From Dyella sp. M7H15-1 (GTDB lineage: Bacteria > Pseudomonadota > Gammaproteobacteria > Xanthomonadales > Rhodanobacteraceae): 64,000 bases of DNA. Positions within the stretch are counted from its first letter, which is position 1. Each line of letters starts with the position of its first letter. The DNA lies in assembly GCF_004114615.1 (NCBI RefSeq), contig NZ_CP035300.1:62001-126000 (forward strand), written 5' to 3'. Under the pieces are notes generated by a model. It worked only from the letters and a program-made list of their open reading frames with translations, did no database searches and was not told the origin of the DNA. Below are positions 1 through 64,000 of the stretch, piece by piece. The position numbers and the translations under genes are program-made.

Positions 1-1
1 C

Positions 2-1072
2 GTAGGTATGGCCGAGAGCACCGGCGTAGGCATCTATATGAAGGAGTGGTTCCCTGATCTGCCGCAATGGATCTGGGTGTTCGGCAGCGTGGTGATGATC
101 GGTACGCTCAACCTGATGGCCGTGCGCGTGTACGGGGAGATGGAATTCTGGTTCACCATGATCAAAGTGGTGACCGTAGTGCTGATGATTATCGGCGGCG
201 CATGCATCATCTGGTTCGGTTGGGGCAATAGCGGTCACCCCATGGGCCTGAGCAATTTGTGGAGCCATGGCGGTTGGTTTCCCAATGGCTTCGAAGGCAT
301 GGTGTTGGCGTTGCCGATCGTGGTATTTGCCTTCGGTGGCATTGAGACCATCGGCATGGCGGCGGGCGAGGCGGCCGATCCGGCGAAGAACATTCCCCGT
401 GCCGTGAATTCAGTGCTGTGGCGTATCCTGATTTTCTATGTGGGCGCGCTGATCGTGATCATGGCGATCTACCCGTGGAACCAGCTCGGCACACAAGGCA
501 GTCCGTTTGTCACCACGTTTGCCAAGCTAGGCATCCAGCAGGCGGCGGGCATCATCAACTTTGTAGTGATTACTGCGGCGCTGTCGGGCTTCAACAGCAC
601 CACTTTCAGTGGCAGCCGCATGCTATACAGCCTGTCGCACAAGGGGCAGGCACCTGCGTTCCTGGGTAAGGTCAGCGAACAAGGCGTGCCCATACGCAGC
701 GTGCTGGCGTGCATGGCATGCCTGGTGATCAGCGTGCTACTCAACTACATGCTGCCCGGTCGCATCTTCGCCATGATGATGTCGATCCTGTCGTTCAACA
801 CCGTGTGGACCTGGATGATGGTGCTGATTGCACACTTCAGCTTCCGCCGCCGTCACGGAGCTACGGCTTTCCCGTTGCGCGTGTGGCCGCTGAGCAGTGT
901 GATCTGCCTGGCGTTCCTCACCTTTGTGCTGGTGATGCTGGGCTATAGCCCGGATACGCGCGTGGCGCTATATGTGGGGGGCGCGTGGGTGGCATTGCTA
1001 AGTATTGCGTACGTAGTCTTTGGCATCGGGCGGCGCATGAGTTTGACTGCCGGCGATGCGGATGCGGTGTGA
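2..1072 (+). CDS. Amino acid permease, APC/AAT family (5' end outside window)
   Basis: The open frame runs in from the left edge, so the N-terminus is missing; the first in-window ATG at 8 is probably internal. About 355 residues remain, with roughly eight to nine hydrophobic membrane segments. The stretch FAFGGIETIGMAAGEAADP followed by KNIPRAVN is the conserved core of the AAT branch of the amino acid-polyamine-organocation family (ProY, AroP, GabP, CycA). These are inner-membrane proton symporters for amino acids. The substrate cannot be told from the sequence. A hairpin terminator follows about 70 bp after the stop. Confidence 0.85.
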   Translation, partial: VGMAESTGVGIYMKEWFPDLPQWIWVFGSVVMIGTLNLMAVRVYGEMEFWFTMIKVVTVVLMIIGGACIIWFGWGNSGHPMGLSNLWSHGGWFPNGFEGMVLALPIVVFAFGGIETIGMAAGEAADPAKNIPRAVNSVLWRILIFYVGALIVIMAIYPWNQLGTQGSPFVTTFAKLGIQQAAGIINFVVITAALSGFNSTTFSGSRMLYSLSHKGQAPAFLGKVSEQGVPIRSVLACMACLVISVLLNYMLPGRIFAMMMSILSFNTVWTWMMVLIAHFSFRRRHGATAFPLRVWPLSSVICLAFLTFVLVMLGYSPDTRVALYVGGAWVALLSIAYVVFGIGRRMSLTAGDADAV

Positions 1073-1140
1073 TGAGGTGATTTGACGTCGATCGAAACCG
1101 CGTAGGGTTATCTGACGGCACACTGTTTTGATCGATTCGA

Positions 1141-1175
1141 GCGAGGCCCCTTCACGGGCTTCGCTTTTTAATTTG
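1141..1175 (+). terminator. Rho-independent terminator after the permease gene
   Basis: A 9-bp stem (GCGAGGCCC with GGGCTTCGC, one G-T pair) with a short CTTCA loop is followed directly by TTTTTAATTT. Position and strand fit the end of the permease transcript. Confidence 0.75.
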
Positions 1176-1553
1176 CACTTACTGCTGCTGGTGCACTATA
1201 TGCAGGTCATGCGTCAATCAGAGCTTTCTAAAGTTTTGTGGGTTGTTTCTTACATGACAGTCTTAGCTTGAGCACATGAGTTTCGAATATGGCCGACTTT
1301 CTCTTTTTGAGTTCAGTGCTAGCGTTTATCCATCCGCACAAAAAAGGGGAAGGCGCTAGCACACGGTACGATGGCTGCTGGGGTTGGCCATATCTTCGCT
1401 TCGATAGCCAAGTGTCGAGTAAAAGGCATGAAGTTCGGGCGTCGAAGCGAGCGGCTCATGGGGCAGCCCGGCATTAGTTTTCATTTGAACATACCGCCCA
1501 GCAAAGATGCTGTTGGCATGGATGTGTTCAAGTCACAGAGCTGGAATCATTCT
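1176..1553. other. Intergenic region upstream of the metalloprotease gene
   Basis: A+T-richer than its surroundings, with no convincing gene. The protease frame stays open upstream to 1371, but the signal peptide starts at 1554, so the upstream part is taken as untranslated leader and promoter. I found no clear promoter hexamers. Confidence 0.5.
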
Positions 1554-2465
1554 ATGAAAAAAGCCTTGTTGTTTCTCTCGCTGACTCTGGCGGTCTCCAC
1601 GACAGTAAATGCTGATGAGGTTACGCGATGTTCAACCGTCGACCCTTCTCCGGATGTGATGGCGGCCATCACAGCTAAAGCTTTGGCTACGCCCCATAGC
1701 AACCCGCCAGCAGTAATTAAGATTGCTTGGCATGAAATTATAAAAAGCGACGGGACAGGCGCTATCAGTACAGAAAGGATGAGAGAGCAGATCAGTGATC
1801 TCAACCGGAGCATGCAGGCAAACGGTATACCTATCACTTTTCAGCTCGCAAGTTGGAGCGAGTACACCTCCGATTCGTGGTTTTCTTCATGCGAAGACAA
1901 TCAGGATATGCGCGATATCCTTGCGATAGCGCCGCAAAATTACATCAATGTTTACAGTTGCAGTGATGCATCTGGCTCGCTTGGCAAGGCTAGTATTCCC
2001 TACTTCCTCCAAGGCGATGAGGGATCAAAGGAAAATTTCGTATACGTCAATTTCAATACACTTCCTGGCGGGGAAGGACCTTATGCGGAAGGCGCTACGC
2101 TAGTGCATGAAATCGGTCACTATCTCGGTCTGGTGCATGTATTCGAGATCGGGTACGGAGTGTGCGCAGCGGGTAATAACCCTTTGACGGGTACAGGAAA
2201 CTGGTCGGGTGACTTCATCATGGATACGCCACCTCAGAGTATGCCTACTGCAGGCTGCCCGATGGTTGCGCCTAGCACATGTCCGGGTTCGCAGAATTCG
2301 ATCCATAACTACATGGATTACTCCAATGACATTTGCTTGACGACATTTACGCCTGGTCAGCGTGATCTTATGTATGCTGCTACCAGTTTGTTGCGTCCTA
2401 CACTATGGGCTGGTGGTGGTGGGGCTGCACGCGCGTCTGTTCTGGCACCTATCAAAATTCCCTGA
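1554..2465 (+). CDS. Secreted zinc metalloprotease, M43 (pappalysin/cytophagalysin-like)
   Basis: Start at ATG 1554, because MKKALLFLSLTLAVSTTVNA is a typical Sec signal peptide; the open frame extends upstream to 1371 but would bury it. The mature protein contains HEIGHYLGLVH (H185, H189 and the third histidine H195), the metzincin HExxHxxGxxH zinc site, and further on NYMDYSND, which fits the Met-turn. Several cysteines suggest disulfides outside the cytoplasm. Length 303 aa fits the catalytic domain of M43 proteases without extra C-terminal domains. It probably degrades external peptides or proteins. It stands alone, and codon use is somewhat A+T-richer than neighbouring genes. Confidence 0.85.
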   Translation: MKKALLFLSLTLAVSTTVNADEVTRCSTVDPSPDVMAAITAKALATPHSNPPAVIKIAWHEIIKSDGTGAISTERMREQISDLNRSMQANGIPITFQLASWSEYTSDSWFSSCEDNQDMRDILAIAPQNYINVYSCSDASGSLGKASIPYFLQGDEGSKENFVYVNFNTLPGGEGPYAEGATLVHEIGHYLGLVHVFEIGYGVCAAGNNPLTGTGNWSGDFIMDTPPQSMPTAGCPMVAPSTCPGSQNSIHNYMDYSNDICLTTFTPGQRDLMYAATSLLRPTLWAGGGGAARASVLAPIKIP

Positions 2466-2487
2466 CACTCGTAGCATGACTTTTTGC

Positions 2488-2515
2488 TCGTAGCGCCCCG
2501 TAAGGGGCGTTACGA
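2488..2515. terminator. Hairpin between convergent metalloprotease and rapA genes
   Basis: A 12-bp stem (TCGTAGCGCCCC and GGGGCGTTACGA, one G-T pair) with a GTAA loop lies between two convergent stop codons. The flanking T tracts are short on both sides, so it may act weakly in both directions. Confidence 0.5.
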
Positions 2516-2547
2516 ATTTGGGAAGTCCTCACTATTGCCAAGATTGT

Positions 2548-5388
2548 TCAGCGCAATGCCAGAAAATCCGGACTCACCACAAACCGCACCGCATCCAGTC
2601 GCAGCCGTGCTTGCGGCAAGGCATGGAGCAAAGCTGCGCGCTCTTCTTCCACGCGGGTCACTTCCGCTTCGCTGATCGACAGGTTGATGGCTTGCAACGC
2701 ACGCAGGCGCGCCAATTCTGCATCCAGCAGCTCTCTGGCTTCCGTCACGGCTTCGGCAATGTTGGCCTGCGCACGCAACGCAGCAGCGGCTTCGGCTTTC
2801 TCCAGCATTGGCGGTACCAGTTTGGTGAGGAATTTGCGATAACGCGGTACTTCGATGTTGCGATCGCCGGCTTTGCGGATCGATGTATCGCTAGGCTGGA
2901 AATTCGCGCGTTCGGTAAGCTTGGTGTCGATGGTGACGACGATGGGTTGGGGGGGCAGGAAGCGTTCTGCATCAAGGCTGCGATCAGCCACGCACTCCAA
3001 CACGTACACAGCCTGCAGCAGCGCGCTACGTGCGGACAGTCCATCGTCGACCATGAAAGCGGCGTTGCCACGCTCGCTGGAAAGCGCCAGATCCATCGCT
3101 CCGACGATCATGGGGTGATCGAGTCGCAGCAACGGTAGGTCTTCACGCGCCAGTGCTACATCGCGCGAGAAGGTGATGGACATCGGGCCCTCGGCGAAAC
3201 CGGGCAGGGCGTCGGTGGACAGGTATTGCGGATCGAGCAGGACCACCTTGCCGCCGAGTTCTTCCGCCTGAATACCGAAGGACTCGAGCAGGCGCTGCTG
3301 GAACGCGTCGCGCGAAGGATTGTCGTCTTCCCGGCGGAAAGCCTGGGCCAGTTCGTCCGCATGCGGATCGCGGCTGGCGGCAAGCTCAAGCAGATGATCG
3401 CGGCCGGCGCGGATCAGTTCGGCCATTTGTTCGTGGCTGGCGCGCGTTTCGGTCAGCAGCACATCCAGTTCCTGGTCGCGCTGGTCATCGCCGCGCGCGT
3501 GTTCGTCAGCAAGCCTGGCCAGTGGCTCGCCAAAACGGCGCAGCAGTTCACGACCATCGGCGGGGCTGGTGCGGAAAGCATCCACTCCTTCGTGATACCA
3601 GCGTGCGAGCACGTGTTGCGCACTGTCGGTGGCAGTGATGATGTGGATGCCGATGTCGTGCTTTTGCCCGATGCGATCCAAGCGGCCGATGCGTTGCTCC
3701 AGCAGGTCCGGATCGAGCGGCAGGTCCCACAGCACCAGGCGATGTGCAAATTGGAAGTTACGGCCCTCCGAGCCGATCTCCGAGCAGATCAGCAATCGCG
3801 CACCATCCGCCTGCGCGAAATACGCCGCATTGCGATCGCGCTGCACAATGCCCAAGCCTTCGTGGAAGCGGGCAATGCCTGCGCCGGTGCGCGTGCGCAG
3901 GGCTTCTTCCAGCGCCAGCACCTTGGCCTGGCTGCGGCAGATCAGCAGGAATTTGTCTTGCGGATGGCGTTCCAGCAACGCGACTAGTGTGTCGACGCGT
4001 GGATCGTCGGTGTAGTCCACTTCGATGACCGGCACCGGTTGCTGGATATCGGCGTGGAATTCGGCGAGCAAGGCCTGACGTGTGTTGTCGTCCAATGGGG
4101 TGGCGTCGATCAGTTCCCATTCGGGCATGCGCTTGGGGAAACCGCCGATGCTGGCGCGACGATTGCGGAACATCGAACGGCCAGTGCCATGGCGATCAAT
4201 CAACGCAGCGACCAGGTCGCGGCTGTGCTCAGGCTTGGTGGTATCGGCCAGACAGACTTGCAGCACCGCATCGCCTTCGAAGGCGTTGCGAAGCTGTTCC
4301 AGCTCGGCGGGTTCCAGCGGCGTACGCTCCAGCAGTTTGTCTGCGATATGTGAAAGCAACTTGAAGCGTTCGGACTCGGCCAGATAGAGATCCAGGTCGT
4401 GATAGCGCTGCGGATCGAGCAGACGCAGGCGCGCGAAGTGGCCGCTGCGACCCAACTGCTCCGGCGTGGCAGTCAGCAGGAGCACGCCTGGTGTGGTCGC
4501 GGCGAGCTGCTCTACCAACGTGTAGCGTGGGCTGGCTGCCTCAGGTGTCCAGGCAAGGTGATGGGCCTCGTCCACCACCAGCAGATCCCAGTGCGCGTCC
4601 AGCAACTGACTGGCACGCTTGGGGCTGTGTTCGAGGAAGCTGAAATCGGCGATGATCAACTGTTCGTCGTCGAACGGGTTGTGGTCGCCATCGGATGGCT
4701 CGACGGCTTCGCAGCGTTCTTCGTCGTAGATCGCAAAGCTCAGGTTGAAGCGCCGCAGCAATTCCACGAACCATTGATAGACCAGCGTATCCGGCAGCAG
4801 CACCAGTACGCGCGAGACACGGCCCGTGGCAATCTGGCGGGCGATGATTATGCCGGCCTCGATGGTCTTGCCCAGGCCCACTTCATCGGCGAGCAAGATG
4901 CGCGGCGGATGACGCGATGCGGCAATACTGGCCACGCGAAGCTGATGCGGCACCAGCCCGATGCGCGCCGCGCCAAGGCCCCAACTGGGTGAACAGCGCG
5001 CTTGGGCACGGCGCTTCAGACCTTCCAGGCGCAGTTCGAAATGGTGCACTGGATCGGTGCGGCCGCCGATCAGCCGATCATCGGCCTGGCTGACGCTCTG
5101 TTCGTCATCAAGCTGCCCTTCGTGCAGCTCGCGACCTTCGCCGCGATAGACCAGCAACCCCTCGCGCTCCTCGATCCGTTCCACCAGAAAGGCGATGCCC
5201 TTGCCGGCTACCCGCTGCCCGGCGCGGAATTCCGCGCGTACCAACGGGGCGGAATCCACCGCGTAAGGGCGCAACACGCCCGACTTGGCGAACAACACCT
5301 GCACCCCACGTCCTTCGACGCGCAGCACAGTACCGAGGCCGAGTTCAGGCTCGGCGGTAGAAATCCAGCGTTGACCGGGTAGGAACAT
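2548..5388 (-). CDS. rapA: RNA polymerase-associated ATPase RapA (HepA)
   Basis: A 946-residue Swi2/Snf2-type ATPase, close to the usual ~968 aa of RapA. The N-terminal tandem Tudor-like part (FLPGQRWISTAEPELGLGTV) binds RNA polymerase. Helicase motif I is DEVGLGKTIEAG (K174) and the DEAH box is VVDEAHHL (D273-H276); the helicase C lobe shows EGRNFQFAHRLVLWDLP and QRIGRLDRIGQ. RapA recycles RNA polymerase stuck after termination and rescues backtracked complexes. The start MFLPGQRW matches the family. It is transcribed alone. Confidence 0.97.
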   Translation of the reverse strand: MFLPGQRWISTAEPELGLGTVLRVEGRGVQVLFAKSGVLRPYAVDSAPLVRAEFRAGQRVAGKGIAFLVERIEEREGLLVYRGEGRELHEGQLDDEQSVSQADDRLIGGRTDPVHHFELRLEGLKRRAQARCSPSWGLGAARIGLVPHQLRVASIAASRHPPRILLADEVGLGKTIEAGIIIARQIATGRVSRVLVLLPDTLVYQWFVELLRRFNLSFAIYDEERCEAVEPSDGDHNPFDDEQLIIADFSFLEHSPKRASQLLDAHWDLLVVDEAHHLAWTPEAASPRYTLVEQLAATTPGVLLLTATPEQLGRSGHFARLRLLDPQRYHDLDLYLAESERFKLLSHIADKLLERTPLEPAELEQLRNAFEGDAVLQVCLADTTKPEHSRDLVAALIDRHGTGRSMFRNRRASIGGFPKRMPEWELIDATPLDDNTRQALLAEFHADIQQPVPVIEVDYTDDPRVDTLVALLERHPQDKFLLICRSQAKVLALEEALRTRTGAGIARFHEGLGIVQRDRNAAYFAQADGARLLICSEIGSEGRNFQFAHRLVLWDLPLDPDLLEQRIGRLDRIGQKHDIGIHIITATDSAQHVLARWYHEGVDAFRTSPADGRELLRRFGEPLARLADEHARGDDQRDQELDVLLTETRASHEQMAELIRAGRDHLLELAASRDPHADELAQAFRREDDNPSRDAFQQRLLESFGIQAEELGGKVVLLDPQYLSTDALPGFAEGPMSITFSRDVALAREDLPLLRLDHPMIVGAMDLALSSERGNAAFMVDDGLSARSALLQAVYVLECVADRSLDAERFLPPQPIVVTIDTKLTERANFQPSDTSIRKAGDRNIEVPRYRKFLTKLVPPMLEKAEAAAALRAQANIAEAVTEARELLDAELARLRALQAINLSISEAEVTRVEEERAALLHALPQARLRLDAVRFVVSPDFLALR

Positions 5389-5553
5389 TGCCTGCAGCGT
5401 GCGTGGTTTGGAGGGGTGTCGATTATCCGCTCAGCGACAGTGATTGCCTAGGCGGGTCCCTAGAACAAGGTAAGTCAGCGACGCCATGTATCAGTCCGTG
5501 GGCTTGTGGTAATCCATGTCCGATCGCAATGATTGACTGGTAAAGCATGCCTT
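5389..5553. other. Upstream region of rapA, nothing else recognised
   Basis: Non-coding stretch before rapA on the minus strand. It should hold the rapA promoter, but no hexamers stand out. It abuts an IS66 remnant, so part of it may be insertion-sequence debris. Confidence 0.4.
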
Positions 5554-5670
5554 TCAGCGCCTTGGCGTGAGTTCTTCGATCCGCTTGTTTGGGTGCTGGC
5601 CGATACGTTGCAGCACGTCAGCCAGGCAGGTGTAGGGATCGACATAGGGAAAACGCCGATACTTATTCAG
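5554..5670 (-). pseudogene. IS66-family transposase C-terminal remnant
   Basis: Read on the minus strand, this gives about 38 residues ending in a stop, including VDPYTCLADVLQRIGQHP and then NKRIEELTPRR. This is the hallmark C-terminal tail of IS66-family transposases (an xPYxYLxDVLxRIxxHPxxRIxELxP pattern). The rest of the transposase is absent and no terminal inverted repeats are visible, so this is a decayed fragment. It lies directly after the terminator of the H-NS-like gene. Confidence 0.7.
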
Positions 5671-5680
5671 CATTGCCCTT

Positions 5681-5712
5681 AAAACGAAACCCCGCAGCTT
5701 AAGTCTGCAGGG
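5681..5712 (-). terminator. Rho-independent terminator of the H-NS-like gene
   Basis: On the minus strand CCCTGCAG pairs with CTGCGGGG around an ACTTAAG loop, followed by TTTCGTTTT. It lies about 40 bp past the stop codon at 5752. Confidence 0.75.
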
Positions 5713-5751
5713 CTGGTATTCATATGTTCCATACCTGGTGTGGGTGGAGCA

Positions 5752-6162
5752 TCAGCGCCGCTTGACCCTCCTGCGCGTGGCCTTCTTGGAGGCTTTCTTC
5801 GCGGGCGCTGCCTTGGTCCTTCTACCGCCAGTAATCAGAAGGCTTTCCGCGGTGACGCCGCGGCGCTTGAGTGCGGCCGCAAACCATAGTGGGCGCTTGC
5901 CGCGACCCGTCCAGGTCTGGCTGGGGTCTTCCGGGTTGCGATACTTCGGCGCTACGGCACCACGCTTGCCACCTTTGCCACCTTTGCCACCATGAGCAGG
6001 ATAGACATCTGCGAGCGTGAGGCCGGAGGTGCTGAGTATTGCGTCAATCTTCTTTCTGACTTCTTGGACCTGGCTAGCCCTCGCTTCCTGCATCTTTGAT
6101 TCGGCGTTTGCGATGAGTGCCTTGAGTTCTTTGGGAGAAAGGGATGTGAGATCAATCGCCAT
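5752..6162 (-). CDS. H-NS family nucleoid protein (HvrA/Xanthomonas type)
   Basis: A 136-aa DNA-binding protein. The N-terminal half (LSPKELKALIANAESKMQEA...) is a predicted coiled-coil oligomerisation segment. The centre has the family's DNA-binding signature YRNPEDPSQTWTGRGKRPLW. The C-terminal tail is very rich in Lys and Arg (KKASKKATRRRVKRR). Such proteins bind A+T-rich DNA and silence horizontally acquired genes. I use ATG 6162, where the family's usual start lies; a GTG at 6216 would add 18 residues. A glycine-lysine run (GGKGGKGGKRG) links the domains, coded by short CCACCTTTG-type repeats. Confidence 0.88.
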   Translation of the reverse strand: MAIDLTSLSPKELKALIANAESKMQEARASQVQEVRKKIDAILSTSGLTLADVYPAHGGKGGKGGKRGAVAPKYRNPEDPSQTWTGRGKRPLWFAAALKRRGVTAESLLITGGRRTKAAPAKKASKKATRRRVKRR

Positions 6163-6430
6163 GGATGGCCTTTGTTGTTGGGATGTCTGGATGCCTAGGT
6201 TATAAACAACGGCCACAAAAATGCAATAAAAAGGAGCTTATTTAATGAACATGGTGTTTATTTTTCTGAGCGGATTTGAGAAGTTTTCGAACGTTGAGAA
6301 AATATGTCCTGGTTAACCGCCCCATCCGGGTAATCGGGAGTGGACGCTCTTCGCATTATGGGAACGCTATCCGGTGTTAGATTTTTTTTGCGGCAATAGG
6401 TGCCGCAACTCGAATAGGAAAGGGGGTTTT

Positions 6431-6916
6431 ATGTTACACATACCAAGCAAATTTGGTTCGCGCCACGCTGTCATTACCACGCTTTTGGCAGCGATGCTAT
6501 CCACATCTGCCCTGGCTTTTCAGGCGCCGTCTACCGGTCTTGGGCAGGCATGGCCCAATGCTATCGATGTAAGTGCAAGCCCTCATTACCATGTCTACGT
6601 GTTTGTTCGTGATGGTATTCGTTATGTCCAGGTCAATGACTTGAATGGAACGGTCCGTGCAGCGGTGGCTATCGGTGATCACGAGGTGTTGGTGTTGCCG
6701 GTGGGTGTGGATGCGCAGTATGTCTCCACATCGCAAGTTGGTGACCAAACGGCAAAGATCGCCGGTAATGCGGAGACTATCTACAGCGATGGTTCTACGC
6801 AAATTACAGCCGAACCTTCAAGCAATGGCACCGTGCAACTCAACATTGTCAAACCCAATCTGTGCAAGGATCCTAGTGATTGCACCGGAAGTGTGATTAG
6901 GCGCATTGGAAGCTGA
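6431..6916 (+). CDS. Exported protein of unknown function
   Basis: Start chosen at ATG 6431, preceded by AGGAAAGGGGG; the upstream frame to 6374 has no such site. Residues 1-30 have a basic start, a hydrophobic core (AVITTLLAAMLSTSALA) and a signal peptidase site, so the 161-aa product should be periplasmic or secreted. The mature part has no recognised domain; two cysteines near the end (LCKDPSDC) could form a disulfide. Sequence such as HYHVYVFVRDGIRYVQVNDLNGTVRAAV suggests a small beta-rich fold. A+T-rich upstream DNA fits H-NS silencing. Function unknown. Confidence 0.75.
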   Translation: MLHIPSKFGSRHAVITTLLAAMLSTSALAFQAPSTGLGQAWPNAIDVSASPHYHVYVFVRDGIRYVQVNDLNGTVRAAVAIGDHEVLVLPVGVDAQYVSTSQVGDQTAKIAGNAETIYSDGSTQITAEPSSNGTVQLNIVKPNLCKDPSDCTGSVIRRIGS

Positions 6917-6934
6917 AAAGTAAAGGGTTGGATG

Positions 6935-8590
6935 TCAGCGGATATAGAGTTCGAGTGCGGGAGACGTCGCGTGCGAATCCCGCACTTGCTGGCTTGCATC
7001 GTGTAGCAGTGCGGTCATCAGGTAGTTGTCCTGTGATGTACGGATGTGCAGTTCGCCGTCATAGAGGCGAACGTGGTCCCGCATGGCAGCTACGCCAAGC
7101 CCATTTGCCCCCAGCTTCAATGCCAACTGCTGGTGCTTCGATTTTTTATGCGCGAGGTCGTCCAGGTCATCCGCGCAATCCATGCCTGTCATGCGTAACA
7201 CGGCCCAGCGCTGTCCATGAGTCAAGCCACCACGCAGGGATATCGTGATGGTTGTCCAGGAACTCTGCTCGCAGATGTAGACCACCGCTTCGCACACCAG
7301 GCGGTAAATAGCGGCATGCACGCCTGGTGAGAGCAGGCTCAGTCCGCGCCCTTTCATTTCGAAGCGATACGCCAGGCCGGCTTCATCCAGGCTACGGCCG
7401 ATCGTTTCACGCAGTGCGGCGGGTAATCCGCGTTCCCGCCAGGCCGTCGGGTGCATGGATTCCGCGAGCCGATACATCTGATGTTGTGTCGCTGCGGCTT
7501 GCCGGTAGTAATTTTGCCCTTCGGTCATCGGCAGCATGTGCTTGAAACGGTTGAGTAGGCGCGTTTGTGTCAATTGCACGGTGCCGCCGATCTGCTCCAG
7601 TGCCTGGGCAGCCTGTCGCATGCGTACTTCACACTGATACAGGCCTTGTTGCGCTAGCTTCACGGCGGCTTTGGCGTCGAGATGTTCCTGTTCCTCGGCG
7701 GCGTTTTGTACCGTGATGCGTGCGCCCAGCGCAAACAGGCATGTCGCGGCGAAAGCAATGAAGGCTTGCGCGCCGATTACGCCGATGACGTTGTGCTCTA
7801 CGGTCATTTCGACAAAGATGCAAGCCATGACCAGCGTTATGCCTACCGCCGCAGCACGCCAGCCATGCTTCATGGTGAGCCAGGCGACAGGCAGGAACAT
7901 CGCCATGCGAATGACTTGTTGAGCATCTGCGGAGGCTCGATAGTTGGTCCACACCAGCATGGCCAGCGTAGGAAGCAACAACATGGTTGTTTCCAGGGTC
8001 AGGCGACTGTGGGCAAGGCGAAGCAGATGGGCATGCAGCGACGCCGGTTTCTGCAGCTTGATGGCCAGGGCCAGCGGCACGAAGGTGAGGATGCCTGTGT
8101 ATTTGCCCAGGAATATCTGCACGACATCGAGGGGGCGAAAGGCATAGGGATGAGGCGTATGGACGGGTTGTACGACAGTTATCAATACCGTAAAGGTGGC
8201 GATGGTCCACATGGCAGATGCCGCGACGACACAGGTGAGCAATGCATTGACTTTCACGATCCGTTTTGAAGGGAAAAGTGAAAGTTTGTCTTTGCACCAC
8301 CAAACCACGGGCATGGCGTACAGAATCGGTGGAATCGAGTTGAGCGCCATCCAGGTAGCGCCAAACTGATCCCGGTATTCGTCATTTTGATAGACGAGCG
8401 GACCTACTTCCGCGAGGGCCAGCGTCGGCCAATAGCGATATGGCAATAGCAACAGGCTGGCTAGGCGAAGCCCGCAAGTTACCATCCAGAGGCTGTTTGC
8501 ATATGGTCGAAGGAATGCAAAGGCCACCCCATACCCCACAAAGACTACAACTTGCAGTAGCCATCTGTTCGCAGTGATTGACTTCAGCAT
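6935..8590 (-). CDS. MASE1-type membrane sensor histidine kinase (NarX/ComP-like ATPase)
   Basis: The N-terminal ~290 residues contain about eight to ten membrane helices in the MASE1 arrangement (LRPYANSLWMVTCGLRLASLLLLPYRYWPTL...). A cytoplasmic helical region follows, then an HATPase_c domain whose G-box reads LGANGLGVAAMRDHVRLYDG, as in NarX/UhpB/ComP kinases. The dimerisation helix (QMYRLAESMHPTAWRERGL) is diverged, so the phospho-accepting histidine is not obvious. Such kinases signal to LuxR/NarL-type regulators. I use ATG 8590; an upstream start at 8623 is possible. No partner is adjacent now, but a GacA/UvrY regulator lies just beyond the ICE at 53585. Confidence 0.8.
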   Translation of the reverse strand: MLKSITANRWLLQVVVFVGYGVAFAFLRPYANSLWMVTCGLRLASLLLLPYRYWPTLALAEVGPLVYQNDEYRDQFGATWMALNSIPPILYAMPVVWWCKDKLSLFPSKRIVKVNALLTCVVAASAMWTIATFTVLITVVQPVHTPHPYAFRPLDVVQIFLGKYTGILTFVPLALAIKLQKPASLHAHLLRLAHSRLTLETTMLLLPTLAMLVWTNYRASADAQQVIRMAMFLPVAWLTMKHGWRAAAVGITLVMACIFVEMTVEHNVIGVIGAQAFIAFAATCLFALGARITVQNAAEEQEHLDAKAAVKLAQQGLYQCEVRMRQAAQALEQIGGTVQLTQTRLLNRFKHMLPMTEGQNYYRQAAATQHQMYRLAESMHPTAWRERGLPAALRETIGRSLDEAGLAYRFEMKGRGLSLLSPGVHAAIYRLVCEAVVYICEQSSWTTITISLRGGLTHGQRWAVLRMTGMDCADDLDDLAHKKSKHQQLALKLGANGLGVAAMRDHVRLYDGELHIRTSQDNYLMTALLHDASQQVRDSHATSPALELYIR

Positions 8591-8623
8591 CTGCGTTGCC
8601 CCCCAAGCCCGATATAACCGCAC

Positions 8624-8943
8624 GCTAACTGTTCGTGGTCGGTCATGACATCCGGCGAAGCATCTAGGTACTGCTGGTAAAGCTAAGACTGTGCCATCGT
8701 GGGTTAAAACAGTATTCGATGGGACGTCTTAATGGTGTTATGACTACAAAGATCGGGACCCTGCGCGTTGTAGGTAATCATACTCGTCGCCGCATTTGGA
8801 AACGTGAAGATCGAGCCCGACGGTAGTGGGGCATCTTTGGTGCCCTACAACCTTCAGCAGTTCTTGCGCCGGAGACCGAGATGGGCGGCTAAGACCTTGC
8901 CGTGTGTGAGATAATTGTTGTTCCAGCAACACCCCATCGTGCC
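8624..8943. other. Divergent intergenic region, no gene
   Basis: Should hold the promoters of the minus-strand kinase and the plus-strand small basic gene. I see no gene, RNA or clear operator. Confidence 0.45.
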
Positions 8944-9240
8944 ATGACCCTCCCTAAAGATGCCTTTCGTCGCTTCCAGGAAGAACTCGCAGCCCTGGAC
9001 AAGCAGATCGAACAACGTGCTTCCAAGAAACAGGCCGCAAAACAGGCGGCTGTATCTGCGATGGAAAGGGCGAAGGAAGAGTTCCTGGCGCTCCGTCAGC
9101 GTCACAATCTGACCGTGGCGGACGTAGTGTCCTTTTTTCCGGAGGAAGAGGGTATTGCTTACCTGCAGAGCTTGATTACCCAGCAGGCCGAGGCAAAGCC
9201 ACGCCGTGGCCGCAAGCCCAGGGTAGTCAGCGCAGACTGA
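8944..9240 (+). CDS. Small basic protein with AT-hook-like tail, possibly H-NS-related
   Basis: A 98-aa protein starting at ATG 8944. Residues 1-60 form a charged, helix-rich, probably coiled-coil segment (RRFQEELAALDKQIEQRASKK...). The middle LRQRHNLTVADVVSFFPEEE resembles the linker of H-NS-type proteins. The end KPRRGRKPRV contains an RGRKP core like an AT-hook. The YRNP/TWTGRG DNA-binding signature of true H-NS proteins is missing. It may bind DNA or form mixed oligomers with the H-NS protein at 5752, but that is inference. It is the last chromosomal gene before the ICE. Confidence 0.65.
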   Translation: MTLPKDAFRRFQEELAALDKQIEQRASKKQAAKQAAVSAMERAKEEFLALRQRHNLTVADVVSFFPEEEGIAYLQSLITQQAEAKPRRGRKPRVVSAD

Positions 9241-9330
9241 TCGAATCAGTGTTTCCGGTGGCAGCATTGCCGCGGGTGTGTGGCTTATTTATCTGGTGAA
9301 GCACCGCGATATCGATCATTAATATTCGCT

Positions 9331-9349
9331 AATGGGAATTATTCTCATT
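9331..9349. promoter_or_regulatory. Fur-box-like palindrome
   Basis: The core TGGGAAT-T-ATTCTCA is a 7-1-7 inverted repeat with one mismatch, very like TGAGAAT-n-ATTCTCA Fur sites. It lies between the small basic gene and the split tRNA. No iron-related gene is adjacent, so its target, if any, is unclear. Confidence 0.4.
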
Positions 9350-9486
9350 AATGCGGCGCTTATGTCAATCCGGAAGGGTGCAAATTTGCGACTGCCCTAC
9401 CTCTTAGGCTTATCCAAGCGGATGCCGGAGCAGCAGAGGGAGGGCTGAAGTCGCGTAGCGGGTTTCGCGTAAACGGCTGACTTCAG

Positions 9487-9541
9487 TGGTGCCTGGAGCG
9501 GGAATCGAACCCGCATGACCTTTCGGTCGAGAGATTTTAAG
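9487..9541 (-). pseudogene. 3' half of the disrupted chromosomal tRNA-Leu(UAA) gene
   Basis: Read on the minus strand this is an intact 3' half tRNA: anticodon loop CTTAAAA with anticodon TAA, 3' anticodon strand TCTCT, variable arm CGACCGAAAGGTCA, T arm GCGGG-TTCGATT-CCCGC, acceptor TCCAGGC, A73 and an encoded CCA. The sequence upstream of the loop is not tRNA: the 5' anticodon strand AGAGA is absent. The missing 5' half is at 53277-53317, and its acceptor strand GCCTGGA pairs perfectly with this one. The ICE has therefore cut the gene in its anticodon loop. Confidence 0.95.
9533..9541 (+). repeat. attL core, 9-bp direct repeat GATTTTAAG
   Basis: The same 9 bp occur at 53277-53285. They correspond to tRNA positions 32-40 (CTTAAAATC on the tRNA strand). 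To the left is the tRNA 3' half, to the right ICE sequence. Identity stops exactly at 9 bp on both sides. Confidence 0.92.
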
Positions 9542-9717
9542 CCAGAGCATGGCATCCGCACCGGGCTAACGCCTGACTTGGATGTGGCTTGCTGTAGCAG
9601 GTTTTCCTTCGGGCCAGAGCCTTCGATCATATCCCGGTGCGCGATGCAAACCGCCCCGGTTCCCTTTCGCTTGGCTCTTGGCCGGCTCCTGGAAATCGGG
9701 CCTTTCAGGAGCAGCAC

Positions 9718-10920
9718 ATGGCGAAGATCAAACTCACCAAGACCGTCGTTGACGCGGCGCAACCGCAGACCTGCGACCTCGAACTCCGGGACACGCTCGT
9801 TCCGGGCTTCTTGTGCAAGGTTACACCAACCGGCCACAAGGTTTTCATGCTTCAGTACCGCACGAACTCCGGCGTGCGGCGCAAACCCAAGCTCGGACAG
9901 TTCGGCGAACTGACCGTCGAGCAGGCCCGGTCGCTGGCGCAGGACTGGCTCGCCGAAATCCGGCGCGGCGGCGACCCCGGACAGGACAAGACCGAGGCCC
10001 GCAAGGCGCCAACAGTCAAGGAGCTGTGCGGACGGTTCATGGAGGATCACTCCAAGCTGCACAACAAGCCGAGCACGCAGAAAAGCTACCAGTACCAGAT
10101 CGACAACTTCATCGTTCCGGCCTTTGGTAGCAAGAAGGCCCACGAGGTCACGCGCCACGACATCACCGCGCTGATGAAGCGCATGGAGAAGTGCCCCACC
10201 CAGGCCAACCGCGTGCTGTCGCTCGCCCGCAAGATGTTCAACCTGGCCGAGCTTTGGGGCTATCGGCCTGACGGATCAAATCCTTGCCGCCACGTACCGA
10301 AGTACCCGGAGAAAGGCTCGACCCGCCTCATTACCGACGAGCAAATGGTCAGTCTGTTCGCCTACCTGGACAAAGCCGAGGCCGAGAGCCTGGAACATCC
10401 CATCCACCTGTTGGCCGTCCGGCTGCAATTCGAGTTCGCCGCGCGCATGTCGGAAGTCCTGCTGTTGCAGTGGGACTGGCTCGACCTGCCGAACGGCCGC
10501 GTCGTCTGGCCGGACAGCAAGACAGGCGATATGTCCAAGCCGTTGAGCGCCGAGGCTCGCCGGCTGCTGGAGAACGCGCCGCACTACGGCGATTCGCCTT
10601 ACGTCTGTCCGGCCATCCTCGACCACAGCAAGCCGCTCAGTTCCGGTTCCTACTACCACGCATGGCGGCGCATCCTCGATCGGGCCGGCGTGCCGAAGGT
10701 CGGCACCCACGGCATCCGTCACCGCTCGACGACCGACATTGCCAACTCAGGCATCCCGGTCAAGGTCGGCATGGCGCTGACCGCCCACAAGACCGTGGCG
10801 ATGTTCATGCGCTACGTCCACACCGAGGACGACCCGGTGCGCAAGGCGGCCGAGCTGGTGGCGACCCGGCGCAAGTCGGTGATCGGCCGCCGCAGGGAAC
10901 CGGAAAAGGTGGTCGCGTGA
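9718..10920 (+). CDS. int: Tyrosine recombinase (P4-type integrase)
   Basis: Start ATG 9718 follows TTTCAGGAGCAGCAC with a good ribosome binding site; 400 aa. The N-terminal ~100 residues are the arm-binding DUF4102-type domain of P4-like integrases (KVTPTGHKVFMLQYR, GQFGELTVEQAR), next comes a core-binding helical domain, and the C-terminal catalytic domain has R243 (FAARMSEVL), a lysine in DSKTGD, H331-x-x-R334 (THGIRHR), H357 and the nucleophile Y366 (MRYVHT). It lies about 180 bp inside attL, as is typical. It would cut the anticodon-loop core of tRNA-Leu(UAA) genes, integrating and, with an excision factor, excising the ICE. Confidence 0.95.
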   Translation: MAKIKLTKTVVDAAQPQTCDLELRDTLVPGFLCKVTPTGHKVFMLQYRTNSGVRRKPKLGQFGELTVEQARSLAQDWLAEIRRGGDPGQDKTEARKAPTVKELCGRFMEDHSKLHNKPSTQKSYQYQIDNFIVPAFGSKKAHEVTRHDITALMKRMEKCPTQANRVLSLARKMFNLAELWGYRPDGSNPCRHVPKYPEKGSTRLITDEQMVSLFAYLDKAEAESLEHPIHLLAVRLQFEFAARMSEVLLLQWDWLDLPNGRVVWPDSKTGDMSKPLSAEARRLLENAPHYGDSPYVCPAILDHSKPLSSGSYYHAWRRILDRAGVPKVGTHGIRHRSTTDIANSGIPVKVGMALTAHKTVAMFMRYVHTEDDPVRKAAELVATRRKSVIGRRREPEKVVA

Positions 10921-10995
10921 CCGGCCGCCGGATACCCGCTGCATCCGCCCCGGTGGTCGTGTCGTCGGGACGCCACTTTCAGTCATGGCAAAGTG

Positions 10996-11010
10996 TACCC
11001 GTTTCGGGTA
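10996..11010. promoter_or_regulatory. Palindromic operator upstream of the toxin-antitoxin pair
   Basis: TACCCG-TTT-CGGGTA is a perfect 6-bp inverted repeat with a 3-bp spacer, 16 bp before the toxin start. The XRE-type antitoxin encoded downstream probably binds it for autoregulation. Confidence 0.6.
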
Positions 11011-11026
11011 TAGTTTGGAGGTCGAG

Positions 11027-11410
11027 ATGACGCCCATCCTCAAGCGGAGGGACTTTGCGAAGTGGCAGGCGCGCGAAAGGTTGCCCGACGCCGCCTTGTG
11101 CAAGGCAGTCAAGGAGATGGAAAGCGGTCTGATCGACGCGGACTTGGGCGGCCTGCTCTACAAAAAGCGGGTAGCCCGTCCCGGCGGCGGCAAGAGCGGC
11201 GGCTATCGGACGCTTCTGTCGGCCCGGATCGGTAACCGCTACGTGTTCCTGCATGGGTTCGCCAAGAACGACAAGGCGAACATCACGGAGGACGAGAGGA
11301 AGGCGCTGCAATTCGCCGGCAAGGTGTTCCTGGACCTGACCGGGGAAGCGTTGACGAAGGCGTTGCAGTCGGGTGTTTTGGTGGAGGTGCATTGTGAGCA
11401 AGATCATTGA
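11027..11410 (+). CDS. Type II toxin, RelE/HigB-like
   Basis: Start ATG 11027 after TTTGGAGGTCGAG; 127 aa. The motifs GGGKSGGYRTLL and RYVFLHGFAKNDKANI followed by a helix (EDERKALQFAGKVF) match the RelE/ParE-like HigB2 toxin group, whose members cut mRNA on the ribosome. The reversed order, toxin first and HTH antitoxin second with overlapping genes, is the usual higBA layout. It probably stabilises the ICE by killing or arresting cells that lose it. The arginine and lysine residues normally used for RNA cleavage are plentiful, but I cannot assign individual catalytic residues. Confidence 0.8.
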   Translation: MTPILKRRDFAKWQARERLPDAALCKAVKEMESGLIDADLGGLLYKKRVARPGGGKSGGYRTLLSARIGNRYVFLHGFAKNDKANITEDERKALQFAGKVFLDLTGEALTKALQSGVLVEVHCEQDH

Positions 11411-11696
11411 ATCGCTGCGCGGCGACTTGGCTGCGCTCCACGAAGCGGGAGCGATCAGCAAGGTGACGATGCGCGAGTTCGACGCGATCTGCCCGCCGCC
11501 GGTGCGGGAGTTCAGCGCCATCGACATCAAGCGTCTGCGCGAAGGCTTGAAGTTCAGCCAGCCGGTGTTCGCGCACCACCTGCACACGTCGGCCTCGACC
11601 GTGCGCAAGTGGGAGCAAGGCGAAACCCGCCCCACCGGCCCGGCGCTCAAGCTGCTCAACGTCATCGCCGACAAGGGCCTGCAGGCCATCATCTGA
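11394..11696 (+). CDS. XRE-type antitoxin, HigA-like
   Basis: Starts at GTG 11394 with GGAGG just upstream; the first 17 bp overlap the toxin gene, which couples their translation. 100 aa. An N-terminal toxin-binding helix is followed by an XRE helix-turn-helix: IDIKRLREGLKFSQPVFAHHL, STVRKWEQGETRPTGPALKLL. It should neutralise the RelE/HigB-like toxin and repress the operon through the TACCCG palindrome upstream. Confidence 0.82.
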   Translation: MSKIIESLRGDLAALHEAGAISKVTMREFDAICPPPVREFSAIDIKRLREGLKFSQPVFAHHLHTSASTVRKWEQGETRPTGPALKLLNVIADKGLQAII

Positions 11697-11723
11697 TGCC
11701 CTGCAACGACGGAGACAGAGGCG

Positions 11724-12542
11724 GTGGCGACGCGGATTGACCCTTTCAGTTCACAACACCTTGAAGCCGCCTGTCGCGTCCTAGCCGATACCGAACGCGG
11801 TCTGAGCGGCACGCAGATCGAGCGGTTGCTGCAAGAGATCCAGGTTGCCGACACGTCGCCCGGCATGACCAAGTGGAAGCGATTGTTCAATGCGCTGGCC
11901 GGCGCACAGAACCAGCACCAAGTCGGCAACCATCTCATCATGTTCATCAACCGCGCGATGAACCCGGTGAACTACGCCCGCGAAGCTGCGGCGTTTGCAT
12001 GGCGACGCGACGAACTCAATGTCGTTCTGGCGTTCTCCGGCTTCTATGTGCGGGAAGATGGCAAGGTCGCGCACGCTGATAAAGCAACGACGCTCGATGC
12101 AGCCCGCGCCCGCGCGGGACGGCTCAAGGCGGCGCTGGAAAGCCGCGCCGTCCATGTGGAAGTGCTGAACTACTGCCGCGCCGAGCTGCTTGACGAAAAC
12201 TATTTCCATGCCGTCTTCGAGGCGACAAAAGGCGTTGCCGAACGGATACGCCTGCTGTCGGGTTTAAGTGGCGATGGCGCCGACTTGGTGAACAAGGCAT
12301 TTGCGGGTCAGCAGCCAGTCTTGGCCTTGGGGCCGCTCACCACCGAATCCGAAAAGAGCGAGCAAAAAGGCTTTGCCAATCTGCTGATCGGCCTGTTCGG
12401 TGCCGTGCGCAATCCGCTGGCCCATGCGCCCAAGACGAATTGGCCCATGTCCGAGCAGGACGCGCTCGACATTCTGACGCTGGTATCGCTGATTCATCGC
12501 AAGCTAGATGGTACGCAGAAGACAGCGGATGGCACGGCGTAG
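11724..12542 (+). CDS. TIGR02391 (Ymh) family protein with HEPN-like motif
   Basis: A 272-aa protein starting at GTG 11724, 27 bp after the antitoxin stop, so possibly in the same transcript. The C-terminal segment GLFGAVRNPLAHAPK carries an R229-x4-H234 motif, as in HEPN ribonucleases, and places the protein in the TIGR02391 family. The N-terminal half is helical and has no recognised catalytic site. Genes of this family are frequent in defence and mobile islands; a role in abortive infection is a reasonable inference. It converges on a nucleotidyltransferase gene. Confidence 0.7.
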   Translation: MATRIDPFSSQHLEAACRVLADTERGLSGTQIERLLQEIQVADTSPGMTKWKRLFNALAGAQNQHQVGNHLIMFINRAMNPVNYAREAAAFAWRRDELNVVLAFSGFYVREDGKVAHADKATTLDAARARAGRLKAALESRAVHVEVLNYCRAELLDENYFHAVFEATKGVAERIRLLSGLSGDGADLVNKAFAGQQPVLALGPLTTESEKSEQKGFANLLIGLFGAVRNPLAHAPKTNWPMSEQDALDILTLVSLIHRKLDGTQKTADGTA

Positions 12543-12572
12543 CAATAAACGCCCCACACCGCCGGCGTTCAA

Positions 12573-13181
12573 CTAAGTCGGATTGCGTCTGTCGTAGACA
12601 AGGCGCTTCTCGGCTTCCGCGGCGACTAGATCGAACTCGTCGTGAAAGCTCAGGTAGCCCGAAATCTTGATCGCCTCGGTCACGGCGTCTTGCTCATCCA
12701 TGTCTTCGGGTTCGCAATCCTCGGGCAACGGCATTTCGATCAGCAAGTCGATGTCGCCCACCGTTTCGGCACCGGCAAGGTAACTACCGAACACATGGAC
12801 GCGTTCGATCAGCACGCGCGCGCCCGGCTTCGCATTGACCTGCCTTCCGGCGTCAAGGAACTCGTCGAGGATGTTCTTCGCTTCGTTCCACGGCAATCTA
12901 TCGCGGTCCTCGGCTTGAGCTAACGCCATACCTTGATAAGTCGGCGTCAACTTTTCTTTGTCGATATAGCCATCAGCAATCAAACCGGCGAGAAGTCTTG
13001 CGCCTTCTGCCTCTGCCAAACCTAGTTCTTTGGCGAGGAAATCAGCTTTGAGTGTCTTGCGCTCGATCTTCACCTCGCCGTCCTCGAACGACATTGGCGT
13101 TTTCACGTCCAGGAAGGCGCGGAGCGCGTCGCGCACTTGCACGGCATCCAGTCCACATATTTTCTTGCCACGTATTTCCAT
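12573..13181 (-). CDS. MNT-type nucleotidyltransferase-domain protein
   Basis: A 202-aa protein with ATG 13181 after GAGGGGAAACG. Residues ~45-85 look like a winged-helix segment (KADFLAKELGLAEAEGARLLAGLIADGYID). The nucleotidyltransferase core is VHVFGSYLAGAETVGDIDLLIE, with G132-S133 and the metal-binding D143-x-D145. Minimal nucleotidyltransferases of this type can AMPylate HEPN toxins to block them. A HEPN-like gene (TIGR02391) ends 30 bp away, facing it, but convergent order is unusual for MntA-HepT pairs, so a partnership is only a hypothesis. Confidence 0.7.
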   Translation of the reverse strand: MEIRGKKICGLDAVQVRDALRAFLDVKTPMSFEDGEVKIERKTLKADFLAKELGLAEAEGARLLAGLIADGYIDKEKLTPTYQGMALAQAEDRDRLPWNEAKNILDEFLDAGRQVNAKPGARVLIERVHVFGSYLAGAETVGDIDLLIEMPLPEDCEPEDMDEQDAVTEAIKISGYLSFHDEFDLVAAEAEKRLVYDRRNPT

Positions 13182-13282
13182 CGTTTCCCCTCGTTCACTC
13201 GGCCAATTCGCCAGGCGATGTCTGGCGAATCTGCCCCAACGCCACTGCCAGTCCGCGCTTCGCGCCTAAAACCGTGTCGCGG

Positions 13283-14350
13283 TCACGTTATACGAGTTTT
13301 GTTGTACCAGCCACGCGAGCGATTGACCACGCGCACGACCAGCAGCATCACCGGCACCTCGATCAGCACGCCGACCACGGTGGCCAGCGCCGCGCCGGAG
13401 TGGAAGCCGAACAGGCTGATAGCCGCAGCCACGGCCAACTCGAAGAAGTTGCTCGCGCCGATCAGCGCGGAGGGACAGGCGATGTTGTGCTGTTCGCCGG
13501 CGCGGCGGTTGAGCCAGTAGGCAAAGCCGGAATTGAAGAACACTTGAATCAGGATCGGCGCGGCCAGCATGGCGATGACCAGCGGCTGTTGCAGGATGGC
13601 CTGGCCCTGGAAGGCGAACAGCAGCACCAGCGTCAGCAGCAGCGCCGCGATCGACAGCGGGCCGATGCGTGCCAGCGCAGCGTCGAACGCGGCCTGGCCG
13701 CGGCGCAACAGCGCACGGCGCCAGAGTTGCGCGACGATGACCGGAATGACGATGTAGAGCACCACCGAGGTCAACAGCGTGGCCCACGGCACGGTGATCG
13801 ACGACAGACCCAACAGCAGGCCGACGATGGGCGCGAAGGCGAACACCATGATGGTGTCGTTCAAGGCCACCTGCGACAGCGTGAAGATCGGATCGCCGCC
13901 GGTCAGCCGGCTCCAGACGAACACCATTGCCGTGCAGGGTGCGGCGGCGAGCAGAATCAGGCCCGCCACGTAGCTGTCCAGTTGCTCGGCCGGGAGCCAC
14001 GCCGCGAAGACGTGGCGAATGAAGACCCACGCCAGCAGCGCCATCGAGAACGGCTTGACCGCCCAATTTACGAATAGCGTCACACCGATGCCGCGCCAAT
14101 GCTGGCGCACCTGGCCGAGCGCGCTGAAGTCCACCTTGAGCAGCATCGGGATCACCATGACCCAAATCAGCGCGCCGACCGGCAGGTTGACCTGGGCCAC
14201 TTCCATACGGCCGATGGCTTGGAACCCGCTCGGCGCGAACTGGCCCAACGCGATACCGGCGACGATGCACAACAACACCCAAACCGTCAGGTATCGCTCG
14301 AAGGTGCTCATCGCGCCCGCCGGCGCGACGGTTTCCGCCCGTACGGCCAT
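13283..14350 (-). CDS. acr3: Arsenite efflux permease, ACR3 family
   Basis: An integral membrane protein with about ten hydrophobic segments. PVGALIWVMVIPMLLKVDF, LLAAAPCTAMVFVWSRLTGGDP and ACPSALIGASNFFELAVAAAI are ACR3 signatures; the cysteine in AAPCTAMVF is the conserved one needed for As(III) export. It pumps arsenite out of the cell using the proton gradient. ATG 14350 has GGTGAG at good spacing; a GTG at 14362 overlaps the arsC stop (GTGA) and would add four residues. Last gene of the arsR-arsI-arsC-acr3 operon. Confidence 0.95.
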   Translation of the reverse strand: MAVRAETVAPAGAMSTFERYLTVWVLLCIVAGIALGQFAPSGFQAIGRMEVAQVNLPVGALIWVMVIPMLLKVDFSALGQVRQHWRGIGVTLFVNWAVKPFSMALLAWVFIRHVFAAWLPAEQLDSYVAGLILLAAAPCTAMVFVWSRLTGGDPIFTLSQVALNDTIMVFAFAPIVGLLLGLSSITVPWATLLTSVVLYIVIPVIVAQLWRRALLRRGQAAFDAALARIGPLSIAALLLTLVLLFAFQGQAILQQPLVIAMLAAPILIQVFFNSGFAYWLNRRAGEQHNIACPSALIGASNFFELAVAAAISLFGFHSGAALATVVGVLIEVPVMLLVVRVVNRSRGWYNKTRIT

Positions 14351-14358
14351 GTGCGATC

Positions 14359-14856
14359 TCACCGCTGGCCGATGGCGCGCAGCTCACGCTGCAAGGACAT
14401 GGCATCGAGGCGCGGGAGCGGCAACGACAGGAACAGCTCGATGCGCCGGCGCAGCGTCACCGCGGCGTCCATGAACGCCTTGCGCTGCTGTTCCTCGCTG
14501 CCTTCGACGGCCGCCGGATCGGGCACGCCCCAATGCGCCGACACCGGCTTGCCTGGCCAGAACGGACAGGCTTCGCCGGCGGCGTTGTCGCAGACGGTGA
14601 AGATGAAGTCGAACACCGGCGCGCCCGGCGCCACGAACTCATCCCAGCTCTTGCTGCGATAGCCCGTCGTCGGCAGATGCAGGCGTTCCAGTGTGGCGAG
14701 TGCCAGCGGATGCACTTCGCCCTTCGGGTGACTGCCCGCCGAATAGGCATGGAAGCGGCCCTTGCCTAAGTCGTTGAGGATGCCTTCGGCAAGGATCGAA
14801 CGGGCCGAGTTGCCCGTACAGATGAACAGCGCGTTATAGGTGGTGTTGGTGGTCAC
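14359..14856 (-). CDS. arsC: Arsenate reductase, low-molecular-weight phosphatase type
   Basis: A 165-aa protein. The N-terminal P-loop is FICTGNSARS, where the cysteine is the arsenate-attacking nucleophile, and the conserved downstream segment is FDFIFTVCDNAAGEACPFWPG with the shuttle cysteines, as in thioredoxin-coupled ArsC. It reduces arsenate to arsenite for export by the Acr3 pump. Start codon GTG 14856, 12 bp after the arsI stop. The C-terminus extends about 20 residues beyond the common length. Confidence 0.93.
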   Translation of the reverse strand: MTTNTTYNALFICTGNSARSILAEGILNDLGKGRFHAYSAGSHPKGEVHPLALATLERLHLPTTGYRSKSWDEFVAPGAPVFDFIFTVCDNAAGEACPFWPGKPVSAHWGVPDPAAVEGSEEQQRKAFMDAAVTLRRRIELFLSLPLPRLDAMSLQRELRAIGQR

Positions 14857-14868
14857 GGAAGGCTCGCG

Positions 14869-15297
14869 TCAGCAGCAGGAACGGGATGTGGGCGCACAGC
14901 AGGCCGTGGCTGGCGCAATCGCTTCGTGGAAGACGGGGATGTTGCCGAGCGTGTGGAAGTGCTCCCAGGCCACGCCCTGAGGATCAGTAATCCAGTGCTT
15001 CTCGCTGCGTGCGTAGCAGCAGGTCGTGGTGCCTTCGTCGAGCAGCGTCATGTCGGCGGCCTGCGCCCGCGCCTTCAAGGCCGCCAGCTCGTCGGCGTCA
15101 TCGGTCTGAATGCCCAGGTGGTCGATACCTGGCTGGCTGCCGCGCGTGGAGATGGCGAAGTTCACCGGCGGGTCTTCGAGCATCCACTTCGCGTAGTCGC
15201 TCTCGATGCGCGTCGGCTGCACGGCGAACAGTTGGGAATAGAAGCCGATGCTGCGGTTCAGATCATCGACGTGCAGGTGGACGTGAAAACGCTTCAT
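14869..15297 (-). CDS. arsI: ArsI/CadI-family metalloenzyme (VOC fold, C-As lyase)
   Basis: A 142-aa vicinal-oxygen-chelate protein. HVHLHVDDLNRSIGFYSQLF is the first metal-binding strand, GIDHLGIQTDD the second, and WEHFHTLG supplies the last ligand. The vicinal cysteine pair in TTTCCYARSEKHW is the trivalent arsenical-binding feature of ArsI. ArsI enzymes cleave the carbon-arsenic bond of methylarsenite. The tail contains extra cysteines (ACCAPTSRSCC), possibly additional metalloid ligands. Start ATG 15297 follows AAAGGAGCTTCCC. It sits between arsR and arsC. Confidence 0.88.
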   Translation of the reverse strand: MKRFHVHLHVDDLNRSIGFYSQLFAVQPTRIESDYAKWMLEDPPVNFAISTRGSQPGIDHLGIQTDDADELAALKARAQAADMTLLDEGTTTCCYARSEKHWITDPQGVAWEHFHTLGNIPVFHEAIAPATACCAPTSRSCC

Positions 15298-15309
15298 GGG
15301 AAGCTCCTT

Positions 15310-15639
15310 TCAGCAGGTGGTGCAGGCGCGGGAAGTGGCGTTGACCTCGCACACACCGCCTTGGCAGCAGTGCTCGGTCAGGTAGCCGATCAGGCCGTTC
15401 ATGTGGCCGTACTCGGCGCGATAGATCAGGTTGCGGCCCTGTTGTTCGACCGTGATGAGGCCGGCGTGGGCCAGTTCTTTCAGGTGGAAGGACAAGGTGT
15501 TGCGGGCCACGTCGAGCTGGTCGGCCAGGACGCTCGGCATTAGTCCTTCCGGGCCGGCGACGACTAGGGCGCGGAACACGCGCAGTCGCTGGGTGTGGGC
15601 CAAGGCGCTCAAAGCGGAAACGGCTTGATCTTCGTTCAT
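15310..15639 (-). CDS. arsR: ArsR-family arsenic-responsive repressor
   Basis: A 109-aa winged-helix repressor: ALAHTQRLRVFRALVVAGPEGLMPSVLADQLD, then the recognition helix VARNTLSFHLKELAHAGLI. Cysteines near the end (TEHCCQGGVCEV, ACTTC) are likely As(III) ligands, placed as in the C-terminal-site ArsR group. The start is ATG 15639: a -10 like TATTAT at 15651-15646 puts the transcription start at or next to this codon, so the upstream candidate at 15657 would lie in the promoter and the mRNA is probably leaderless. It represses the ars operon through the overlapping palindrome. Confidence 0.9.
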   Translation of the reverse strand: MNEDQAVSALSALAHTQRLRVFRALVVAGPEGLMPSVLADQLDVARNTLSFHLKELAHAGLITVEQQGRNLIYRAEYGHMNGLIGYLTEHCCQGGVCEVNATSRACTTC

Positions 15640-15667
15640 GGTTCGATAATACAACAATTATTGAACC
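15640..15667 (-). promoter_or_regulatory. ars operon promoter and ArsR operator
   Basis: Imperfect palindrome GGTTCAATAAT...ATTATCGAACC spans the -10 (TATTAT) and ends directly at the arsR start codon. This is the usual place for autoregulation by ArsR. Confidence 0.7.
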
Positions 15668-16012
15668 AATGAGCAAGAGGCCAAGGAACAAGACTTCGGG
15701 GCGTCCCGGCGTTCCGCCGTCGGGCTCGCGGGCTGCGCCCCGCGCCTCGTGCCGAGTCGCGGCCATCCGGCTTTGATCCCTGACGCCTTCGGCCCTCGCG
15801 GGCCTGCGCGCTCCGCTTGCCGCCTGTGCCTACTTTGGAGATGGATTGGCGGTCTTGCTGGTCCCTTCACCGTATCACGGCGGTCTCGCCGTCAAGGGCT
15901 GCGCGCGCCATGCGCGCTGGCGTCCTGGCGGCCGGCTTCGCCCCCTGACTGCTGCGCTGCGCCGTGTTGGCGACGGTTCCGGGCAATTCCGCCCGTCAAC
16001 CGGAGCACGATC
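15668..16012. other. GC-rich gap with a dispersed repeat
   Basis: No gene. It contains TGACGCCTTCGGCCC (15781-15795) and a 22-bp stretch starting CGGGCCTGCGCGCTCCGC (15799-15820), which recur at 18310-18324 and 18337-18358 with one mismatch. GGCCC and GGGCC could form a small hairpin. The radC promoter should lie near its right end. Confidence 0.5.
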
Positions 16013-16522
16013 ATGTCGCAACTGTGCTTTCCCTCGTTCGGGTCCGCGCTGTTGGTACGCGATGCGCACGGGCGCTACTTGCCAGCGTCCGCCGACGACA
16101 TCCTTGAAGCCGCGCGCCAGGTCATCGACCAGAAGATGCAACGCGGCGCGCTGTTTGATTCGCCGACGACGGTGAAGACGTACCTGCGCACGAAGCTCGC
16201 TGGCTTCGAGCACGAGGTCTTCGCGGTGTTGTTCCTCGATACGCACCATCGGCTGATCGACTACATGGAAATGTTCCGCGGCACCATCGACGGCGCTTCG
16301 GTGCATCCGCGCGAAGTGGTCAAGGAAGCTCTGCGATGCAACGCGGCGGCGCTAATCCTGTCGCATAACCATCCGAGCGGGAACCCGGAGCCGAGCGCGG
16401 CCGATCGGGCGTTAACCACACGGCTTAAAGAGGCGCTGGCCTTGGTGGACGTGCGCGTGCTTGATCACGTCATCGTCGCGGGCGACACCACGACGTCATT
16501 TGCCGAACGTGGCCTGCTCTGA
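16013..16522 (+). CDS. radC: RadC-like JAB-domain protein
   Basis: A 169-aa protein starting at ATG 16013 after CGGAGCACGATC. It contains the JAMM/JAB metal motif LSHNHPSGNPEPSAAD (H118, H120 and the final aspartate) and AVLFLDTHHRLI. Full-length chromosomal RadC has an N-terminal helix-hairpin-helix domain that is missing here, as is usual in ICE and plasmid copies. The biochemical role of RadC is unsettled; a peptidase- or nuclease-like activity is suspected from the fold, and such copies are common near restriction and defence genes. Confidence 0.9.
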   Translation: MSQLCFPSFGSALLVRDAHGRYLPASADDILEAARQVIDQKMQRGALFDSPTTVKTYLRTKLAGFEHEVFAVLFLDTHHRLIDYMEMFRGTIDGASVHPREVVKEALRCNAAALILSHNHPSGNPEPSAADRALTTRLKEALALVDVRVLDHVIVAGDTTTSFAERGLL

Positions 16523-16555
16523 CATCGGGAACTGCAATCCCGCTCGAACCCTCTT

Positions 16556-18109
16556 TCAAGATTCGTGGCCGCGGCCACGAATCCAATCGTGATCTGGGAC
16601 GATCAGTGACCCGACAAGGCCATCTGTCCGTTGCGCCAAGCCTCGCTCGTGTTGCGAGATCGAGAGCGCAAGCATTTGGATAGCCGACCTGGCGACGCGC
16701 AAAGCGCGCAACACTTCTTGAGTAAATTGTTCCCGCCGGTGGCGTTCAATTTCAGGCGCCTGTCGGCTATTTGCAGGGTCGCCAATGTCGTGCAATACAA
16801 CAAAGCGATGCGTGCCTGCATTGCGAAGGTCTTTTTGAGAGCGCAGGATGCCCGCGCTACCGTCGTAGTCGTCGGCAAGTTCTACAAGACCATAGAGAGC
16901 ACTGACATGCAAACGAATTGTCTTCTCGATTTTCTCGGCAAGCGGGCGCACGCCTGTCACCTTGTCAGGGCTTCCGCGCCATAGCTTTCCAAAATAGACC
17001 CTATCCGGCGGTTGCCCGAACTCGAAATAATGATTCGCTGTGACAGCAACCTTATCGAGCAGGTCGAGCGCCGTGCGATGCGCCAAGACGAGCGCAGACG
17101 TATCTGGGCCGTAGGTCGCATAGTCAAGCGTGTCTCCAAATCGCCCCGTCGCGGGCCACTTGCTTTCATCGAGCGCGCGCCATGCCAGATCGCGCGCGAG
17201 AATAAAATCGCTCTTGAGTACGTTGAACATGGCGAATACCGGCGGCGGCATCCCGCTTGCGCCTGATTCTCGCTCCAGAATCCCCGGAAGCATGAGCCAA
17301 TCGAGCTTACCCAGGGAAGGATCGACGAGTTCAACGACTGGTGCGAGCGTCAGGCGTTCATGCTCGGCCCATTCGATGAAAGGATCAGTGTGCGGTGATC
17401 GTGGTGGTACATCTCCTAACGCACTGGCAAACGCGGCGATCTGTTCCGCGGCCTGCGTGCCAGCGTACTGGATAACTCGGTCCCGATGCCGATGCGCAAT
17501 CTTGGCCAGCAAGATTGCCTCTACGCGCGTCAGGTCAGAGCAGCCGCCTCGCTCATAGAGCCACAACAAATTACGCGCTGCGGAACCTGCCGCAACGCCA
17601 TTTTCTGGATCGACTTCCAGTGCGGCAAGCCAAGCATCATGAGCTTCGCCAAGTCGATAACTGCTGTTGAATTGATTGGCGAGGTTCGTCCAGGCTTGGG
17701 TTCGCAGTGGCAGGTCGGCGTCCGGGTCTTGAGCGACTTTCCAGAAACATCGCCGTGCTTCGGCGCGAAGCTCTCTGGTGCGTTCCTGGTGATCCAGCCA
17801 ACTCGGGTCACGGGGCGGAGTACCTACGACAGCGACCAATCCGTTCGCAAGGTTGTAGGTAATGTCCGCAGTTGGAAAGAGGCCATGAAGCTCACGAAAC
17901 AGCGTGAGACCTTCTTCAATCGCATCCTGCTGCTGGGCCAATGCGCCGCCATCTACCAAGGTGGCTGCCCGCAAGACCATCATGTTATAGCGATCAGGTG
18001 TGTCGAGACTGATATTCCGTGCCTGCACCACCGCTTCGGCGGGATTAGTGTTCAACAGAGTCTTCAGGTGAGCGGATCGCTCGTAGAACGCATCCAAGGT
18101 TGACGACAT
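16556..18109 (-). CDS. HEPN_LA2681-type domain protein with TPR-like region
   Basis: A 517-aa soluble protein. The N-terminal ~230 residues look like TPR-type helical repeats (AWTNLANQFNSSYRLGEAHDAWLAALEVDPENGVA). The C-terminal part SALYGLVELADDYDGSAGILRSQKDLRNAGTHRF matches the LA2681 branch of HEPN domains, with the RNase motif R429-N-x-x-x-H434. Proteins of this group are predicted RNases in defence islands, where the repeats may sense a partner. It is encoded alone, opposite to radC, with convergent ends 30 bp apart. Function in defence is inferred. Confidence 0.75.
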   Translation of the reverse strand: MSSTLDAFYERSAHLKTLLNTNPAEAVVQARNISLDTPDRYNMMVLRAATLVDGGALAQQQDAIEEGLTLFRELHGLFPTADITYNLANGLVAVVGTPPRDPSWLDHQERTRELRAEARRCFWKVAQDPDADLPLRTQAWTNLANQFNSSYRLGEAHDAWLAALEVDPENGVAAGSAARNLLWLYERGGCSDLTRVEAILLAKIAHRHRDRVIQYAGTQAAEQIAAFASALGDVPPRSPHTDPFIEWAEHERLTLAPVVELVDPSLGKLDWLMLPGILERESGASGMPPPVFAMFNVLKSDFILARDLAWRALDESKWPATGRFGDTLDYATYGPDTSALVLAHRTALDLLDKVAVTANHYFEFGQPPDRVYFGKLWRGSPDKVTGVRPLAEKIEKTIRLHVSALYGLVELADDYDGSAGILRSQKDLRNAGTHRFVVLHDIGDPANSRQAPEIERHRREQFTQEVLRALRVARSAIQMLALSISQHERGLAQRTDGLVGSLIVPDHDWIRGRGHES

Positions 18110-18697
18110 AACTGAGAGTTCCTGAGCCCCGGCATATTTGCCCGCACAGGAGCGATTTTCGCCGAATCGACTCTCGAATACCTGCTATCCACACTTTGGG
18201 CGTCCCCGGCCTGAAGACCTGGCCGGTCGCGCTGTCGTGCTGCGCATCGAGCCTCGCTGCGCGAGTCTCGCCCCAGACGGGCTTCCATCGTTCCCTCGCT
18301 CTGCTCGGCTGACGCCTTCGGCCCGGCTCCAAGATCCGGGCCTGCGCGCTTCGCTTGCGTGGGGTCTGCGCCAACGCAGCGGCCGCTGCCTGTCAATCCG
18401 ACTTTTCTGACTTCATCACCTTGTCCGCGACTGTAGCCCGCGGCCGTGTGCCGTCAAGGCGCGCAGGGCCGTGTCCTCGGCTGCGCCTGCGGGCCGCACC
18501 AACCCTGCGCTTGTCTCCTTGACAGCTCCCGTCCGCGCGCTCCTGACCGTCGCGGGCGATGAACTCAGGAAAGACGGTGGCAACGAGGCCGGCCCAGGTC
18601 TCCGCGCCAACCCCACCGGAGAAGCCGAAAGGCGGGCTCCGAATCTAGGAATCCGGTGGTGGCTTTTTCGACAGCAACCCTTGTCAGGAGAACGACC
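18110..18697. other. GC-rich gap upstream of the DUF932 gene
   Basis: No convincing gene on either strand. It contains the second copy of the dispersed repeat (18310-18358) also seen at 15781-15820, and several GC-rich inverted repeats. It presumably holds the promoters of the HEPN gene (minus) and of the DUF932-parB block (plus). Confidence 0.5.
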
Positions 18698-19525
18698 ATG
18701 CAACTTGCTTCCCGCTTCGCATCCCGCTCCCCGGTGCTGCGCTCGGAACATCCCTTGTCGGATGACCAAATCCGCGCCGTAGCCCCGTCCATCTTCGCGG
18801 ACGCCCCGCACGAAAGCCGCTCGGAACGGTACAGCTACATCCCCACCGCCACCGTGCTGCGCGAACTGCGCAGCGAAGGCTTCGAGCCTTTCATGGTGAC
18901 GCAGACCCGCGTGCGGCAGGACGACCGCCGCGACTACACCAAGCACATGATTCGGCTGCGCCACGCCAGCCAGATCAACGGCCGCGAGGCCAACGAAATC
19001 ATCCTGCTGAACTCCCATGACGGGACGAGCAGCTATCAGATGCTCGCCGGCATGTTCCGGTTCGTTTGCAAGAACGGATTGGTATGCGGCGACACCGTGG
19101 CCGACGTGCGCGTGCCGCACAAGGGCGACATAGCCGGACACGTCATCGAAGGCGCTTACGAAGTCTTGCACGGCTTCGACCGGGCGCAGGAATCCCGCGA
19201 TGCCATGCAGGCCGTCACGCTGGACAGCGGCGAAGCCGAAGTGTTCGCCCGCGCCGCGCTGGCGTTGAAGTACGACGCCCCCGACAAGCCCGCACCCGTC
19301 ACCGAAACGCAGGTGCTCGCGCCGCGCCGATTCGACGACGACCACCGCGACCTGTGGAGCGTGTTCAACCGCACGCAGGAAAACCTCCTGCGCGGCGGCT
19401 TGCACGGTCGCAGCGCCAACGGTCGCCGCCAGACCACCCGCCCCGTGCAGGGCATCGACCAAGACCTGCGCCTGAACCGCGCCCTGTGGCTGCTGGCCGA
19501 TGGCCTGCGCCAGTTGAAAGCCTGA
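18698..19525 (+). CDS. DUF932 domain protein
   Basis: Start ATG 18698 after TCAGGAGAACGACC; 275 aa. Segments ERYSYIPTATVLRELRSEGFEP, RDYTKHMIRLRH, NSHDGTSSYQMLAGMFRFVCKNGLVCG and LNRALWLLADGLRQL are typical of the DUF932 family, widespread on plasmids, phages and ICEs. Biochemical function is unknown. It precedes parB by about 80 bp and is probably expressed with it. Confidence 0.85.
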   Translation: MQLASRFASRSPVLRSEHPLSDDQIRAVAPSIFADAPHESRSERYSYIPTATVLRELRSEGFEPFMVTQTRVRQDDRRDYTKHMIRLRHASQINGREANEIILLNSHDGTSSYQMLAGMFRFVCKNGLVCGDTVADVRVPHKGDIAGHVIEGAYEVLHGFDRAQESRDAMQAVTLDSGEAEVFARAALALKYDAPDKPAPVTETQVLAPRRFDDDHRDLWSVFNRTQENLLRGGLHGRSANGRRQTTRPVQGIDQDLRLNRALWLLADGLRQLKA

Positions 19526-19605
19526 ACCTCACGGCGGCAGGGGCAGGCAGCAGCCCTTGCCGCTTTTCTCCGCGCTGCGTCCCTCAACTGATTGGAGTTA
19601 TCACC

Positions 19606-21651
19606 ATGAACGCCGTTACCAAAGCCGAAGTCCATGCCATCGAAACCGCCGCGCCGCTGGAAGCCGCCGACCCGACCAAGAACCTGATCTTGGTTGCGCT
19701 CTCGCAATTGCAGCCGCGCCGCTCCAAGCGAAACGCCCGCACGACGCCGCGCCTGTCCATCCCCGAACTGGCCGCGAGCATTTCCCGCGTCGGGCTGCTG
19801 CAAAACCTCATCGTGATTGCCGCCGCCGATGGCGAGCAGTACGAAGTGGTTGCCGGCGACCGCCGCCTGACCGCGATGAAGCTGCTGGCGAAGAAGAAGC
19901 GCATCCCCACCGACTACGAAGTGCCGTGCCTGCTGGTGCCCGATGCCTCGGCACGTACCGTCAGCCTCGCGGAAAACCTGCTGCGCGAGCAGATGCACCC
20001 CGCCGACCAGTTCGAGGCATTCGCCGCGCTGGCGAAGGAAGGCCGCCCCATCGAGGACATTGCCGCCGACTTCGGTGTGTCCCCGCTGGTGGTGCACCGT
20101 CGCTTGAAACTCGCCAACGTCTCGCCGCGCCTGCTGGCCGACTACCGCGCCGGTAGCGTGACGCTGGAGCAGTTGATGGCCTTGACCATCACCGACGACC
20201 ACGACGCGCAGGAAGCCGCGTTCTACGCTGCGCCGGACTGGCAACGCGGCGCGTCCGCGCTGCGCGAGCGCCTGACCGAGCGCGAAATCAGCGCCAGTCA
20301 TCCGCTGGTGCGTTTCGTCGGACTGGACGCCTACACCGAGGCAGGCGGCGGTATTCGCCGCGACCTGTTCGCGGAAGGCGATGCCGGAACCTACCTGACC
20401 GACGCCGCGCTGCTGGAATCGCTGGTGCGTGGCAAGCTGGACGCGCAGGCCGAGGAAGTGCGCGCCGAGGGTTGGGCGTGGGTCGAAGCCGTGCCGCAGA
20501 TGAGCCATGCCGACCGGCAGACGTTCCAGAACGCGCCGCGCCAGCGCCGCGAGCCGACGACGCGCGAAGCCCGCCGCATCGCTTCGCTGCAAGGCCGTCT
20601 CGACAAGATCGACACGACGCTGGAAGAAGCCTACGACGCCGAGGACGAGGACAAGGTGGCGACGCTGGAAGAACGGCGCGAGCAGGTGGCCGGGGAACTG
20701 CAAGCCATCGAGGACGCCTTGCAGGACTACGCGCCGGACGTGCGTGCCGTGGCCGGTGCCATCGTCACCATCGACCGCGAAGGCGAAACCGTGATCTATC
20801 GCGGGCTGCTGCGCGAGGCCGAGGCGAAGGCGCTGCGCACGCTGCACCGGCTGCGGCAGGGTTTCGCGGAAGGCGGAGCCACGAACGAGGACGAAGGCGA
20901 TGCCGACGAAGCGCCCAAGGCCGCGAACGTCTCCGACCGGCTGGCGCAGCGGTTGACCGCCCACCGCACGGCGGCGCTGCAAATCGAAGTCGCGCAGCAT
21001 CCGCACGTCGCGCTGGCCGCGCTGGTGCATGTCATGGTGCAGACCGTCTTGCAGCCCAACGCCTACCGCGACGGCCTGTCGCTCGGCGTGCGCCTGACCG
21101 TGAAAGACCGGCTGGAAAGCCTTGCCCCGGACGTGTCGGAATCGTCTGCCGCCGTGGCGCTGCGCGCTTTGCAGGAAGTCGCGGGCGAAGCCTTGCCGGA
21201 GGACAGCGCCGAACTGTTCGCGGTGCTGTTGGCGAAGTCGCAAGACGAACTGGTGCGGCTGTTGGCCGTCTGCGTCGCGGCCACGGTGGACGTGGTGACG
21301 CCGCGCGCCACGCAGCGCCAGCCCGGTGCGGAACTGGCGCAGGCCGTGGGGCTGGACATGGCCGCATGGTGGAAGCCGACTGCGGAAGGCTATTTCCAGC
21401 ACGTACCGAAGGCCGCGATTCTGGAAGCGGTCGGGCAGTACGCCCCGGATCACGTCACCCGCCTGTCGAAGCTCAAGAAGGGCGACATTGCCAGCGAAGC
21501 CGAACGGCTGGCCGAGGGTAGCGGCTGGATGCCTGCCGTGTTCCAGACCGGGCACCACACGGAGCCGGAAGGCGTACCGGATGCGGTGAGCGATGACGAC
21601 GCGGTGGAAGATGCCGCCGACGAGGTGGAGGACCACGCGCTGGCAGCGTGA
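19606..21651 (+). CDS. parB: ParB/RepB/Spo0J-family partition-like protein
   Basis: Start ATG 19606 after TTGGAGTTATCACC; 681 aa, much longer than chromosomal ParB (~300 aa). The N-terminal ParB nuclease/CTPase-like domain has VVAGDRRLTAMK and SLAENLLREQMHPADQFEAF, followed by the helix-turn-helix IEDIAADFGVSPLVVHRRLKLANV. The remaining ~450 residues contain a charged coiled coil (DKIDTTLEEAYDAEDEDKVATLEERREQ) and an acidic tail; this long form is typical of ICEs. It probably binds element DNA for maintenance or regulation. Its parA-like partner lies separately at 26359. A strong terminator follows. Confidence 0.9.
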   Translation: MNAVTKAEVHAIETAAPLEAADPTKNLILVALSQLQPRRSKRNARTTPRLSIPELAASISRVGLLQNLIVIAAADGEQYEVVAGDRRLTAMKLLAKKKRIPTDYEVPCLLVPDASARTVSLAENLLREQMHPADQFEAFAALAKEGRPIEDIAADFGVSPLVVHRRLKLANVSPRLLADYRAGSVTLEQLMALTITDDHDAQEAAFYAAPDWQRGASALRERLTEREISASHPLVRFVGLDAYTEAGGGIRRDLFAEGDAGTYLTDAALLESLVRGKLDAQAEEVRAEGWAWVEAVPQMSHADRQTFQNAPRQRREPTTREARRIASLQGRLDKIDTTLEEAYDAEDEDKVATLEERREQVAGELQAIEDALQDYAPDVRAVAGAIVTIDREGETVIYRGLLREAEAKALRTLHRLRQGFAEGGATNEDEGDADEAPKAANVSDRLAQRLTAHRTAALQIEVAQHPHVALAALVHVMVQTVLQPNAYRDGLSLGVRLTVKDRLESLAPDVSESSAAVALRALQEVAGEALPEDSAELFAVLLAKSQDELVRLLAVCVAATVDVVTPRATQRQPGAELAQAVGLDMAAWWKPTAEGYFQHVPKAAILEAVGQYAPDHVTRLSKLKKGDIASEAERLAEGSGWMPAVFQTGHHTEPEGVPDAVSDDDAVEDAADEVEDHALAA

Positions 21652-21663
21652 TTCCTCAGCATG

Positions 21664-21690
21664 GCCCCGGCGCGCTGCGCCGGGGCTTTT
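21664..21690 (+). terminator. Rho-independent terminator after parB
   Basis: GCCCCGGCGC pairs with GCGCCGGGGC around a 3-nt loop, followed by TTTT, 12 bp after the parB stop codon. Confidence 0.85.
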
Positions 21691-22407
21691 CCCCGAACCA
21701 GGCGCGGCACGTCTGCCGCGCCCGGTTTCAACGTCCACAGCAAAATCGCCCCGTCGCCGCCTTCGGCCAGGCGGCGACGGGGCGGGCGCGCAACGGCCTT
21801 GCGCACGGCACGGCGATCGGTGCCCGCTGGCGCGCGCGAGGTTTCGATGGCGCCCCGCCGCAGTGGGCGGGGCTTGTGGGGCTACGCCCCGGCTTGCTGC
21901 GGGAGGTTGTGCCAAAGCGTGCCGTCCTCGACGCTGGCGGTTCGCCGCCTGTACGTCACGAAGGACGGTTCACCGACACACCGCCAACCTCGCTTATGGA
22001 GCTTCCACGCCACGCCTCAAGCACGTTGCCGCAAGCTGCGGCAAGGGGCGTTCTCGCCTGTCGTTGGGGTGTTGGCCTTGCCCGCGTCAGGGCACAAGCC
22101 GGTGAAGCCGTCGCGCGGGGATGCCGAGCCGGCCATGTCTCCTTTCGGGACAGGCGGCCTGTGCGTCCTTGGTTTGTTGTGAATCCTGGCGAGGGCATGG
22201 CTTCGCCTTGGGCTTCATGGCCGCAACCTTCCAGCGAAAACAATTTCCCCGCCGCTGCGCGGCTTCCTCGCGCAGCAAATTCTTTTCGCTTCCAGGTTCT
22301 CCACGCTATTGCGACCGCTGCGCGGTGCGGCCCGCCCATCCCCCGCCGGCCGGATCACAACAAGGACGCACTGGCGCGACCTTGTTCAACCCGAAAGGAG
22401 AAACATC
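21691..22407. other. Long non-coding gap in the ICE core
   Basis: Open frames here (for example 21648-22415) lack codon bias and domain similarity. The main structure is a perfect 15-bp inverted repeat at 21747-21784. Similar long gaps near par and tra genes can carry origins of transfer or centromere sites, but I see no known nic-site consensus. The DUF736 promoter should be near the right end. Confidence 0.5.
21747..21784. repeat. Perfect 15-bp inverted repeat
   Basis: CGCCCCGTCGCCGCC (21747-21761) and its exact complement GGCGGCGACGGGGCG (21770-21784) are separated by TTCGGCCA. No T tract follows, so it is unlikely to be a simple terminator. It could be an extrusion hairpin or a protein-binding site. 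Confidence 0.75.
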
Positions 22408-22722
22408 ATGGCTAACATCGGCACCTTCACCGCAGAGAAAGACGGCTTCACCGGCACGCTCCGCACCCTGACGCTCAACGTCAAGGTCAAGCTGGTTCCC
22501 AACGACAAGGGCGACAAGGAGAACGCCCCCGACTTCCGCCTTCAGGCGGCCGGCCACGACATCGGCGCGGCGTGGAAGAAGACCAGCGAGGCCGGGCGGG
22601 ATTACCTGTCCGTGACCCTCGACGATCCTTCGTTCCCGGCGACGGTCTATGCCCGCCTGATCGAAGGCGAGGAAGGCACGCACGACCTGATCTGGTCGCG
22701 CAGCAAGCCGCAGGCGGCCTGA
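22408..22722 (+). CDS. DUF736 domain protein
   Basis: Start ATG 22408 after GAAAGGAGAAACATC; 104 aa. [32 protein letters not shown] and [24 protein letters not shown] are characteristic of DUF736, a small beta-rich family found almost always on conjugative plasmids and ICEs of Proteobacteria. Function unknown. It is followed by a convergent XRE regulator. Confidence 0.9.
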
Positions 22723-22792
22723 CGGCCACCCACCGCGCCCCGCCCACTGCGGAGGGGCGCCGTGCTGCTGACGCAGCATGTCACGCACGCGC

Positions 22793-23086
22793 CTATGGCG
22801 CGTCGCGTTCCTTCAACACTTCCTCAAGCTCCTGGCGCACCTGCGCCAGAAGCTGATCGGCCTTGCGCGTGCTGTCGCCGGCATAGGCCAGCGTCAGCAG
22901 CGTGAGCGGATGCACTTCCATGACCTCGCACAGCTCGGTCAGCTTGTGCATAGTCGGGCTTTTCTGGTCGCGCTCCAGCGAACTCATGTAGGTACGGCTG
23001 GACACGTCGGAAAACGCTTCCTGGCTCAAGCCGCGCGCTTTCCTGACCGTCCGTATTGCCGTTGCCAGTGAGTGCTTAGCTGCCAC
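22793..23086 (-). CDS. XRE-family transcriptional regulator
   Basis: A 97-aa single-domain repressor: SLATAIRTVRKARGLSQEAFSDVSSRTYMSSLERDQKSPTMHKLTELCEVM is a clear helix-turn-helix of the Cro/C1 type, followed by a short charged helix that may dimerise. It is divergent from the DUF2958 gene and probably controls the ICE core promoters and its own gene through the CTATAG repeats upstream. Confidence 0.88.
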   Translation of the reverse strand: MAAKHSLATAIRTVRKARGLSQEAFSDVSSRTYMSSLERDQKSPTMHKLTELCEVMEVHPLTLLTLAYAGDSTRKADQLLAQVRQELEEVLKERDAP

Positions 23087-23129
23087 CGATGGTTTCCCTT
23101 AGAAAACCAAGATGACAGCCGATTGCCCC

Positions 23130-23150
23130 CTATAGGACTACAATCTATAG
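23130..23150. promoter_or_regulatory. Paired CTATAG repeats, probable operator of the XRE regulator
   Basis: Two palindromic hexamers CTATAG (23130-23135 and 23145-23150) with centres 15 bp apart lie 44 bp upstream of the regulator start, between divergent genes. Spacing of about one and a half helical turns suits a dimeric HTH repressor. Confidence 0.5.
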
Positions 23151-23403
23151 TGTTCATTTGGTGATGTTGACTTCCGTATTCGTCCTTTACGGAAATCCGC
23201 ATCGGCGGATTCCGACAGAATCGGGGAACCGCATTCGTGTCTTTCCTGACCTGCACAATGCCGCTTCTGCGTTTCCGTGCATGTACGGATTCGACGGCTT
23301 GTGCCTTCGTGCTTCCGCACGAAAACACGCATCCGCTTCGACGAATCCGCATCTTGGCGGCAAAGCGCATACACGCATCGTCGGTTTAGTGGGAATCCCG
23401 GCC
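23151..23403. other. Repeat-rich leader of the DUF2958 gene
   Basis: Non-coding, with AATCCGCATC twice (23194-23203 and 23344-23353), the inverted repeat AATCCGC-ATCG-GCGGATT (23194-23211) and a hairpin TTCGTGC-TTCC-GCACGAA (23306-23323). The density of short repeats suggests binding sites, possibly centromere-like, or a structured leader RNA. Confidence 0.45.
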
Positions 23404-23754
23404 ATGACCCAGCCGCTCGTCACCGTCGAACAGCGCGCGCAACTGCTCGCCAACGGCGAGGCACGCGCGGCCGGTCAAGGCATCGACCCGTTGCCAGTCG
23501 TGCGACTGTTCACCCCGGACGCGCACGCGACCTGGTTGCTGGCCGCGCTCGATCCGGCCGATGGGGACACCGCTTGGGGGCTGATCGACCTCGGCATCGG
23601 GATGCCGGCGCTGGGGACGGTCAAGCTGTCCGACCTGGCCGGCATTGTCGGGCCGCAGCAGCGGCCCGTCCTGCGCGACCTGTATTTCCATGCGGCACGG
23701 CCGCTATCGGAGTACATGCAACTTGCGCAGCGCGATGGTTCCATCCCCGATTGA
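23404..23754 (+). CDS. DUF2958 domain protein
   Basis: Start ATG 23404; 116 aa. LPVVRLFTPDAHATWLLAALDP, DTAWGLIDLGIGMPALGTVKLSDL and RDLYFHAARPLSEYMQLA are the conserved pattern of DUF2958, a small plasmid/ICE-borne family of unknown function often near DUF736 and repA genes. Probably cytoplasmic. Confidence 0.88.
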   Translation: MTQPLVTVEQRAQLLANGEARAAGQGIDPLPVVRLFTPDAHATWLLAALDPADGDTAWGLIDLGIGMPALGTVKLSDLAGIVGPQQRPVLRDLYFHAARPLSEYMQLAQRDGSIPD

Positions 23755-24079
23755 TCGGGGCAGATTGTGCCGTTCTCGATCTGGGGCCAGACCGTGGCGG
23801 TCTGAATTGGCACTCTCGCACCAAACAAGTGCGAGCCAGACCGAAAAAGACATGATGCGCGGCGGGGCTTGCGGCAGGGTGTCCGATGCCACGCGCCATT
23901 CGCGTGCCGCGCAGTCGCCGCACTCGGACGACTCATGCAAGGCATCGGAGCTAATCGGTCTTGACAACCCGTTACAGCTTGATTCTACGACTTACTTGAT
24001 GGCGCTTTGATGTCGCTGACGCCGTAGCTCCTGTGTTTATCGCCCGTGGCGACGTTCCTGTTGAACAGGAGGCTGCGTC
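23755..24079. promoter_or_regulatory. Gap with hairpin and promoter of the DUF2285-repA operon
   Basis: CAGACCG-TGG-CGGTCTG forms a 7-bp hairpin near the DUF2958 stop. A promoter-like pair TTGACA (23961-23966) and TTCTAC (23983-23988), 16 bp apart, lies about 90 bp before the DUF2285 gene, which has AACAGGAGG as ribosome binding site. Confidence 0.5.
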
Positions 24080-24835
24080 ATGGCTGATCGAAGTACCGAT
24101 ACTTGGTATCCCACCGCCGCGTATCTCTATGTGCTGTATCTGGACGGCCCGGCGCTGGCATGGGAATACCTGCGCAGGCATCCCGACTACCAGCGCGACT
24201 GGCTGCACCGTCGCCGTCAGCCAGAGGCGGCGCGGGCTTGGGGCCTGCGCCTGCTGGAAGACCCGGCGCTGGATGCGCGCGACGCGAATCCGGTCTGGTT
24301 TCCCGACCCTGACGCCGTGCTCCAGCTCTACCCGGATGCCGACCCACCGCCGGAGGCGGACGCCTTCGAGTTCTGGCGCATTCCCGGCCACAAGCACCTG
24401 ATCCACGACGGCAAGCGTTTGGTGCTGGTGTCGCGCTGGCCCGGCTGCTGCGTGCGACTCGCACTGGCGCCGGGCTTGGCCGATGGCATGGCCTACCTGT
24501 ATGCCATCCGCGCGTGCGCCGCGCCTTGCGCGAGCTACCGCACGATCACGGCCGAGCTGGACAAACTGGCGACGGCGGACGGAACCGCGCCTGCGGCAGC
24601 GGCCCGCTCCCGGCCCACGCCGGCCGCGCTGCTGGAGCTGCACACCTTGCAGGCGCTCGACGCAGCCCTTGCGGGCGCGTCCTTGCGCGAAACCGCCGAA
24701 GGGATGTTTGGCACCGAAGCCGTGGCCGCCGGCTGGCACGCCGACGGCGGCCTGCGCTCGCGCGTGCGCCGCCTCGTTCGGCGCGGTCGATCGCTGATGC
24801 GCGGCGGCTATCGCCGCCTTGCACAGCTCGATTGA
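24080..24835 (+). CDS. DUF2285 domain protein (putative regulator)
   Basis: Start ATG 24080 after AACAGGAGGCTGCGTC; 251 aa. The N-terminus ending in WEYLRRHPDYQRDW is the DUF6499-type domain often annotated as transcriptional regulator-like, and the C-terminus (LQALDAALAGASLRETAEGMFG..., RSRVRRLVRRGRSLMRGGYRRL) is DUF2285, with a likely DNA-binding basic tail. The family is found in the leader region of Tn4371-like and rhizobial ICEs, next to the HTH and repA genes, as here. Confidence 0.85.
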   Translation: MADRSTDTWYPTAAYLYVLYLDGPALAWEYLRRHPDYQRDWLHRRRQPEAARAWGLRLLEDPALDARDANPVWFPDPDAVLQLYPDADPPPEADAFEFWRIPGHKHLIHDGKRLVLVSRWPGCCVRLALAPGLADGMAYLYAIRACAAPCASYRTITAELDKLATADGTAPAAAARSRPTPAALLELHTLQALDAALAGASLRETAEGMFGTEAVAAGWHADGGLRSRVRRLVRRGRSLMRGGYRRLAQLD

Positions 24836-24960
24836 CCGGCACAGGGTCGTTTTGCCTGCACTGCAAAACGACCCTCCGCACAAAGCATCGCTATCTTGAG
24901 ACTGCCTCCATCCGGCTGCGCTGGTGCCGCCGGCGCTTCTCACCGATGGAGGTTCACTCG

Positions 24961-25242
24961 ATGCGACCCGCACCCTTGCGGCCTGCTGCCGCTGCCGCCA
25001 CCACGCCCGCACAACCCCAACGCTACCTCACCAACGACGAAGCCGCCGAGTACCTGCGGCTGTCGCCGCGCACACTCGAAAAGCAGCGCGTGATCGGCGG
25101 CGGGCCGAAGTTCCGCAAGTTCGGCCGCCGCGTCATGTACGCGGTGGCCGACCTCGATGCCTGGGCCGACCAGCGCAGTTTCGAGGCTACGTCCGACCCC
25201 GAATATGCCGAGCATCACTCGGCCGACAGCCGTGCGCGCTGA
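24961..25242 (+). CDS. AlpA/MerR-type helix-turn-helix protein
   Basis: ATG 24961 has GGAGG at 8 bp. 93 aa. YLTNDEAAEYLRLSPRTLEKQRVIGGGPKFRKFGRRVMYAVADLDAWADQ is the compact HTH_17 fold shared by AlpA regulators and excisionases. It may be the recombination directionality factor needed for ICE excision, or a regulator of repA. Its stop overlaps the start region of repA. Confidence 0.85.
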   Translation: MRPAPLRPAAAAATTPAQPQRYLTNDEAAEYLRLSPRTLEKQRVIGGGPKFRKFGRRVMYAVADLDAWADQRSFEATSDPEYAEHHSADSRAR

Positions 25243-25256
25243 TCGGTGGCTCGCCG

Positions 25257-26105
25257 GTGGCCGTCGTCACGTCCAGCCCATCGCGGGAGCGGGAACAGCT
25301 CGACCTGTTCCGCGCGCTGCCGGGCGACGGCATGGCGCCGCGCGACAGCCAGGACTTGATGGCCTTTCCGTTCTTCTCGCTGGCGAAGTCGCGGCGCACG
25401 GCGCCGATCGACTTCCGCACCGGTGGCGTCACCGTGCGCGTGGAGGGCACGCAAGAGCACGGCATCGCCACGATTTGGGATGCGGACGTGCTGATATGGG
25501 CGGCCTCGCAGATCGTCGAAGCGCGCGACGCGGGCCTGCGGCCGTCGCGCCTGATGCAGGCCACGCCCTACGAGATCCTGCGCTTCATCGGGCGCGGTGT
25601 GTCGCTACGCGACTACCAGCGCCTCAAGGCCGCGCTCGACCGGCTGCAATCGACCACGGTGGCGACTTCCATCCGCGAAACGACCGGGCGGCGTCTGCAT
25701 CGCTTCTCGTGGATCAACGAGTGGAAGGAATTGGCCGACGCCCGCGGCACGCCGCTGGGCATCGAGCTGATCCTGCCGGACTGGTTCTATGCCGGCGTGC
25801 TCGACGCCGCGCTGGTACTGACCATCGACCCGGCGTATTTCCGGCTGACCGGCGGCATCGAGCGGTGGCTGTACCGCCTGGTGCGCAAGCACGGCGGCAA
25901 ACAGCCCGGTGGATGGCAATTCGACTTCCGGCACCTGCATCGCAAGTCGGGGAGCACGGCGAAGCCCTACGACTTCGCCTGCGACCTGCGCGCGCTGGTC
26001 GCGCGGCAGTCGCTGCCCGGCTATGTGCTCGGCATCGAGCGGATGCCGGACAGCAACGCCGAGCTGCTGACCTTCCGGCCGGTGCCGTTCACGGCACGGG
26101 GATAA
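25257..26105 (+). CDS. repA: Replication initiator protein RepA (RPA family)
   Basis: I use GTG 25257 (start of MAVVTSSPSREREQ); a CTG at 25239 overlapping the previous stop is an alternative. About 282 aa. SQDLMAFPFFSLAKSRRTAPIDF, DADVLIWAASQIVEARD and RLTGGIERWLYRLVRKHGG are features of the RPA replication initiator family (Pfam PF10134), with tandem winged-helix regions. It should bind the three iterons just downstream and start replication of the circular ICE. Confidence 0.9.
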   Translation: MAVVTSSPSREREQLDLFRALPGDGMAPRDSQDLMAFPFFSLAKSRRTAPIDFRTGGVTVRVEGTQEHGIATIWDADVLIWAASQIVEARDAGLRPSRLMQATPYEILRFIGRGVSLRDYQRLKAALDRLQSTTVATSIRETTGRRLHRFSWINEWKELADARGTPLGIELILPDWFYAGVLDAALVLTIDPAYFRLTGGIERWLYRLVRKHGGKQPGGWQFDFRHLHRKSGSTAKPYDFACDLRALVARQSLPGYVLGIERMPDSNAELLTFRPVPFTARG

Positions 26106-26129
26106 CTCGGGGACAACGTGTGGACGGCC

Positions 26130-26193
26130 TCGTGCTATCAGGCGTGCCGGGTATCGTGCTATCAGGCGTGTCCCTATCGTGCTATCAGGCGTG
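26130..26193 (+). repeat. Three 17-bp iterons beside repA
   Basis: TCGTGCTATCAGGCGTG occurs three times without mismatch at 26130-26146, 26154-26170 and 26177-26193, a period of 23-24 bp or about two helical turns. Direct repeats at this spacing beside an initiator gene are the standard form of an iteron-type replication origin. Confidence 0.88.
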
Positions 26194-26235
26194 CGAAATC
26201 GCCGCAAAGCCAATAACGGCGCGGGTTTGCGCTCC

Positions 26236-26266
26236 CTCTAACTTCTCTAACTTAAAAGCTCTAACT
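26236..26266 (+). repeat. A+T-rich repeats, candidate DNA unwinding element
   Basis: CTCTAACT occurs three times (26236, 26245 and 26259) in a locally A+T-rich stretch 43 bp after the last iteron, in otherwise GC-rich DNA. Repeats of this kind are expected at an unwinding element of an iteron origin. Confidence 0.6.
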
Positions 26267-26358
26267 GGTAGTAAGAGCGCGCCGTTCCGGCGGACAACCG
26301 AGAAACGGCACCACGCGCAACAGCCAAAGCCCGGCTTTCCGACGCGGAGGGCCGCGCC

Positions 26359-26997
26359 ATGATCGTTGCGCTGCTCAACCAGAAAGGCGGCGTCGGCAAG
26401 ACCACGCTCGCCACGCACGTCGCCGGCGAACTGGCGATGCGCGGCCAGTCGGTCATCCTACTGGATGCCGACCCGCAAGGCTCGGCGCTGGACTGGACGC
26501 AGCGCAGAAGCCAGCAGGGCTTGCCGCGCTTGTTCAGTGCCGTGGGCCTCGCCCGCGAGACGCTGCACCAGGAAGCGCCGGAGCTGGCCCGTCGCGCCGA
26601 TCACGTCGTCATCGACGGCCCACCGCGCATTGCCGCCTTGGCGCGCTCCGCGCTGCTGGCGGCCGAGCGTGTGCTGATCCCCGTACAACCGAGTCCCTAC
26701 GACTTGTGGGCGTCGGCCGAGATGGTGTCACTGACCCGCGAGGCACAGGTGTTCCGGCCTGCGCTGCGCGCGGCCTTCGTCGTCAACCGTCGCGTCAGCA
26801 CCACCGTCATCGGACGCGAGGCGCGCAGCGCGCTCGCCGAGCAGCCGCTGCCGGCGCTGCGCTCGGAAGTGCATCAGCGCATCGTCTTTGCCGATAGCGT
26901 GACCGCGGGCCGGCTTGCACGCGAAATGGCGCCTGACAGCACCGCCGCGCGCGAGATCGCCGCGCTCACCGACGAGCTGCTGCGGTGGCCAGCATGA
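26359..26997 (+). CDS. parA: ParA-family partition ATPase
   Basis: 212 aa. The deviant Walker A is QKGGVGKTTLATH at the N-terminus, then LLDADPQGSALDW and VVIDGPPRI for the A' and B motifs. Small ParA proteins of this type lack an N-terminal DNA-binding domain and work with a small centromere-binding protein, probably the next gene. It would segregate or position the extrachromosomal form of the ICE. Confidence 0.93.
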   Translation: MIVALLNQKGGVGKTTLATHVAGELAMRGQSVILLDADPQGSALDWTQRRSQQGLPRLFSAVGLARETLHQEAPELARRADHVVIDGPPRIAALARSALLAAERVLIPVQPSPYDLWASAEMVSLTREAQVFRPALRAAFVVNRRVSTTVIGREARSALAEQPLPALRSEVHQRIVFADSVTAGRLAREMAPDSTAAREIAALTDELLRWPA

Positions 26998-27245
26998 GTG
27001 AGCATAACGGCAAGCGCATCGCTATCGGCGCGCGTCCGCCGGCGAATCCACACGCCGAGGCGTGGATTCGCCAGGGCGACGCTGACGGCATCCAGAAAGG
27101 CGACCTCTACACCGCGCGCCTGACCCTCGACATCACGCCTGCGATGCGCGCCCGCATCAAGGTATCGGCGTTCACGCAAGGCGTGACTGTCGCCGAACTG
27201 CTACGCGCGCTGCTCGAACGCGAGTTCCCGGAGAAGACCTCATGA
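26994..27245 (+). CDS. Small ParA-partner protein (probable ribbon-helix-helix)
   Basis: ATG 26994 overlaps the parA stop (ATGA). 83 aa. The C-terminal half DLYTARLTLDITPAMRARIKVSAFTQGVTVAELLRALLEREFPE looks like a ribbon-helix-helix DNA-binding fold (strand, then two helices). In such par operons this second gene is the centromere-binding adaptor. That role is inferred from fold and position. Confidence 0.78.
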   Translation: MSEHNGKRIAIGARPPANPHAEAWIRQGDADGIQKGDLYTARLTLDITPAMRARIKVSAFTQGVTVAELLRALLEREFPEKTS

Positions 27246-27775
27246 ACGCATCTGCTCTGGCGGCCACGGCCGCCCCGCCGCCATCGCCCGCAGTGCTCGC
27301 CGGCCAGGCCGGCGCCGCGCCGCTGACCCGCGTATCGCTCGCCTACGTCGAGCAACGCATCGACCTCTATCTGCGCTTCGGCGAACCCTCGCGCATCGTC
27401 CGGCTTGACCGCTGGCGACGTGTCGCGGTGTTCCAGCCGGGCGCGATGTTCTGCCGCATCCGCTGGCACGCCAACGATTACGGCACGATCCGCTGGCAGC
27501 TCATGGTCATGCAGGCATGCACGCCGCTGGATGCGGCGCAGCGCATCCCCGGCGTGTTGCCGGGCGCGCGTCTGCTGCTGCACGCCGAGGGTGAACCCGC
27601 CGTGCGCGCGGTGCTGGCGCAGCTCGACGCCATCGAGGCACAGAGCATCGCGCCCGCCGACGTGTCGCCCGCGTACTGGCGCACGCTCGGCAACCGGCTC
27701 GCTGCTCGCTTGCCGTTGCCCGCATACACCGCCGAACGGCACGCCGCTTGGCTGGCCGGGAGGGCGCTGCCATGA
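27242..27775 (+). CDS. DUF2840 domain protein
   Basis: ATG 27242 overlaps the previous stop (ATGA). 177 aa. LAYVEQRIDLYLRFGEPSRIVRLDRWRRVAVFQPGA and FCRIRWHANDYGT are the signature of DUF2840, a family seen next to traF in Tn4371-like ICEs. Function unknown; coupling to the parA and traF genes suggests a maintenance or transfer role. Confidence 0.88.
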   Translation: MNASALAATAAPPPSPAVLAGQAGAAPLTRVSLAYVEQRIDLYLRFGEPSRIVRLDRWRRVAVFQPGAMFCRIRWHANDYGTIRWQLMVMQACTPLDAAQRIPGVLPGARLLLHAEGEPAVRAVLAQLDAIEAQSIAPADVSPAYWRTLGNRLAARLPLPAYTAERHAAWLAGRALP

Positions 27776-28359
27776 CGGCCATTTCTCCAACCGGCAGCAC
27801 GCCACATCCTCGCTCGCGCCTGCGCGCTCGCCTCGTGTTGGCGGCCGTGTCCGCCTGCGGCTTCGCTGCGCTGGCCTGGGCGTCCTTCGTGTCGCCGCTG
27901 CCGCGCCTGACCTACAACCCGTCCGACAGCGTGGCGGTCGGCTGGTATCGCATCGACCCGTTCGATCCGCGCACCGCCTCGCTGCCACGTCCGCTGTCCG
28001 TGGACAGCATCGTGCTGGTGCCGCTGCCGGCCAAGGCTGCCGTGCTGGCTGCGCAGCGCGGCTACCTGCCGACGCGGGTGCCGCTGCTCAAACGCATTGG
28101 AGCGGTTGCGCCGCAGGAGGTGTGCATCGTCGGTCGCAGCGTGCGCATTGACGGCGTGCCGGTGGCCGCCTTGCTGACCGCCGACCGCGTGGGCCGTCCG
28201 CTGCCATCATGGCGGCAATGCCGCCGTCTCGTGCCGGGCGAGCTGTTCCTGTTGAGCGTGACCAACCCGGCGTCGTTCGACAGCCGGTATTTCGGCCCGG
28301 TCAGCACATCCACCGTGATCGGTGTCGCGCACCCGGTCTGGCTGGAGACACGTCGATGA
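27772..28359 (+). CDS. traF: TraF-like conjugal S26 signal peptidase
   Basis: ATG 27772 overlaps the previous stop. 195 aa with one N-terminal membrane helix (LVLAAVSACGFAALAWASF). YNPSDSVAVGWYRIDP contains the serine of the S26/TraF family and LKRIGAVAPQEVCI the lysine region, while FDSRYFGPVSTSTVIGVAHPVW is the conserved C-terminal box. In RP4, TraF matures and cyclises the TrbC pilin; here it should act on the TrbC encoded at 40293. Confidence 0.92.
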   Translation: MTAISPTGSTPHPRSRLRARLVLAAVSACGFAALAWASFVSPLPRLTYNPSDSVAVGWYRIDPFDPRTASLPRPLSVDSIVLVPLPAKAAVLAAQRGYLPTRVPLLKRIGAVAPQEVCIVGRSVRIDGVPVAALLTADRVGRPLPSWRQCRRLVPGELFLLSVTNPASFDSRYFGPVSTSTVIGVAHPVWLETRR

Positions 28360-28799
28360 TGGCCGCCGATTCGCTGCGCTTCATCGTGCCATCCGGGGTG
28401 TCGTCCTGCGGGCCGTCGCCGTATCGTCGCGCGTGTCGTGCGGGCGCATCCGCGCCGCACTTCGCGCAACATCCGGCGTGGCGTCCCCACGTGCAGGCAT
28501 CTTGCCTTGAACGCGCCCGGCCGAGGGCCGTGGCGGCGTTCCCCGGCGCGCTGGCTGCGAGCAGCGCAGCGTCGCCGGGGCGCCGATGCCCGGAGCGTCA
28601 GCGCAGGGCGAAGGCGGAAGGCAAGATAAAAGGTCGCGGCACGTGGCCGCTTGAAAACCTTGTCTGCACATGGGGCTGGCGCGGCACGCGCCAAGGAGCG
28701 GCAGCGTGCCGCGAAGGTGCGCAACGCCGCATCGGCATGGGCGAAAGCGCGTGCTTCGCGCGCCGGAGTGCGATGGTCTTGGATGGAACCGCCCCATGA
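28356..28799 (+). CDS. Hypothetical protein between traF and the relaxase gene
   Basis: An open frame of 147 codons that begins at ATG 28356 overlapping the traF stop and ends overlapping the relaxase start. The translation is rich in Ala, Arg, Gly and Cys, shows no recognisable domain, and could be a chance GC-rich frame. The precise overlap at both ends is the only argument for translation. Confidence 0.35.
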   Translation: MMAADSLRFIVPSGVSSCGPSPYRRACRAGASAPHFAQHPAWRPHVQASCLERARPRAVAAFPGALAASSAASPGRRCPERQRRAKAEGKIKGRGTWPLENLVCTWGWRGTRQGAAACREGAQRRIGMGESACFARRSAMVLDGTAP

Positions 28800-30757
28800 G
28801 CCAGCGCGACGACGACCACTTCCGTGTCCGCCCTGGTGCGCCGAAACAGCGCGGCGATGCCTTCATCAACAAGGTGCTGCGGCAGACGAACAAAGCCGGC
28901 GCGAAGCTCGGCAAGGCGGCTGGCAAGGTCGGTCAGCGACCCGGTTCCCGGTTGGGGCGCGGCCACGTTGCTGCTCGCTTTGCTGGTCGTGAACTTGGGG
29001 CGAACGCCCGGCGCGTGACGATCAAGGCCCGGCTAGTGAATCTGGCACAGGCCGGGCCACGCTCGACCTCCGCGCACCTGCGCTACATCGAGCGCGAAGG
29101 CGTCGATCGCCAAGGCGGGCCGGGCCACGCCTACGGGCCGACGACCGACAATTCCGACCTCGAAGCGTTCAAGGAGCGCGGCGAAGGCGACCGGCACCAG
29201 TTCCGGTTCATCGTCTCACCGGAGGACGCCGAACAGCTCGACGACCTGCGCACCTACACCCGACACCTAATGGCGCGCATGGAGGCCGACCTGGGCACGC
29301 GGCTGGAATGGGTGGCCGTCGATCACTGGAACACCGACAACCCACATACGCACGTCGTTCTGCGAGGTAAGGACGACAGCGGCAAAGACCTCATCATTTC
29401 GCGTGACTACATCGCCGAAGGGATGCGTCGGCGTGCGTCGGAGCTGGCGACCGAATGGCTGGGGCCGCGCACCGAGTTGGAGATGCAGCAGGCCATGCTG
29501 CGCGAAGTCGAACAGGAGCGATGGACAGGTCTGGATCGCATCTTGCAGCGCGAGGCTGGCGACGACGGCCTGGTGCGCGTCGAACGCTTCGCCGAACCCC
29601 GACTGCAACGCCAGCGGCAAGCATTGATCGGCCGCCTGCAGCGCTTGCAGCGCATGGGGCTGGCGACCGAGCAGCAGCCGGGCGCATGGGCCGTCCATGC
29701 CGAGGCCGAGCCGACCCTGCGGGCAATGGGAGAGCGCGGCGACATCATCCGCACTATGCAGCGAGCCATGAGCGGCAAGCAGCGCGAGCTGGCCGTGTTC
29801 CAGCCCGGCGAGGATAGCCGCACCATCGTCGGCCGCGTCGTCGGCAAGGGACTGGCCGATGAGTTGTACGACAAGGGCTATCTGATCGTCGATGGCACGG
29901 ACGGCAAGGCGCACTACGCCGCACTGCCGCCGCGCGCCGAACTGGAGCAGTATCCAGCCGGTTCCATCGTGGAGGTGAGAAGCACAGCCGAGGTGCGCGC
30001 TGCCGACCGCAACATCGCCGCGCTGGCCGTCGATGGTGTGTATCGCACCGATCATCACCTAGCCGTCGCCCGCGGTCAGGCGACGCCCGACCGCGACCCG
30101 CGCGAAGTGGTGGCCGCCCATGTGCGCCGGCTCGAAACTCTGCGTCGCGCAGGCATCGTGGAGCGCGAGGCCGAAGGCGTCTGGCGCGTGCCCGGCGACT
30201 TGGCCGAGCGTGGCCGCCAATACGACGCGCAGCGGCTCGGCGGCGGCGTGGCGGCAGAACTGAAATCACACATGCCCATCGAGCGGCAGGCCCGCGTGAT
30301 CGGCGCCACCTGGCTCGACCAGCAATTGATCGGCGGCGGCAAGGGGTTAGGCGACCTGGGCTTTGGGGCCGAGGTCAAGGACGCGCTGCGTCAGCGCGCC
30401 GACTTCTTGGTCGAACAGGGGCTGGCCGAGCATCGGGGGCAGCACGTCGTCCTTGCACGGAACCTGTTGGCGACGCTGCGCGCGCGCGAACTGGCCCAGG
30501 CCGCGAAGGACATTGCGGCCGCCACTGGCCTTGAGCATCGCCCGGTGGCTGACGGGCAGCGAGTGGCCGGCATCTACCGGCGTTCCGTCATGCTCGCCAG
30601 CGGTCGCTACGCGATGCTTGATGACGGCATGGGATTCAGCTTGGTGCCGTGGAAACCGGTGATCGAGCAACGGCTCGGGCAAAGCGTTACTGCCAGCCTC
30701 AAGAAACATGAGGTGTCGTGGCAGGTCGACAAAAAGCAAGGCTTGTCAATTGGCTGA
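28796..30757 (+). CDS. Conjugative relaxase, DUF3363/VirD2-TraI-like
   Basis: ATG 28796; 653 aa. The relaxase domain shows STSAHLRYIEREGVDRQGG, HQFRFIVSPEDAEQLDDLRTYTRHLM and the HUH-type metal motif DHWNTDNPHTHVVLRGKDDSGKDLIISRDYI. The second half is the DUF3363 region with the repeated pattern around AVDGVYRTDHHL. It would nick the origin of transfer, stay bound to the 5' end and pilot the strand through the Trb channel with TraG. The catalytic tyrosine is not certain; Tyr residues in HLRYIE and RTYTRHL are candidates. Confidence 0.92.
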   Translation: MSQRDDDHFRVRPGAPKQRGDAFINKVLRQTNKAGAKLGKAAGKVGQRPGSRLGRGHVAARFAGRELGANARRVTIKARLVNLAQAGPRSTSAHLRYIEREGVDRQGGPGHAYGPTTDNSDLEAFKERGEGDRHQFRFIVSPEDAEQLDDLRTYTRHLMARMEADLGTRLEWVAVDHWNTDNPHTHVVLRGKDDSGKDLIISRDYIAEGMRRRASELATEWLGPRTELEMQQAMLREVEQERWTGLDRILQREAGDDGLVRVERFAEPRLQRQRQALIGRLQRLQRMGLATEQQPGAWAVHAEAEPTLRAMGERGDIIRTMQRAMSGKQRELAVFQPGEDSRTIVGRVVGKGLADELYDKGYLIVDGTDGKAHYAALPPRAELEQYPAGSIVEVRSTAEVRAADRNIAALAVDGVYRTDHHLAVARGQATPDRDPREVVAAHVRRLETLRRAGIVEREAEGVWRVPGDLAERGRQYDAQRLGGGVAAELKSHMPIERQARVIGATWLDQQLIGGGKGLGDLGFGAEVKDALRQRADFLVEQGLAEHRGQHVVLARNLLATLRARELAQAAKDIAAATGLEHRPVADGQRVAGIYRRSVMLASGRYAMLDDGMGFSLVPWKPVIEQRLGQSVTASLKKHEVSWQVDKKQGLSIG

Positions 30758-30801
30758 CTCTTGGCTCTACCTCGCGATAGCGTCCGGAGGCGCGTCCACG
30801 G

Positions 30802-31422
30802 TCAGTTCGATTCCTTGCGGCACAGGCAATAAATGAATTTCTGGACTGTGCCGAAGGGCGTTTGATGCTCTTCGTGCTCCTGCTGCAGGAGGGTGAATGG
30901 TGTACCGAACTGCGCATGCAGGCTGTCGGCGCTGTATCGCATGACCGACAACCCGCTGCACTTCTCAGGGCCGTCTTCAGCGAACGTCGCCACGATAACG
31001 TGACCACCCGGCTTGACAGCGCGAAGAACTGCATTGACGTAGGCCTCTCGCTTTTCGCGCGCCGTGAGGAAATGGAAAACGGCGCGGTCGTGCCAGATGT
31101 CATATGCGTGCCGCGGAAGCTCAAGCATGGTGATGTCGCCCGTAAGCCAACTCACCCCGAGCGCTCGTTCCGCGAGACGAACTCGTGAAGCTTCTAGCGC
31201 GGCCTCGGACAAGTCCAGGACGGTGACATGCTGATATCCGTGGACTAGCAGATCATCGACTAACGTCGAGGTGCCGCCACCGACGTCGATGATGCTAGAG
31301 CCCTTCGAGATACCCGTACGCTTGATAAGCTCGATCGATTGGCGCGCGTGCTCCTGGAACCAGCTCACGTCTTTCTCGGACTTCGTCGTGTAGATCTGCT
31401 CCCAATGTTCCTTGGATTGCAT
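30802..31422 (-). CDS. Class I SAM-dependent methyltransferase
   Basis: ATG 31422 has GGAGG at a good distance; an upstream in-frame start at 31467 lacks one. 206 aa. Motif I is IIDVGGGTSTLVDDLL, then VTVLDLSEAALEAS (motif II) and WHDRAVFHFLTAREKREAY, as in Ubie/TehB-like small-molecule methyltransferases. The substrate is unknown. It is the first gene of the non-transfer cassette between the relaxase and traR and is oriented opposite to it. It could modify a toxic metalloid or xenobiotic, which would fit neighbouring resistance genes. Confidence 0.85.
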   Translation of the reverse strand: MQSKEHWEQIYTTKSEKDVSWFQEHARQSIELIKRTGISKGSSIIDVGGGTSTLVDDLLVHGYQHVTVLDLSEAALEASRVRLAERALGVSWLTGDITMLELPRHAYDIWHDRAVFHFLTAREKREAYVNAVLRAVKPGGHVIVATFAEDGPEKCSGLSVMRYSADSLHAQFGTPFTLLQQEHEEHQTPFGTVQKFIYCLCRKESN

Positions 31423-31573
31423 CTGGCCTCCTGAACTCGATGCGCCGCGAACCGGTGCGCCGAACAACTATAGCGGCAAATTCCTTCCGTTGTCGTCAGG
31501 AAAAATGGTCGGATGCCTACGCTACGCGTAGCAAACAAACGTTCTTATGATCTATATACCAGGACTCGCGTGC

Positions 31574-31617
31574 TTGACATGACATCGATATCGAAATACG
31601 ATATCGTACATAGATAT
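31574..31617 (+). promoter_or_regulatory. padR cassette promoter with overlapping ATATCG operators
   Basis: TTGACA (31574-31579) and TACGAT (31597-31602) are 17 bp apart, a near-consensus sigma-70 promoter. The palindrome ACGATATCGT (31598-31607) overlaps the -10, and related ATATCG units lie in ATCGATATCGA just before and AGATATCGT just after. This density fits autoregulation by the PadR protein encoded downstream. Confidence 0.75.
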
Positions 31618-31750
31618 CGTGGCGCAGTAATAGCTCCGCGAAGCTAACCGTTAACTGAGTACATCCATTGAGGGTCGGCCCTTATCCCTTCTCATTAAGG
31701 ACCGCTTCCTATACGGCAAGTCTCTTTGCATATGACGATTGGATTTACGT

Positions 31751-32068
31751 ATGGACGATCGCGATCTTTACGCCGGGCTCATACGCCTTCACATACTCCA
31801 TCATGCGGCAGAGATGTCTATCTATGGGCAGGAGATGATTAATGAGCTCGCGCACCATGGATATCAATTAAGCCCCGGGACGCTGTATCCAATATTGCAT
31901 GGGCTTGAAAAAAAAGGGTACTTGACGTCTAAGCAGGTTCAGCAAGGAAAGATCGGCCGCCGCGTCTATGAGATCACCCCAATGGGAAGGCGAGCGTTGG
32001 AGGCCGCCAAGAAAAAAGTTCGAGAGTTGTTTGGTGAACTCTTCCACGAGCACAAGAGGAAATCGTGA
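31751..32068 (+). CDS. PadR-family transcriptional regulator
   Basis: ATG 31751; 105 aa (a TTG at 31739 would add four residues). LIRLHILHHAAEMSIYGQEMINELAHHGYQLSPGTLYPILHGLEKKGYLTSKQ is a PadR winged helix, followed by a short dimerisation helix (subfamily 2). It heads the padR-doxX-multicopper oxidase-chrA cassette and probably represses it through the ATATCG sites until a ligand binds. These genes are visibly more A+T-rich than the tra genes, suggesting separate acquisition. Confidence 0.92.
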   Translation: MDDRDLYAGLIRLHILHHAAEMSIYGQEMINELAHHGYQLSPGTLYPILHGLEKKGYLTSKQVQQGKIGRRVYEITPMGRRALEAAKKKVRELFGELFHEHKRKS

Positions 32069-32583
32069 TGATTGAGTGGAGGCTGTGGTTAAGAACGAAT
32101 ATTGGTGCTTCATCGATATTAATAAGACTTCTGGTTGGCCTGGTGGTTTTCTTTCCAGAGGGTCTTCAAAAATTACTTTTCCCCTCCATCCTCGGGGCCG
32201 GCAGATTCGCCAAAATTGGCATTCCTTGGCCCGATGTAATGGGTTCATTCGTCGGCATAGTCGAAACAGTGTGTGGCTTGCTGATCATTTTTGGGCTCCT
32301 GACAAGATTGGCGGCAATACCGCTAATCATCGTGATGATCGTGGCATTGGTCTCCACCAAGCTGCCACTGATGCTTGGCCATGATGTCTGGATCTTCCAT
32401 GCACCGGCTGAGGCCCGCTACGGATTCTGGGGTATGGCGCATGAGGCACGCACCGACTTCTGCATGCTCCTTGGCGCGCTGTTCCTGCTGATCAATGGCG
32501 GAGGCAGTTGGTCATTGGATGCGTGGCTGACGCGGCATTTAAATGCTCGTTCGGCTGGACAATTCGAGAAGGCGGAGAACTGA
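32068..32583 (+). CDS. DoxX-family membrane protein
   Basis: Start at ATG 32068, with GTG 32065 as alternative overlapping the padR stop. 171 aa with four membrane helices. LIRLLVGLVVFFPEGLQKLLFP, GIVETVCGLLIIFGLLTRLAAIPLI and FCMLLGALFLLINGGG match the DoxX/SURF4 family. Some DoxX proteins are quinol-linked oxidoreductase subunits; many are uncharacterised. Coupled to padR and followed immediately by the oxidase gene. Confidence 0.9.
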   Translation: MIEWRLWLRTNIGASSILIRLLVGLVVFFPEGLQKLLFPSILGAGRFAKIGIPWPDVMGSFVGIVETVCGLLIIFGLLTRLAAIPLIIVMIVALVSTKLPLMLGHDVWIFHAPAEARYGFWGMAHEARTDFCMLLGALFLLINGGGSWSLDAWLTRHLNARSAGQFEKAEN

Positions 32584-32585
32584 TT

Positions 32586-34079
32586 GTGACAATTGATCGG
32601 CGTGAGTTCTTGAAAATCGGTGGCATGGCCGCTTTAACAAGCGCCATCCCCATAGCTTCGTTGGGCGATGCAGTTCAAGCAAATTCAAACTCAATACCCG
32701 ACGCGGTAAATGGAAATGCGGACTATACCCTTCGCATAGCTCGAAGCCTGGTCGAGTTGGCGCCCGATCATGTGGTTTCTACTACGACTTACAACGATCA
32801 GTTTCCCGGCCCCTTGCTTCGCTTCAAGGAGGGCCAAAAAGTTGTTGTTGATATCCACAACGATACGGATATCCCAGAACAGTTGCACTGGCATGGGCAA
32901 TTCGTCCCCGTCGACGTCGATGGCGCCGCAGAGGAAGGAACCCCCTATATCCCGGCTCGCGGAATGCGTCGCATTGCATTTATACCGGGCCCTTCTGGCT
33001 TTCGCTTCTATCACACCCATTTGGTTGCCGGCAGCGACCTTTCCATAGGGCAATACAGCGGCTTAGTTGGGCCTGTGTATATCGAGCCTCGGCATGATCC
33101 GGGTGGTTACGATCGGGAAGTCTTTCTCACGCTAAAGGAGTTCGATCCGTTTTTCAGCAAGGGGGGCGATATGGCGATGGATTTCCTCGTTCCCGGAGAT
33201 CGAGAGCACAGTCTCGAAGAATTTGGTGAGAGCGCGATGATGGCATCGCTGGCGAAAGGGGCGCCACATGGCTATGAGGTGGGATACCAAACGTTCTCGA
33301 TCAACGGGCGCATGCTGGGACATGGTGATCCCATTCGCGTGAAGGAGGGGGAACGTGTCCTATTTCACATCCTCAACGGGAGCGCAACCGAAATCCGTAG
33401 CCTGGCCTTGCCAGGCCATGTCTTCAGAGTTATTGCGCTCGACGGAAATCCCGTTCCGAATCCGGCAGAGGTTCCGGTGCTATGGATTGGGACTGCCGAA
33501 CGGATTAGTGCAACTGTTGAAATGAAATCCCCCGGAGTTTGGATACTTGGTGACTTGGCCGACGACGATCGGCAACGCGGCATGGGAGTGGTGATCGAAT
33601 ATGCCGGCCATAAAGGGAAGCCAAGATGGATCACGCCAAAGGCATTTCCCTGGGACTATCGCCTATTTTCCGAAAAAGGAACGGCGACACTCGCTCCACC
33701 AGAAGAAGTCATTGAAATGACGTTCCGGAAGCTCAATGCGGCCGACAAAGGATTTAATGTTTGGACCATCAATAACGTCGCCTTTGATATGAAGAAGATG
33801 GAGCCGATGTATCACCTGAGGCGCGGGAAGCGCTATCGGCTACGCATGCGTAACGCAACAGACGACGTTCATCCAATGCATTTACATCGACATAGTTTCC
33901 AAATTTCTAACATCGCTGGCAGGCCAGTCTCCGGCGTCACCAAGGACGTCGCAATGCTGGGCGGCTATCAAACAATGGATATAGATTTTACGGCGGACCA
34001 ACCAGGGTTATCACTTTTTCACTGCCATATGCAATTGCATATGGATTTTGGCTTCATGGCTCTATTTGACTGCAAATGA
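32586..34079 (+). CDS. Multicopper oxidase, Tat-exported
   Basis: GTG 32586 (MTIDRREFLKIGGMAAL) gives a twin-arginine signal; 497 aa, a three-domain multicopper oxidase. Copper ligands: H101-W-H103-G, H143-T-H145, H429-PM-H432-L-H434, and H479-C480-H481 with H485. C480 and two histidines bind the type 1 copper. The residue five after H485, methionine in CueO, is F490 here; an axial Phe is known from high-potential laccases. Substrate may be a phenol, Cu(I), Mn(II) or another reduced metal. Its stop overlaps the chrA start. Confidence 0.92.
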   Translation: MTIDRREFLKIGGMAALTSAIPIASLGDAVQANSNSIPDAVNGNADYTLRIARSLVELAPDHVVSTTTYNDQFPGPLLRFKEGQKVVVDIHNDTDIPEQLHWHGQFVPVDVDGAAEEGTPYIPARGMRRIAFIPGPSGFRFYHTHLVAGSDLSIGQYSGLVGPVYIEPRHDPGGYDREVFLTLKEFDPFFSKGGDMAMDFLVPGDREHSLEEFGESAMMASLAKGAPHGYEVGYQTFSINGRMLGHGDPIRVKEGERVLFHILNGSATEIRSLALPGHVFRVIALDGNPVPNPAEVPVLWIGTAERISATVEMKSPGVWILGDLADDDRQRGMGVVIEYAGHKGKPRWITPKAFPWDYRLFSEKGTATLAPPEEVIEMTFRKLNAADKGFNVWTINNVAFDMKKMEPMYHLRRGKRYRLRMRNATDDVHPMHLHRHSFQISNIAGRPVSGVTKDVAMLGGYQTMDIDFTADQPGLSLFHCHMQLHMDFGFMALFDCK

Positions 34080-35320
34080 CAATGCTTCAAAATTCAAGCG
34101 ACATAACCTCGATTACAAATAAGCCCACAAAAAAACATGGCGGCAGTGCCGCGGAAGTTTTTTTGGTGTTTCTCAAACTAGGGGTGACTTCGTTCGGGGG
34201 GCCGATTGCGCACCTTGGATACTTTCGACAGGAGTTCGTGGAAAAACGCCGTTGGCTGGACGATGAGCATTTTGTGCATTTGCTGGCTCTGTGTCAGTTC
34301 CTGCCCGGGCCGGCCAGCAGCCAACTCGGCTTTTCGATTGGTCTGCTCAGGGCGGGATGGCGTGGTGCGATTGCGGCGTTCGTGGCGTTCACGATGCCAT
34401 CGGCACTGATTCTTTTTGCATTGGCCATGCTAAGCGACCAATTGGTAGGACCTTGGGGGCAAGGCGCGCTGCATGGATTGAAGTTGGTCGCCGTAGCCGT
34501 CGTAGCCCAAGGCGTCTTGGGCATGGCGCGCACCTTAACTCCAGATCGGCCGCGGGCGTTGATTGCTGCGGTAGCGGCAGGCGTCATCGCTGTCGGCAAC
34601 AACGCATGGCTTCAGCTTCTCATCGTCATCGCCGGCGGATTATTGGGGCTCGTCCTGTGTCATGGAGTGACGAGGCCGACCCAGAGTTCTTTTGATCTCA
34701 GGTATGGGCGTCGCACTGGTATCGCACTATTCGCATTGTTCTCCATCCTCTTGGTGACAACGCTGATGCCGTTGCAAGGATTCCCTCCTCTCGTGCACGT
34801 AGCCGGCGCCTTTTATCAAGCAGGCGCTTTGGTCTTCGGCGGTGGACATGTGGTACTGCCGTTACTCAAGCAAACTGTTGTGGATACCGGCTGGATCAGC
34901 AACGACACCTTTCTCGCCGGATATGGCGCAGCGCAAGCAGTGCCAGGCCCCATGTTTACTCTTTCGGCATTCCTTGGAGATAGATTGCATGGAGGAGATG
35001 GAGGATTTCTTGGTGCAACCACCAGCTTGATATCGATCTTTCTACCTGGCCTGTTGCTGGTTGCCGCTGCGCTTCCCTTCTGGCGTGTCGTTGGTGGAGG
35101 GCCGATCGCAGCGAGAGTTCTTGCGGGTGTGAATGCAGCAGTGGTGGGACTGCTGGCTGCTGCACTCTACGACCCTGTATGGATTAGTGCGGTGCTAAAT
35201 GCAAAGGATTTTGCAATCGCATTGATTGCCTTTGTTCTACTGGTTGCGGGGCGGGCTCCCGTATTGTTGGTCGTTACGTGGTGTGTTGTGGCTGCGACTT
35301 TCGCACATGTCGTCGGGTAG
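34076..35320 (+). CDS. chrA: Chromate transporter, CHR family
   Basis: ATG 34076 overlaps the oxidase stop. 414 aa, the full two-halved form. First half SFGGPIAHLGYFRQEFVEKRRWL and LCQFLPGPASSQLGFSIG; second half VFGGGHVVLPLL and AVPGPMFTLSAFLG, which are the duplicated CHR motifs. About ten membrane segments. Such proteins export chromate, protecting the cell. Last gene of the cassette started by padR. Confidence 0.93.
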   Translation: MTMLQNSSDITSITNKPTKKHGGSAAEVFLVFLKLGVTSFGGPIAHLGYFRQEFVEKRRWLDDEHFVHLLALCQFLPGPASSQLGFSIGLLRAGWRGAIAAFVAFTMPSALILFALAMLSDQLVGPWGQGALHGLKLVAVAVVAQGVLGMARTLTPDRPRALIAAVAAGVIAVGNNAWLQLLIVIAGGLLGLVLCHGVTRPTQSSFDLRYGRRTGIALFALFSILLVTTLMPLQGFPPLVHVAGAFYQAGALVFGGGHVVLPLLKQTVVDTGWISNDTFLAGYGAAQAVPGPMFTLSAFLGDRLHGGDGGFLGATTSLISIFLPGLLLVAAALPFWRVVGGGPIAARVLAGVNAAVVGLLAAALYDPVWISAVLNAKDFAIALIAFVLLVAGRAPVLLVVTWCVVAATFAHVVG

Positions 35321-35392
35321 ATATCGGCTGGAGCATGGCCTATATCGATTCCGAATTAACAGTAGTGGCTTGGAAGAGCGGATATCTGATCA

Positions 35393-36340
35393 ATGGAGCT
35401 TCGTCATCTACGTTGTTTTCTAGCCGTGGCGGAGGAGCTTCACTTCGCTCGTGCAGCAGAGCGACTGCATATTGAGCAGTCTCCGCTATCGCGAGCGATT
35501 AAAGAACTTGAAGAAGATCTTGGTACCCAGCTTTTTGTGCGAACCACGCGCAGCACACGCTTGACACGTGCAGGACAACTATTTCTGGACCATGTGCAGC
35601 GTGTGTTCGCAGCCCTCCAGCAAGCACGAGACAGCGTAAAGGCTGCCACCAATGGCTTTCACAGTCAGTTGCGCGTAGCGCTCTCGGATGGCATCCCGCC
35701 GTCGCGCTTCTCGACCTTTCTGGCGTTGTGCCGTCAAGAGGAGCCGGAGATCGAGATACGTCTGACCGAAGTCCCATTGGTACAGCAGATCAAAGGACTG
35801 CACGAAGACTTGTACGATGTGGGGTTCGCACGATCGGATGAAGTTGGCGATGGCATCCTTGCCGAAGCCGTCTGGACCGACCCATTGGTGGTAGCGGTTC
35901 CTGCTCGCCATCCTCTGCTGACATACAAGCGCATCCCTCTGAAGGAATTGCTGCGCTACCCGTTGGTACTTGGAGATCCGCAGATATGCGAAGGTTATGT
36001 GCGACAGATAGAGCGAGTGCTGCGGAAGGCCGACCAAGAGCCATTGATCGCCGAACGGGTAGTTTCCACCGATCTGATGATGGCGCTGGTAGCAGCAGGC
36101 TTCGCCTTGGGACTGGCTGGTGCTTCGCAAATCGTCAACAGCCGCGAGTCAGGCGTGGTGGCTCGGCCTCTTGCTGGCTTCCGAATGCCGGTGCTGACCA
36201 CGTATCTGCTGCGCTTGAACAACAAACCAACTGAGGCACTGGCTCGCTTTGTCGCAAGAATAAGCGCCATCGACTCGCCTCCTGCAATGAACCCTGCTGA
36301 ACTATCCGACCTCGATGCTTCGGAGGAAATCGAACCGTGA
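35393..36340 (+). CDS. LysR-family regulator (TraR-like)
   Basis: ATG 35393; 315 aa. MELRHLRCFLAVAEELHFARAAERLHIEQSPLSRAIKELEEDLGTQLFVRTTRSTRLTRAG is a standard LysR winged helix, with a BenM/CatM-like effector domain after it (PLVVAVPARHPLL...). In Tn4371-type ICEs a LysR-type gene stands directly before traG and is called traR; the position is the same here. It probably controls the transfer operon, whose first gene it overlaps. Confidence 0.88.
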   Translation: MELRHLRCFLAVAEELHFARAAERLHIEQSPLSRAIKELEEDLGTQLFVRTTRSTRLTRAGQLFLDHVQRVFAALQQARDSVKAATNGFHSQLRVALSDGIPPSRFSTFLALCRQEEPEIEIRLTEVPLVQQIKGLHEDLYDVGFARSDEVGDGILAEAVWTDPLVVAVPARHPLLTYKRIPLKELLRYPLVLGDPQICEGYVRQIERVLRKADQEPLIAERVVSTDLMMALVAAGFALGLAGASQIVNSRESGVVARPLAGFRMPVLTTYLLRLNNKPTEALARFVARISAIDSPPAMNPAELSDLDASEEIEP

Positions 36341-36585
36341 ACAGGATCATGTTGTTTACACTTGCCGTAGCGCTGACTGCTTGCGGCAAGTCTCCACCAG
36401 CCGAAACGGTGGAGGCTCTTGCAGCCAACCCCACACGGTTGAAGGAATTGCGCGAACAGTGCAAGACGGATCGCGCCAAGGTGGGCGATGAACTCTGCAA
36501 TCGTGCGGCCGAGGCAACGAATCGGCGCTTCTTCGGGGATGGCAAGACGCCGTACACCCCGCCGAAGGAGCAGCCGAAGTTCTGA
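36337..36585 (+). CDS. EexN-like entry exclusion lipoprotein
   Basis: GTG 36337 overlaps the previous stop. 82 aa. The signal ends in a lipobox LTACGK, so the cysteine becomes lipid-anchored. VEALAANPTRLKELREQCKTDRAKVGDELCNRAAEATNRRFFGDG is the EexN pattern. Such lipoproteins block entry of a second copy of a related element. It resembles the TrbK-position lipoprotein at 44145 (VDALAADPTRLHALRAQCQ). Confidence 0.85.
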   Translation: MNRIMLFTLAVALTACGKSPPAETVEALAANPTRLKELREQCKTDRAKVGDELCNRAAEATNRRFFGDGKTPYTPPKEQPKF

Positions 36586-36806
36586 TCGTTGCCTATTCGT
36601 AAGAAACTTCGATCCCCCAACTCGATACGCCGCAATGCGCCGCCGCACGCGGCGTTTCTCCAATATTCGCCACTGCGCGAAATCTTGCTTTTTCCGCGAC
36701 TTTTCTTCCGATAACGGTCTTTGACCGGCCCTCGACCTGACTCCGATCCTCGCGTGTACGGCACGCCCTTGTGCCGCGTGTCGCACAGGAGAAAACGGAG
36801 GCGGAG

Positions 36807-38810
36807 ATGCAAGGTCAAGGCGTGCTGTTCGGGCAGATCGCCGTGGTATTCGGCATTGTGTTCGCCGGCGTGTGGGCCGCCACACAATGGACAGCCGCCG
36901 CCTTGGGCTACCAGCTACGCCTTGGCTCGCCCTGGTTCGATTTCTTCCACACGCCGGTCTACCACCCTTGGCGGCTGTTCGAGTGGTGGTTCCTCTACGA
37001 CGGCTATGCACGGCACGTCTTCGACGTAGGCGGCGCGATCGCTGGGGGCAGCGGCCTCATGTCCGTGCTGGTCGCAATCGCCATGTCAGTGTGGCGGTCG
37101 CGGCAATCGAAGCTGGTCACGACCTACGGTTCGGCGCGCTGGGCTGATGCTGCCGATATTCGCAAGGCCAAACTCGACAAGCCCGTCGGCGTTTTTCTCG
37201 GCCTACATCGCGGCCAATACCTGCGGCATGAAGGCCCGGAACACGTCCTGACCTTCGCGCCGACGCGCTCCGGCAAGGGTGTCGGCCTGGTGGTGCCGAC
37301 GCTGTTGAGCTGGCCGGCGTCCGCCGTCATCCACGACATCAAGGGCGAGAACTGGCAGATCACCGCCGGCTGGCGCTCGCGCTTCTCGCACTGCCTGCTG
37401 TTCAACCCCACCGATGCCAAATCGGCGGCCTACAACCCGCTGCTCGAAGTCCGGCGCGGCGCGCATGAAGTGCGCGACGTGCAGAACATCGCGGACATCC
37501 TGGTCGATCCCGAAGGCGCGCTCGAACGCCGCAATCATTGGGAGAAGACTTCGCACGCGCTGCTGGTCGGCGCCATCCTGCACGTGCTCTACGCCGGCGA
37601 GGACAAAACGCTGCGCGGCGTCGCCAACTTCCTCTCCGACCCGGCTTGCCCGTTCGAGCTGACGCTGCATCGGATGATGACGACGTGTCACCTGGGCGAC
37701 GTGCCGCATCCCGTCGTCGCATCCGCTGCGCGCGAGGTGTTGAACAAGTCGGACAACGAGCGGTCGGGCGTGCTGTCCACCGCCATGTCGTTCCTCGGCC
37801 TGTACCGCGATCCCACAGTGGCCGAAGTCACGTCGCGCTGCGACTGGCGCATCGCCGACCTGATCGCATCCAAGTATCCCGTCTCGCTGTACCTCGTCGT
37901 GCCGCCGTCGGACATCAGCCGCACGAAGCCGCTGGTGCGCTTGATCCTCAACCAGATCGGTCGGCGCCTCACCGAATCGCTCGATGGCAGCGACGGCATC
38001 GCACGCCGCCACAAGTTGCTGCTGATGCTCGACGAGTTCCCGGCGCTGGGCCGCCTCGACTTCTTCGAGACGGCGCTGGCGTTCATGGCTGGCTATGGCA
38101 TCCGCAGCTTCCTCATCGCGCAGTCGCTCAACCAGATCGACAAAGCCTACGGCCAAAACCATTCCATCCTTGACAACTGCCATGTGCGCGTGACGTTCGC
38201 CACCAACGACGAACGCACCGCCAAGCGCATCTCGGAAACGCTCGGCACCGCCACCGAACTGCGCGCGCAGCGCAACTACGCCGGCCATCGTCTCTCGCCG
38301 TGGCTGGGCCACCTGATGGTGTCGCGCCAGGAAACCGCGCGTCCGCTGCTGACGCCCGGCGAAGTGATGCAGCTCCCGCCCGACGACGCCGTGGTGATGG
38401 TGTCCAGTGTCGCGCCGATCAGAGCCAAGAAGCTGCGCTACTACGCCGACGCGAATTTCAAGCGCCGCGTGCTGCCGCCACCGGCGCTTGCCGCCGGGCG
38501 CTATGCCGACGCACCACCGCTGCGGCCGGACGACTGGAGCGGGCTGGCTATTCCTGCCGTTCCAACCGCGCCCGCAGTCGTGGGCCTGGCTGCCATCGAC
38601 ACGGGCTCGACCGATGACGGCGGCCCGCGCCGGCAGCCGGAGCTATCCGAAGTCGCCGCCTATAGCCCCGAGCAGCAGCCGGCCGATAACGACCTGGCGC
38701 TGCTCGATGACGACGACCTGCCGTTGCCGCTTCCTCGCCAACTCGATCCGGCCATGCAACGCACGGCTCGGCTCGCGTCCCTCGACCAACAGGACGGGAT
38801 CGAGCTATGA
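36807..38810 (+). CDS. traG: Type IV coupling protein TraG (VirD4)
   Basis: ATG 36807 after AACGGAGGCGGAG; 667 aa. Two N-terminal membrane helices, then the ATPase: Walker A APTRSGKGVG (K157), Walker B LLLMLDEFPALG, and LIAQSLNQIDKAYG. It is a hexameric motor in the inner membrane that takes the relaxase-DNA complex to the Trb secretion channel. The start of the transfer operon; the next gene overlaps by 4 bp. Confidence 0.96.
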   Translation: MQGQGVLFGQIAVVFGIVFAGVWAATQWTAAALGYQLRLGSPWFDFFHTPVYHPWRLFEWWFLYDGYARHVFDVGGAIAGGSGLMSVLVAIAMSVWRSRQSKLVTTYGSARWADAADIRKAKLDKPVGVFLGLHRGQYLRHEGPEHVLTFAPTRSGKGVGLVVPTLLSWPASAVIHDIKGENWQITAGWRSRFSHCLLFNPTDAKSAAYNPLLEVRRGAHEVRDVQNIADILVDPEGALERRNHWEKTSHALLVGAILHVLYAGEDKTLRGVANFLSDPACPFELTLHRMMTTCHLGDVPHPVVASAAREVLNKSDNERSGVLSTAMSFLGLYRDPTVAEVTSRCDWRIADLIASKYPVSLYLVVPPSDISRTKPLVRLILNQIGRRLTESLDGSDGIARRHKLLLMLDEFPALGRLDFFETALAFMAGYGIRSFLIAQSLNQIDKAYGQNHSILDNCHVRVTFATNDERTAKRISETLGTATELRAQRNYAGHRLSPWLGHLMVSRQETARPLLTPGEVMQLPPDDAVVMVSSVAPIRAKKLRYYADANFKRRVLPPPALAAGRYADAPPLRPDDWSGLAIPAVPTAPAVVGLAAIDTGSTDDGGPRRQPELSEVAAYSPEQQPADNDLALLDDDDLPLPLPRQLDPAMQRTARLASLDQQDGIEL

Positions 38811-39271
38811 GCCAGTACCGCCTCAACTTGTTCATTCCGCACGAGCATGCCAAGCGCCTCGACGAACTGGCCGCGAAGAAAGGCGTATCGAAGTCATCCA
38901 TCGTCGCGGCGGCGCTGGCGTCATGGCTGTCACCCGATGCGGGCGACCAGCGTGAGGCTGCCATCGCCAAGCGGCTCGACCGGCTGACGCGCCAGTTCGA
39001 GAAGTTGGAGCGCGACCAGAACATCGAGATCGAGACGCTGGCGCTGTTCGTTCGCTACTTCCTGACGGTCAGCACGCCGATTCCCGAGGCCCACCAGGAT
39101 GCGGCCCGAGCGCAGGGCAAGGCACGTTTTGAGCAGTTCGTCGAACAGCTCGGCCGCCACTTGATGCGCGGTCGCAGCCTCGTGCGTGACGTGGTGGAGG
39201 AACTGAATCCCGACACCGCGCGACTGGACGACGCGGCGGCGCTGGCCACAGCCCAGGAGCGTGCGACATGA
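38807..39271 (+). CDS. CopG-like ribbon-helix-helix protein
   Basis: ATG 38807 overlaps traG. 154 aa. MSQYRLNLFIPHEHAKRLDELAAKKGVSKSSIVAAALASWL is a CopG/MetJ DNA-binding fold; the rest is helical (EIETLALFVRYFLTV). Always found between traG and trbB in Tn4371-like ICEs, it may regulate the trb operon or act as an auxiliary transfer factor. Confidence 0.88.
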   Translation: MSQYRLNLFIPHEHAKRLDELAAKKGVSKSSIVAAALASWLSPDAGDQREAAIAKRLDRLTRQFEKLERDQNIEIETLALFVRYFLTVSTPIPEAHQDAARAQGKARFEQFVEQLGRHLMRGRSLVRDVVEELNPDTARLDDAAALATAQERAT

Positions 39272-40296
39272 GCGCGCAACCGCAGTCCTTCGCCGTTACG
39301 TCGCTCGACCGGCGCATCCGCATGTTGCGCACGGCGATGGGGCCGCTGATCGCCGCCGCGTTGGAAGACCCGGACGTGGTGGAAATCATGCTCAACCCCG
39401 ACCGCACGCTGTGGGTCGATCGCCTGTCGTCGGGTCGAGCACCGATGGGTGCAGAGCTGTCCGAGGAAGATGGCGAACGCATCATCCGCCTGGTCGCCGC
39501 GCACGTCGGCGCGGAAGTGCATCGCGGCCAGCCGCTGCTGACCGCCGAGCTGCCCGAAACCGGCGAACGCTTCGAGGGCATCCTGCCACCGGCAGCGCCA
39601 GGACCGGCCTTCGCGCTGCGCAAGCGCGCGGTTGGCGTCATTCCGCTGGATCGCTACATCACCGATGGAATGATGAGCGTCGAGCAGGCCGCGTTCCTGC
39701 GCGACGCTGTACGCGAGCGCCAGAACATCCTCATCGCCGGCGGCACCAGCACCGGCAAGACCACGCTCGCCAATGCCTTGCTCGCAGAGATCGCCGCTAC
39801 CGGCGACCGCGTGCTGGTGCTCGAAGACACGGTGGAACTGCAATGCGCGGCACGCGACCACGTACCTCTGCGCACGCGCGCTGGCGTCGTGTCGATGACC
39901 GAGCTGGTGCGCGCCACGATGCGTTTGCGCCCTGACCGGGTGATCGTCGGCGAGGTGCGCGGCGGCGAGGCGCTGGATCTCATCAAGGTGTGGGGCACCG
40001 GCCATCCCGGAGGCATCGCCACGATCCACGCCGGTTCCGCACCGGGCGCGCTGCTGCGCCTGGAGCAACTGATCCTCGAAGTCGCGGTGAACCCGCCGCG
40101 GGCGCTGGTCGCCGAAGCGGTCAACGTCGTCATTCACATCGCCGGCCGCGGCCGGCGCCGTCGCATCGAAAGCATCGCCCGCGTCCTCGGTTTCGACGGC
40201 GTGGGCTACCGCCTCGCGGACGCGCTGGAGCCACCGCCGCATCCAGAGCTGCCGCTCCCTTTCCCGAACCCCAACCACCTTGGAGAACTGCCATGA
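39268..40296 (+). CDS. trbB: TrbB, VirB11-type ATPase
   Basis: ATG 39268 overlaps the CopG-like gene. 342 aa. Walker A IAGGTSTGKTTLANALL (K164), the Asp box LVLEDTVELQC, and RPDRVIVGEVRGGEALDLIKVWGTGHPGG for Walker B and the His box. A hexameric cytoplasmic ATPase that powers pilus assembly and DNA transfer. Confidence 0.96.
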   Translation: MSAQPQSFAVTSLDRRIRMLRTAMGPLIAAALEDPDVVEIMLNPDRTLWVDRLSSGRAPMGAELSEEDGERIIRLVAAHVGAEVHRGQPLLTAELPETGERFEGILPPAAPGPAFALRKRAVGVIPLDRYITDGMMSVEQAAFLRDAVRERQNILIAGGTSTGKTTLANALLAEIAATGDRVLVLEDTVELQCAARDHVPLRTRAGVVSMTELVRATMRLRPDRVIVGEVRGGEALDLIKVWGTGHPGGIATIHAGSAPGALLRLEQLILEVAVNPPRALVAEAVNVVIHIAGRGRRRRIESIARVLGFDGVGYRLADALEPPPHPELPLPFPNPNHLGELP

Positions 40297-40676
40297 CGCA
40301 GATGCACGCCGCTGCTTTCCGCTTTTCCGTAAATCCGGCTTCCATCCCCGTGCGTCTGCGCCGCCTAGCGGCACCGGCGCACCGCGGCCTGCTGTCGGCG
40401 GCCGTCATGCTGATGACGGCTGGCACGGCGCAGGCCGCCGGCTCCTCGATGCCGTGGGAAGGCCCGCTGCAATCCATCCTCGAATCCATCCAGGGGCCGG
40501 TCGCGCGCATCGTCGCCGTCATCATCATCATCGCCACTGGCCTTGCGCTGGCCTTCGGCGACACGTCGGGCGGCTTCCGCAAGCTCATCCAGATCGTGTT
40601 CGGCCTGTCCATCGCATTCGCGGCGTCGAGCTTCTTCCTGTCGTTCTTCAGCTTCTCCGGCGGTGCCGTCGTATGA
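40293..40676 (+). CDS. trbC: TrbC, conjugative pilin precursor
   Basis: ATG 40293 overlaps trbB. 127 aa. Long signal peptide ending in TAQAAGSSMPW and two hydrophobic helices (IVAVIIIIATGLALAFG, IVFGLSIAFAASSFFLSFF), the VirB2 layout. Processed and probably cyclised by the TraF-like peptidase at 27772 to form the pilus subunit. Confidence 0.94.
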   Translation: MTQMHAAAFRFSVNPASIPVRLRRLAAPAHRGLLSAAVMLMTAGTAQAAGSSMPWEGPLQSILESIQGPVARIVAVIIIIATGLALAFGDTSGGFRKLIQIVFGLSIAFAASSFFLSFFSFSGGAVV

Positions 40677-40942
40677 GTACGGCCACCGATCTGCCGGGTT
40701 TCGAGGTGCCGCTGCATCGCTCGCTGACCGAGCCGATCCTGCTGGGCGGCGCACCGCGCACCGTGGCGATCGCCAACGGCACGCTCGCCGCCGCCGTGGG
40801 CCTGGGCCTGCAACTGTGGATTCCCGGCGTCGTGCTCTGGGTCGTTGGTCATTCGCTGGCCGTGTGGGGCGCGCGTGTCGATCCGCAGTTCATGCAGGTG
40901 TTCGCCAAGCACCTCAAGCACAAGCCGCTGCTGGACGTGTGA
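40673..40942 (+). CDS. trbD: TrbD, VirB3-like
   Basis: ATG 40673 overlaps trbC. 89 aa with one or two membrane helices. PGFEVPLHRSLTEPILLGGAPR and ARVDPQFMQVFAKHLKHK are conserved in TrbD. An inner-membrane part of the secretion channel working with TrbE. Confidence 0.94.
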   Translation: MSTATDLPGFEVPLHRSLTEPILLGGAPRTVAIANGTLAAAVGLGLQLWIPGVVLWVVGHSLAVWGARVDPQFMQVFAKHLKHKPLLDV

Positions 40943-40957
40943 CGGGAGGCCGCCGCG

Positions 40958-43408
40958 ATGCTCAACCTCGCCGAATACCGCCAGCGACCGGCCTTGCTTG
41001 CCGACTGGCTGCCGTGGGCTGGCCTTGTCGCGCCCGGCCTCGTGCTGAACAAGGATGGTTCGTTCCAGCGCACGGCACGGTTCCGTGGCCCCGACCTCGA
41101 CAGCGCGACGCAAGGCGAGCTGATCGCCACCACCGCGCGACTGAACAACGCGCTGCGCCGGCTTGACGCCGGCTGGGCGCTGTTCGTCGAAGCCGAGCGC
41201 CGGCCGGCAGCCGACTATCCGCGCTCGGATTTCCCAGAGCCGCTGTCGTGGCTGGTGGACGAGGAACGCCGCGCGACCTTCGAGGAATCGGGAAACCACT
41301 TCGAGAGCGGCTATCACCTCACGCTGCAATACCTGCCGCCGGAGGAATCCCGCGCCCGCGCGGCCAAGCTGTTGTACGAGAACACGCCGACCGCTGGCGT
41401 GGACTGGCGCGAACGCCTGACCGCATTCGTCGCGGAAACCGGCCGCATCTTCGATCTGCTCGACGGCGTGATGCCGGAAATCGACTGGCTCGACGACGCC
41501 GAAACGCTGACCTACCTGCATGCGACCGTTTCGACGCAACGCTATCGCGTCGGCGTGCCGGCAGTGCCGTTCCATCTCGACGCGCTGCTGGCCGACGTGC
41601 CGCTGATCGGTGGGCTCGCGCCAATACTCGGTGATGCACACCTGCGCGTCGTGACGGTGCGCGGATTCCCGACCTCGACCTGGCCGGGGATTCTGGACGA
41701 CCTCAATCGGCTCGGTTTCGCGTATCGCTGGAGCACGCGCTTCCTCTGCATGGACAAGGCCGAAGCCGAAAAGGAACTCGGCCGCCTGCGCCGGCAGTGG
41801 TTCGCCAAGCGCAAGAACGTCCTCGCACTGCTGCGCGAAACGATCTTCCAGCAGGAAAGCCCATTGGTCGATACCGACGCGAGCAACAAGGCCACCGACG
41901 CCGACGCCGCGATGCAGGAGCTGGGCAGCGATCAAGTCGCCTTCGGTTTCGTCACCGCGACCGTGACGGTGCTTGATACCGACGCCGACACGGCCGACGA
42001 GAAGCTGCGCATGGTGGAGCGCGCGATTCAGAGCCGGGGCTTCGTGACCATCCACGAAACCCTTAATTCCGTAGAGGCGTGGCTGTCGTCGATCCCCGGC
42101 AACGCTTACGCCAATGTGCGTCAGCCCATCATCTCCACGCTGAACCTCGCGCACCTGACGCCGGTGTCGGCGGTCTGGGCTGGGCCGGAAAAGAATGAGC
42201 ATCTCGACGGCCCGCCGCTGATCGTTACCCGCACCGATGGCGCGACGCCGTTCCGGCTGGTGACGCACATCGGCGACGTCGGCCACACGCTGATTGCCGG
42301 TCCGACCGGCATGGGCAAGTCCGTGCTGCTCGCCACGCTGGCGATGCAGTTCCGGCGTTATCCCGGTTCGCGCATCTTTGCATTCGACATGGGCCGCTCG
42401 ATGCGCGCAACGGCGCTAGGCCTGGGCGGAGAGTATTACGACCTCGGCGCCGATGGCGCGATCGCGTTCCAGCCGCTCGCGCGCATCGACCACGAGGGTT
42501 ATCGCACATGGGCCGCCGAATGGGTCGAAGGCCGCCTGTCGCACGAAGGCGTCGCCCTCGGACCCGACGAGAAGGCGGCCGTATGGTCGGCGCTTGGCAG
42601 CCTCGCCAGCGCGCCGGTCGAACAGCGCACGCTCACCGGCCTGTCGGTACTGCTGCAATCGAATGCACTGCGTCAGGCGCTCGCGCCGTATGTGCTCGGC
42701 GGTGCACACGGCAAGCTGCTCGATGCTGATCACGACCGGCTCGGCGCGGCCGACGTGCAGTGCTTCGAGATGGAGGAGTTGATGCACAGCAAGGCCGCAG
42801 TGCTGGCCGTGCTGGGCTACCTGTTCGCGCGCTTCGATGAGCGTTTCGACGGGGCACCGACCCTGCTGATCCTCGACGAGTCGTGGCTGTTCCTCGATGA
42901 CCCGGTGTTCGCGGCGCGCATTCGCCAGTGGCTCAAGACGCTGCGCAAGAAGAACGTCAGCGTCATCTTCGCCACGCAGTCGCTCGCGGACATCAAGGAT
43001 TCGACCATCGCGCCGGCGATCATCGAGAGCTGCGCCAGCCGCATCTTCCTGCCGAACCCGCAGGCCACCGAACCGCAGATCCGCACGATCTACGAAGGCT
43101 TCGGCCTCAACAGCCGGCAAATCGAGATCGTCGCCACCGCGCAGCCCAAGCGCGACTACTACTACCAATCCCGCGCAGGCAATCGCCTGTTCGACCTCGA
43201 CCTGGGGCCGGTCGCGCTCGCGTTCGCGGGTGCCTCGACGCCCCAAGACCAGCGCGCCATCGACGACGTGCTGACCGACGCCGGAGCACCGGGGTTCGCC
43301 GGCGCCTGGCTGCGTCACCGCGGCCTCGATTGGGCGGCCGACCTGCTGCCGTCCGCGCCATCCGCCGCGTCCTTCCTCGCTCCCCAACCACAGGAGATTT
43401 CGCCATGA
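40958..43408 (+). CDS. trbE: TrbE, VirB4-type ATPase
   Basis: ATG 40958; 816 aa. Walker A AGPTGMGKSVLLATLAMQF (K454), Walker B LLILDESWLFLDDPVF, and VIFATQSLADIKDS. The largest ATPase of the channel, conserved in all type IV secretion systems, needed for pilus assembly. Full length, with no frameshift. Confidence 0.96.
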   Translation: MLNLAEYRQRPALLADWLPWAGLVAPGLVLNKDGSFQRTARFRGPDLDSATQGELIATTARLNNALRRLDAGWALFVEAERRPAADYPRSDFPEPLSWLVDEERRATFEESGNHFESGYHLTLQYLPPEESRARAAKLLYENTPTAGVDWRERLTAFVAETGRIFDLLDGVMPEIDWLDDAETLTYLHATVSTQRYRVGVPAVPFHLDALLADVPLIGGLAPILGDAHLRVVTVRGFPTSTWPGILDDLNRLGFAYRWSTRFLCMDKAEAEKELGRLRRQWFAKRKNVLALLRETIFQQESPLVDTDASNKATDADAAMQELGSDQVAFGFVTATVTVLDTDADTADEKLRMVERAIQSRGFVTIHETLNSVEAWLSSIPGNAYANVRQPIISTLNLAHLTPVSAVWAGPEKNEHLDGPPLIVTRTDGATPFRLVTHIGDVGHTLIAGPTGMGKSVLLATLAMQFRRYPGSRIFAFDMGRSMRATALGLGGEYYDLGADGAIAFQPLARIDHEGYRTWAAEWVEGRLSHEGVALGPDEKAAVWSALGSLASAPVEQRTLTGLSVLLQSNALRQALAPYVLGGAHGKLLDADHDRLGAADVQCFEMEELMHSKAAVLAVLGYLFARFDERFDGAPTLLILDESWLFLDDPVFAARIRQWLKTLRKKNVSVIFATQSLADIKDSTIAPAIIESCASRIFLPNPQATEPQIRTIYEGFGLNSRQIEIVATAQPKRDYYYQSRAGNRLFDLDLGPVALAFAGASTPQDQRAIDDVLTDAGAPGFAGAWLRHRGLDWAADLLPSAPSAASFLAPQPQEISP

Positions 43409-44133
43409 AGATTCGCCTTCTCGCCCTTGCGGTCGCGGCGTTCGTCGGCGTCATGCCGGCCGCACACGCGCAATGGGCCGTCATCGACGCGACCAACCTC
43501 GTGCAGAACACGATGACCGCCGCGCGCACGCTGGAGCAGATCAACAACCAGGTCCGGCAACTCCAGAACCAGGCGCAGTCGCTGATCAATCAGGCGCGCA
43601 ACTTGGCGAACCTGCCGTTTAACGTGGTCAGCCAGTTGCGCACGAACCTGGCGACTACGCAGCAACTCATCGCGCAGGCGCAAGGACTGGCGTTCCAGGT
43701 GCAGAGCATGGACCAGCAGTTCGCGCAGTTGTATCCGCAGCAGTACGCCGCGACCGTGAGCAGCAATCAGATGTATCAGGACGCCCACCAGCGTTGGCAG
43801 AACACGCTCAACGGCTTGCAGACCGCGATGCAAATGCAGGCGCAGGTGTCGCAGAACATCAGTGTTGACGCGGGCACCATGTCCGACCTCGTGGGCCAGA
43901 GCCAATCGGCCACCGGCGCCCTGCAGGCTATGCAGGCGACCAATCAGCTTTTGGCCCTGCAAGCGAAACAGACCAGCGAGTCGCAGCAACTCCAGCTCAC
44001 ACAGAGCCGCGCGGCGGCGCTGGAACTGGCGCGACAGGCCGCCGCCGTCGAACAAGGCCGCGTCATCACGCAACGCTTCCTCGGCACCGGCACGCCGTAC
44101 ACGCCGCAGTCCGTGAACTTCTACGGCAACTGA
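43405..44133 (+). CDS. trbJ: TrbJ, VirB5-like periplasmic protein
   Basis: ATG 43405 overlaps trbE. 242 aa with a Sec signal peptide (LLALAVAAFVGVMPAAHAQ). The mature protein is a long Gln-rich helical rod (LEQINNQVRQLQNQAQSLINQ...), typical of TrbJ/VirB5 minor pilus tip components. Confidence 0.94.
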   Translation: MKIRLLALAVAAFVGVMPAAHAQWAVIDATNLVQNTMTAARTLEQINNQVRQLQNQAQSLINQARNLANLPFNVVSQLRTNLATTQQLIAQAQGLAFQVQSMDQQFAQLYPQQYAATVSSNQMYQDAHQRWQNTLNGLQTAMQMQAQVSQNISVDAGTMSDLVGQSQSATGALQAMQATNQLLALQAKQTSESQQLQLTQSRAAALELARQAAAVEQGRVITQRFLGTGTPYTPQSVNFYGN

Positions 44134-44144
44134 CGGACACGGCC

Positions 44145-44438
44145 ATGAAACCCGCGCTTGCCCTGTTCGCCTTCGCGTGCTTGCTAGTCGGCTGCGACCG
44201 GCCGCAGGCGTTGTCGGTCGATGCACTAGCCGCCGACCCGACGCGGCTGCACGCGCTGCGTGCGCAGTGCCAGCGCGGCGAACTTGACGGCGCTTTCTGC
44301 GCGCAGGTCGGCCAGGCCGACTTGCGCCGTTTCCTCTCTGGGGTAGCCGGCCCGGACGAATACCAGACGCTCGCCGACCTGCCGCCGATCCCGGCCAGTT
44401 TCGACGGCCCTGATGTGCAGACGGAGCAGCGTCCATGA
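44145..44438 (+). CDS. trbK: TrbK-position entry exclusion lipoprotein
   Basis: ATG 44145; 97 aa. Lipobox LLVGCDR. The mature part shares VDALAADPTRLHALRAQCQ with the EexN-like protein at 36337. TrbK of RP4 sits in the inner membrane and blocks redundant entry. Two related lipoproteins in one ICE suggest duplication, possibly with divided specificity. Confidence 0.85.
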   Translation: MKPALALFAFACLLVGCDRPQALSVDALAADPTRLHALRAQCQRGELDGAFCAQVGQADLRRFLSGVAGPDEYQTLADLPPIPASFDGPDVQTEQRP

Positions 44439-45799
44439 ATGACGTTTCGATCATCGATCATTTCCTCAACGTCTTTTCCGCCTACATCGACTCCGGTTTC
44501 GGCCTGCTGCGCGGCGAAGTCGGATTCCTGACCGCAACGCTGGTGGTGATCGACATGACGCTCGCCGGGTTGTATTGGGCGCTCGGCCACGCCACCGGCC
44601 AGGGCGAAGACGTAATGGCCAAGCTCATCCGCAAGGTGCTCTACGTCGGCACCTTCGCCTACATCATCGGCAACTTCAACATGCTGGCCGGCATCGTATT
44701 CCGGTCGTTCGCGGGCCTCGGCCTCACGGCCACCGGCTCGGCCGTGAGCATGGAAACGTTCCTGCAGCCGGGCCATCTCGCCAAGACCGGCATCGACGCC
44801 GGTATGCCGATCCTCGACCAGATCAGCGACATGGCGGGCTTCCCCGAGGTATTCATCAACATCACGCCCATCGTCGTGATGTTCCTCGCGTGGTTCACCG
44901 TCATCGTCTGCTTCTTCGTGCTGGCGGTGCAGCTTTTCATCACGCTGATCGAGTTCAAGCTGACCACGCTGGCCGGCTTCGTGCTGGTGCCGTTCGCGCT
45001 CTGGAACAAGACCGCGTTCCTCGCCGAAAAGGTGCTCGGCAACGTGGTGTCGTCCGGCATCAAGGTGCTGGTGCTGGCCGTCATCGTCGGCATCGGCACG
45101 GGCCTGCTCGCAGAGTTCCAGACGACGCCCACCGAGCCGTCCATCGACCATGCGCTGGTCGTGATGCTGGCTTCGCTCGCCATGCTCGCGCTCGGCATCT
45201 ACGGGCCGGGCATCGCCACCGGCCTCGTGTCCGGCGCGCCGCAGCTCGGCGCGGGCGCGATGGCTGGTGCGGCGCTGGGCGCCGCCGGAACCGCTGTTGC
45301 TATCGGCGCAGCCGCAACCGGCGTGGGTGGTGCCGTGGCCGCTGGTGCACGCATGGCGCCGGCGGCGGCCAGTGCGATCGGCAGCGGCGCGCGGGCCGCC
45401 GCTTCGACGGCCAGCAGCGCACGGACGGCATTCCAAGCGGGTTCCGCTGCGGCGGGCGGCGGCTTCAAGGGCGCAGCCGCTGGCGTGGGCAACGTCGCAC
45501 GGGCGGGCGCGCAGGCCGCCGGGCAGAGAGTCGCCGCCGGCGCGCGCGCATTCGGCGGGCGGGTGGCTGGTGCATTCCGCGGCGAGGGTGGTGCGACTGC
45601 CGGCGCGTCCACCGAAGCAGGCGCATCCAGCACTGGTTCGGCCTCGGCCGCCGCCGATCAAAAGCAACCCGCTTGGGCCAAGCGCCTGCATCGGCGCCAG
45701 CAGATCGCCCACGCCGCGACCACCACCGCGCACACCTTGCGCGGCGGGGACGGCGGCGGCTCGGCACAAGGCCCAAGCCTGGGCCAATCCGACGAATGA
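44435..45799 (+). CDS. trbL: TrbL, VirB6-like channel protein
   Basis: ATG 44435 overlaps trbK. 454 aa. The first ~270 residues have six or more membrane helices (TLVVIDMTLAGLYWALGHATG, ITPIVVMFLAWFTVIVCFFVLAVQLFITLIEFK, VLVPFALWNKTAFLAEKVLG). The C-terminal ~180 residues are Ala/Gly-rich and probably disordered. Polytopic core of the transfer channel. Confidence 0.95.
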   Translation: MNDVSIIDHFLNVFSAYIDSGFGLLRGEVGFLTATLVVIDMTLAGLYWALGHATGQGEDVMAKLIRKVLYVGTFAYIIGNFNMLAGIVFRSFAGLGLTATGSAVSMETFLQPGHLAKTGIDAGMPILDQISDMAGFPEVFINITPIVVMFLAWFTVIVCFFVLAVQLFITLIEFKLTTLAGFVLVPFALWNKTAFLAEKVLGNVVSSGIKVLVLAVIVGIGTGLLAEFQTTPTEPSIDHALVVMLASLAMLALGIYGPGIATGLVSGAPQLGAGAMAGAALGAAGTAVAIGAAATGVGGAVAAGARMAPAAASAIGSGARAAASTASSARTAFQAGSAAAGGGFKGAAAGVGNVARAGAQAAGQRVAAGARAFGGRVAGAFRGEGGATAGASTEAGASSTGSASAAADQKQPAWAKRLHRRQQIAHAATTTAHTLRGGDGGGSAQGPSLGQSDE

Positions 45800-45823
45800 A
45801 GCGATTCTTGAGGAGAACGAGCC

Positions 45824-46528
45824 ATGCGATTCAAGCGACCGCAGGTGCGCTACGCCGACACGCCGCAGCCTGCCACTCCGTACCAAGCCGCCGCGCAGGC
45901 GTGGGACGAGCGAATCGGCTCGGCCCGCGTGCAGGCGAAGAACTGGCGCTTCATGGCCTTCGGCTGTCTCGCGCTCGCGCTGTTGATGGCTGGCGGCCTG
46001 GCGTGGCGTTCGGCGCAGTCCATCGTCACGCCCTACGTCGTGGAGGTGGACAAGACCGGCGAAGTGCGCGCGGTCGGCGAAGCCGCCACGCCGTACCGGC
46101 CAGCGGATGCGCAGATCGCTTTCCACCTCGCGCACTTCATCACGCTGGTTCGCTCGCTGTCCATCGACCCGATCGTGGTTCGGCAGAACTGGCTCGACGC
46201 CTACGACTACACCACGGACAAGGGCGCCGTCGTGCTCAACGACTACGCCAGCAAGAACGATCCCTTCGCCCGCATCGGCAAAGAATCGGTGACGGTGCAG
46301 ATCACCAGCGTCACGCGCGCCAGCGATTCGTCGTTCAACGTGCGCTGGACGGAGCAGCGGTTCGCCAACGGCGCGCCCACCGGCACTGAACACTGGAACG
46401 CCGTGGTGTCCATCGTCCTGCAAACCCCGCGCACCGAGCAGCGGCTGCGCAAGAACCCGCTGGGCATCTACGTCAACGGCCTGTCGTGGAGCCGCGAACT
46501 CGATGCGTCAGAAGGAGCCAAGCCATGA
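45824..46528 (+). CDS. trbF: TrbF, VirB8-like
   Basis: ATG 45824 after GAGGAGAACGAGCC; 234 aa. One N-terminal membrane helix (FGCLALALLMAGGLAWRS), then a periplasmic NTF2-like domain (TPYVVEVDKTGEVRAVGEA, WTEQRFANG). An assembly factor and part of the inner-membrane ring. Confidence 0.95.
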   Translation: MRFKRPQVRYADTPQPATPYQAAAQAWDERIGSARVQAKNWRFMAFGCLALALLMAGGLAWRSAQSIVTPYVVEVDKTGEVRAVGEAATPYRPADAQIAFHLAHFITLVRSLSIDPIVVRQNWLDAYDYTTDKGAVVLNDYASKNDPFARIGKESVTVQITSVTRASDSSFNVRWTEQRFANGAPTGTEHWNAVVSIVLQTPRTEQRLRKNPLGIYVNGLSWSRELDASEGAKP

Positions 46529-47511
46529 ACCAGTCTTTCCGCTTTTACGCTTTCGTGCTGACCGTGGCGGCCCTGTCGGGATGCGCCACGCAGGGCAAGC
46601 CACCGCGCATTTCGCTCGACGAGCCGGTGCAGGCGCAGGCGCTGCCCGAACCACCTAAGCCGGTCGAAGTGGTGGAGGTGCCGAAGGTGCTGCCGATGCC
46701 GGCGCAGATGAAGCCGTTGCCGGAGGTGGATGATGCGAAGCCCGCGCCTGAGCCTGCCGACGAAACCGTGCGCGTGTCGCGTGCCAACGCCGAGGCACGC
46801 ATCGCGCCCACGCGCGAGGGCTACGTCAACGCGATCCAGGTCTGGCCCTTCACCGATGGCGCGCTGTATCAGGTCTATGCGGCACCGGGGCGCGTGACCG
46901 TGATTTCGCTCCAGCCGGGCGAAGAACTGGTGACGGTCGCCGCCGGCGACACGGTGCGCTGGATCGTCGGAGACACGTCAAGCGGCGCCGGCGACGCGCT
47001 GCGCGTCAACGTGCTTGTCAAGCCCATCCGCTCCGGCCTCAAGACGAACGTGGTCATCACCACCAGCCGACGCACTTATCTGATCGAGCTGACCTCGACC
47101 GACAAGGCATGGATGGCGTCGGTGTCGTGGGAGTATCCGAAGGACCAGATGCTTGCCTTGCAGCGTCAGGATCGGGCGGCGCAAGCGGCCGCGCCGATCG
47201 ACGCCGGCCTGTCGCTGGAGAAGATCCGCTTCCGCTACGCGGTCAGCGGCAGCAATCCGCCGTGGAAGCCGCTGCGCGCCTTCGACGATGGCGAGAAGGT
47301 CTATATCCAGTTCCCGCCCGGCATCGCCCAAGGCGAACTGCCGCCGCTGTTCGTCATCGGCGCACAGGGTGACGGGCAACTCGTCAACTACCGTTTCCGC
47401 TCGCCGTACTACATCGTGGATCGGCTGTTCGGCGCGGCCGAACTGCGCCTGGGCGGCGACAAGGGCGACGTGGTGCGCATCGAGCGCACGGATGGCACGC
47501 GGGGGAACTGA
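46525..47511 (+). CDS. trbG: TrbG, VirB9-like
   Basis: ATG 46525 overlaps trbF. 328 aa with a signal ending in LSGCATQ, which could be a lipobox. A proline-rich stretch (PEPPKPVEVVEVPKVLPMP) precedes the VirB9 domain (GYVNAIQVWPFTDGALYQVYAAPGRVT, DRLFGAAELRLG). Forms the outer-membrane core complex with TrbI. Confidence 0.95.
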   Translation: MNQSFRFYAFVLTVAALSGCATQGKPPRISLDEPVQAQALPEPPKPVEVVEVPKVLPMPAQMKPLPEVDDAKPAPEPADETVRVSRANAEARIAPTREGYVNAIQVWPFTDGALYQVYAAPGRVTVISLQPGEELVTVAAGDTVRWIVGDTSSGAGDALRVNVLVKPIRSGLKTNVVITTSRRTYLIELTSTDKAWMASVSWEYPKDQMLALQRQDRAAQAAAPIDAGLSLEKIRFRYAVSGSNPPWKPLRAFDDGEKVYIQFPPGIAQGELPPLFVIGAQGDGQLVNYRFRSPYYIVDRLFGAAELRLGGDKGDVVRIERTDGTRGN

Positions 47512-47513
47512 CC

Positions 47514-48797
47514 ATGAGCCAGGACGAAACCCCGGACGTGCCCATTCCCGAAGCGGTGCCCAAGGTCGCACCGGAGAATGTGGCGCTGCGCGCGCAGCCG
47601 CGCCCGGTGACGCGCCTCAACCGTCGCACGCTGGCGTTGTTGACGGGTGGCCTCGGCATCGTCGTGCTGGGCGCAACCCTGTGGTCGTTGCAGCCGAAGC
47701 ACCCGCGCGGCAACAACGATGCGACCGAGCTTTACAACGTCGATCGCGTGTCGAAGTCCGAAGAACTCAACCGGCTTCCCGCCGACTACTCCAAGCTGCC
47801 GCCGAAGGTGCCGGAACTGGGGCCGCCGCTGCCGGGCGACCTCGGCCCGGCCATCGTCAAGTCGCAGCCACCGGTGGTGGCCAGCTACACGCCGCCCGGC
47901 CAGGATGCGGCGGCGGCCGAGCGCGACGCACTGCGCAAGGAGGCGGAAGCGGCGGCGGGTTCATCGGTGTTCTTCCGTTCCAGCAACCAGCGCGCTGCGG
48001 CTGCACCGGCGCAGACCGCTGCGGTCGCGCCGGCATCCGGCCTGGCGGGCTTCGACCCACAGGCCGCAGGCCCGGCTTCGACGGCGGCACAGCCGGCCGA
48101 CCCGACCGCCGTGCAGAACCGGCAAGACCAGAAAGAGGCGTTCCAGAAAGCCGGAACCACGGAAACCCGTAATTCCGGCAACCTGCAAATGCCAACCTCG
48201 CCGTATCAGGTGATGGCCGGCACGGCGATCGCGGCGGCGCTGGTGACGGGCATCAAGTCCGACCTCCCAGGCGACGTGATCGGCACGGTGACGGAGCCGG
48301 TGTACGACACCGCGACCGGCCGCTATCTGCTGATCCCGCAGGGATCGCGCATCTTCGGCAAATACAACAGCCAGGTCGCCTACGGGCAGAGCCGCGTGCA
48401 GGTGGTGTGGAATCGCATCATCCTGCCGGACACGTCTTCGCTCACGCTCGACAACCTGGTCGGTGCCGATCCGGCCGGCTATGCCGGCCTGGAGGATGGC
48501 GTCGATTGGCATTGGGGACGCATCCTGGCCGGTGCAGCACTGTCCACCGTGTTGGGTGTGGGTTCCGAGTTGGCGGTCTCCAACCAGGGCAACACCAATG
48601 GCAACACCGTCATCGCGCTTCGGGACAGCGCGCAGGACACGGCCAATCAGGTCGGCCAGGAGTTCACACGCCGCAACCTCAACATCCAGCCGACGCTGAC
48701 CGAACGACCGGGCTTGCCGGTCAGCATCATCGTCAACCGCGACTTGGTGCTGCGGCCATACCAGCCGATGTTCTTCAACCGGGGGACTTCGCAATGA
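47514..48797 (+). CDS. trbI: TrbI, VirB10-like
   Basis: ATG 47514; 427 aa. One membrane helix near residue 45 (LALLTGGLGIVVLGATLWSL), then a proline-rich linker and the conserved beta-barrel domain (SPYQVMAGTAIAAALVTGIKSDLPG, LIPQGSRIFGKYNSQ, RVQVVWNRIILPD). It spans both membranes and links energy input to the outer pore. Confidence 0.96.
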   Translation: MSQDETPDVPIPEAVPKVAPENVALRAQPRPVTRLNRRTLALLTGGLGIVVLGATLWSLQPKHPRGNNDATELYNVDRVSKSEELNRLPADYSKLPPKVPELGPPLPGDLGPAIVKSQPPVVASYTPPGQDAAAAERDALRKEAEAAAGSSVFFRSSNQRAAAAPAQTAAVAPASGLAGFDPQAAGPASTAAQPADPTAVQNRQDQKEAFQKAGTTETRNSGNLQMPTSPYQVMAGTAIAAALVTGIKSDLPGDVIGTVTEPVYDTATGRYLLIPQGSRIFGKYNSQVAYGQSRVQVVWNRIILPDTSSLTLDNLVGADPAGYAGLEDGVDWHWGRILAGAALSTVLGVGSELAVSNQGNTNGNTVIALRDSAQDTANQVGQEFTRRNLNIQPTLTERPGLPVSIIVNRDLVLRPYQPMFFNRGTSQ

Positions 48798-49021
48798 GCA
48801 CGACACGCAAGCTGCGTCTGGGGCCACTGCCCAAGACCGAAAGCATCAAGCTGACGTTCGCGTGCCCGGCCACGCTCAAGGCCGACCTCGACCGCTACGC
48901 GGCCATGCACGCGCAGACCTACGGTGAAGCGGTCGATGCGACGACGCTGATCCCGCACATGCTGGAGGCGTTCATTGCGGGGGATCGGGGGTTTCGCAGG
49001 AAACGGTCCGGGCAACAGTAG
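48794..49021 (+). CDS. DUF2274 domain protein
   Basis: ATG 48794 overlaps trbI. 75 aa. KLRLGPLPKTESIKLTFACPATLKADLDRYAAMHAQTYGEAVDATTLIPHMLEAFIAGDRGF is the DUF2274 signature, a small protein that closes trb operons of this ICE family and resembles a ribbon-helix-helix fold. Function unknown. It ends the transfer operon; the next genes are on the other strand. Confidence 0.9.
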   Translation: MSTTRKLRLGPLPKTESIKLTFACPATLKADLDRYAAMHAQTYGEAVDATTLIPHMLEAFIAGDRGFRRKRSGQQ

Positions 49022-49060
49022 TCCCACTGCTGCGGCTCCAAGACCCTGGTGACGTCGTTC

Positions 49061-50794
49061 CTAGAGTTGATGCCCTTGCAGTAAGACGGTTGGAGTGAAC
49101 ATATCGCAAAGCATCAGCACATGATGCCTGGCACGGGTGATACCAACTCGCGCCAGTTTGCGACAACGAGGGTGAGGCGCAGCCTCTTGAGTGAAAAGCA
49201 GAGGACTGCTGTTCGGGTCATCGAAGATGATTGCTGCGTCGAACTCCTTGCCTTTCGACTTGTGAATGGTCATGACGTGGATGCCCCTCAAGTCATTGCC
49301 ACCCGACAAGAGCTGATCTTCGGCTATGGCCGCATCAAGTGCGCCACGCGCATTTCGATATGCTCCCTGCGTTTGCCAGAGTTCGGTCAGTGCTGCTGAG
49401 ATACGGCGGCCACGCTGGAACGCGACAAGCTGTTCGGCATCTTCTGCTATGGCTTGAAACGAGTTGGCACCAGCATTGCGAAGGATGCTGCGCGCATCCA
49501 GCCAATCCCGCTTCGGGTCGCCAGTGAACTCGTGGGTGCGCAATAGACGTACCGCAGCTAGGAGCTTGGATGCCACTCCATTAGCGCGTGGGGAAGTACC
49601 GCCGCGGCTTTGTACGGCGCTTGCTACCAACCGCTGTGCGGTGGCTAGATTGGTATTTCCGCCGCGTGCTCGGAAAACCGTCGCAGCAAGATCGAGTCCA
49701 TCGGCCAAGTCCAGCAATTCCTCCGCTACGGGCCTGCGCGGTTCCAGCATAAACGCGACCATGCGACTCGAAAGCAGAACAGATGCTTCGTCGATCATCA
49801 CCCGATGCGGGATCAAGTTCGTGCCGTCGCCAGTCAGAGCACGGGAGATGACATTGACTCCGCGCCCCCATGTTGCCAGTACCGCAAGACTCTCGATGTC
49901 GCCTTGGGCGGCTTCCTTTGCACGTTGAATGGCGATGCCGATTGCTTGGCGGATCGCCCGATCACGGTACTCCCGGTTGGCGCGATAGTTCATCCGTGAT
50001 ACACCCCGGTACGCCGCACCTCTTGGCGTGTTCAATAGCACGTCGTTGGCGAAGGCGACGATTTCCGAATTTGGACTTCGGTGATTCTCGCCGGCCAGAT
50101 CCACCCGCAGCGGTTGCAACGCGGCCATGATGTGCGTCACTCGGTCTGAGCTAACGCCAGGCCGGAAGTCGTAAATCTGTTGGTCCAAGTCGGCGAGGCA
50201 CATCATTTGCGTGCCAGCGGATAGCAGTCGAACACATTGCCACTGATCTTCAGCGGTGTCTTGCGCCTCATCTACAACGATCAACGGATAGCACGACGAA
50301 AACAACTCGCGCAGGCGTGCGCTTCGAGACAGTAGTTCGTGAGCCTTCGGAGCAAACAGGTCGAATGCGACTCTCCCTGTTTCCTGAAATAACCGTTCGC
50401 GCTCGATGTCCCAATCACCGCCATTGCTCTCGAACTCGTGCCGCATTGCCGCCTCGTCGTGGGGCATCAGAAGACGCAACGACCGCGGTGCGCCCAGCAG
50501 GTATCCATAAGCCTGCAAGATGCGCCAGAAGAACGAGTGGAAAGTCTGGATTGAGAGCTTTCCTTGCAAGGCGGCAGGCAACTGCGTCTTGCTCGCTTCA
50601 GCGACGCGCGCTACAGCGGCACGCGAGAAGCTGAGAAACAGAACAGACTGACCAGGTGACAGGCCCCGTTCGATGACGAGTCTGGCCTTAGCCAAAGCGA
50701 TGGTCGTCTTGCCGCTGCCTGGGCCACCCGTAACGAGGATCGCGCCGTTCTCGTCGAGAATGCTCTGTCGCTGCGCGCAGATGACCAGGGCCAC
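49061..50794 (-). CDS. gajB: UvrD-like helicase, GajB-type (Gabija)
   Basis: GTG 50794, 4 bp after the gajA stop. 577 aa. Superfamily 1A helicase: Walker A VTGGPGSGKTTIALAKARLV (K29), LFLSFSRAAVARV, LIVVDEAQDTAEDQW, motif III CLADLDQQIYDFRPG, and the C-terminal VMTIHKSKGKEFDAAII plus GITRARHHVLM. Paired with an OLD-type nuclease, this is the composition of Gabija (GajA+GajB) or a related class 2 OLD system. GajB is thought to sense DNA ends or strands exposed during phage infection. Slightly longer than the 494 aa of the first described GajB. Confidence 0.85.
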   Translation of the reverse strand: MALVICAQRQSILDENGAILVTGGPGSGKTTIALAKARLVIERGLSPGQSVLFLSFSRAAVARVAEASKTQLPAALQGKLSIQTFHSFFWRILQAYGYLLGAPRSLRLLMPHDEAAMRHEFESNGGDWDIERERLFQETGRVAFDLFAPKAHELLSRSARLRELFSSCYPLIVVDEAQDTAEDQWQCVRLLSAGTQMMCLADLDQQIYDFRPGVSSDRVTHIMAALQPLRVDLAGENHRSPNSEIVAFANDVLLNTPRGAAYRGVSRMNYRANREYRDRAIRQAIGIAIQRAKEAAQGDIESLAVLATWGRGVNVISRALTGDGTNLIPHRVMIDEASVLLSSRMVAFMLEPRRPVAEELLDLADGLDLAATVFRARGGNTNLATAQRLVASAVQSRGGTSPRANGVASKLLAAVRLLRTHEFTGDPKRDWLDARSILRNAGANSFQAIAEDAEQLVAFQRGRRISAALTELWQTQGAYRNARGALDAAIAEDQLLSGGNDLRGIHVMTIHKSKGKEFDAAIIFDDPNSSPLLFTQEAAPHPRCRKLARVGITRARHHVLMLCDMFTPTVLLQGHQL

Positions 50795-50797
50795 GGC

Positions 50798-52633
50798 TTA
50801 CAGCCCCTCGGGGGCACCGGCCGGGGCTGTGTTGTCACCGGCCGCGTCTGCCCCGGCGTCGGCCTGCGCAGCAGGTGCTTCCTTGCGCTTCGGCTTTGGG
50901 TAGCGTTGATAGATGTCAGCGAGGAAGTCGGTAATGGTTTTTGGCAGCTCTGCCACAGCACACAGTTGCAACAGCTTTGCCGCGCCGCCTTCGCCTTTCA
51001 GGCCCTTCAACGTGGAAATGGTCAACTTGCGTAATTCGTCGTCAGCAGGGCGGGCTACTGGAATCCCAAACCGGCCATCGGCGTCCTCCGCGCGCAGGGC
51101 CTCTAAATACTGCCATTGCCGATCCAAGGGGGCTTCCTCGGCCATCAGCACTTCGGCGCCTTTTTGCTGGATTTCTTTGGCTACCACGTAGTTGCCCTGC
51201 AAGGTGGCAATTTCCGCGTCCGTACGCTTCTTGCGATCGAAGAAGGCAAAGGCCGGTGTCCCGATTTCCTTGAAGAAGGCCCCCAACTTTTCCAGATTTC
51301 CGTCGCCGTCGGCATTGATGACAGACAGACCGGCTACGTCCAACGCGAACAGGGCCGGGTCACTGTCTTCCATCTTCTGCGCGACCACCAACAAGGCATC
51401 CTGTTCGGTGATGCCTTCACCGACGATCACGCCTTGGCCAAGCATGGCTTCGGCGATGGCTCGACGAAAGTTCTGTCGGTAGTTCTTGGCCTTCATACCG
51501 GCCGGCAGCTTGATCGCCGTGCCGCTCAGCGTGCCGTGTTCGTCGCGGTTGAGCTTCAGTATCCCGTCAGGCTCGAAACGCTCGATGACGTAGGGAGAAT
51601 GCGATGTAACGAAGCACTGCGAAGTTTCTTCGAGCAGATAGTTCGCAATCCGCCGCTGTGTATGGGGAGGAAGGGCAATCTCGGGTTCTTCCATCGCAAA
51701 GATGACGTTGTCTTTCTTGAGGTCGGCGATGAACGTCAGCAGCGCAAGCAGGAGCGTGTTTAATGTTCCGCTACCGGCCTGTTGGAACGGGACGGCTTCC
51801 TCCCCACGCCCCATCGTCAGAAAGAAAGCGATGGTCTTCCGCAGGTGCTCGCGCGTGAGCTGGGAGACGAACAGACGGGTCGAGCGCCCCTCGCTACCGG
51901 GCGCGATGTATTCCGCCAGCCGTGTCTCGATTTCATCAAGGATCGGCCCCAGCTCAGTAGCGTCGGCGTCTATGGGTGGATCAAGGGCGGCCAGGCGCTG
52001 GCGAATGCTCTCCCACATTCCCTTGCGGGCTTCTTTCATGCGCAGGATGTTGTCGAGCAGCGTGCCGCGCTCCAGGCTCAACGCACGCGAGCCGGTGCGG
52101 ATGGTACGCAGGTAAAGGAAGCCTATCGCTCGCTTGACCTTGGTGGGAATGGACCTGGGATCAGCGTCGTCATCGTCGTCGCTTCGGCCATAGATCGTCT
52201 TGGCGAAAAACTGGTCTTCTTCGATGTCGTATTGGGCGACGGTAATCAAGCGAAGGCAGAGTTCCACGTTGGGATCATCGGCGTTGCCAATCTCGCCTTC
52301 GCCGAGAACCCGCTTGTCGGTCTTGTGCCAGAACTCTAGGTTGGCGGCGCAGAGCTTCTTGATATCGTCGGTGAGATCGACGAGGACGACTTCGATGCGG
52401 ATAGGAACGGGCGTTTCGCCATCTTCGTTCAGATAGCCGGCATTGCGGAAATCGAACTCCTCAACGGGAGGTGTTCGATTCAGGCGGTCCGGTCCAAGAA
52501 CGAGATCGAGTGCTTCGCAGATCGTGCTCTTGCCGACGTTGTTGCCGCCGATCAGGAGCGTATGCCCTGAGAAGTGAAGTTCCGCTTTCTTGATGCCGCG
52601 GAAGTTCTCTATCCCCAACCGTGAGACGCGCAT
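50798..52633 (-). CDS. gajA: OLD-family nuclease, GajA-type (Gabija)
   Basis: ATG 52633; 611 aa. The N-terminal ABC-type ATPase has Walker A LLIGGNNVGKSTICEALDLV (K35), the signature-like FQQAGSGTLNTLLLALLTF and Walker B VIFAMEEPEIALPP. The C-terminal TOPRIM nuclease has VIVGEGITEQDALLV (catalytic Glu) and SVINADGDGNLEKLG (the DxD metal site). GajA cuts DNA at specific sites when nucleotide levels drop during phage replication. A low-complexity Ala-rich tail ends the protein. It lies just inside the right ICE end, a common cargo position. Confidence 0.87.
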   Translation of the reverse strand: MRVSRLGIENFRGIKKAELHFSGHTLLIGGNNVGKSTICEALDLVLGPDRLNRTPPVEEFDFRNAGYLNEDGETPVPIRIEVVLVDLTDDIKKLCAANLEFWHKTDKRVLGEGEIGNADDPNVELCLRLITVAQYDIEEDQFFAKTIYGRSDDDDDADPRSIPTKVKRAIGFLYLRTIRTGSRALSLERGTLLDNILRMKEARKGMWESIRQRLAALDPPIDADATELGPILDEIETRLAEYIAPGSEGRSTRLFVSQLTREHLRKTIAFFLTMGRGEEAVPFQQAGSGTLNTLLLALLTFIADLKKDNVIFAMEEPEIALPPHTQRRIANYLLEETSQCFVTSHSPYVIERFEPDGILKLNRDEHGTLSGTAIKLPAGMKAKNYRQNFRRAIAEAMLGQGVIVGEGITEQDALLVVAQKMEDSDPALFALDVAGLSVINADGDGNLEKLGAFFKEIGTPAFAFFDRKKRTDAEIATLQGNYVVAKEIQQKGAEVLMAEEAPLDRQWQYLEALRAEDADGRFGIPVARPADDELRKLTISTLKGLKGEGGAAKLLQLCAVAELPKTITDFLADIYQRYPKPKRKEAPAAQADAGADAAGDNTAPAGAPEGL

Positions 52634-52756
52634 GATGCCCCCAAGAGTCCTTGCTGTTGTTGTTACGGCTACATGGTCGCCTTGCTTCCTTCATCTTCCA
52701 GACTGCTGCACGCTCCCGGTAGCTTGTCGAAAGATAAAGCATCGTCGAGCATTCAC

Positions 52757-52791
52757 AACAAAAGCCGCCGCTGCGTGAGCAGCGGCGGCTT
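52757..52791 (-). terminator. Rho-independent terminator of the replacement tRNA-Leu
   Basis: On the minus strand AGCCGCCGCTGC and GCAGCGGCGGCT form a perfect 12-bp stem with a TCAC loop, followed by TTTGTTGT, starting 8 bp after the encoded CCA. Confidence 0.88.
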
Positions 52792-52797
52792 GCAAAC

Positions 52798-53114
52798 TGG
52801 TGCCCGAGGCCGGAATCGAACCGGCACGCCTTTCGGCGAGGGATTTTCTTCCCACTTCGGCTTTCGCCGCCGTCCTGACAGTCGCAGGACGTTCGTGGTC
52901 TGGAGCACGCCTTCACCATAGCCTTGCGGCCGTAGGTGCCCGCCGTCTGCTCTCTACACCTTCCCAAGCGAGAGCTTGGGCTTGGCTCGGCGTTGGCTCG
53001 GACACCGAGGCATCCAGGGCTTTCGCCGACTTTGACGGGCTTCACTTCGGGCGTTTCCCCCCGAAGGCTCAAATTGTTCAAGTCCCTTGTGTCTACCGAT
53101 TTCACCACTCGGGC
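52798..53114 (-). tRNA. Replacement tRNA-Leu(UAA), interrupted by a group I intron
   Basis: The 5' exon (53114-53080) is GCCCGAG-TG-GTG-AAATCGGTAGA-CAC-A-AGGGA-CTT and the 3' exon (52847-52798) is AAAA-TCCCT, variable arm CGCCGAAAGGCGT, T arm GCCGG-TTCGATT-CCGGC, acceptor CTCGGGC, A73 and CCA. Joined, they give an 85-nt class II tRNA with loop CUUAAAA and anticodon UAA; all stems pair. Acceptor and anticodon stems differ from the disrupted chromosomal copy, so it is not a simple duplicate. The intron lies between U34 and A35. The gene is carried by the ICE, points the same way as the destroyed tRNA, and would restore UUA decoding. Confidence 0.95.
52848..53079 (-). ncRNA. Group I self-splicing intron in tRNA-Leu (Azoarcus-like, IC3)
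   Basis: 232 nt with no open frame for a homing endonuclease. The 5' splice site follows CUU; an internal guide GAG (in UUUGAGCC) pairs with it, giving the usual U-G wobble at the splice site. The last base is the conserved G. Core elements, in order: GTCAAAGTCGGCGAAAGCC, AACGCCGAGCCAAG, GAAGGTGTAGAGAGCAGACGG, GGCTATGGTGAAGGC and TGCTCCAG. These follow the Azoarcus tRNA-Ile intron almost word for word as I remember it. P7 is GAGCA (52952-52948) with TGCTC (52907-52903); the Azoarcus intron has a compensated GACUA/UAGUC here. The position U34/A35 equals that of cyanobacterial and plastid tRNA-Leu(UAA) introns. Confidence 0.92.
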
Positions 53115-53276
53115 GTAGTGCGATGCGCTGGAAGCTCCTATCTCAAGTTCTGGTGGCGCCTAGCTGGCCCCTGACCACCAAGCCAAGCCGTGAAGCTGCG
53201 CCTTGGATGCCAGCAAGCCGTTGTCACTATTAGCGTTCTGGCAGGTTAGCGCAAGCAGGAAAGACTTGACAAAACT

Positions 53277-53285
53277 GATTTTAAG
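53277..53285 (+). repeat. attR core, 9-bp direct repeat GATTTTAAG
   Basis: Identical to 9533-9541. ICE sequence lies to the left, the tRNA 5' half to the right. The same nine bases would arise at the exon junction of the intron-containing tRNA gene at 52798-53114 if the intron were absent. Confidence 0.92.
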
Positions 53286-53317
53286 TCTCTTGCGTCTACC
53301 AATTTCGCCATCCAGGC
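53277..53317 (-). pseudogene. 5' half of the disrupted chromosomal tRNA-Leu(UAA) gene
   Basis: Minus strand: acceptor GCCTGGA, D arm GCG-AAATTGGTAGA-CGC, anticodon 5' strand AGAGA and loop CTTAAAA, then TC and a switch to ICE sequence (AGTTTTGTC). The expected TCTCTCGACC continuation is at 9533 and below. Without it no anticodon stem can form, so any transcript from here cannot fold into a tRNA. Confidence 0.95.
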
Positions 53318-53353
53318 AAGGCAGCTACCACGGTGACGAGAGCTGCGCGCGTG

Positions 53354-53365
53354 ATCGTAACATGC
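53354..53365 (-). promoter_or_regulatory. Extended -10 promoter of the original tRNA-Leu gene
   Basis: On the minus strand TGTTACGAT is an extended -10 (TGnTAnnnT), followed by the GC-rich discriminator CACGCGCGC, as at stable RNA promoters under stringent control. Predicted start is about 30 bp before the tRNA. It now drives the broken 5' half and, 160 bp further on, possibly the replacement tRNA. Confidence 0.5.
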
Positions 53366-53584
53366 GTTTAGCTTTTCGCGGAGCAGCACGCACTGCTTTA
53401 ATGCGGCAAGATCCCGGAATAATGACATCGAAATTAGTACTTTTATGTATGTAATTTCCTATTTTCAGTGTGAGTTTTGGAGCTATATAGAAAATCCTTG
53501 CTAATCTGGGGGTTGCGGGCTTGCAATGTGTCGGCTGCCCGCCTACTTTGCAGGTGCACATCACCTAACCAGGGAGGGCGCAAG

Positions 53585-54235
53585 ATGATTGACGTTGTAC
53601 TCGTGGATGATCACGAGCTAGTCCGCACCGGCTTCAGGATGATCCTACAGCAGCCGGACATTCGTATCTGTGGCGAGGCGGGCACGGCCGAAGAGGGTCT
53701 GCGCCTGATCCGGGCTGCCAAACCGCATATTGCATTGGTCGATGTGCACATGCCCGGTATGAGCGGCATCGAGCTGACGGAACGGGTAGCTCGCGCGAAT
53801 CTGCCTACTCACGTAATCGTTGTAACGGTAGTAGACGATGCCCGTTTTCCGAAGCGGCTATTGGATGCTGGCGCACATGGTTATCTAACTAAGAGTTGCG
53901 CTGCCGAAGAATTGCTCAATGCCGTGCGCCAAGTGGCCGGCGGCCGGCGTTATCTGGCTCCTGCAGTAGCACAGCAGTTGGCGCTGGCCACCTTGGATGG
54001 CGAAGGTTCGCCATTCGACGTGCTCTCTAGCCGCGAGCTGGAGGTGGCGATGATGTTGGTGCGTGGCAAGGCGCTTACGGCAATCGGCGAGCAGCTCAAC
54101 CTGAGTCCCAAAACGGTCTCTACCTATAAACAGCGGCTTATGGAAAAGTTGCAGGTAGACCACGTGATCAGCCTTGCGCACTTGATGACAGTGCATGGTC
54201 TGCTGGATACGCATAACAACCAGGTCGGAGGCTGA
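53585..54235 (+). CDS. uvrY: Response regulator, GacA/UvrY type
   Basis: ATG 53585 after CCAGGGAGGGCGCAAG; 216 aa. Receiver domain: VLVDDHELVRTGFRMIL (acidic pair), phosphoacceptor Asp in IALVDVHMPGMSG, and the lysine in GYLTKSCAAEEL. C-terminal LuxR/NarL helix-turn-helix: LSSRELEVAMMLVRGKALTAIGEQLNLSPKTVSTYKQRLMEKLQV. GacA/UvrY regulators activate small regulatory RNAs of the Csr/Rsm system. First chromosomal gene right of the ICE; before integration it lay near the MASE1 kinase at 6935. Confidence 0.92.
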   Translation: MIDVVLVDDHELVRTGFRMILQQPDIRICGEAGTAEEGLRLIRAAKPHIALVDVHMPGMSGIELTERVARANLPTHVIVVTVVDDARFPKRLLDAGAHGYLTKSCAAEELLNAVRQVAGGRRYLAPAVAQQLALATLDGEGSPFDVLSSRELEVAMMLVRGKALTAIGEQLNLSPKTVSTYKQRLMEKLQVDHVISLAHLMTVHGLLDTHNNQVGG

Positions 54236-54253
54236 GCAAGTTTCCGCAATAGA

Positions 54254-54280
54254 AAAGGGCCGGACATTGTCCGGCCCTTT
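54254..54280 (+). terminator. Terminator between uvrY-like gene and rne
   Basis: AAAGGGCCGGAC and GTCCGGCCCTTT form a 12-bp stem with an ATT loop, flanked by A and T runs. It can serve both the plus-strand regulator and the minus-strand rne gene, which converge here. Confidence 0.88.
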
Positions 54281-54311
54281 CTGTTTTGGGTTGTTGTGCG
54301 CGCCAAGTGCA

Positions 54312-57300
54312 TCAGGACGACTGGTTATTGCGCTGTGTCTGGAGCGTGTCATCTTTATCGGGCGAAGACGGTTCTTTAGCGTCTTCAACGCCATGCTCTG
54401 GCGCGGCTGCTGCGTGTTGGCGCATGGGCTGGGAAAGCAGATCACCTTGCTCAGGCTGATGAAACAGCGGTGTTGGTGTGATCACAATTGGAGCGGGTGT
54501 TTGCACAGGCACGGCTTGCTCGCTGGCCGGCTCGGTGGACTGCGATGTTACTGTGGCTGCTATTGAGACGGAGTCGATGGGTGCAGCGACATTCGTTTCA
54601 TTGGTGGCGGGTGCGACGTCATGGGAGACCGTAACCGTCACGGTCTCAGCCGGAGCAACAGGCACTTCGGTTTTTGGCTCATCGACAGCATTGCTTTCAG
54701 GAGCGCGGCTGGCTTGGGCAGCTTCGCGCATCGGAATCGGTGGCAACACAGGCAGGTTGAACGATGCCGCCACAGGTGCGGGGGCGATAATCAGCGGTAT
54801 CGCAGCTTGCTCATCCGCTACGGATACTTGGTGGATTTCACTGGATGCGACATCGGTCCTGGTTATCTCGACCGGAACGACAGGCGGCTTGACTGCTGCC
54901 TGCTCTGCCGTTTCATTGGCGCTGGGCGAAACGGCCTCGATCGGGGCGGGTGCTTTGGGCGCCGGCTTCTGTGCTTGCATTTCAGTCGATGGAGCGTGCT
55001 GTGTTAGCGCAGCGATGGCTTCGGACTTGGCTTGCGGCGCCTGGGTGAGTTCGGATGCAACGTCTTCGTCGCGATCCTCGTCATCCAATGTCTCGCTCAC
55101 CTGCTCGTTCGAGACCGCGCCTGTGGCGGTACCGTCATTACGGCGACGACGACGGCCACCGCGGCGACCACGGCGGCGACGCGACTGGTTGCTCTCTGCG
55201 GTTTCATTGGCAGCTGCGTCGACCCCTTCAGCGACTACGCCTGCGAGGTTGCTGGCAGGTTTGTTGACTGACTTTGGCGCTTCCACGGGCTTGGCGGCCG
55301 TCGGTGCGTCGGCGGCTGGCTGCCGCTGAGGAGGTTCGGTCTGCGGCTGGCGCTGCTGGCGTTCCTGCGACGGCAGTTGCTTGGCGACCGGCGCACTCTG
55401 CTGCTTGTTACGCTGTTCATTAGCCACGGCTTCACTGGTTTGAGCTGCCGGCTTGGGTTGGCGTTGTTCCTGCTTGTTACTTTGCTGTTGCGACGGTTGC
55501 GGCTGGCGGTTCTGCGCCTGCTGCTGCTCGTTACGTTGCCGTTGCTGCTGATTCGGGTTCTTGCCTTGCTGTTGAGGCTGATTGCTGCGTGTCTCGCGCT
55601 GCTGACTCTGGCGCTGTTGGCCGTCTGTGCGATGGCGCTCGTTGCGACGATCTTGCTGCGGCTTGCCGCGCGATGCTTCCTGGCGCGCTGCTGGAGCTGG
55701 AGCCGGAGCTGGCTCGGCGGCACTGTTGCCGCGGAAGAAACCGACGATGCGAGAGAAGAAACCAACATTGCTGACCGGCGTAGCCATGGGAGCTGCCATC
55801 GGTTGGCGCTTTGCGACCTGGGCTGGAGCCGTCGTGGCGGCAGGTTCTTCCTCCCGCACTGGTGCTGGGCTGGCCGGCACGATACCGCTGACGGCAGGCT
55901 GTTCGCTGCTACCCAGCACCTGGCCCATCTTGCGGATGGCGCTGGGTTCTTCGGCGGTGATGCGCTCGTAACTGGGTTTGCTGTGCTCACCCATATCCGC
56001 TTCGCGGATGCGCTGGATCTCGATGTGCGGTGTTTCGAGCTTGTCGTCCGCCACAATCACCACGTGCACCTTGTTGCGCAGTTCTATCTCAACCACGCTG
56101 GCGCGCTTTTCGTTGAGCATGAAGTTGGCCACGCTGGGCGGGGTCTGCACCAGCACCTGGCCAGTGTTGTCCTTCATAGCGTGCTCTTCGATCAGGCGCA
56201 GGGTCGAGAGCGATAGCGATTCTACGCTGCGGATATGGCCGTGGCCTTCACAGCGCGGGCAGACGATCTGGGTGGCTTCGCCCAGTGACGGGCGCAGGCG
56301 CTGGCGCGACATCTCCAGTAGGCCGAAGCGTGAAAGGCGACCGATCTGGATGCGTGCGCGGTCTAGCTTGGAGGCATCCTTCAGGCGCTCTTCGACTTCC
56401 CGCTGATGCTTGGGGCTGTCCATGTCGATGAAGTCGATCACGATCAGGCCGCCAGCATCGCGGATGCGCAACTGGCGGGCGATCTCGGCCGCTGCTTCCA
56501 AGTTGGTGTTGAACGCGGTCTCCTCGATGTCGCCGCCCTTGGTGGCCTTGGAGGAGTTGATGTCGATGGCGGTTAGCGCTTCGGTCTGATCGATCACGAT
56601 CGAACCGCCGGAGGGCAGGCGCACGCTGCGATCGAAAGCGCTCTCGATCTGGGTTTCGATCTGGTAGCGCGAGAACAGCGGGGTATCGTCTTTATAGAGC
56701 TTGAGCTTGCGCAGGGCGTTGGGCATCACCTGCTGCATGAACTCGCGGGCGTCGTGGTAGAGCGACTCCTCGTCGATCAGGATCTCGCCGATGTCGTTGC
56801 GCAGGTAGTCGCGCAGGGCACGGATGAACAGCTTCGATTCCTGGTAAATCAGGAACGGCGCCTTCTGCGCCTGGGCCGCACCGGAGATCGCCTTCCATAA
56901 CTGGATCAGGTAATCGAGGTCCCACTGCAGCTCTTCGGCGTCGCGGCCCATGCCGGCGGTACGCACGATCAGGCCCATGTCGTCCGGAACGGTGAGGTGC
57001 TCCAGCGCTTCCTTCAGCGCCTGCCGATCTTCACCCTCGATGCGACGGGACACGCCGCCGGCTTTCGGGTTGTTCGGCATCAGCACCATGTAGCGGCCGG
57101 CCAGGCTGATGAAGGTGGTGAGGGCAGCGCCCTTGTTGCCGCGTTCTTCTTTCTCGACCTGGACAACGACTTCTTGGCCTTCCCTCAGCAGTTCGCGAAT
57201 ATTGGACTTGTAAGGATCAAGCCCCGACGTGAAATATTCGCGGGCGATTTCCTTCAGGGGGAGGAAGCCATGGCGTTCGGCGCCATAGTCGACAAAGCAG

Positions 57301-57464
57301 GCTTCCAGGGATTGCTCAACGCGCGTGATACGGCCTTTGTAGATGTTGGCCTTTTTCTGTTCGCGGGAGGGAATTTCGATATCGAGATCGTAAAGGGTTT
57401 GACCATCCACGATAGCCACACGCAACTCTTCACGCTGAGTTGCGTTGATCAACATTCTTTTCAT
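54312..57464 (-). CDS. rne: Ribonuclease E
   Basis: ATG 57464 ([17 protein letters not shown]) is the family start and has GAGGAA upstream; an open frame extends to 57722 but is leader. 1050 aa. S1 domain [29 protein letters not shown], catalytic Asp in [11 protein letters not shown] (D344), Zn-link CPRCEGHGH (C402, C405). The C-terminal half is a disordered scaffold rich in Gln, Arg and Pro (Q-rich repeats, [16 protein letters not shown]) for RNA and degradosome partners. It cuts mRNA and processes rRNA and tRNA, probably including 3' trimming of both tRNA-Leu transcripts. Confidence 0.96.
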
Positions 57465-57804
57465 TGTGATTCCTCGGCTTGGCCGTGCGTCGCGCGCCGC
57501 GGTGGCGCCTGGTGTGGCGGCCTGTCCTTCGGAGCGCGCCGCTGCGGTAAAGCGGCAAAATAAACGGTAACGTTCCCGATACCGGGATGATTCTTGGGCA
57601 CGCAAGCCGCGTTGTCTGTCTGCATGTGAGAGCGGACAAGTGGCTGCCCGAACCGTTACGATGACAGGGTGTTTGCAACGGGCTGCCGTGATGGCGACCG
57701 AGCCAAACCTCACCAGTGTCACGGGACGGGCACCCGGCCTTCACAAACGTCGGCCGACCGGGTCAAGCGCTGTACGAGTATCCTCTCAACCCAGGTTTTT
57801 TTCA
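57465..57804. other. Divergent leader region of rne and rluC
   Basis: No gene. In other bacteria the long rne leader RNA folds into hairpins through which RNase E limits its own synthesis; GC-rich inverted repeats here (for example GCGCGCCGCGGTGGCGC) would allow that. The rluC promoter lies in the right part. The arrangement rne-rluC divergent is conserved in gammaproteobacteria. Confidence 0.5.
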
Positions 57805-58773
57805 ATGCAGACGGCAACTTCCCCTGATGCACCTCAAGGGGTGCGTCAACTCGAGATCGGTCCGGAGCGGGACGGTCAGCGCATCGACAATGCCTTGATG
57901 ACCCTGCTCAAGGGTGTGCCCAAGAGCATGATCTACCGTCTGTTACGTACCGGGCAGGTGCGCGTAAACGGTAAGCGCACCAAGCCCGACACCCGTCTCA
58001 GTCAGGGTGACATGCTGCGCATCCCACCGGTTCGGGTAGCGGAAAGGGCGGCAGGGCAGAAGGCATCCCTGGGGGCGATCGAGGCGGCGGCCAACGCCAT
58101 CCTCTTCGAGGACAAGCACTTCCTAGTGATCGACAAGCCCTCCGGCATGGCCAGCCATGGGGGCAGTGGGGTCAGTCATGGGGCAATCGAGCTGCTGCGC
58201 CAGGCCCGCCTCAAGGATCATCTGGAGCTGGCTCATCGACTGGATCGCGACACCAGTGGCGTGCTGGTCTTTGCCCGCACTCGCGCCGGTTTGACTGGTC
58301 TGCAAGCGGCGATCCGTGCCGGCGAGGTGACCAAACAATACCTATGTCTGATGGTGGGCCATCCGTCCAAGGCGCGCTTCGACGTCAACGCACCGCTACA
58401 AAAGTCGATCCTGCAGGGCGGCGAGCGGATGGTGCGGGTATTGGAAGGTGGCAAACCCTCGCTCACCTTTTTTCGTGAGATGGAGCAGTACCCCGGCGCC
58501 CGCCTGATGCAGGCGACCCTGGGCACCGGGCGCACCCATCAGATTCGTGTCCATGCGGCCCATATCGGCCATCCGCTGGCGGGTGACACGAAGTACGGCG
58601 ATCGTGACGCCAACAAGCGCTTTCGTGACAAGGGGCTGCATCGATTATTCCTGCATGCTTCCCATATGTCCTTCGAGCTGGACGGGAGAGCGTACGGATT
58701 CTCTGCGCCGTTGCCCGACGATCTGAAAAGCTTCCTTGATACCCTGGCCGCTAAAGGAAAAAGCGGGCGCTGA
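57805..58773 (+). CDS. rluC: 23S rRNA pseudouridine synthase RluC
   Basis: ATG 57805; 322 aa. N-terminal S4 RNA-binding domain (KSMIYRLLRTGQVRVNGKRTKPDTRLSQGD), then the RluA-type catalytic motif LELAHRLDRDTSGVLVFA with nucleophile D147, and GRTHQIRVHAAHIGHPLAGD. It makes pseudouridines 955, 2504 and 2580 (E. coli numbering) in 23S rRNA. Its 3' end overlaps the convergent next gene by 23 bp. Confidence 0.95.
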   Translation: MQTATSPDAPQGVRQLEIGPERDGQRIDNALMTLLKGVPKSMIYRLLRTGQVRVNGKRTKPDTRLSQGDMLRIPPVRVAERAAGQKASLGAIEAAANAILFEDKHFLVIDKPSGMASHGGSGVSHGAIELLRQARLKDHLELAHRLDRDTSGVLVFARTRAGLTGLQAAIRAGEVTKQYLCLMVGHPSKARFDVNAPLQKSILQGGERMVRVLEGGKPSLTFFREMEQYPGARLMQATLGTGRTHQIRVHAAHIGHPLAGDTKYGDRDANKRFRDKGLHRLFLHASHMSFELDGRAYGFSAPLPDDLKSFLDTLAAKGKSGR

Positions 58774-60250
58774 CTTCCAGCGACCGCACCAGGCCGCCGA
58801 CCAGTCCTGATTGGACCAGCAGCGCGCAAGTAGCGTGCGCCAGCCCGACTGTCAGCACGCTGCGCGAGCGCAGGAAGCACCATGCCCACCACAGCTCCGC
58901 CACCAGGCAAAGCTGCATCAACATGCCATTCGGGGCGTGGAGCAGGGCGAAGATCAGGGCCACGGCCAGGATTGCCAACTTGGGACGATGTCCCGTGATC
59001 TGCTCGAGGCGCCGCAACAGCACCACCAGCATCAACCACTGCTGCAGCCATGCCCAGCCGAAATAAGTCAGTACATGGACCGGCGGCAGTGGTTGCAGCT
59101 TGTGACCAGCTAGAACAATCAGCCAGAGCGTGACCGGTATGGTGATCAGCGGCCACAGCCAGTCGCGCCCATTCGACGGCCAGCGCCACAGGCACGGCAG
59201 ATGGTGTCGCTCGATAAACAGCGCGTAGGCCAGGCCACCACTGAAGGCAAGCACCGCAAGCGGTGTCGCGTACAAACCCCAGTGAAGGCCCATCACCAGC
59301 CACAACGGCCCCAGCAGGCAGCCTGCCATCTCCAGCCAGGGACGCCATAGACCATGGGGTGGATGCGCTGCAAGCCATGCCAGCGCCATGAGATAAAACA
59401 TGCAACCAACCCAGTTGGCGATAGTGTGAGACGTCGGTATGGCGGCCTGCGGCGTGGCGCCGGCAGGAACAATCAGCGCGGCGGGCCAGTGCGCACGCAA
59501 CTCATCGCGCAAGGCCAGCATGGTTTCCGCGCTGATGCCATGGGGCAGCCGGAACTGCGGCATGGCGATGTTTTGCACAGACGCGCTGACTTGCTCGATA
59601 TCGCTGTTGGGTAGATCAATCAGTACATCATGGGCATGCGAAGTTGGCTCCGTGGTCCATAACGCGATGGAAGACAGATGCAGCACCGCATGGGCAGGAA
59701 TCTGCACGCGCAACCGTAGCATCTGCGCTACATCAGGTGGCTGGCAGGTGCCGCCATTGACGGATTGCCATGCCAGGCCACGCAAATCGATATGCAAGCT
59801 GCGAGTGTCCGGTGTCAGTGCGATGGCCGTGGGGGTCAGGCAGGTTGGCACGTGGCCGGTGCCCCACATCAATCCGAGCGTACCCGCTGCACTGCTTTGC
59901 AGTTGCGCTTGCAGGATCGGCCAGTGTGCGAGATCCAGCGCCCCATCTATCGGCAGGCCAAGTTCGAACAGCGTGCCATCCGTGCTGATGATACTTAGTG
60001 CTCCAGCATCACGCACCACTGTGGCATGCCCAAACGCGCGTCCGGCGATCAGGTCGCGCGGCTTGCGCAGATGCCATTGCCACAAAGGTTGATGGGATTG
60101 GAGCAGGGCGAACTGTTCGTTGGCTTGTTCAAGCAGCCGGATGGCTATCATGCGCGCCGCCACCCAACCCAGTGCGATGCATAGGATCACCGCGGCTAGC
60201 ACGTAGCCGGCGAGTATTCCTACCCCTTGCAAGCGGCGCCGCTCGTCCAA
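58751..60250 (-). CDS. CPBP-like intramembrane protease family protein
   Basis: About 500 aa. An N-terminal membrane helix is followed by a ~250-residue periplasmic region without known domain, then about eight membrane helices. AVALIFALLHAPNGMLMQLCLVAELWWAWCFLRSRSV and LTVGLAHATCALLVQ fit motifs 2 and 3 of CPBP/CAAX proteases. The usual motif 1 EExxxR appears as LQQWLMLVVLLRRL, lacking both glutamates, so catalysis is doubtful. The start is uncertain: TTG 60250 just after phhB is used, because the frame further upstream lies inside phhB. Confidence 0.65.
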   Translation of the reverse strand: MDERRRLQGVGILAGYVLAAVILCIALGWVAARMIAIRLLEQANEQFALLQSHQPLWQWHLRKPRDLIAGRAFGHATVVRDAGALSIISTDGTLFELGLPIDGALDLAHWPILQAQLQSSAAGTLGLMWGTGHVPTCLTPTAIALTPDTRSLHIDLRGLAWQSVNGGTCQPPDVAQMLRLRVQIPAHAVLHLSSIALWTTEPTSHAHDVLIDLPNSDIEQVSASVQNIAMPQFRLPHGISAETMLALRDELRAHWPAALIVPAGATPQAAIPTSHTIANWVGCMFYLMALAWLAAHPPHGLWRPWLEMAGCLLGPLWLVMGLHWGLYATPLAVLAFSGGLAYALFIERHHLPCLWRWPSNGRDWLWPLITIPVTLWLIVLAGHKLQPLPPVHVLTYFGWAWLQQWLMLVVLLRRLEQITGHRPKLAILAVALIFALLHAPNGMLMQLCLVAELWWAWCFLRSRSVLTVGLAHATCALLVQSGLVGGLVRSLEVSARFFL

Positions 60251-60258
60251 TGGGGGCG

Positions 60259-60600
60259 TCAGCGGGCGAGCAGGGCGTCGACGCGCGCAGCGCAGATGAA
60301 ATCGTTCAACGACAGCCCACCCACGTCGTGCGTGGACCAGCGCAGCTTGCAATGGCCGTAGCCCGCCTCGATATCCGGGTGGTGATCTTCGTGATTGGCC
60401 ATGAAGCCCACTGCATTGATAAAGCCCAGCGTATGGTGGAAGTTCTCAAAGCGGTAATCCTTCACCAAGGCATCACCTTGTCCGCTGACTTTCCAGCCAT
60501 TCACCATCGACAGCAGTGCGGCAACAGCCGCTTCGTCCAACGCATGTTCCTTGCCTTTGCGCGGTTGGCAGTGTTGGGCGGCGAGCGGTAGGGTGGTCAT
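60259..60600 (-). CDS. phhB: Pterin-4a-carbinolamine dehydratase
   Basis: ATG 60600; 113 aa. FENFHHTLGFINAVGFMANHEDHHPDIEAGYGHCKLRWSTHDVGGLSLNDFICAARVD holds the family's HEDHHP active-site histidines. It dehydrates 4a-hydroxytetrahydrobiopterin to recycle the cofactor of phenylalanine hydroxylase. Likely co-transcribed with the membrane gene downstream. Confidence 0.95.
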   Translation of the reverse strand: MTTLPLAAQHCQPRKGKEHALDEAAVAALLSMVNGWKVSGQGDALVKDYRFENFHHTLGFINAVGFMANHEDHHPDIEAGYGHCKLRWSTHDVGGLSLNDFICAARVDALLAR

Positions 60601-60742
60601 AGCGATCTCCAAAGTCATTCGCTGAAGCGCCGAAACTGTACGCGAAAAATGCGAAATCGGATATTCAACGCGAAACAGGACTAAAATAGTGCTGTATGGC
60701 CCGACCATCCCGGGTCCAAAGAAAGATGATTCCGGAGCAGGC

Positions 60743-61351
60743 ATGATCGAGATTTCCGAGCGCGCGCAGCAGCATTTCCTGCGCCTTCTCTCGCAACAGG
60801 GCATCGAAGGATTGGGTATTCGCCTGCGCGTCACCGCGTCGGGCACGCCCGCGGCCGATTGCGAACTGGAATTCTGTGAGCCGCAGGAACTCACCGGCGC
60901 TGAATGGACGGTGGAATGCAAGGGTTTTGATTTCCATATCGAAGGCGACAGCGCACCCTGGTTGGAAGGTGCCACCATCGACTTCGAGCCGAACCAGACC
61001 GGCGGTCAGTTGAATATTCGCGCTCCAAAGATCAAGGGCGAACTGCCGGGCTTGGAAGCGGGTCTGGTCGAGCGCGTGCGTTATGTGCTAGAGGCCGAAG
61101 TGAATCCACGCATCGCCGCACATGGCGGTCGCGTAAGCTTGCTGGAGATCGATGCCAACGGCGTGGTGTTGCTGCAATTTGGCGGTGGTTGCCATGGTTG
61201 CGGCATGGTCGACGTCACACTCAAGCATGGTGTGGAAAAAACCTTGCGCGAGCGCGTGCCGGAAATTACCGAAGTGCGTGATGCGACGGACCACAAAGGT
61301 GGCAGCCATCCGTATTACCGCAAGAAGGAGGGGCAGTCAGCGATGGGCTGA
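60743..61351 (+). CDS. nfuA: Fe-S biogenesis protein NfuA
   Basis: ATG 60743; 202 aa. N-terminal degenerate A-type carrier domain (ISERAQQHFLRLLSQQGIEGLGIRLRVTASGTPAADCELEF), then the Nfu domain with the cluster-binding CxxC in GGGCHGCGMVDVTLKHGVE (C150, C153). It carries a [4Fe-4S] cluster to target proteins, mainly under oxidative stress or iron limitation. Confidence 0.96.
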   Translation: MIEISERAQQHFLRLLSQQGIEGLGIRLRVTASGTPAADCELEFCEPQELTGAEWTVECKGFDFHIEGDSAPWLEGATIDFEPNQTGGQLNIRAPKIKGELPGLEAGLVERVRYVLEAEVNPRIAAHGGRVSLLEIDANGVVLLQFGGGCHGCGMVDVTLKHGVEKTLRERVPEITEVRDATDHKGGSHPYYRKKEGQSAMG

Positions 61352-61460
61352 ACGCTAGCGGTGTCGCTGACATGTCTTACCGAGTTGCTGGTCAATGACG
61401 GTGGAGGGGCTTTGGGTTTTACGAAAATTTGCCGCTCACCTTTCCAATCATGCAAAAAGC

Positions 61461-61490
61461 AAAAGCCCGCGACCTATGTCGTGGGCTTTT
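61461..61490. terminator. Bidirectional terminator between nfuA and cytochrome c gene
   Basis: AAAAGCCCGCGAC and GTCGTGGGCTTTT form a 13-bp stem with one G-T pair and a CTAT loop. The A and T tracts let it work for both converging genes. Confidence 0.88.
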
Positions 61491-61495
61491 GTATT

Positions 61496-61867
61496 TCATC
61501 GATGCATGTCAAAGGCGCAATCGCCCTGAATATGCCCCTTCAACGTATCCAGCTTGGTCGGCATGGACGAGAAGTAAGCAGCGATGTCCTCGATATCCTG
61601 ATCCGAAAGGTTGCTCACGAAACCCTTCATGATCGCATTGTCACGGCGGCCATCCTTGTACTCGTGCAAGGCTTGCTGGATGTATTCGTTGTATTGGCCG
61701 GCAAGGCGGGGATATTGCGGATCCACCGAGTTGCCGTCGGCGCCATGGCAGGCCATGCAGGCAGCCGCCCTGGTCTTGCCGTTATCCACGTTGCCGCTGG
61801 CTGGCCTTGGCGCCGAAGCCAGCGCAAGGGCCATACCGAACGAGAGCAGCGTAAGCGCGCGTTTCAT
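61496..61867 (-). CDS. Periplasmic c-type cytochrome
   Basis: ATG 61867; 123 aa. Signal peptide LLSFGMALALASAPRPASG, heme motif CMACHG, PRLAGQYNEYIQQALHEYKDG and a C-terminal MPTKLDTL that may hold the axial Met. It resembles cytochrome c4/c5-type electron carriers to terminal oxidases. Tandem with a paralogue 21 bp upstream. Confidence 0.9.
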   Translation of the reverse strand: MKRALTLLSFGMALALASAPRPASGNVDNGKTRAAACMACHGADGNSVDPQYPRLAGQYNEYIQQALHEYKDGRRDNAIMKGFVSNLSDQDIEDIAAYFSSMPTKLDTLKGHIQGDCAFDMHR

Positions 61868-61888
61868 GCAATGAAGTCCTCGGATCCC

Positions 61889-62212
61889 TTACTTCGGAGA
61901 AATGCTGGAGAGATAGGCGGCGATGTCCTCGATCTCCTGGTCGGAGAGGCTCTGCGCTTGCGCCATCATGGTCGGATGCGTGCGATCGCCTGATTTGTAC
62001 TCGTGCAGTGCATTGATAAGGTATTGCTGGTTCTGGCCGGCAATCTTCGGCACCGGATATTGTGGATAGGCGTTGTTGGTGCCGGGAACTCCATGGCAAC
62101 CATTGCAGGTGTAGATCAACGTGCGGCCATTGGCTTTGTCGCCATTGGCGTAGGCGGTGCTCGAGACGAGAACAGCGGCAGCAGTTAGGCCAAACAATTG
62201 CAATCGAGTCAT
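61889..62212 (-). CDS. Periplasmic c-type cytochrome (paralogue)
   Basis: Start at ATG 62212 (MTRLQLFGLTAAAVLVSS...), a clean signal peptide; a longer frame to 62248 exists. 107 aa. Heme motif CNGCHG, then PVPKIAGQNQQYLINALHEYKSGDRTHPTMMAQAQSLSDQEIEDIAAYL. It is clearly related to the next gene, so the pair is a tandem duplication or the two halves of a split diheme c4. Confidence 0.9.
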   Translation of the reverse strand: MTRLQLFGLTAAAVLVSSTAYANGDKANGRTLIYTCNGCHGVPGTNNAYPQYPVPKIAGQNQQYLINALHEYKSGDRTHPTMMAQAQSLSDQEIEDIAAYLSSISPK

Positions 62213-62368
62213 CAAGAGGATCCCTACGGTTCCAGCGAATGCGCGCAACGCATTTGGCCGAGTATAGAGGCTGCCCCAGAGCGGTCAATGGGATGCAGCA
62301 ACGACTGGATCGCGACAAAAAGCCGCGCTCTGTGCGATCACTCGGATGTTGGCGGGGTGTTCCAGGGG

Positions 62369-63601
62369 TTAGAACAGGCTCTTCAGAATATGAATGCCGG
62401 CGGCATATTCGCCAATGATTGTGCCCAGGCAGACCAGGAAGAAATTGAGCAAAGTGCGTGCGACGCGGTTGGTCCACCAGCCGCTCCAATGCACAATGTC
62501 ATCGCGCAAGGTTTCGAAATCCGCCACGCGTGGGCGACGCACCCAGGCTTCGACCATCGCGCTGATCCCGCCAGAAGGAATGCCGGGGCGGAATGGCTTG
62601 ATCGGTGCGGCAATAAAGGCCGCCAGGATACTCAGCGGATGCGCACGTGCCGCAAGCGCGCCCAGCGTGGCAAAACCGCCGGTGAACAGCACCCAGTCGC
62701 GCAGTGCCTGTGCACCGAGTGCGGTATTGCGATGGAAGGCATAACCAATCGCCGCAAACACCAGCAGCACCAGGCCGATGGCCAGCCATTTCGGCCATTG
62801 CGCCTTGGGTGGCGTTTGCGCCAGTTCGGCCACCGTTGCAGTCGGATCGGACTGTTGAATGCGCAGGTGTTCGCACATGCCCTTGAGGTGCCCGGCACCG
62901 ATCACCACGAGCACCCGACACGGATTGGCAGTGATCGAGCTTCCTGCTTCTGCGCGCAGGCGCGCGGCCATGAAGGAATCGCGTTCGGTGATCAGGCTGC
63001 GATACAGCGGCGCCGATTCGCTGGCGAATTCGCTGAAGGCACTTTCCAGCATGTCACCCTGTTTGAGCTTTTCGATTTCTTTTTCGTCGATCGTTTCGCG
63101 TTCGAACACGCTGGCCAGCAGGCCACCAAGCAAGCCAAAACGCTGCCAAAAATTGACACTGTGCCAGGCACGCTTGAGCGTGGTGCCGACTTCGCGATCG
63201 ATCAGCCACAGCGGAATATCGCGCTCGGCTGCACCATCCATCGCCGCTTTCATCTCGGCGCCGGGCTGAATGCCGTATTGGTCGGCCAGCCGTTTCTGGA
63301 AGGTGGAAAGGACCAAGCTCGCGGCCACCATGCCGGCCTTGCCCTGGCGGATCACGCGGAACAGATCCATTTGCTTGAAAGCTTCCGGATCGCGCATGCC
63401 CTGGGCGCGGCTTTCGCACAGCTCCACCGCGATGGCGTCGAACTTTTCGTTCGCCAGCAGCGCCTGCACTGCCTCCAAGCTACTGCGAGACACATGTGCC
63501 GTACCGAGCACCACATATTCCACCCCGTCGCGTTGCACGCGCTCGATCGGCTGGCCGTGCAGGCCGGGGTTAGGAAGAACGTCAGTCTCGGTGACACTCA
63601 T
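62369..63601 (-). CDS. TraB/PrgY-family membrane protein
   Basis: ATG 63601; 410 aa. The soluble N-terminal half has VVLGTAHVSRSSLEAVQALLANEKFDAIAVELCESR with the GTAH and ELC signatures, and VLVVIGAGHLKGM; the C-terminal half has three or four membrane helices. It belongs to the TraB family (TIGR00261), related to Tiki/GumN-type proteases. The enterococcal members inhibit peptide pheromones; the role in Proteobacteria is unknown. Not connected with plasmid TraB. Confidence 0.88.
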   Translation of the reverse strand: MSVTETDVLPNPGLHGQPIERVQRDGVEYVVLGTAHVSRSSLEAVQALLANEKFDAIAVELCESRAQGMRDPEAFKQMDLFRVIRQGKAGMVAASLVLSTFQKRLADQYGIQPGAEMKAAMDGAAERDIPLWLIDREVGTTLKRAWHSVNFWQRFGLLGGLLASVFERETIDEKEIEKLKQGDMLESAFSEFASESAPLYRSLITERDSFMAARLRAEAGSSITANPCRVLVVIGAGHLKGMCEHLRIQQSDPTATVAELAQTPPKAQWPKWLAIGLVLLVFAAIGYAFHRNTALGAQALRDWVLFTGGFATLGALAARAHPLSILAAFIAAPIKPFRPGIPSGGISAMVEAWVRRPRVADFETLRDDIVHWSGWWTNRVARTLLNFFLVCLGTIIGEYAAGIHILKSLF

Positions 63602-63722
63602 GCGGTCGATGCAATCAGGGAAGGGGATGAGTCAAGCATGGGGATGCGGGAAACGCGGTGCAAGTCGGACATCTCCGACTTGCCAAACCTAACGCGCTGA
63701 AACGTCCTTAACTGCAACGTAA

Positions 63723-64000
63723 TCAATCGCGGAAGCGGCGCAGCAGGTCGTCATAGGCGTCGATCCGGCGATCGCGCAGGAACGGCCAGATCCGGCGGAC
63801 ATGCTCGCTTCGCGCCATATCCACCTCCACCACCAACAGTTGGCGCTGGTCCGTGCCCGCCTGCGCCAGGAACTCGCCCTGCGGGCCGGCCACGAAGCTG
63901 CTGCCCCAGAACTGGATGCCAGCGCCCACGCCGGACACGTCCGGCTCATACCCGGTGCGGTTGCAGGACAGCAACGGCACCCCATTGGCGACCGCGTGGC
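63723..64000 (-). CDS. aguB: Carbon-nitrogen hydrolase, probable N-carbamoylputrescine amidase (5' end outside window)
   Basis: Only the C-terminal ~92 residues lie in the window. HAVANGVPLLSCNRTGYEPD and FWGSSFVAGPQGEFLAQAGTDQRQLLVVEVDMARSEHVRRIWPFLRDRRIDAYDDLLRRF follow the end of AguB closely. The enzyme makes putrescine from N-carbamoylputrescine. The catalytic Glu-Lys-Cys triad is mostly outside the window. Confidence 0.85.
   Translation of the reverse strand, partial: HAVANGVPLLSCNRTGYEPDVSGVGAGIQFWGSSFVAGPQGEFLAQAGTDQRQLLVVEVDMARSEHVRRIWPFLRDRRIDAYDDLLRRFRD

Follow-up and report, generated by a model that had tools for sequence, protein, structure and literature searches.

The tRNA-Leu(UAA) gene of Dyella sp. 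M7H15-1 is cut in two by a 43.7-kb integrative and conjugative element (ICE), which carries a complete tRNA-Leu(UAA) of its own, interrupted by a group I intron placed inside the core sequence at which the element recombines. Both ends of the element lie within the window, i.e., the whole stretch of 64,000 nucleotides that was analyzed (Table 1). We consider it highly probable that the ICE breaks a single-copy gene, brings a spare, hides this spare by means of the intron and restores the original gene upon clean excision.

Table 1. Features of the element and its junctions, with positions counted from the first letter of the window.
Feature	Positions	Strand	Basis or remark
Host tRNA-Leu(UAA) 3' half, attL side	9487-9541	-	Cut at anticodon loop; CCA = 9487-9489
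Recombination core at attL, 9 bp, GATTTTAAG = CTTAAAATC	9533-9541	-	
Tyrosine integrase, directly inside attL	9718-10917	+	Arm-binding, SAM-like and catalytic domains; 80 relatives; start codon uncertain
Arsenic-resistance-like genes (SBF-family transporter, LMW phosphatase, glyoxalase, HTH regulator)	13283-15657	-	Pfam
Replication initiator protein A (RPA)	24924-26105	+	Pfam
ParA-like ATPase	26359-26997	+	Pfam
TraG/VirD4-type coupling protein	36771-38810	+	Pfam
T4SS ATPase (T2SSE/TrbB-like) and TrbE-like genes	39268-43408	+	Pfam matches 39268-40296, 40958-43408
GajB (Gabija defence)	49061-50794	-	E 1.6e-205
GajA (Gabija defence)	50798-52633	-	E 1.1e-235
Terminator-like hairpin right after replacement tRNA	52762-52791	-	Pattern match only
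Complete replacement tRNA-Leu(UAA), CCA encoded	52798-53114	-	ARAGORN with introns; spliced form folds
Group I intron, 232 nt, between U34 and A35 (CTT/AAAATC), inside att core	52848-53079	-	RF00028, ARAGORN, covariation
Spacer, host 5' half to replacement tRNA, same strand	53115-53276	-	
Host tRNA-Leu(UAA) 5' half, attR side	53277-53317	-	
Recombination core CTTAAAATC at attR, 9 bp	53277-53285	-	

The split host gene

Joined at the 9-bp core, the two host halves form a perfect, intron-free tRNA-Leu(UAA) of 87 nt, with acceptor stem GCCTGGA/TCCAGGC and anticodon stem AGAGA/TCTCT, confirming both the coordinates and the initial reading of one tRNA gene cut in two. The core is the sole sequence shared by the two ends and both junctions are broken, which rules out a rebuilt tRNA at either of them, as had been claimed; a short common core and the restoration of the tRNA at neither junction are marks of tRNA-dependent integration. 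The split is not due to chance, since the gene was uninterrupted in all 15 other genomes of the genus included in the family search, and since the attL and attR halves paired at 7/7 acceptor-stem positions in 29/29 testable half-pairs of the element family, as compared to 269 of 812 cross-pairs. An assembly artefact was also ruled out, because this arrangement recurs in independent genomes.

A covariance search of the host genome (3.52 Mb, one contig) gave 47 tRNAs, every one of which was typed, and the leucine anticodons among them were CAA, UAG and CAG, with no others; sequence-pattern searches of the same genome returned the split 5' half alone or no match. The full-genome search for another tRNA-Leu(UAA) proposed in the initial annotation therefore found none with either approach, ruling out a redundant host gene, and the absence of a further functional copy is again what tRNA-dependent integration entails. 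At the search threshold, the intron-bearing tRNA was found in none of the 15 congeners.

The replacement tRNA and its intron

The complete tRNA-Leu(UAA) that had been noticed just inside attR was recovered by ARAGORN with introns allowed. Default scans overlook it: ARAGORN without introns and Rfam at its gathering threshold both returned 0 hits, the intron scoring 33.2 bits against RF00028 (E 1.2e-6), under the gathering score of 50. No sigma-70-like promoter was detected upstream of the replacement tRNA by a promoter scan; the host 5' half presumably still lies downstream of the host gene's own promoter.

When 27 introns were aligned, compensatory changes were observed at 22 of 52 pairs, a number reached in 0 of 500 shuffles. 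The conserved core structure and the terminal G, present in 64/64 parsed cargoes (as we term the replacement tRNAs of this family), identify a group I intron. Group I splice sites have a U at the end of the 5' exon and a U-G pair at the 5' splice site; the 5' exon ended with U here and in 53/53 parsed UAA cargoes, and with C, unlike the usual U, in 11/11 CAA cargoes. Of the 66 cargoes, 53 had the exon-intron junction CTT/AAAATC and 11 had CTC/AAAATC; the remaining cargoes, from G039 and G297, were misparsed by ARAGORN and are not intronless. The intron of cyanobacterial tRNA-Leu(UAA) occupies the same site, U34/A35, group I introns are also present in bacterial tRNA-Ile and tRNA-Arg, and a tRNA-Leu(UAA) intron was reportedly described in a gammaproteobacterium by Vepritskiy and others in 2002. 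Most unusual in this arrangement is that the intron lies within the very core at which the integrase recombines, which the initial annotation does not mention.

Gene content and class of the element

The presence of RPA, ParA, TraG, TrbB-like and TrbE-like genes indicates a backbone like that of the Tn4371 family, whose ICEs likewise combine an integrase, a replication/ParA region, TraG and trb-type transfer genes (PMC2789088); further ORFs up to position 48797 were assumed, by position, to be trb-like. The family attB, TTTTTC/TAT, was not found, the attB of the present element being CTTAAAATC in tRNA-Leu. In addition, the family is defined by an integrase with >70% protein homology to IntTn4371 (PMC2789088), and the integrase of our element was 66-69% identical to sibling integrases, a value that refers to these siblings and not to IntTn4371 itself. 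The insertion sites of the siblings are T-rich, TTTTTTAT being an example, and match the published attB list (PMC2789088). Unlike Tn4371 ICEs, the element described here targets the tRNA-Leu anticodon loop and carries a tRNA. The adjoining gajA and gajB genes constitute a Gabija defence system, and the SBF-family transporter and its neighbors probably have a role in arsenic resistance. With conjugation genes recognized by Pfam, the element is not a temperate phage, and its integration is tRNA-dependent without being lysogeny.

Distribution of the integrase clade and of its cargo

Hosts of the integrase clade (84-91% identity) belong to the alpha-, beta- and gammaproteobacteria, and a cargo beside a split gene was found in 30 of 38 genomes, including G007, whose element instead interrupts a coding sequence. 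Each of the 30 cargoes was typed as Leu(UAA) with the intron at 35/36. Distances between integrases tracked those between cargoes (r 0.46, 0/5000 permutations) and not those between host tRNAs (r -0.12). The cargo was absent from the remaining eight genomes, and in six of them (G001, G017, G020, G023, G028, and G037) no intact gene was found either. Such genomes, with the same integrase and neither cargo nor other copy, were initially named as a potential refutation of replacement. As five of them are metagenome-assembled genomes (MAGs) and the sixth is a draft in short contigs, missing contigs are the most likely reason. In one further MAG (G015) a split gene with its cargo coexisted with an intact gene. 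In a Castellaniella genome (G011) the cut host gene and the spliced cargo agreed at 82/85 positions, including 49 consecutive nt across the core, and the cargo is therefore not protected there by sequence differences.

A sister cargo lineage is made of intron-split tRNA-Leu(CAA) adjoining split tRNA-Leu(CAA) genes. Among the 66 cargoes examined, 40 had a host 5' half located by script, and in all of these the cargo anticodon was that of the broken gene (35 UAA, 5 CAA), with a scripted distance between half and cargo of 160-199 nt in 39 cases and 315 in one. Pattern searches detected an intact gene in 0/22 family genomes with a UAA cargo vs. 6/6 with a CAA cargo only. In some relatives whose host 5' half is decayed or absent the intron tRNA was the only tRNA-Leu(UAA) found, and G253, with a decayed half, was grouped with these relics. 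Some family genomes appear to have lost the element and kept the intron tRNA, and in relatives keeping it as the sole copy found the dependence on it seems to outlast the element. Copies with no element seen nearby retain the intron as well. Five family stretches downstream of the cargo were scanned for an integrase relative: none was detected in two stretches of G089, in G161 or in G087 (over 20 kb only), and G184 had only a partial match of 25% identity ~64 kb from the cargo. The CAA-targeting integrase relatives L095, L101, L106, and L109 had no convincing intron cargo. An intron-split tRNA occurred in G040 with another integrase (26% identical over 89 residues), and an intron-split tRNA-Lys(UUU) was found in Daredevil, a phage of Gordonia that is reported to have no tRNA.

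Sensitivity of the searches and controls

In a first family survey, 82 of 233 genomes had no match for an intact or an intron-bearing gene. A looser pattern, applied to 79 of these 82 (G000, G183, and G269 being left out), matched three, among them G238 with the split 5' half only, and BLAST of 22 sampled genomes without a cargo match revealed 21 intact genes with D-loop variants and another intron tRNA (G297). The decisive count of intact genes was then based on a wider pattern that recovers 4/4 known D-loop variants. As a genome-wide intron finder RF00028 was too insensitive, reporting 8 of 53 genomes and missing most known positives, and was outperformed by a purpose-built covariance model. 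As a control, this model was applied to 26 genomes whose sibling integrase occupies a T-rich site, and seven gave matches at E <= 0.01: a tRNA-Arg (G049), a weak non-Leu match (G068), Leu(UAA) lacking a host half in the adjoining 300 nt (G053, G056, and G061), Leu(UAA) in a separate arrangement (G070), and two Leu(CAA), one of them beside a host half (G066). Such genes thus occur in the control genomes too, and the contrast between clade and control is not clean.

Proposed mechanism and alternative explanations

In the mechanism we propose, the tyrosine integrase directs the Tn4371-like ICE to the tRNA-Leu(UAA) anticodon loop, where the single-copy gene is cut at the 9-bp core, and the ICE compensates with its own tRNA-Leu(UAA), ~160 nt inside attR and on the strand of the host 5' half; this placement in the sequence suggests that the host tRNA promoter could read through into the cargo. 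At the DNA level, the intron between U34 and A35 splits the core and may keep the spare gene out of reach of the integrase, whether the element is circular or a further copy enters the cell; self-splicing is predicted to restore the cargo tRNA at the RNA level. Deletion of the cargo alone would be lethal. Clean excision at the core would rebuild the host gene; the host addiction initially suggested is therefore limited to loss of the cargo. For the underlying strategy, breaking a gene and replacing it, support comes from the whole-genome search as well as from the relatives.

That a near-identical intronless host gene (82/85) was attacked in G011 leads us to infer a shielding role of the intron, protecting the spare gene against the element's integrase. 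As the intron is also kept in copies with no adjoining element seen, its persistence alone is no proof of shielding, and it is not strictly needed, given that the available text on tRNA-dependent phages does not mention introns (PMC10865867). The replacement may be real and the intron a passenger, already present in the tRNA-Leu of a donor lineage and situated in the core only because introns and integrases both favor the conserved anticodon loop, an explanation which is possible but which we tend to doubt. It agrees with those copies, with the silence on introns of the same phage text, with intron-bearing tRNA-Arg (G049) and tRNA-Met/Ile-like genes (G012) for which these data show no linked integrase, and with the frequency of tRNA-Leu(UAA) introns in cyanobacteria (PMC4476775). 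However, it accounts poorly for the in-core position recurring in nearly all cargoes under two anticodons, for the reappearance of the arrangement alongside a highly divergent integrase (G040) and, in a phage, in a tRNA for another amino acid, and for the usability of the intronless sequence as a target in G011. Extending the shielding by the intron beyond this clade, we lean slightly toward group I introns acting as DNA-level shields for mobile elements, by which the core is split, the element can carry the same gene that it attacks, self-recombination and re-integration are blocked and splicing erases the interruption; such shields would have arisen with different kinds of integrase and in different tRNAs (Leu-UAA, Leu-CAA, and phage Lys-UUU), leaving hosts permanently dependent on a tRNA with an intron.

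It is very improbable that the intron tRNA is a resident host gene near which the element inserted by chance: some family genomes do carry it with no element seen nearby, but none of the 15 congeners has it at the search threshold, distant hosts share identical introns and its distance to attR is nearly fixed. A functional trans-spliced tRNA made of the two host halves, with a dispensable cargo, is hardly tenable, because the intron tRNA is the only copy found in relatives with a decayed or absent 5' half and, no enzymes joining split tRNAs are known from bacteria, although the stems of both halves are intact. An ordinary tRNA-targeting ICE, rebuilding the tRNA at a junction or covered by a redundant copy like ICEApl1 in tRNA-Leu(TAA), with its 66-bp repeats and several gene copies (PMC4908127), can be practically dismissed in view of the 9 bp shared, the two broken junctions and the lack of another tRNA-Leu(UAA) in the genome searches.

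Relation to known systems and significance

Breaking and replacing a tRNA gene is not new in principle, as phages precede the ICE proposed here to use it: the same logic was described in 2024 as the tRNA-dependent lysogeny of actinobacteriophages (Fionnbharth, Gaia, and others), in a study that also terms anticodon-loop att sites common in mycobacteriophages (PMC10865867). Those are phages of Actinobacteria, for which the available text mentions no intron in the tRNAs, and the Fionnbharth tRNA has its own promoter (PMC10865867), whereas here a Pseudomonadota ICE carries the tRNA on the host gene's strand beside the junction, with an intron inside the core. ICEHin1056 and ICEApl1 (PMC4908127) and ICEMh1 (PMC6861422) similarly target tRNA-Leu(UAA) or the anticodon loop of tRNA-Leu for UUG, but are reported to leave at a junction a complete tRNA-Leu, altered or with one functional, the available text reporting no intron-bearing replacement (PMC4908127; PMC6861422). 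A tRNA-Leu gene is also the main target of ICE_KKS102_4677 (review PMC9960961). The intron resembles those of cyanobacterial tRNA-Leu(UAA) in being small, without an ORF and in the anticodon loop (PMC4476775); the cyanobacterial introns are taken as parts of resident genes, whereas this one travels in the replacement gene of a mobile element. Among the matches listed from openly licensed PMC papers, mostly titles and abstract openings, none described a replacement tRNA on an ICE or an intron within an att core.

Since replacement tRNAs can escape default scans, a fresh look may be needed at elements described as having no cognate tRNA, Daredevil among them. Our results add conjugative elements of alpha-, beta- and gammaproteobacteria to the phages by which a tRNA gene is broken and replaced, offer a testable function for small bacterial group I introns, usually deemed neutral passengers, and suggest a route by which intron-bearing tRNA-Leu genes may cross bacterial classes and become fixed.

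Results

A 9-bp core, CTTAAAATC, is common to the two host tRNA halves, whose positions in the initial annotation proved correct when the sequence was re-read; joined at this core they give a perfect 87-nt tRNA-Leu(UAA), neither junction of the element is a tRNA, and the earlier view of one cut gene was thereby borne out. The 43.7 kb of DNA lying between them encode, according to Pfam, an arm-binding tyrosine integrase, replication initiator A, ParA, a TraG-type coupling protein and TrbB-/TrbE-like ATPases, and for this reason we regard the element as an ICE with a Tn4371-like backbone. We do not assign it to the Tn4371 family, since it uses a site different from the attB given for that element, TTTTTCAT (PMC2789088). 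Arsenic-resistance-like genes are also present, and a Gabija defence pair (GajA and GajB, window 49061-52633) directly adjoins the replacement tRNA. A RelE-like toxin with an HTH partner is found beside the integrase (window 10985-11693), and an LA2681-type HEPN protein at 16556-18109. A 3' fragment resembling tRNA-Cys (L051, G000:C1 about 146270-146330) is possibly another integration scar.

Layout of the split host gene and the replacement tRNA, in minus-strand order
Feature	Position in window	Strand	Remark
Host tRNA-Leu(UAA) 5' half	53317-53277	-	first
Element spacer			about 160 nt, between host 5' half and complete tRNA
Complete tRNA-Leu(UAA), cargo	53114-52798	-	317-nt gene
Insert in cargo	53079-52848	-	232 nt, after U34; group I intron by Rfam
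Integrase	9718-10917	+	far end of element, after element body
Host tRNA-Leu(UAA) 3' half	9541-9487	-	last

Default tRNA and Rfam scans of the window detected neither the cargo tRNA nor its intron, and the insert matches the Rfam group I intron family with 33.2 bits (E 1.2e-6), below the family gathering score of 50. The whole-genome search for a second tRNA-Leu(UAA) that the initial annotation had called for found none in the host assembly, which is 3.52 Mb in one contig: the 47 tRNA matches of a covariance scan were all retrieved and typed, with CAA, UAG and CAG as the leucine anticodons; the tRNA-Leu(UAA) pattern matched the split 5' half only, and a broader one, written for a gene without interruption, matched nothing. 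Under standard wobble rules a tRNA with the CAA anticodon cannot read UUA, a codon that mechanical ORF calls place at 9 of 599 leucine codons in the window outside the element and at 24 of 1282 inside it.

In the host family, 30 of 233 genomes (own included) match the intron tRNA, and typing distinguished two kinds of cargo, UAA and CAA: 22 genomes have UAA cargo, 6 CAA cargo only and 2 a fragment only (G112, G121). In the intron tree, whose bootstrap was not fully settled, a single supported clade (96/99) unites the CAA cargoes, and these adjoin a split tRNA-Leu(CAA) wherever the host half was found. A host 5' half lies upstream in 40 of the 66 cargoes examined by script, and in all 40 (35 UAA, 5 CAA) the cargo has the anticodon of the broken gene, a count taken from related sequences and not from 40 independent events. 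The pattern search, which recovered all four control genes chosen for their unusual D-loops, found an intact tRNA-Leu(UAA) in none of the 22 family genomes with UAA cargo (the match in G238 is a split 5' half that continues as element DNA), and in all 6 CAA-only and both fragment genomes. The 15 other genomes of the host genus all have an intact tRNA-Leu(UAA), and none of them reaches the search threshold for the intron tRNA.

Among the best 80 of 272 integrase loci from one scan, 39 belong to a clade 84-91% identical to the window's integrase, with hosts that include alpha-, beta- and gammaproteobacteria; 36 of these abut a tRNA-Leu(UAA) 3' half, the exceptions being L060 (inside a coding sequence), L089 (another site) and L091 (contig end). 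Of the 38 clade genomes searched (L090, from an organism already represented by another record, was excluded), 30 carry the intron tRNA in closely similar form, typed in every case as Leu(UAA) with the intron at position 35/36; two of these 30 also hold an intact gene, namely G007, whose element lies within a coding sequence, and G015, a MAG. Two genomes without cargo have an intact tRNA-Leu(UAA), namely G036, where the element occupies a secondary site, and the MAG G022. The initial annotation had asked whether the integrase always travels with such a tRNA: it does so in 30 of 38 genomes, and the assemblies of six (G001, G017, G020, G023, G028, G037) contain neither cargo nor intact gene; as these are five MAGs and one short-contig draft, missing contigs are a likely explanation.

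More distant integrases, 67-68% identical (L092, L095, L101, L106, L109), abut a tRNA-Leu(CAA) 3' half (GATTTTGAGCC); a search for intron cargo gave nothing convincing in four of their five genomes (G041-G044, with a weak match in G042), and in the fifth, G040, a UAA cargo sits in another element. At most loci of the 66-69% integrases (L093 to L133) the integrase is immediately preceded by a terminator-like hairpin with a T run, which suggests intrinsic terminators as the targets of these siblings.

That the halves belong together was apparent in the 29 genomes, window included, for which a script could read both of them, after dropping G002 (unread bases), G007 (secondary site) and G039 (integrase 68% identical, core unparsed): the acceptor stem pairs at 7/7 positions in 29 of 29 same-genome half-pairs, as compared to 269 of 812 cross-genome ones. 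Integrase distances correlate with those of the cargo (r 0.46, with 0 of 5000 permutations as high; exons only, r 0.26, 58 of 5000) and not with those of the host tRNA (r -0.12), and several introns are identical across distant hosts; the cargo therefore travels with the element.

Discussion

Cargo and host 5' half lie on the same strand, the distance between them is 160-199 nt for 39 of the 40 pairs, a strict scan revealed no sigma-70-like promoter around either, and a terminator-like hairpin follows the cargo, whose expression the host tRNA promoter would drive. Compensatory changes occur at 22 of 52 consensus pairs of the intron, in a structure derived from the same alignment and hence with a bias in its favour; because none of 500 shuffles equals this number, the intron structure is, judging from the alignment, under selection.

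In some family genomes the cargo appears to outlive the element. A decayed host 5' half lies near the cargo in G161, G171, G247 and G253 (alignment scores 40-84 vs. at most 27 in 200 shuffles of the G253 upstream stretch), and in eight UAA copies (G075, G087, G089, G091, G212, G241, G261, G299) that half is unrecognisable within 420 nt. The motif TACGAT stands 60 nt (G241) and 139 nt (G261) before the intron tRNA, and it likewise precedes the host half of the window and those of G236, G237 and G238. No integrase relative was found in the 60-80 kb scanned for two G089 copies and G161, nor in 20 kb around G087, and the scan of G184 gave a distant partial match only. In genomes with a decayed or unrecognisable host half no tRNA-Leu(UAA) other than the intron tRNA was found, which is what speaks most strongly for its splicing and being functional.

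The intron cuts the core in the cargo DNA, leaving CTT before it and AAAATC after it in 53 UAA cargoes, and CTC and AAAATC in 11 CAA cargoes (2 of the 66 were misparsed). An intronless replacement would be a likely target of later copies as well as of the attP on the element itself, and the intron may hide the cargo from the integrase. It could instead occupy the anticodon loop with no such role: introns occur there without integrases too, this one is retained in copies without a visible element, the CAA cargoes have C rather than the usual U before it, and the consulted parts of a phage study (PMC10865867) mention no introns. For a shielding role speaks G011 (Castellaniella), in which cut host gene and spliced cargo agree at 82/85 positions; given a 49-nt identical run across the core, target and spared copy differ around the core only by the intron, which supports an intronless replacement being a likely integrase target. 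This pairing is seen again elsewhere. In G040, an element of about 28 kb, with an integrase only 26% identical over 89 residues, interrupts a host tRNA-Leu(UAA) that is directly followed by an intron-split tRNA-Leu(UAA).

Gordonia phage Daredevil reportedly integrates in tRNA-Lys-TTT (tRNA-Ile2-CAT in one figure legend), does not rebuild the gene and has no tRNA of its own (PMC10865867). An unannotated tRNA-Lys(UUU) about 570 bp from its integrase gene (L307:1340-1651, i.e., NC_048021.1 41820-42131) contains a 238-nt group I intron between CTT and TTAA, the same anticodon-loop place as in the cargo; it scores 119.9 bits with R1, a covariance model built in this analysis, and Rfam gave no intron match there. 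This tRNA may be nonfunctional, in view of its odd-looking T-loop and of the clear plaques that the authors of the phage study observed (PMC10865867).

Group I introns were also seen in other tRNAs (L178/L304 in G012, L175, and L297 in G049; Met/Ile-like CAU, Arg CCT, and one called Gln by ARAGORN), with no linked integrase seen. G070 has an intron-split tRNA-Leu(UAA) and, at a distance of about 200 bp, a UAA 3' half in opposite orientation (L293), which is another arrangement of the same parts. An Acinetobacter plasmid carries an apparently complete, unannotated intron-bearing tRNA-Leu(UAA) (L172:3995-4292; ARAGORN names it otherwise), with an AAA-ATPase gene and a predicted aac(3)-IId as neighbours. 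Matches of this type occur in 1280 of 72,556 plasmid records, 1275 of them at least 99% identical, and in 635 of 5426 E. coli genomes; our guess is that the plasmid gene marks an origin in an element of the window's kind.

That a mobile element can split a tRNA and substitute one of its own is established for actinobacteriophages (PMC10865867), and for the ICEs already known in tRNA-Leu a complete tRNA is reported to remain (PMC4908127; PMC6861422). In the portions of the openly licensed literature consulted, no report was found of an ICE with a replacement tRNA, nor of an intron within an att core. The element represents a known strategy in a new variant, and group I introns possibly have a new role in it.
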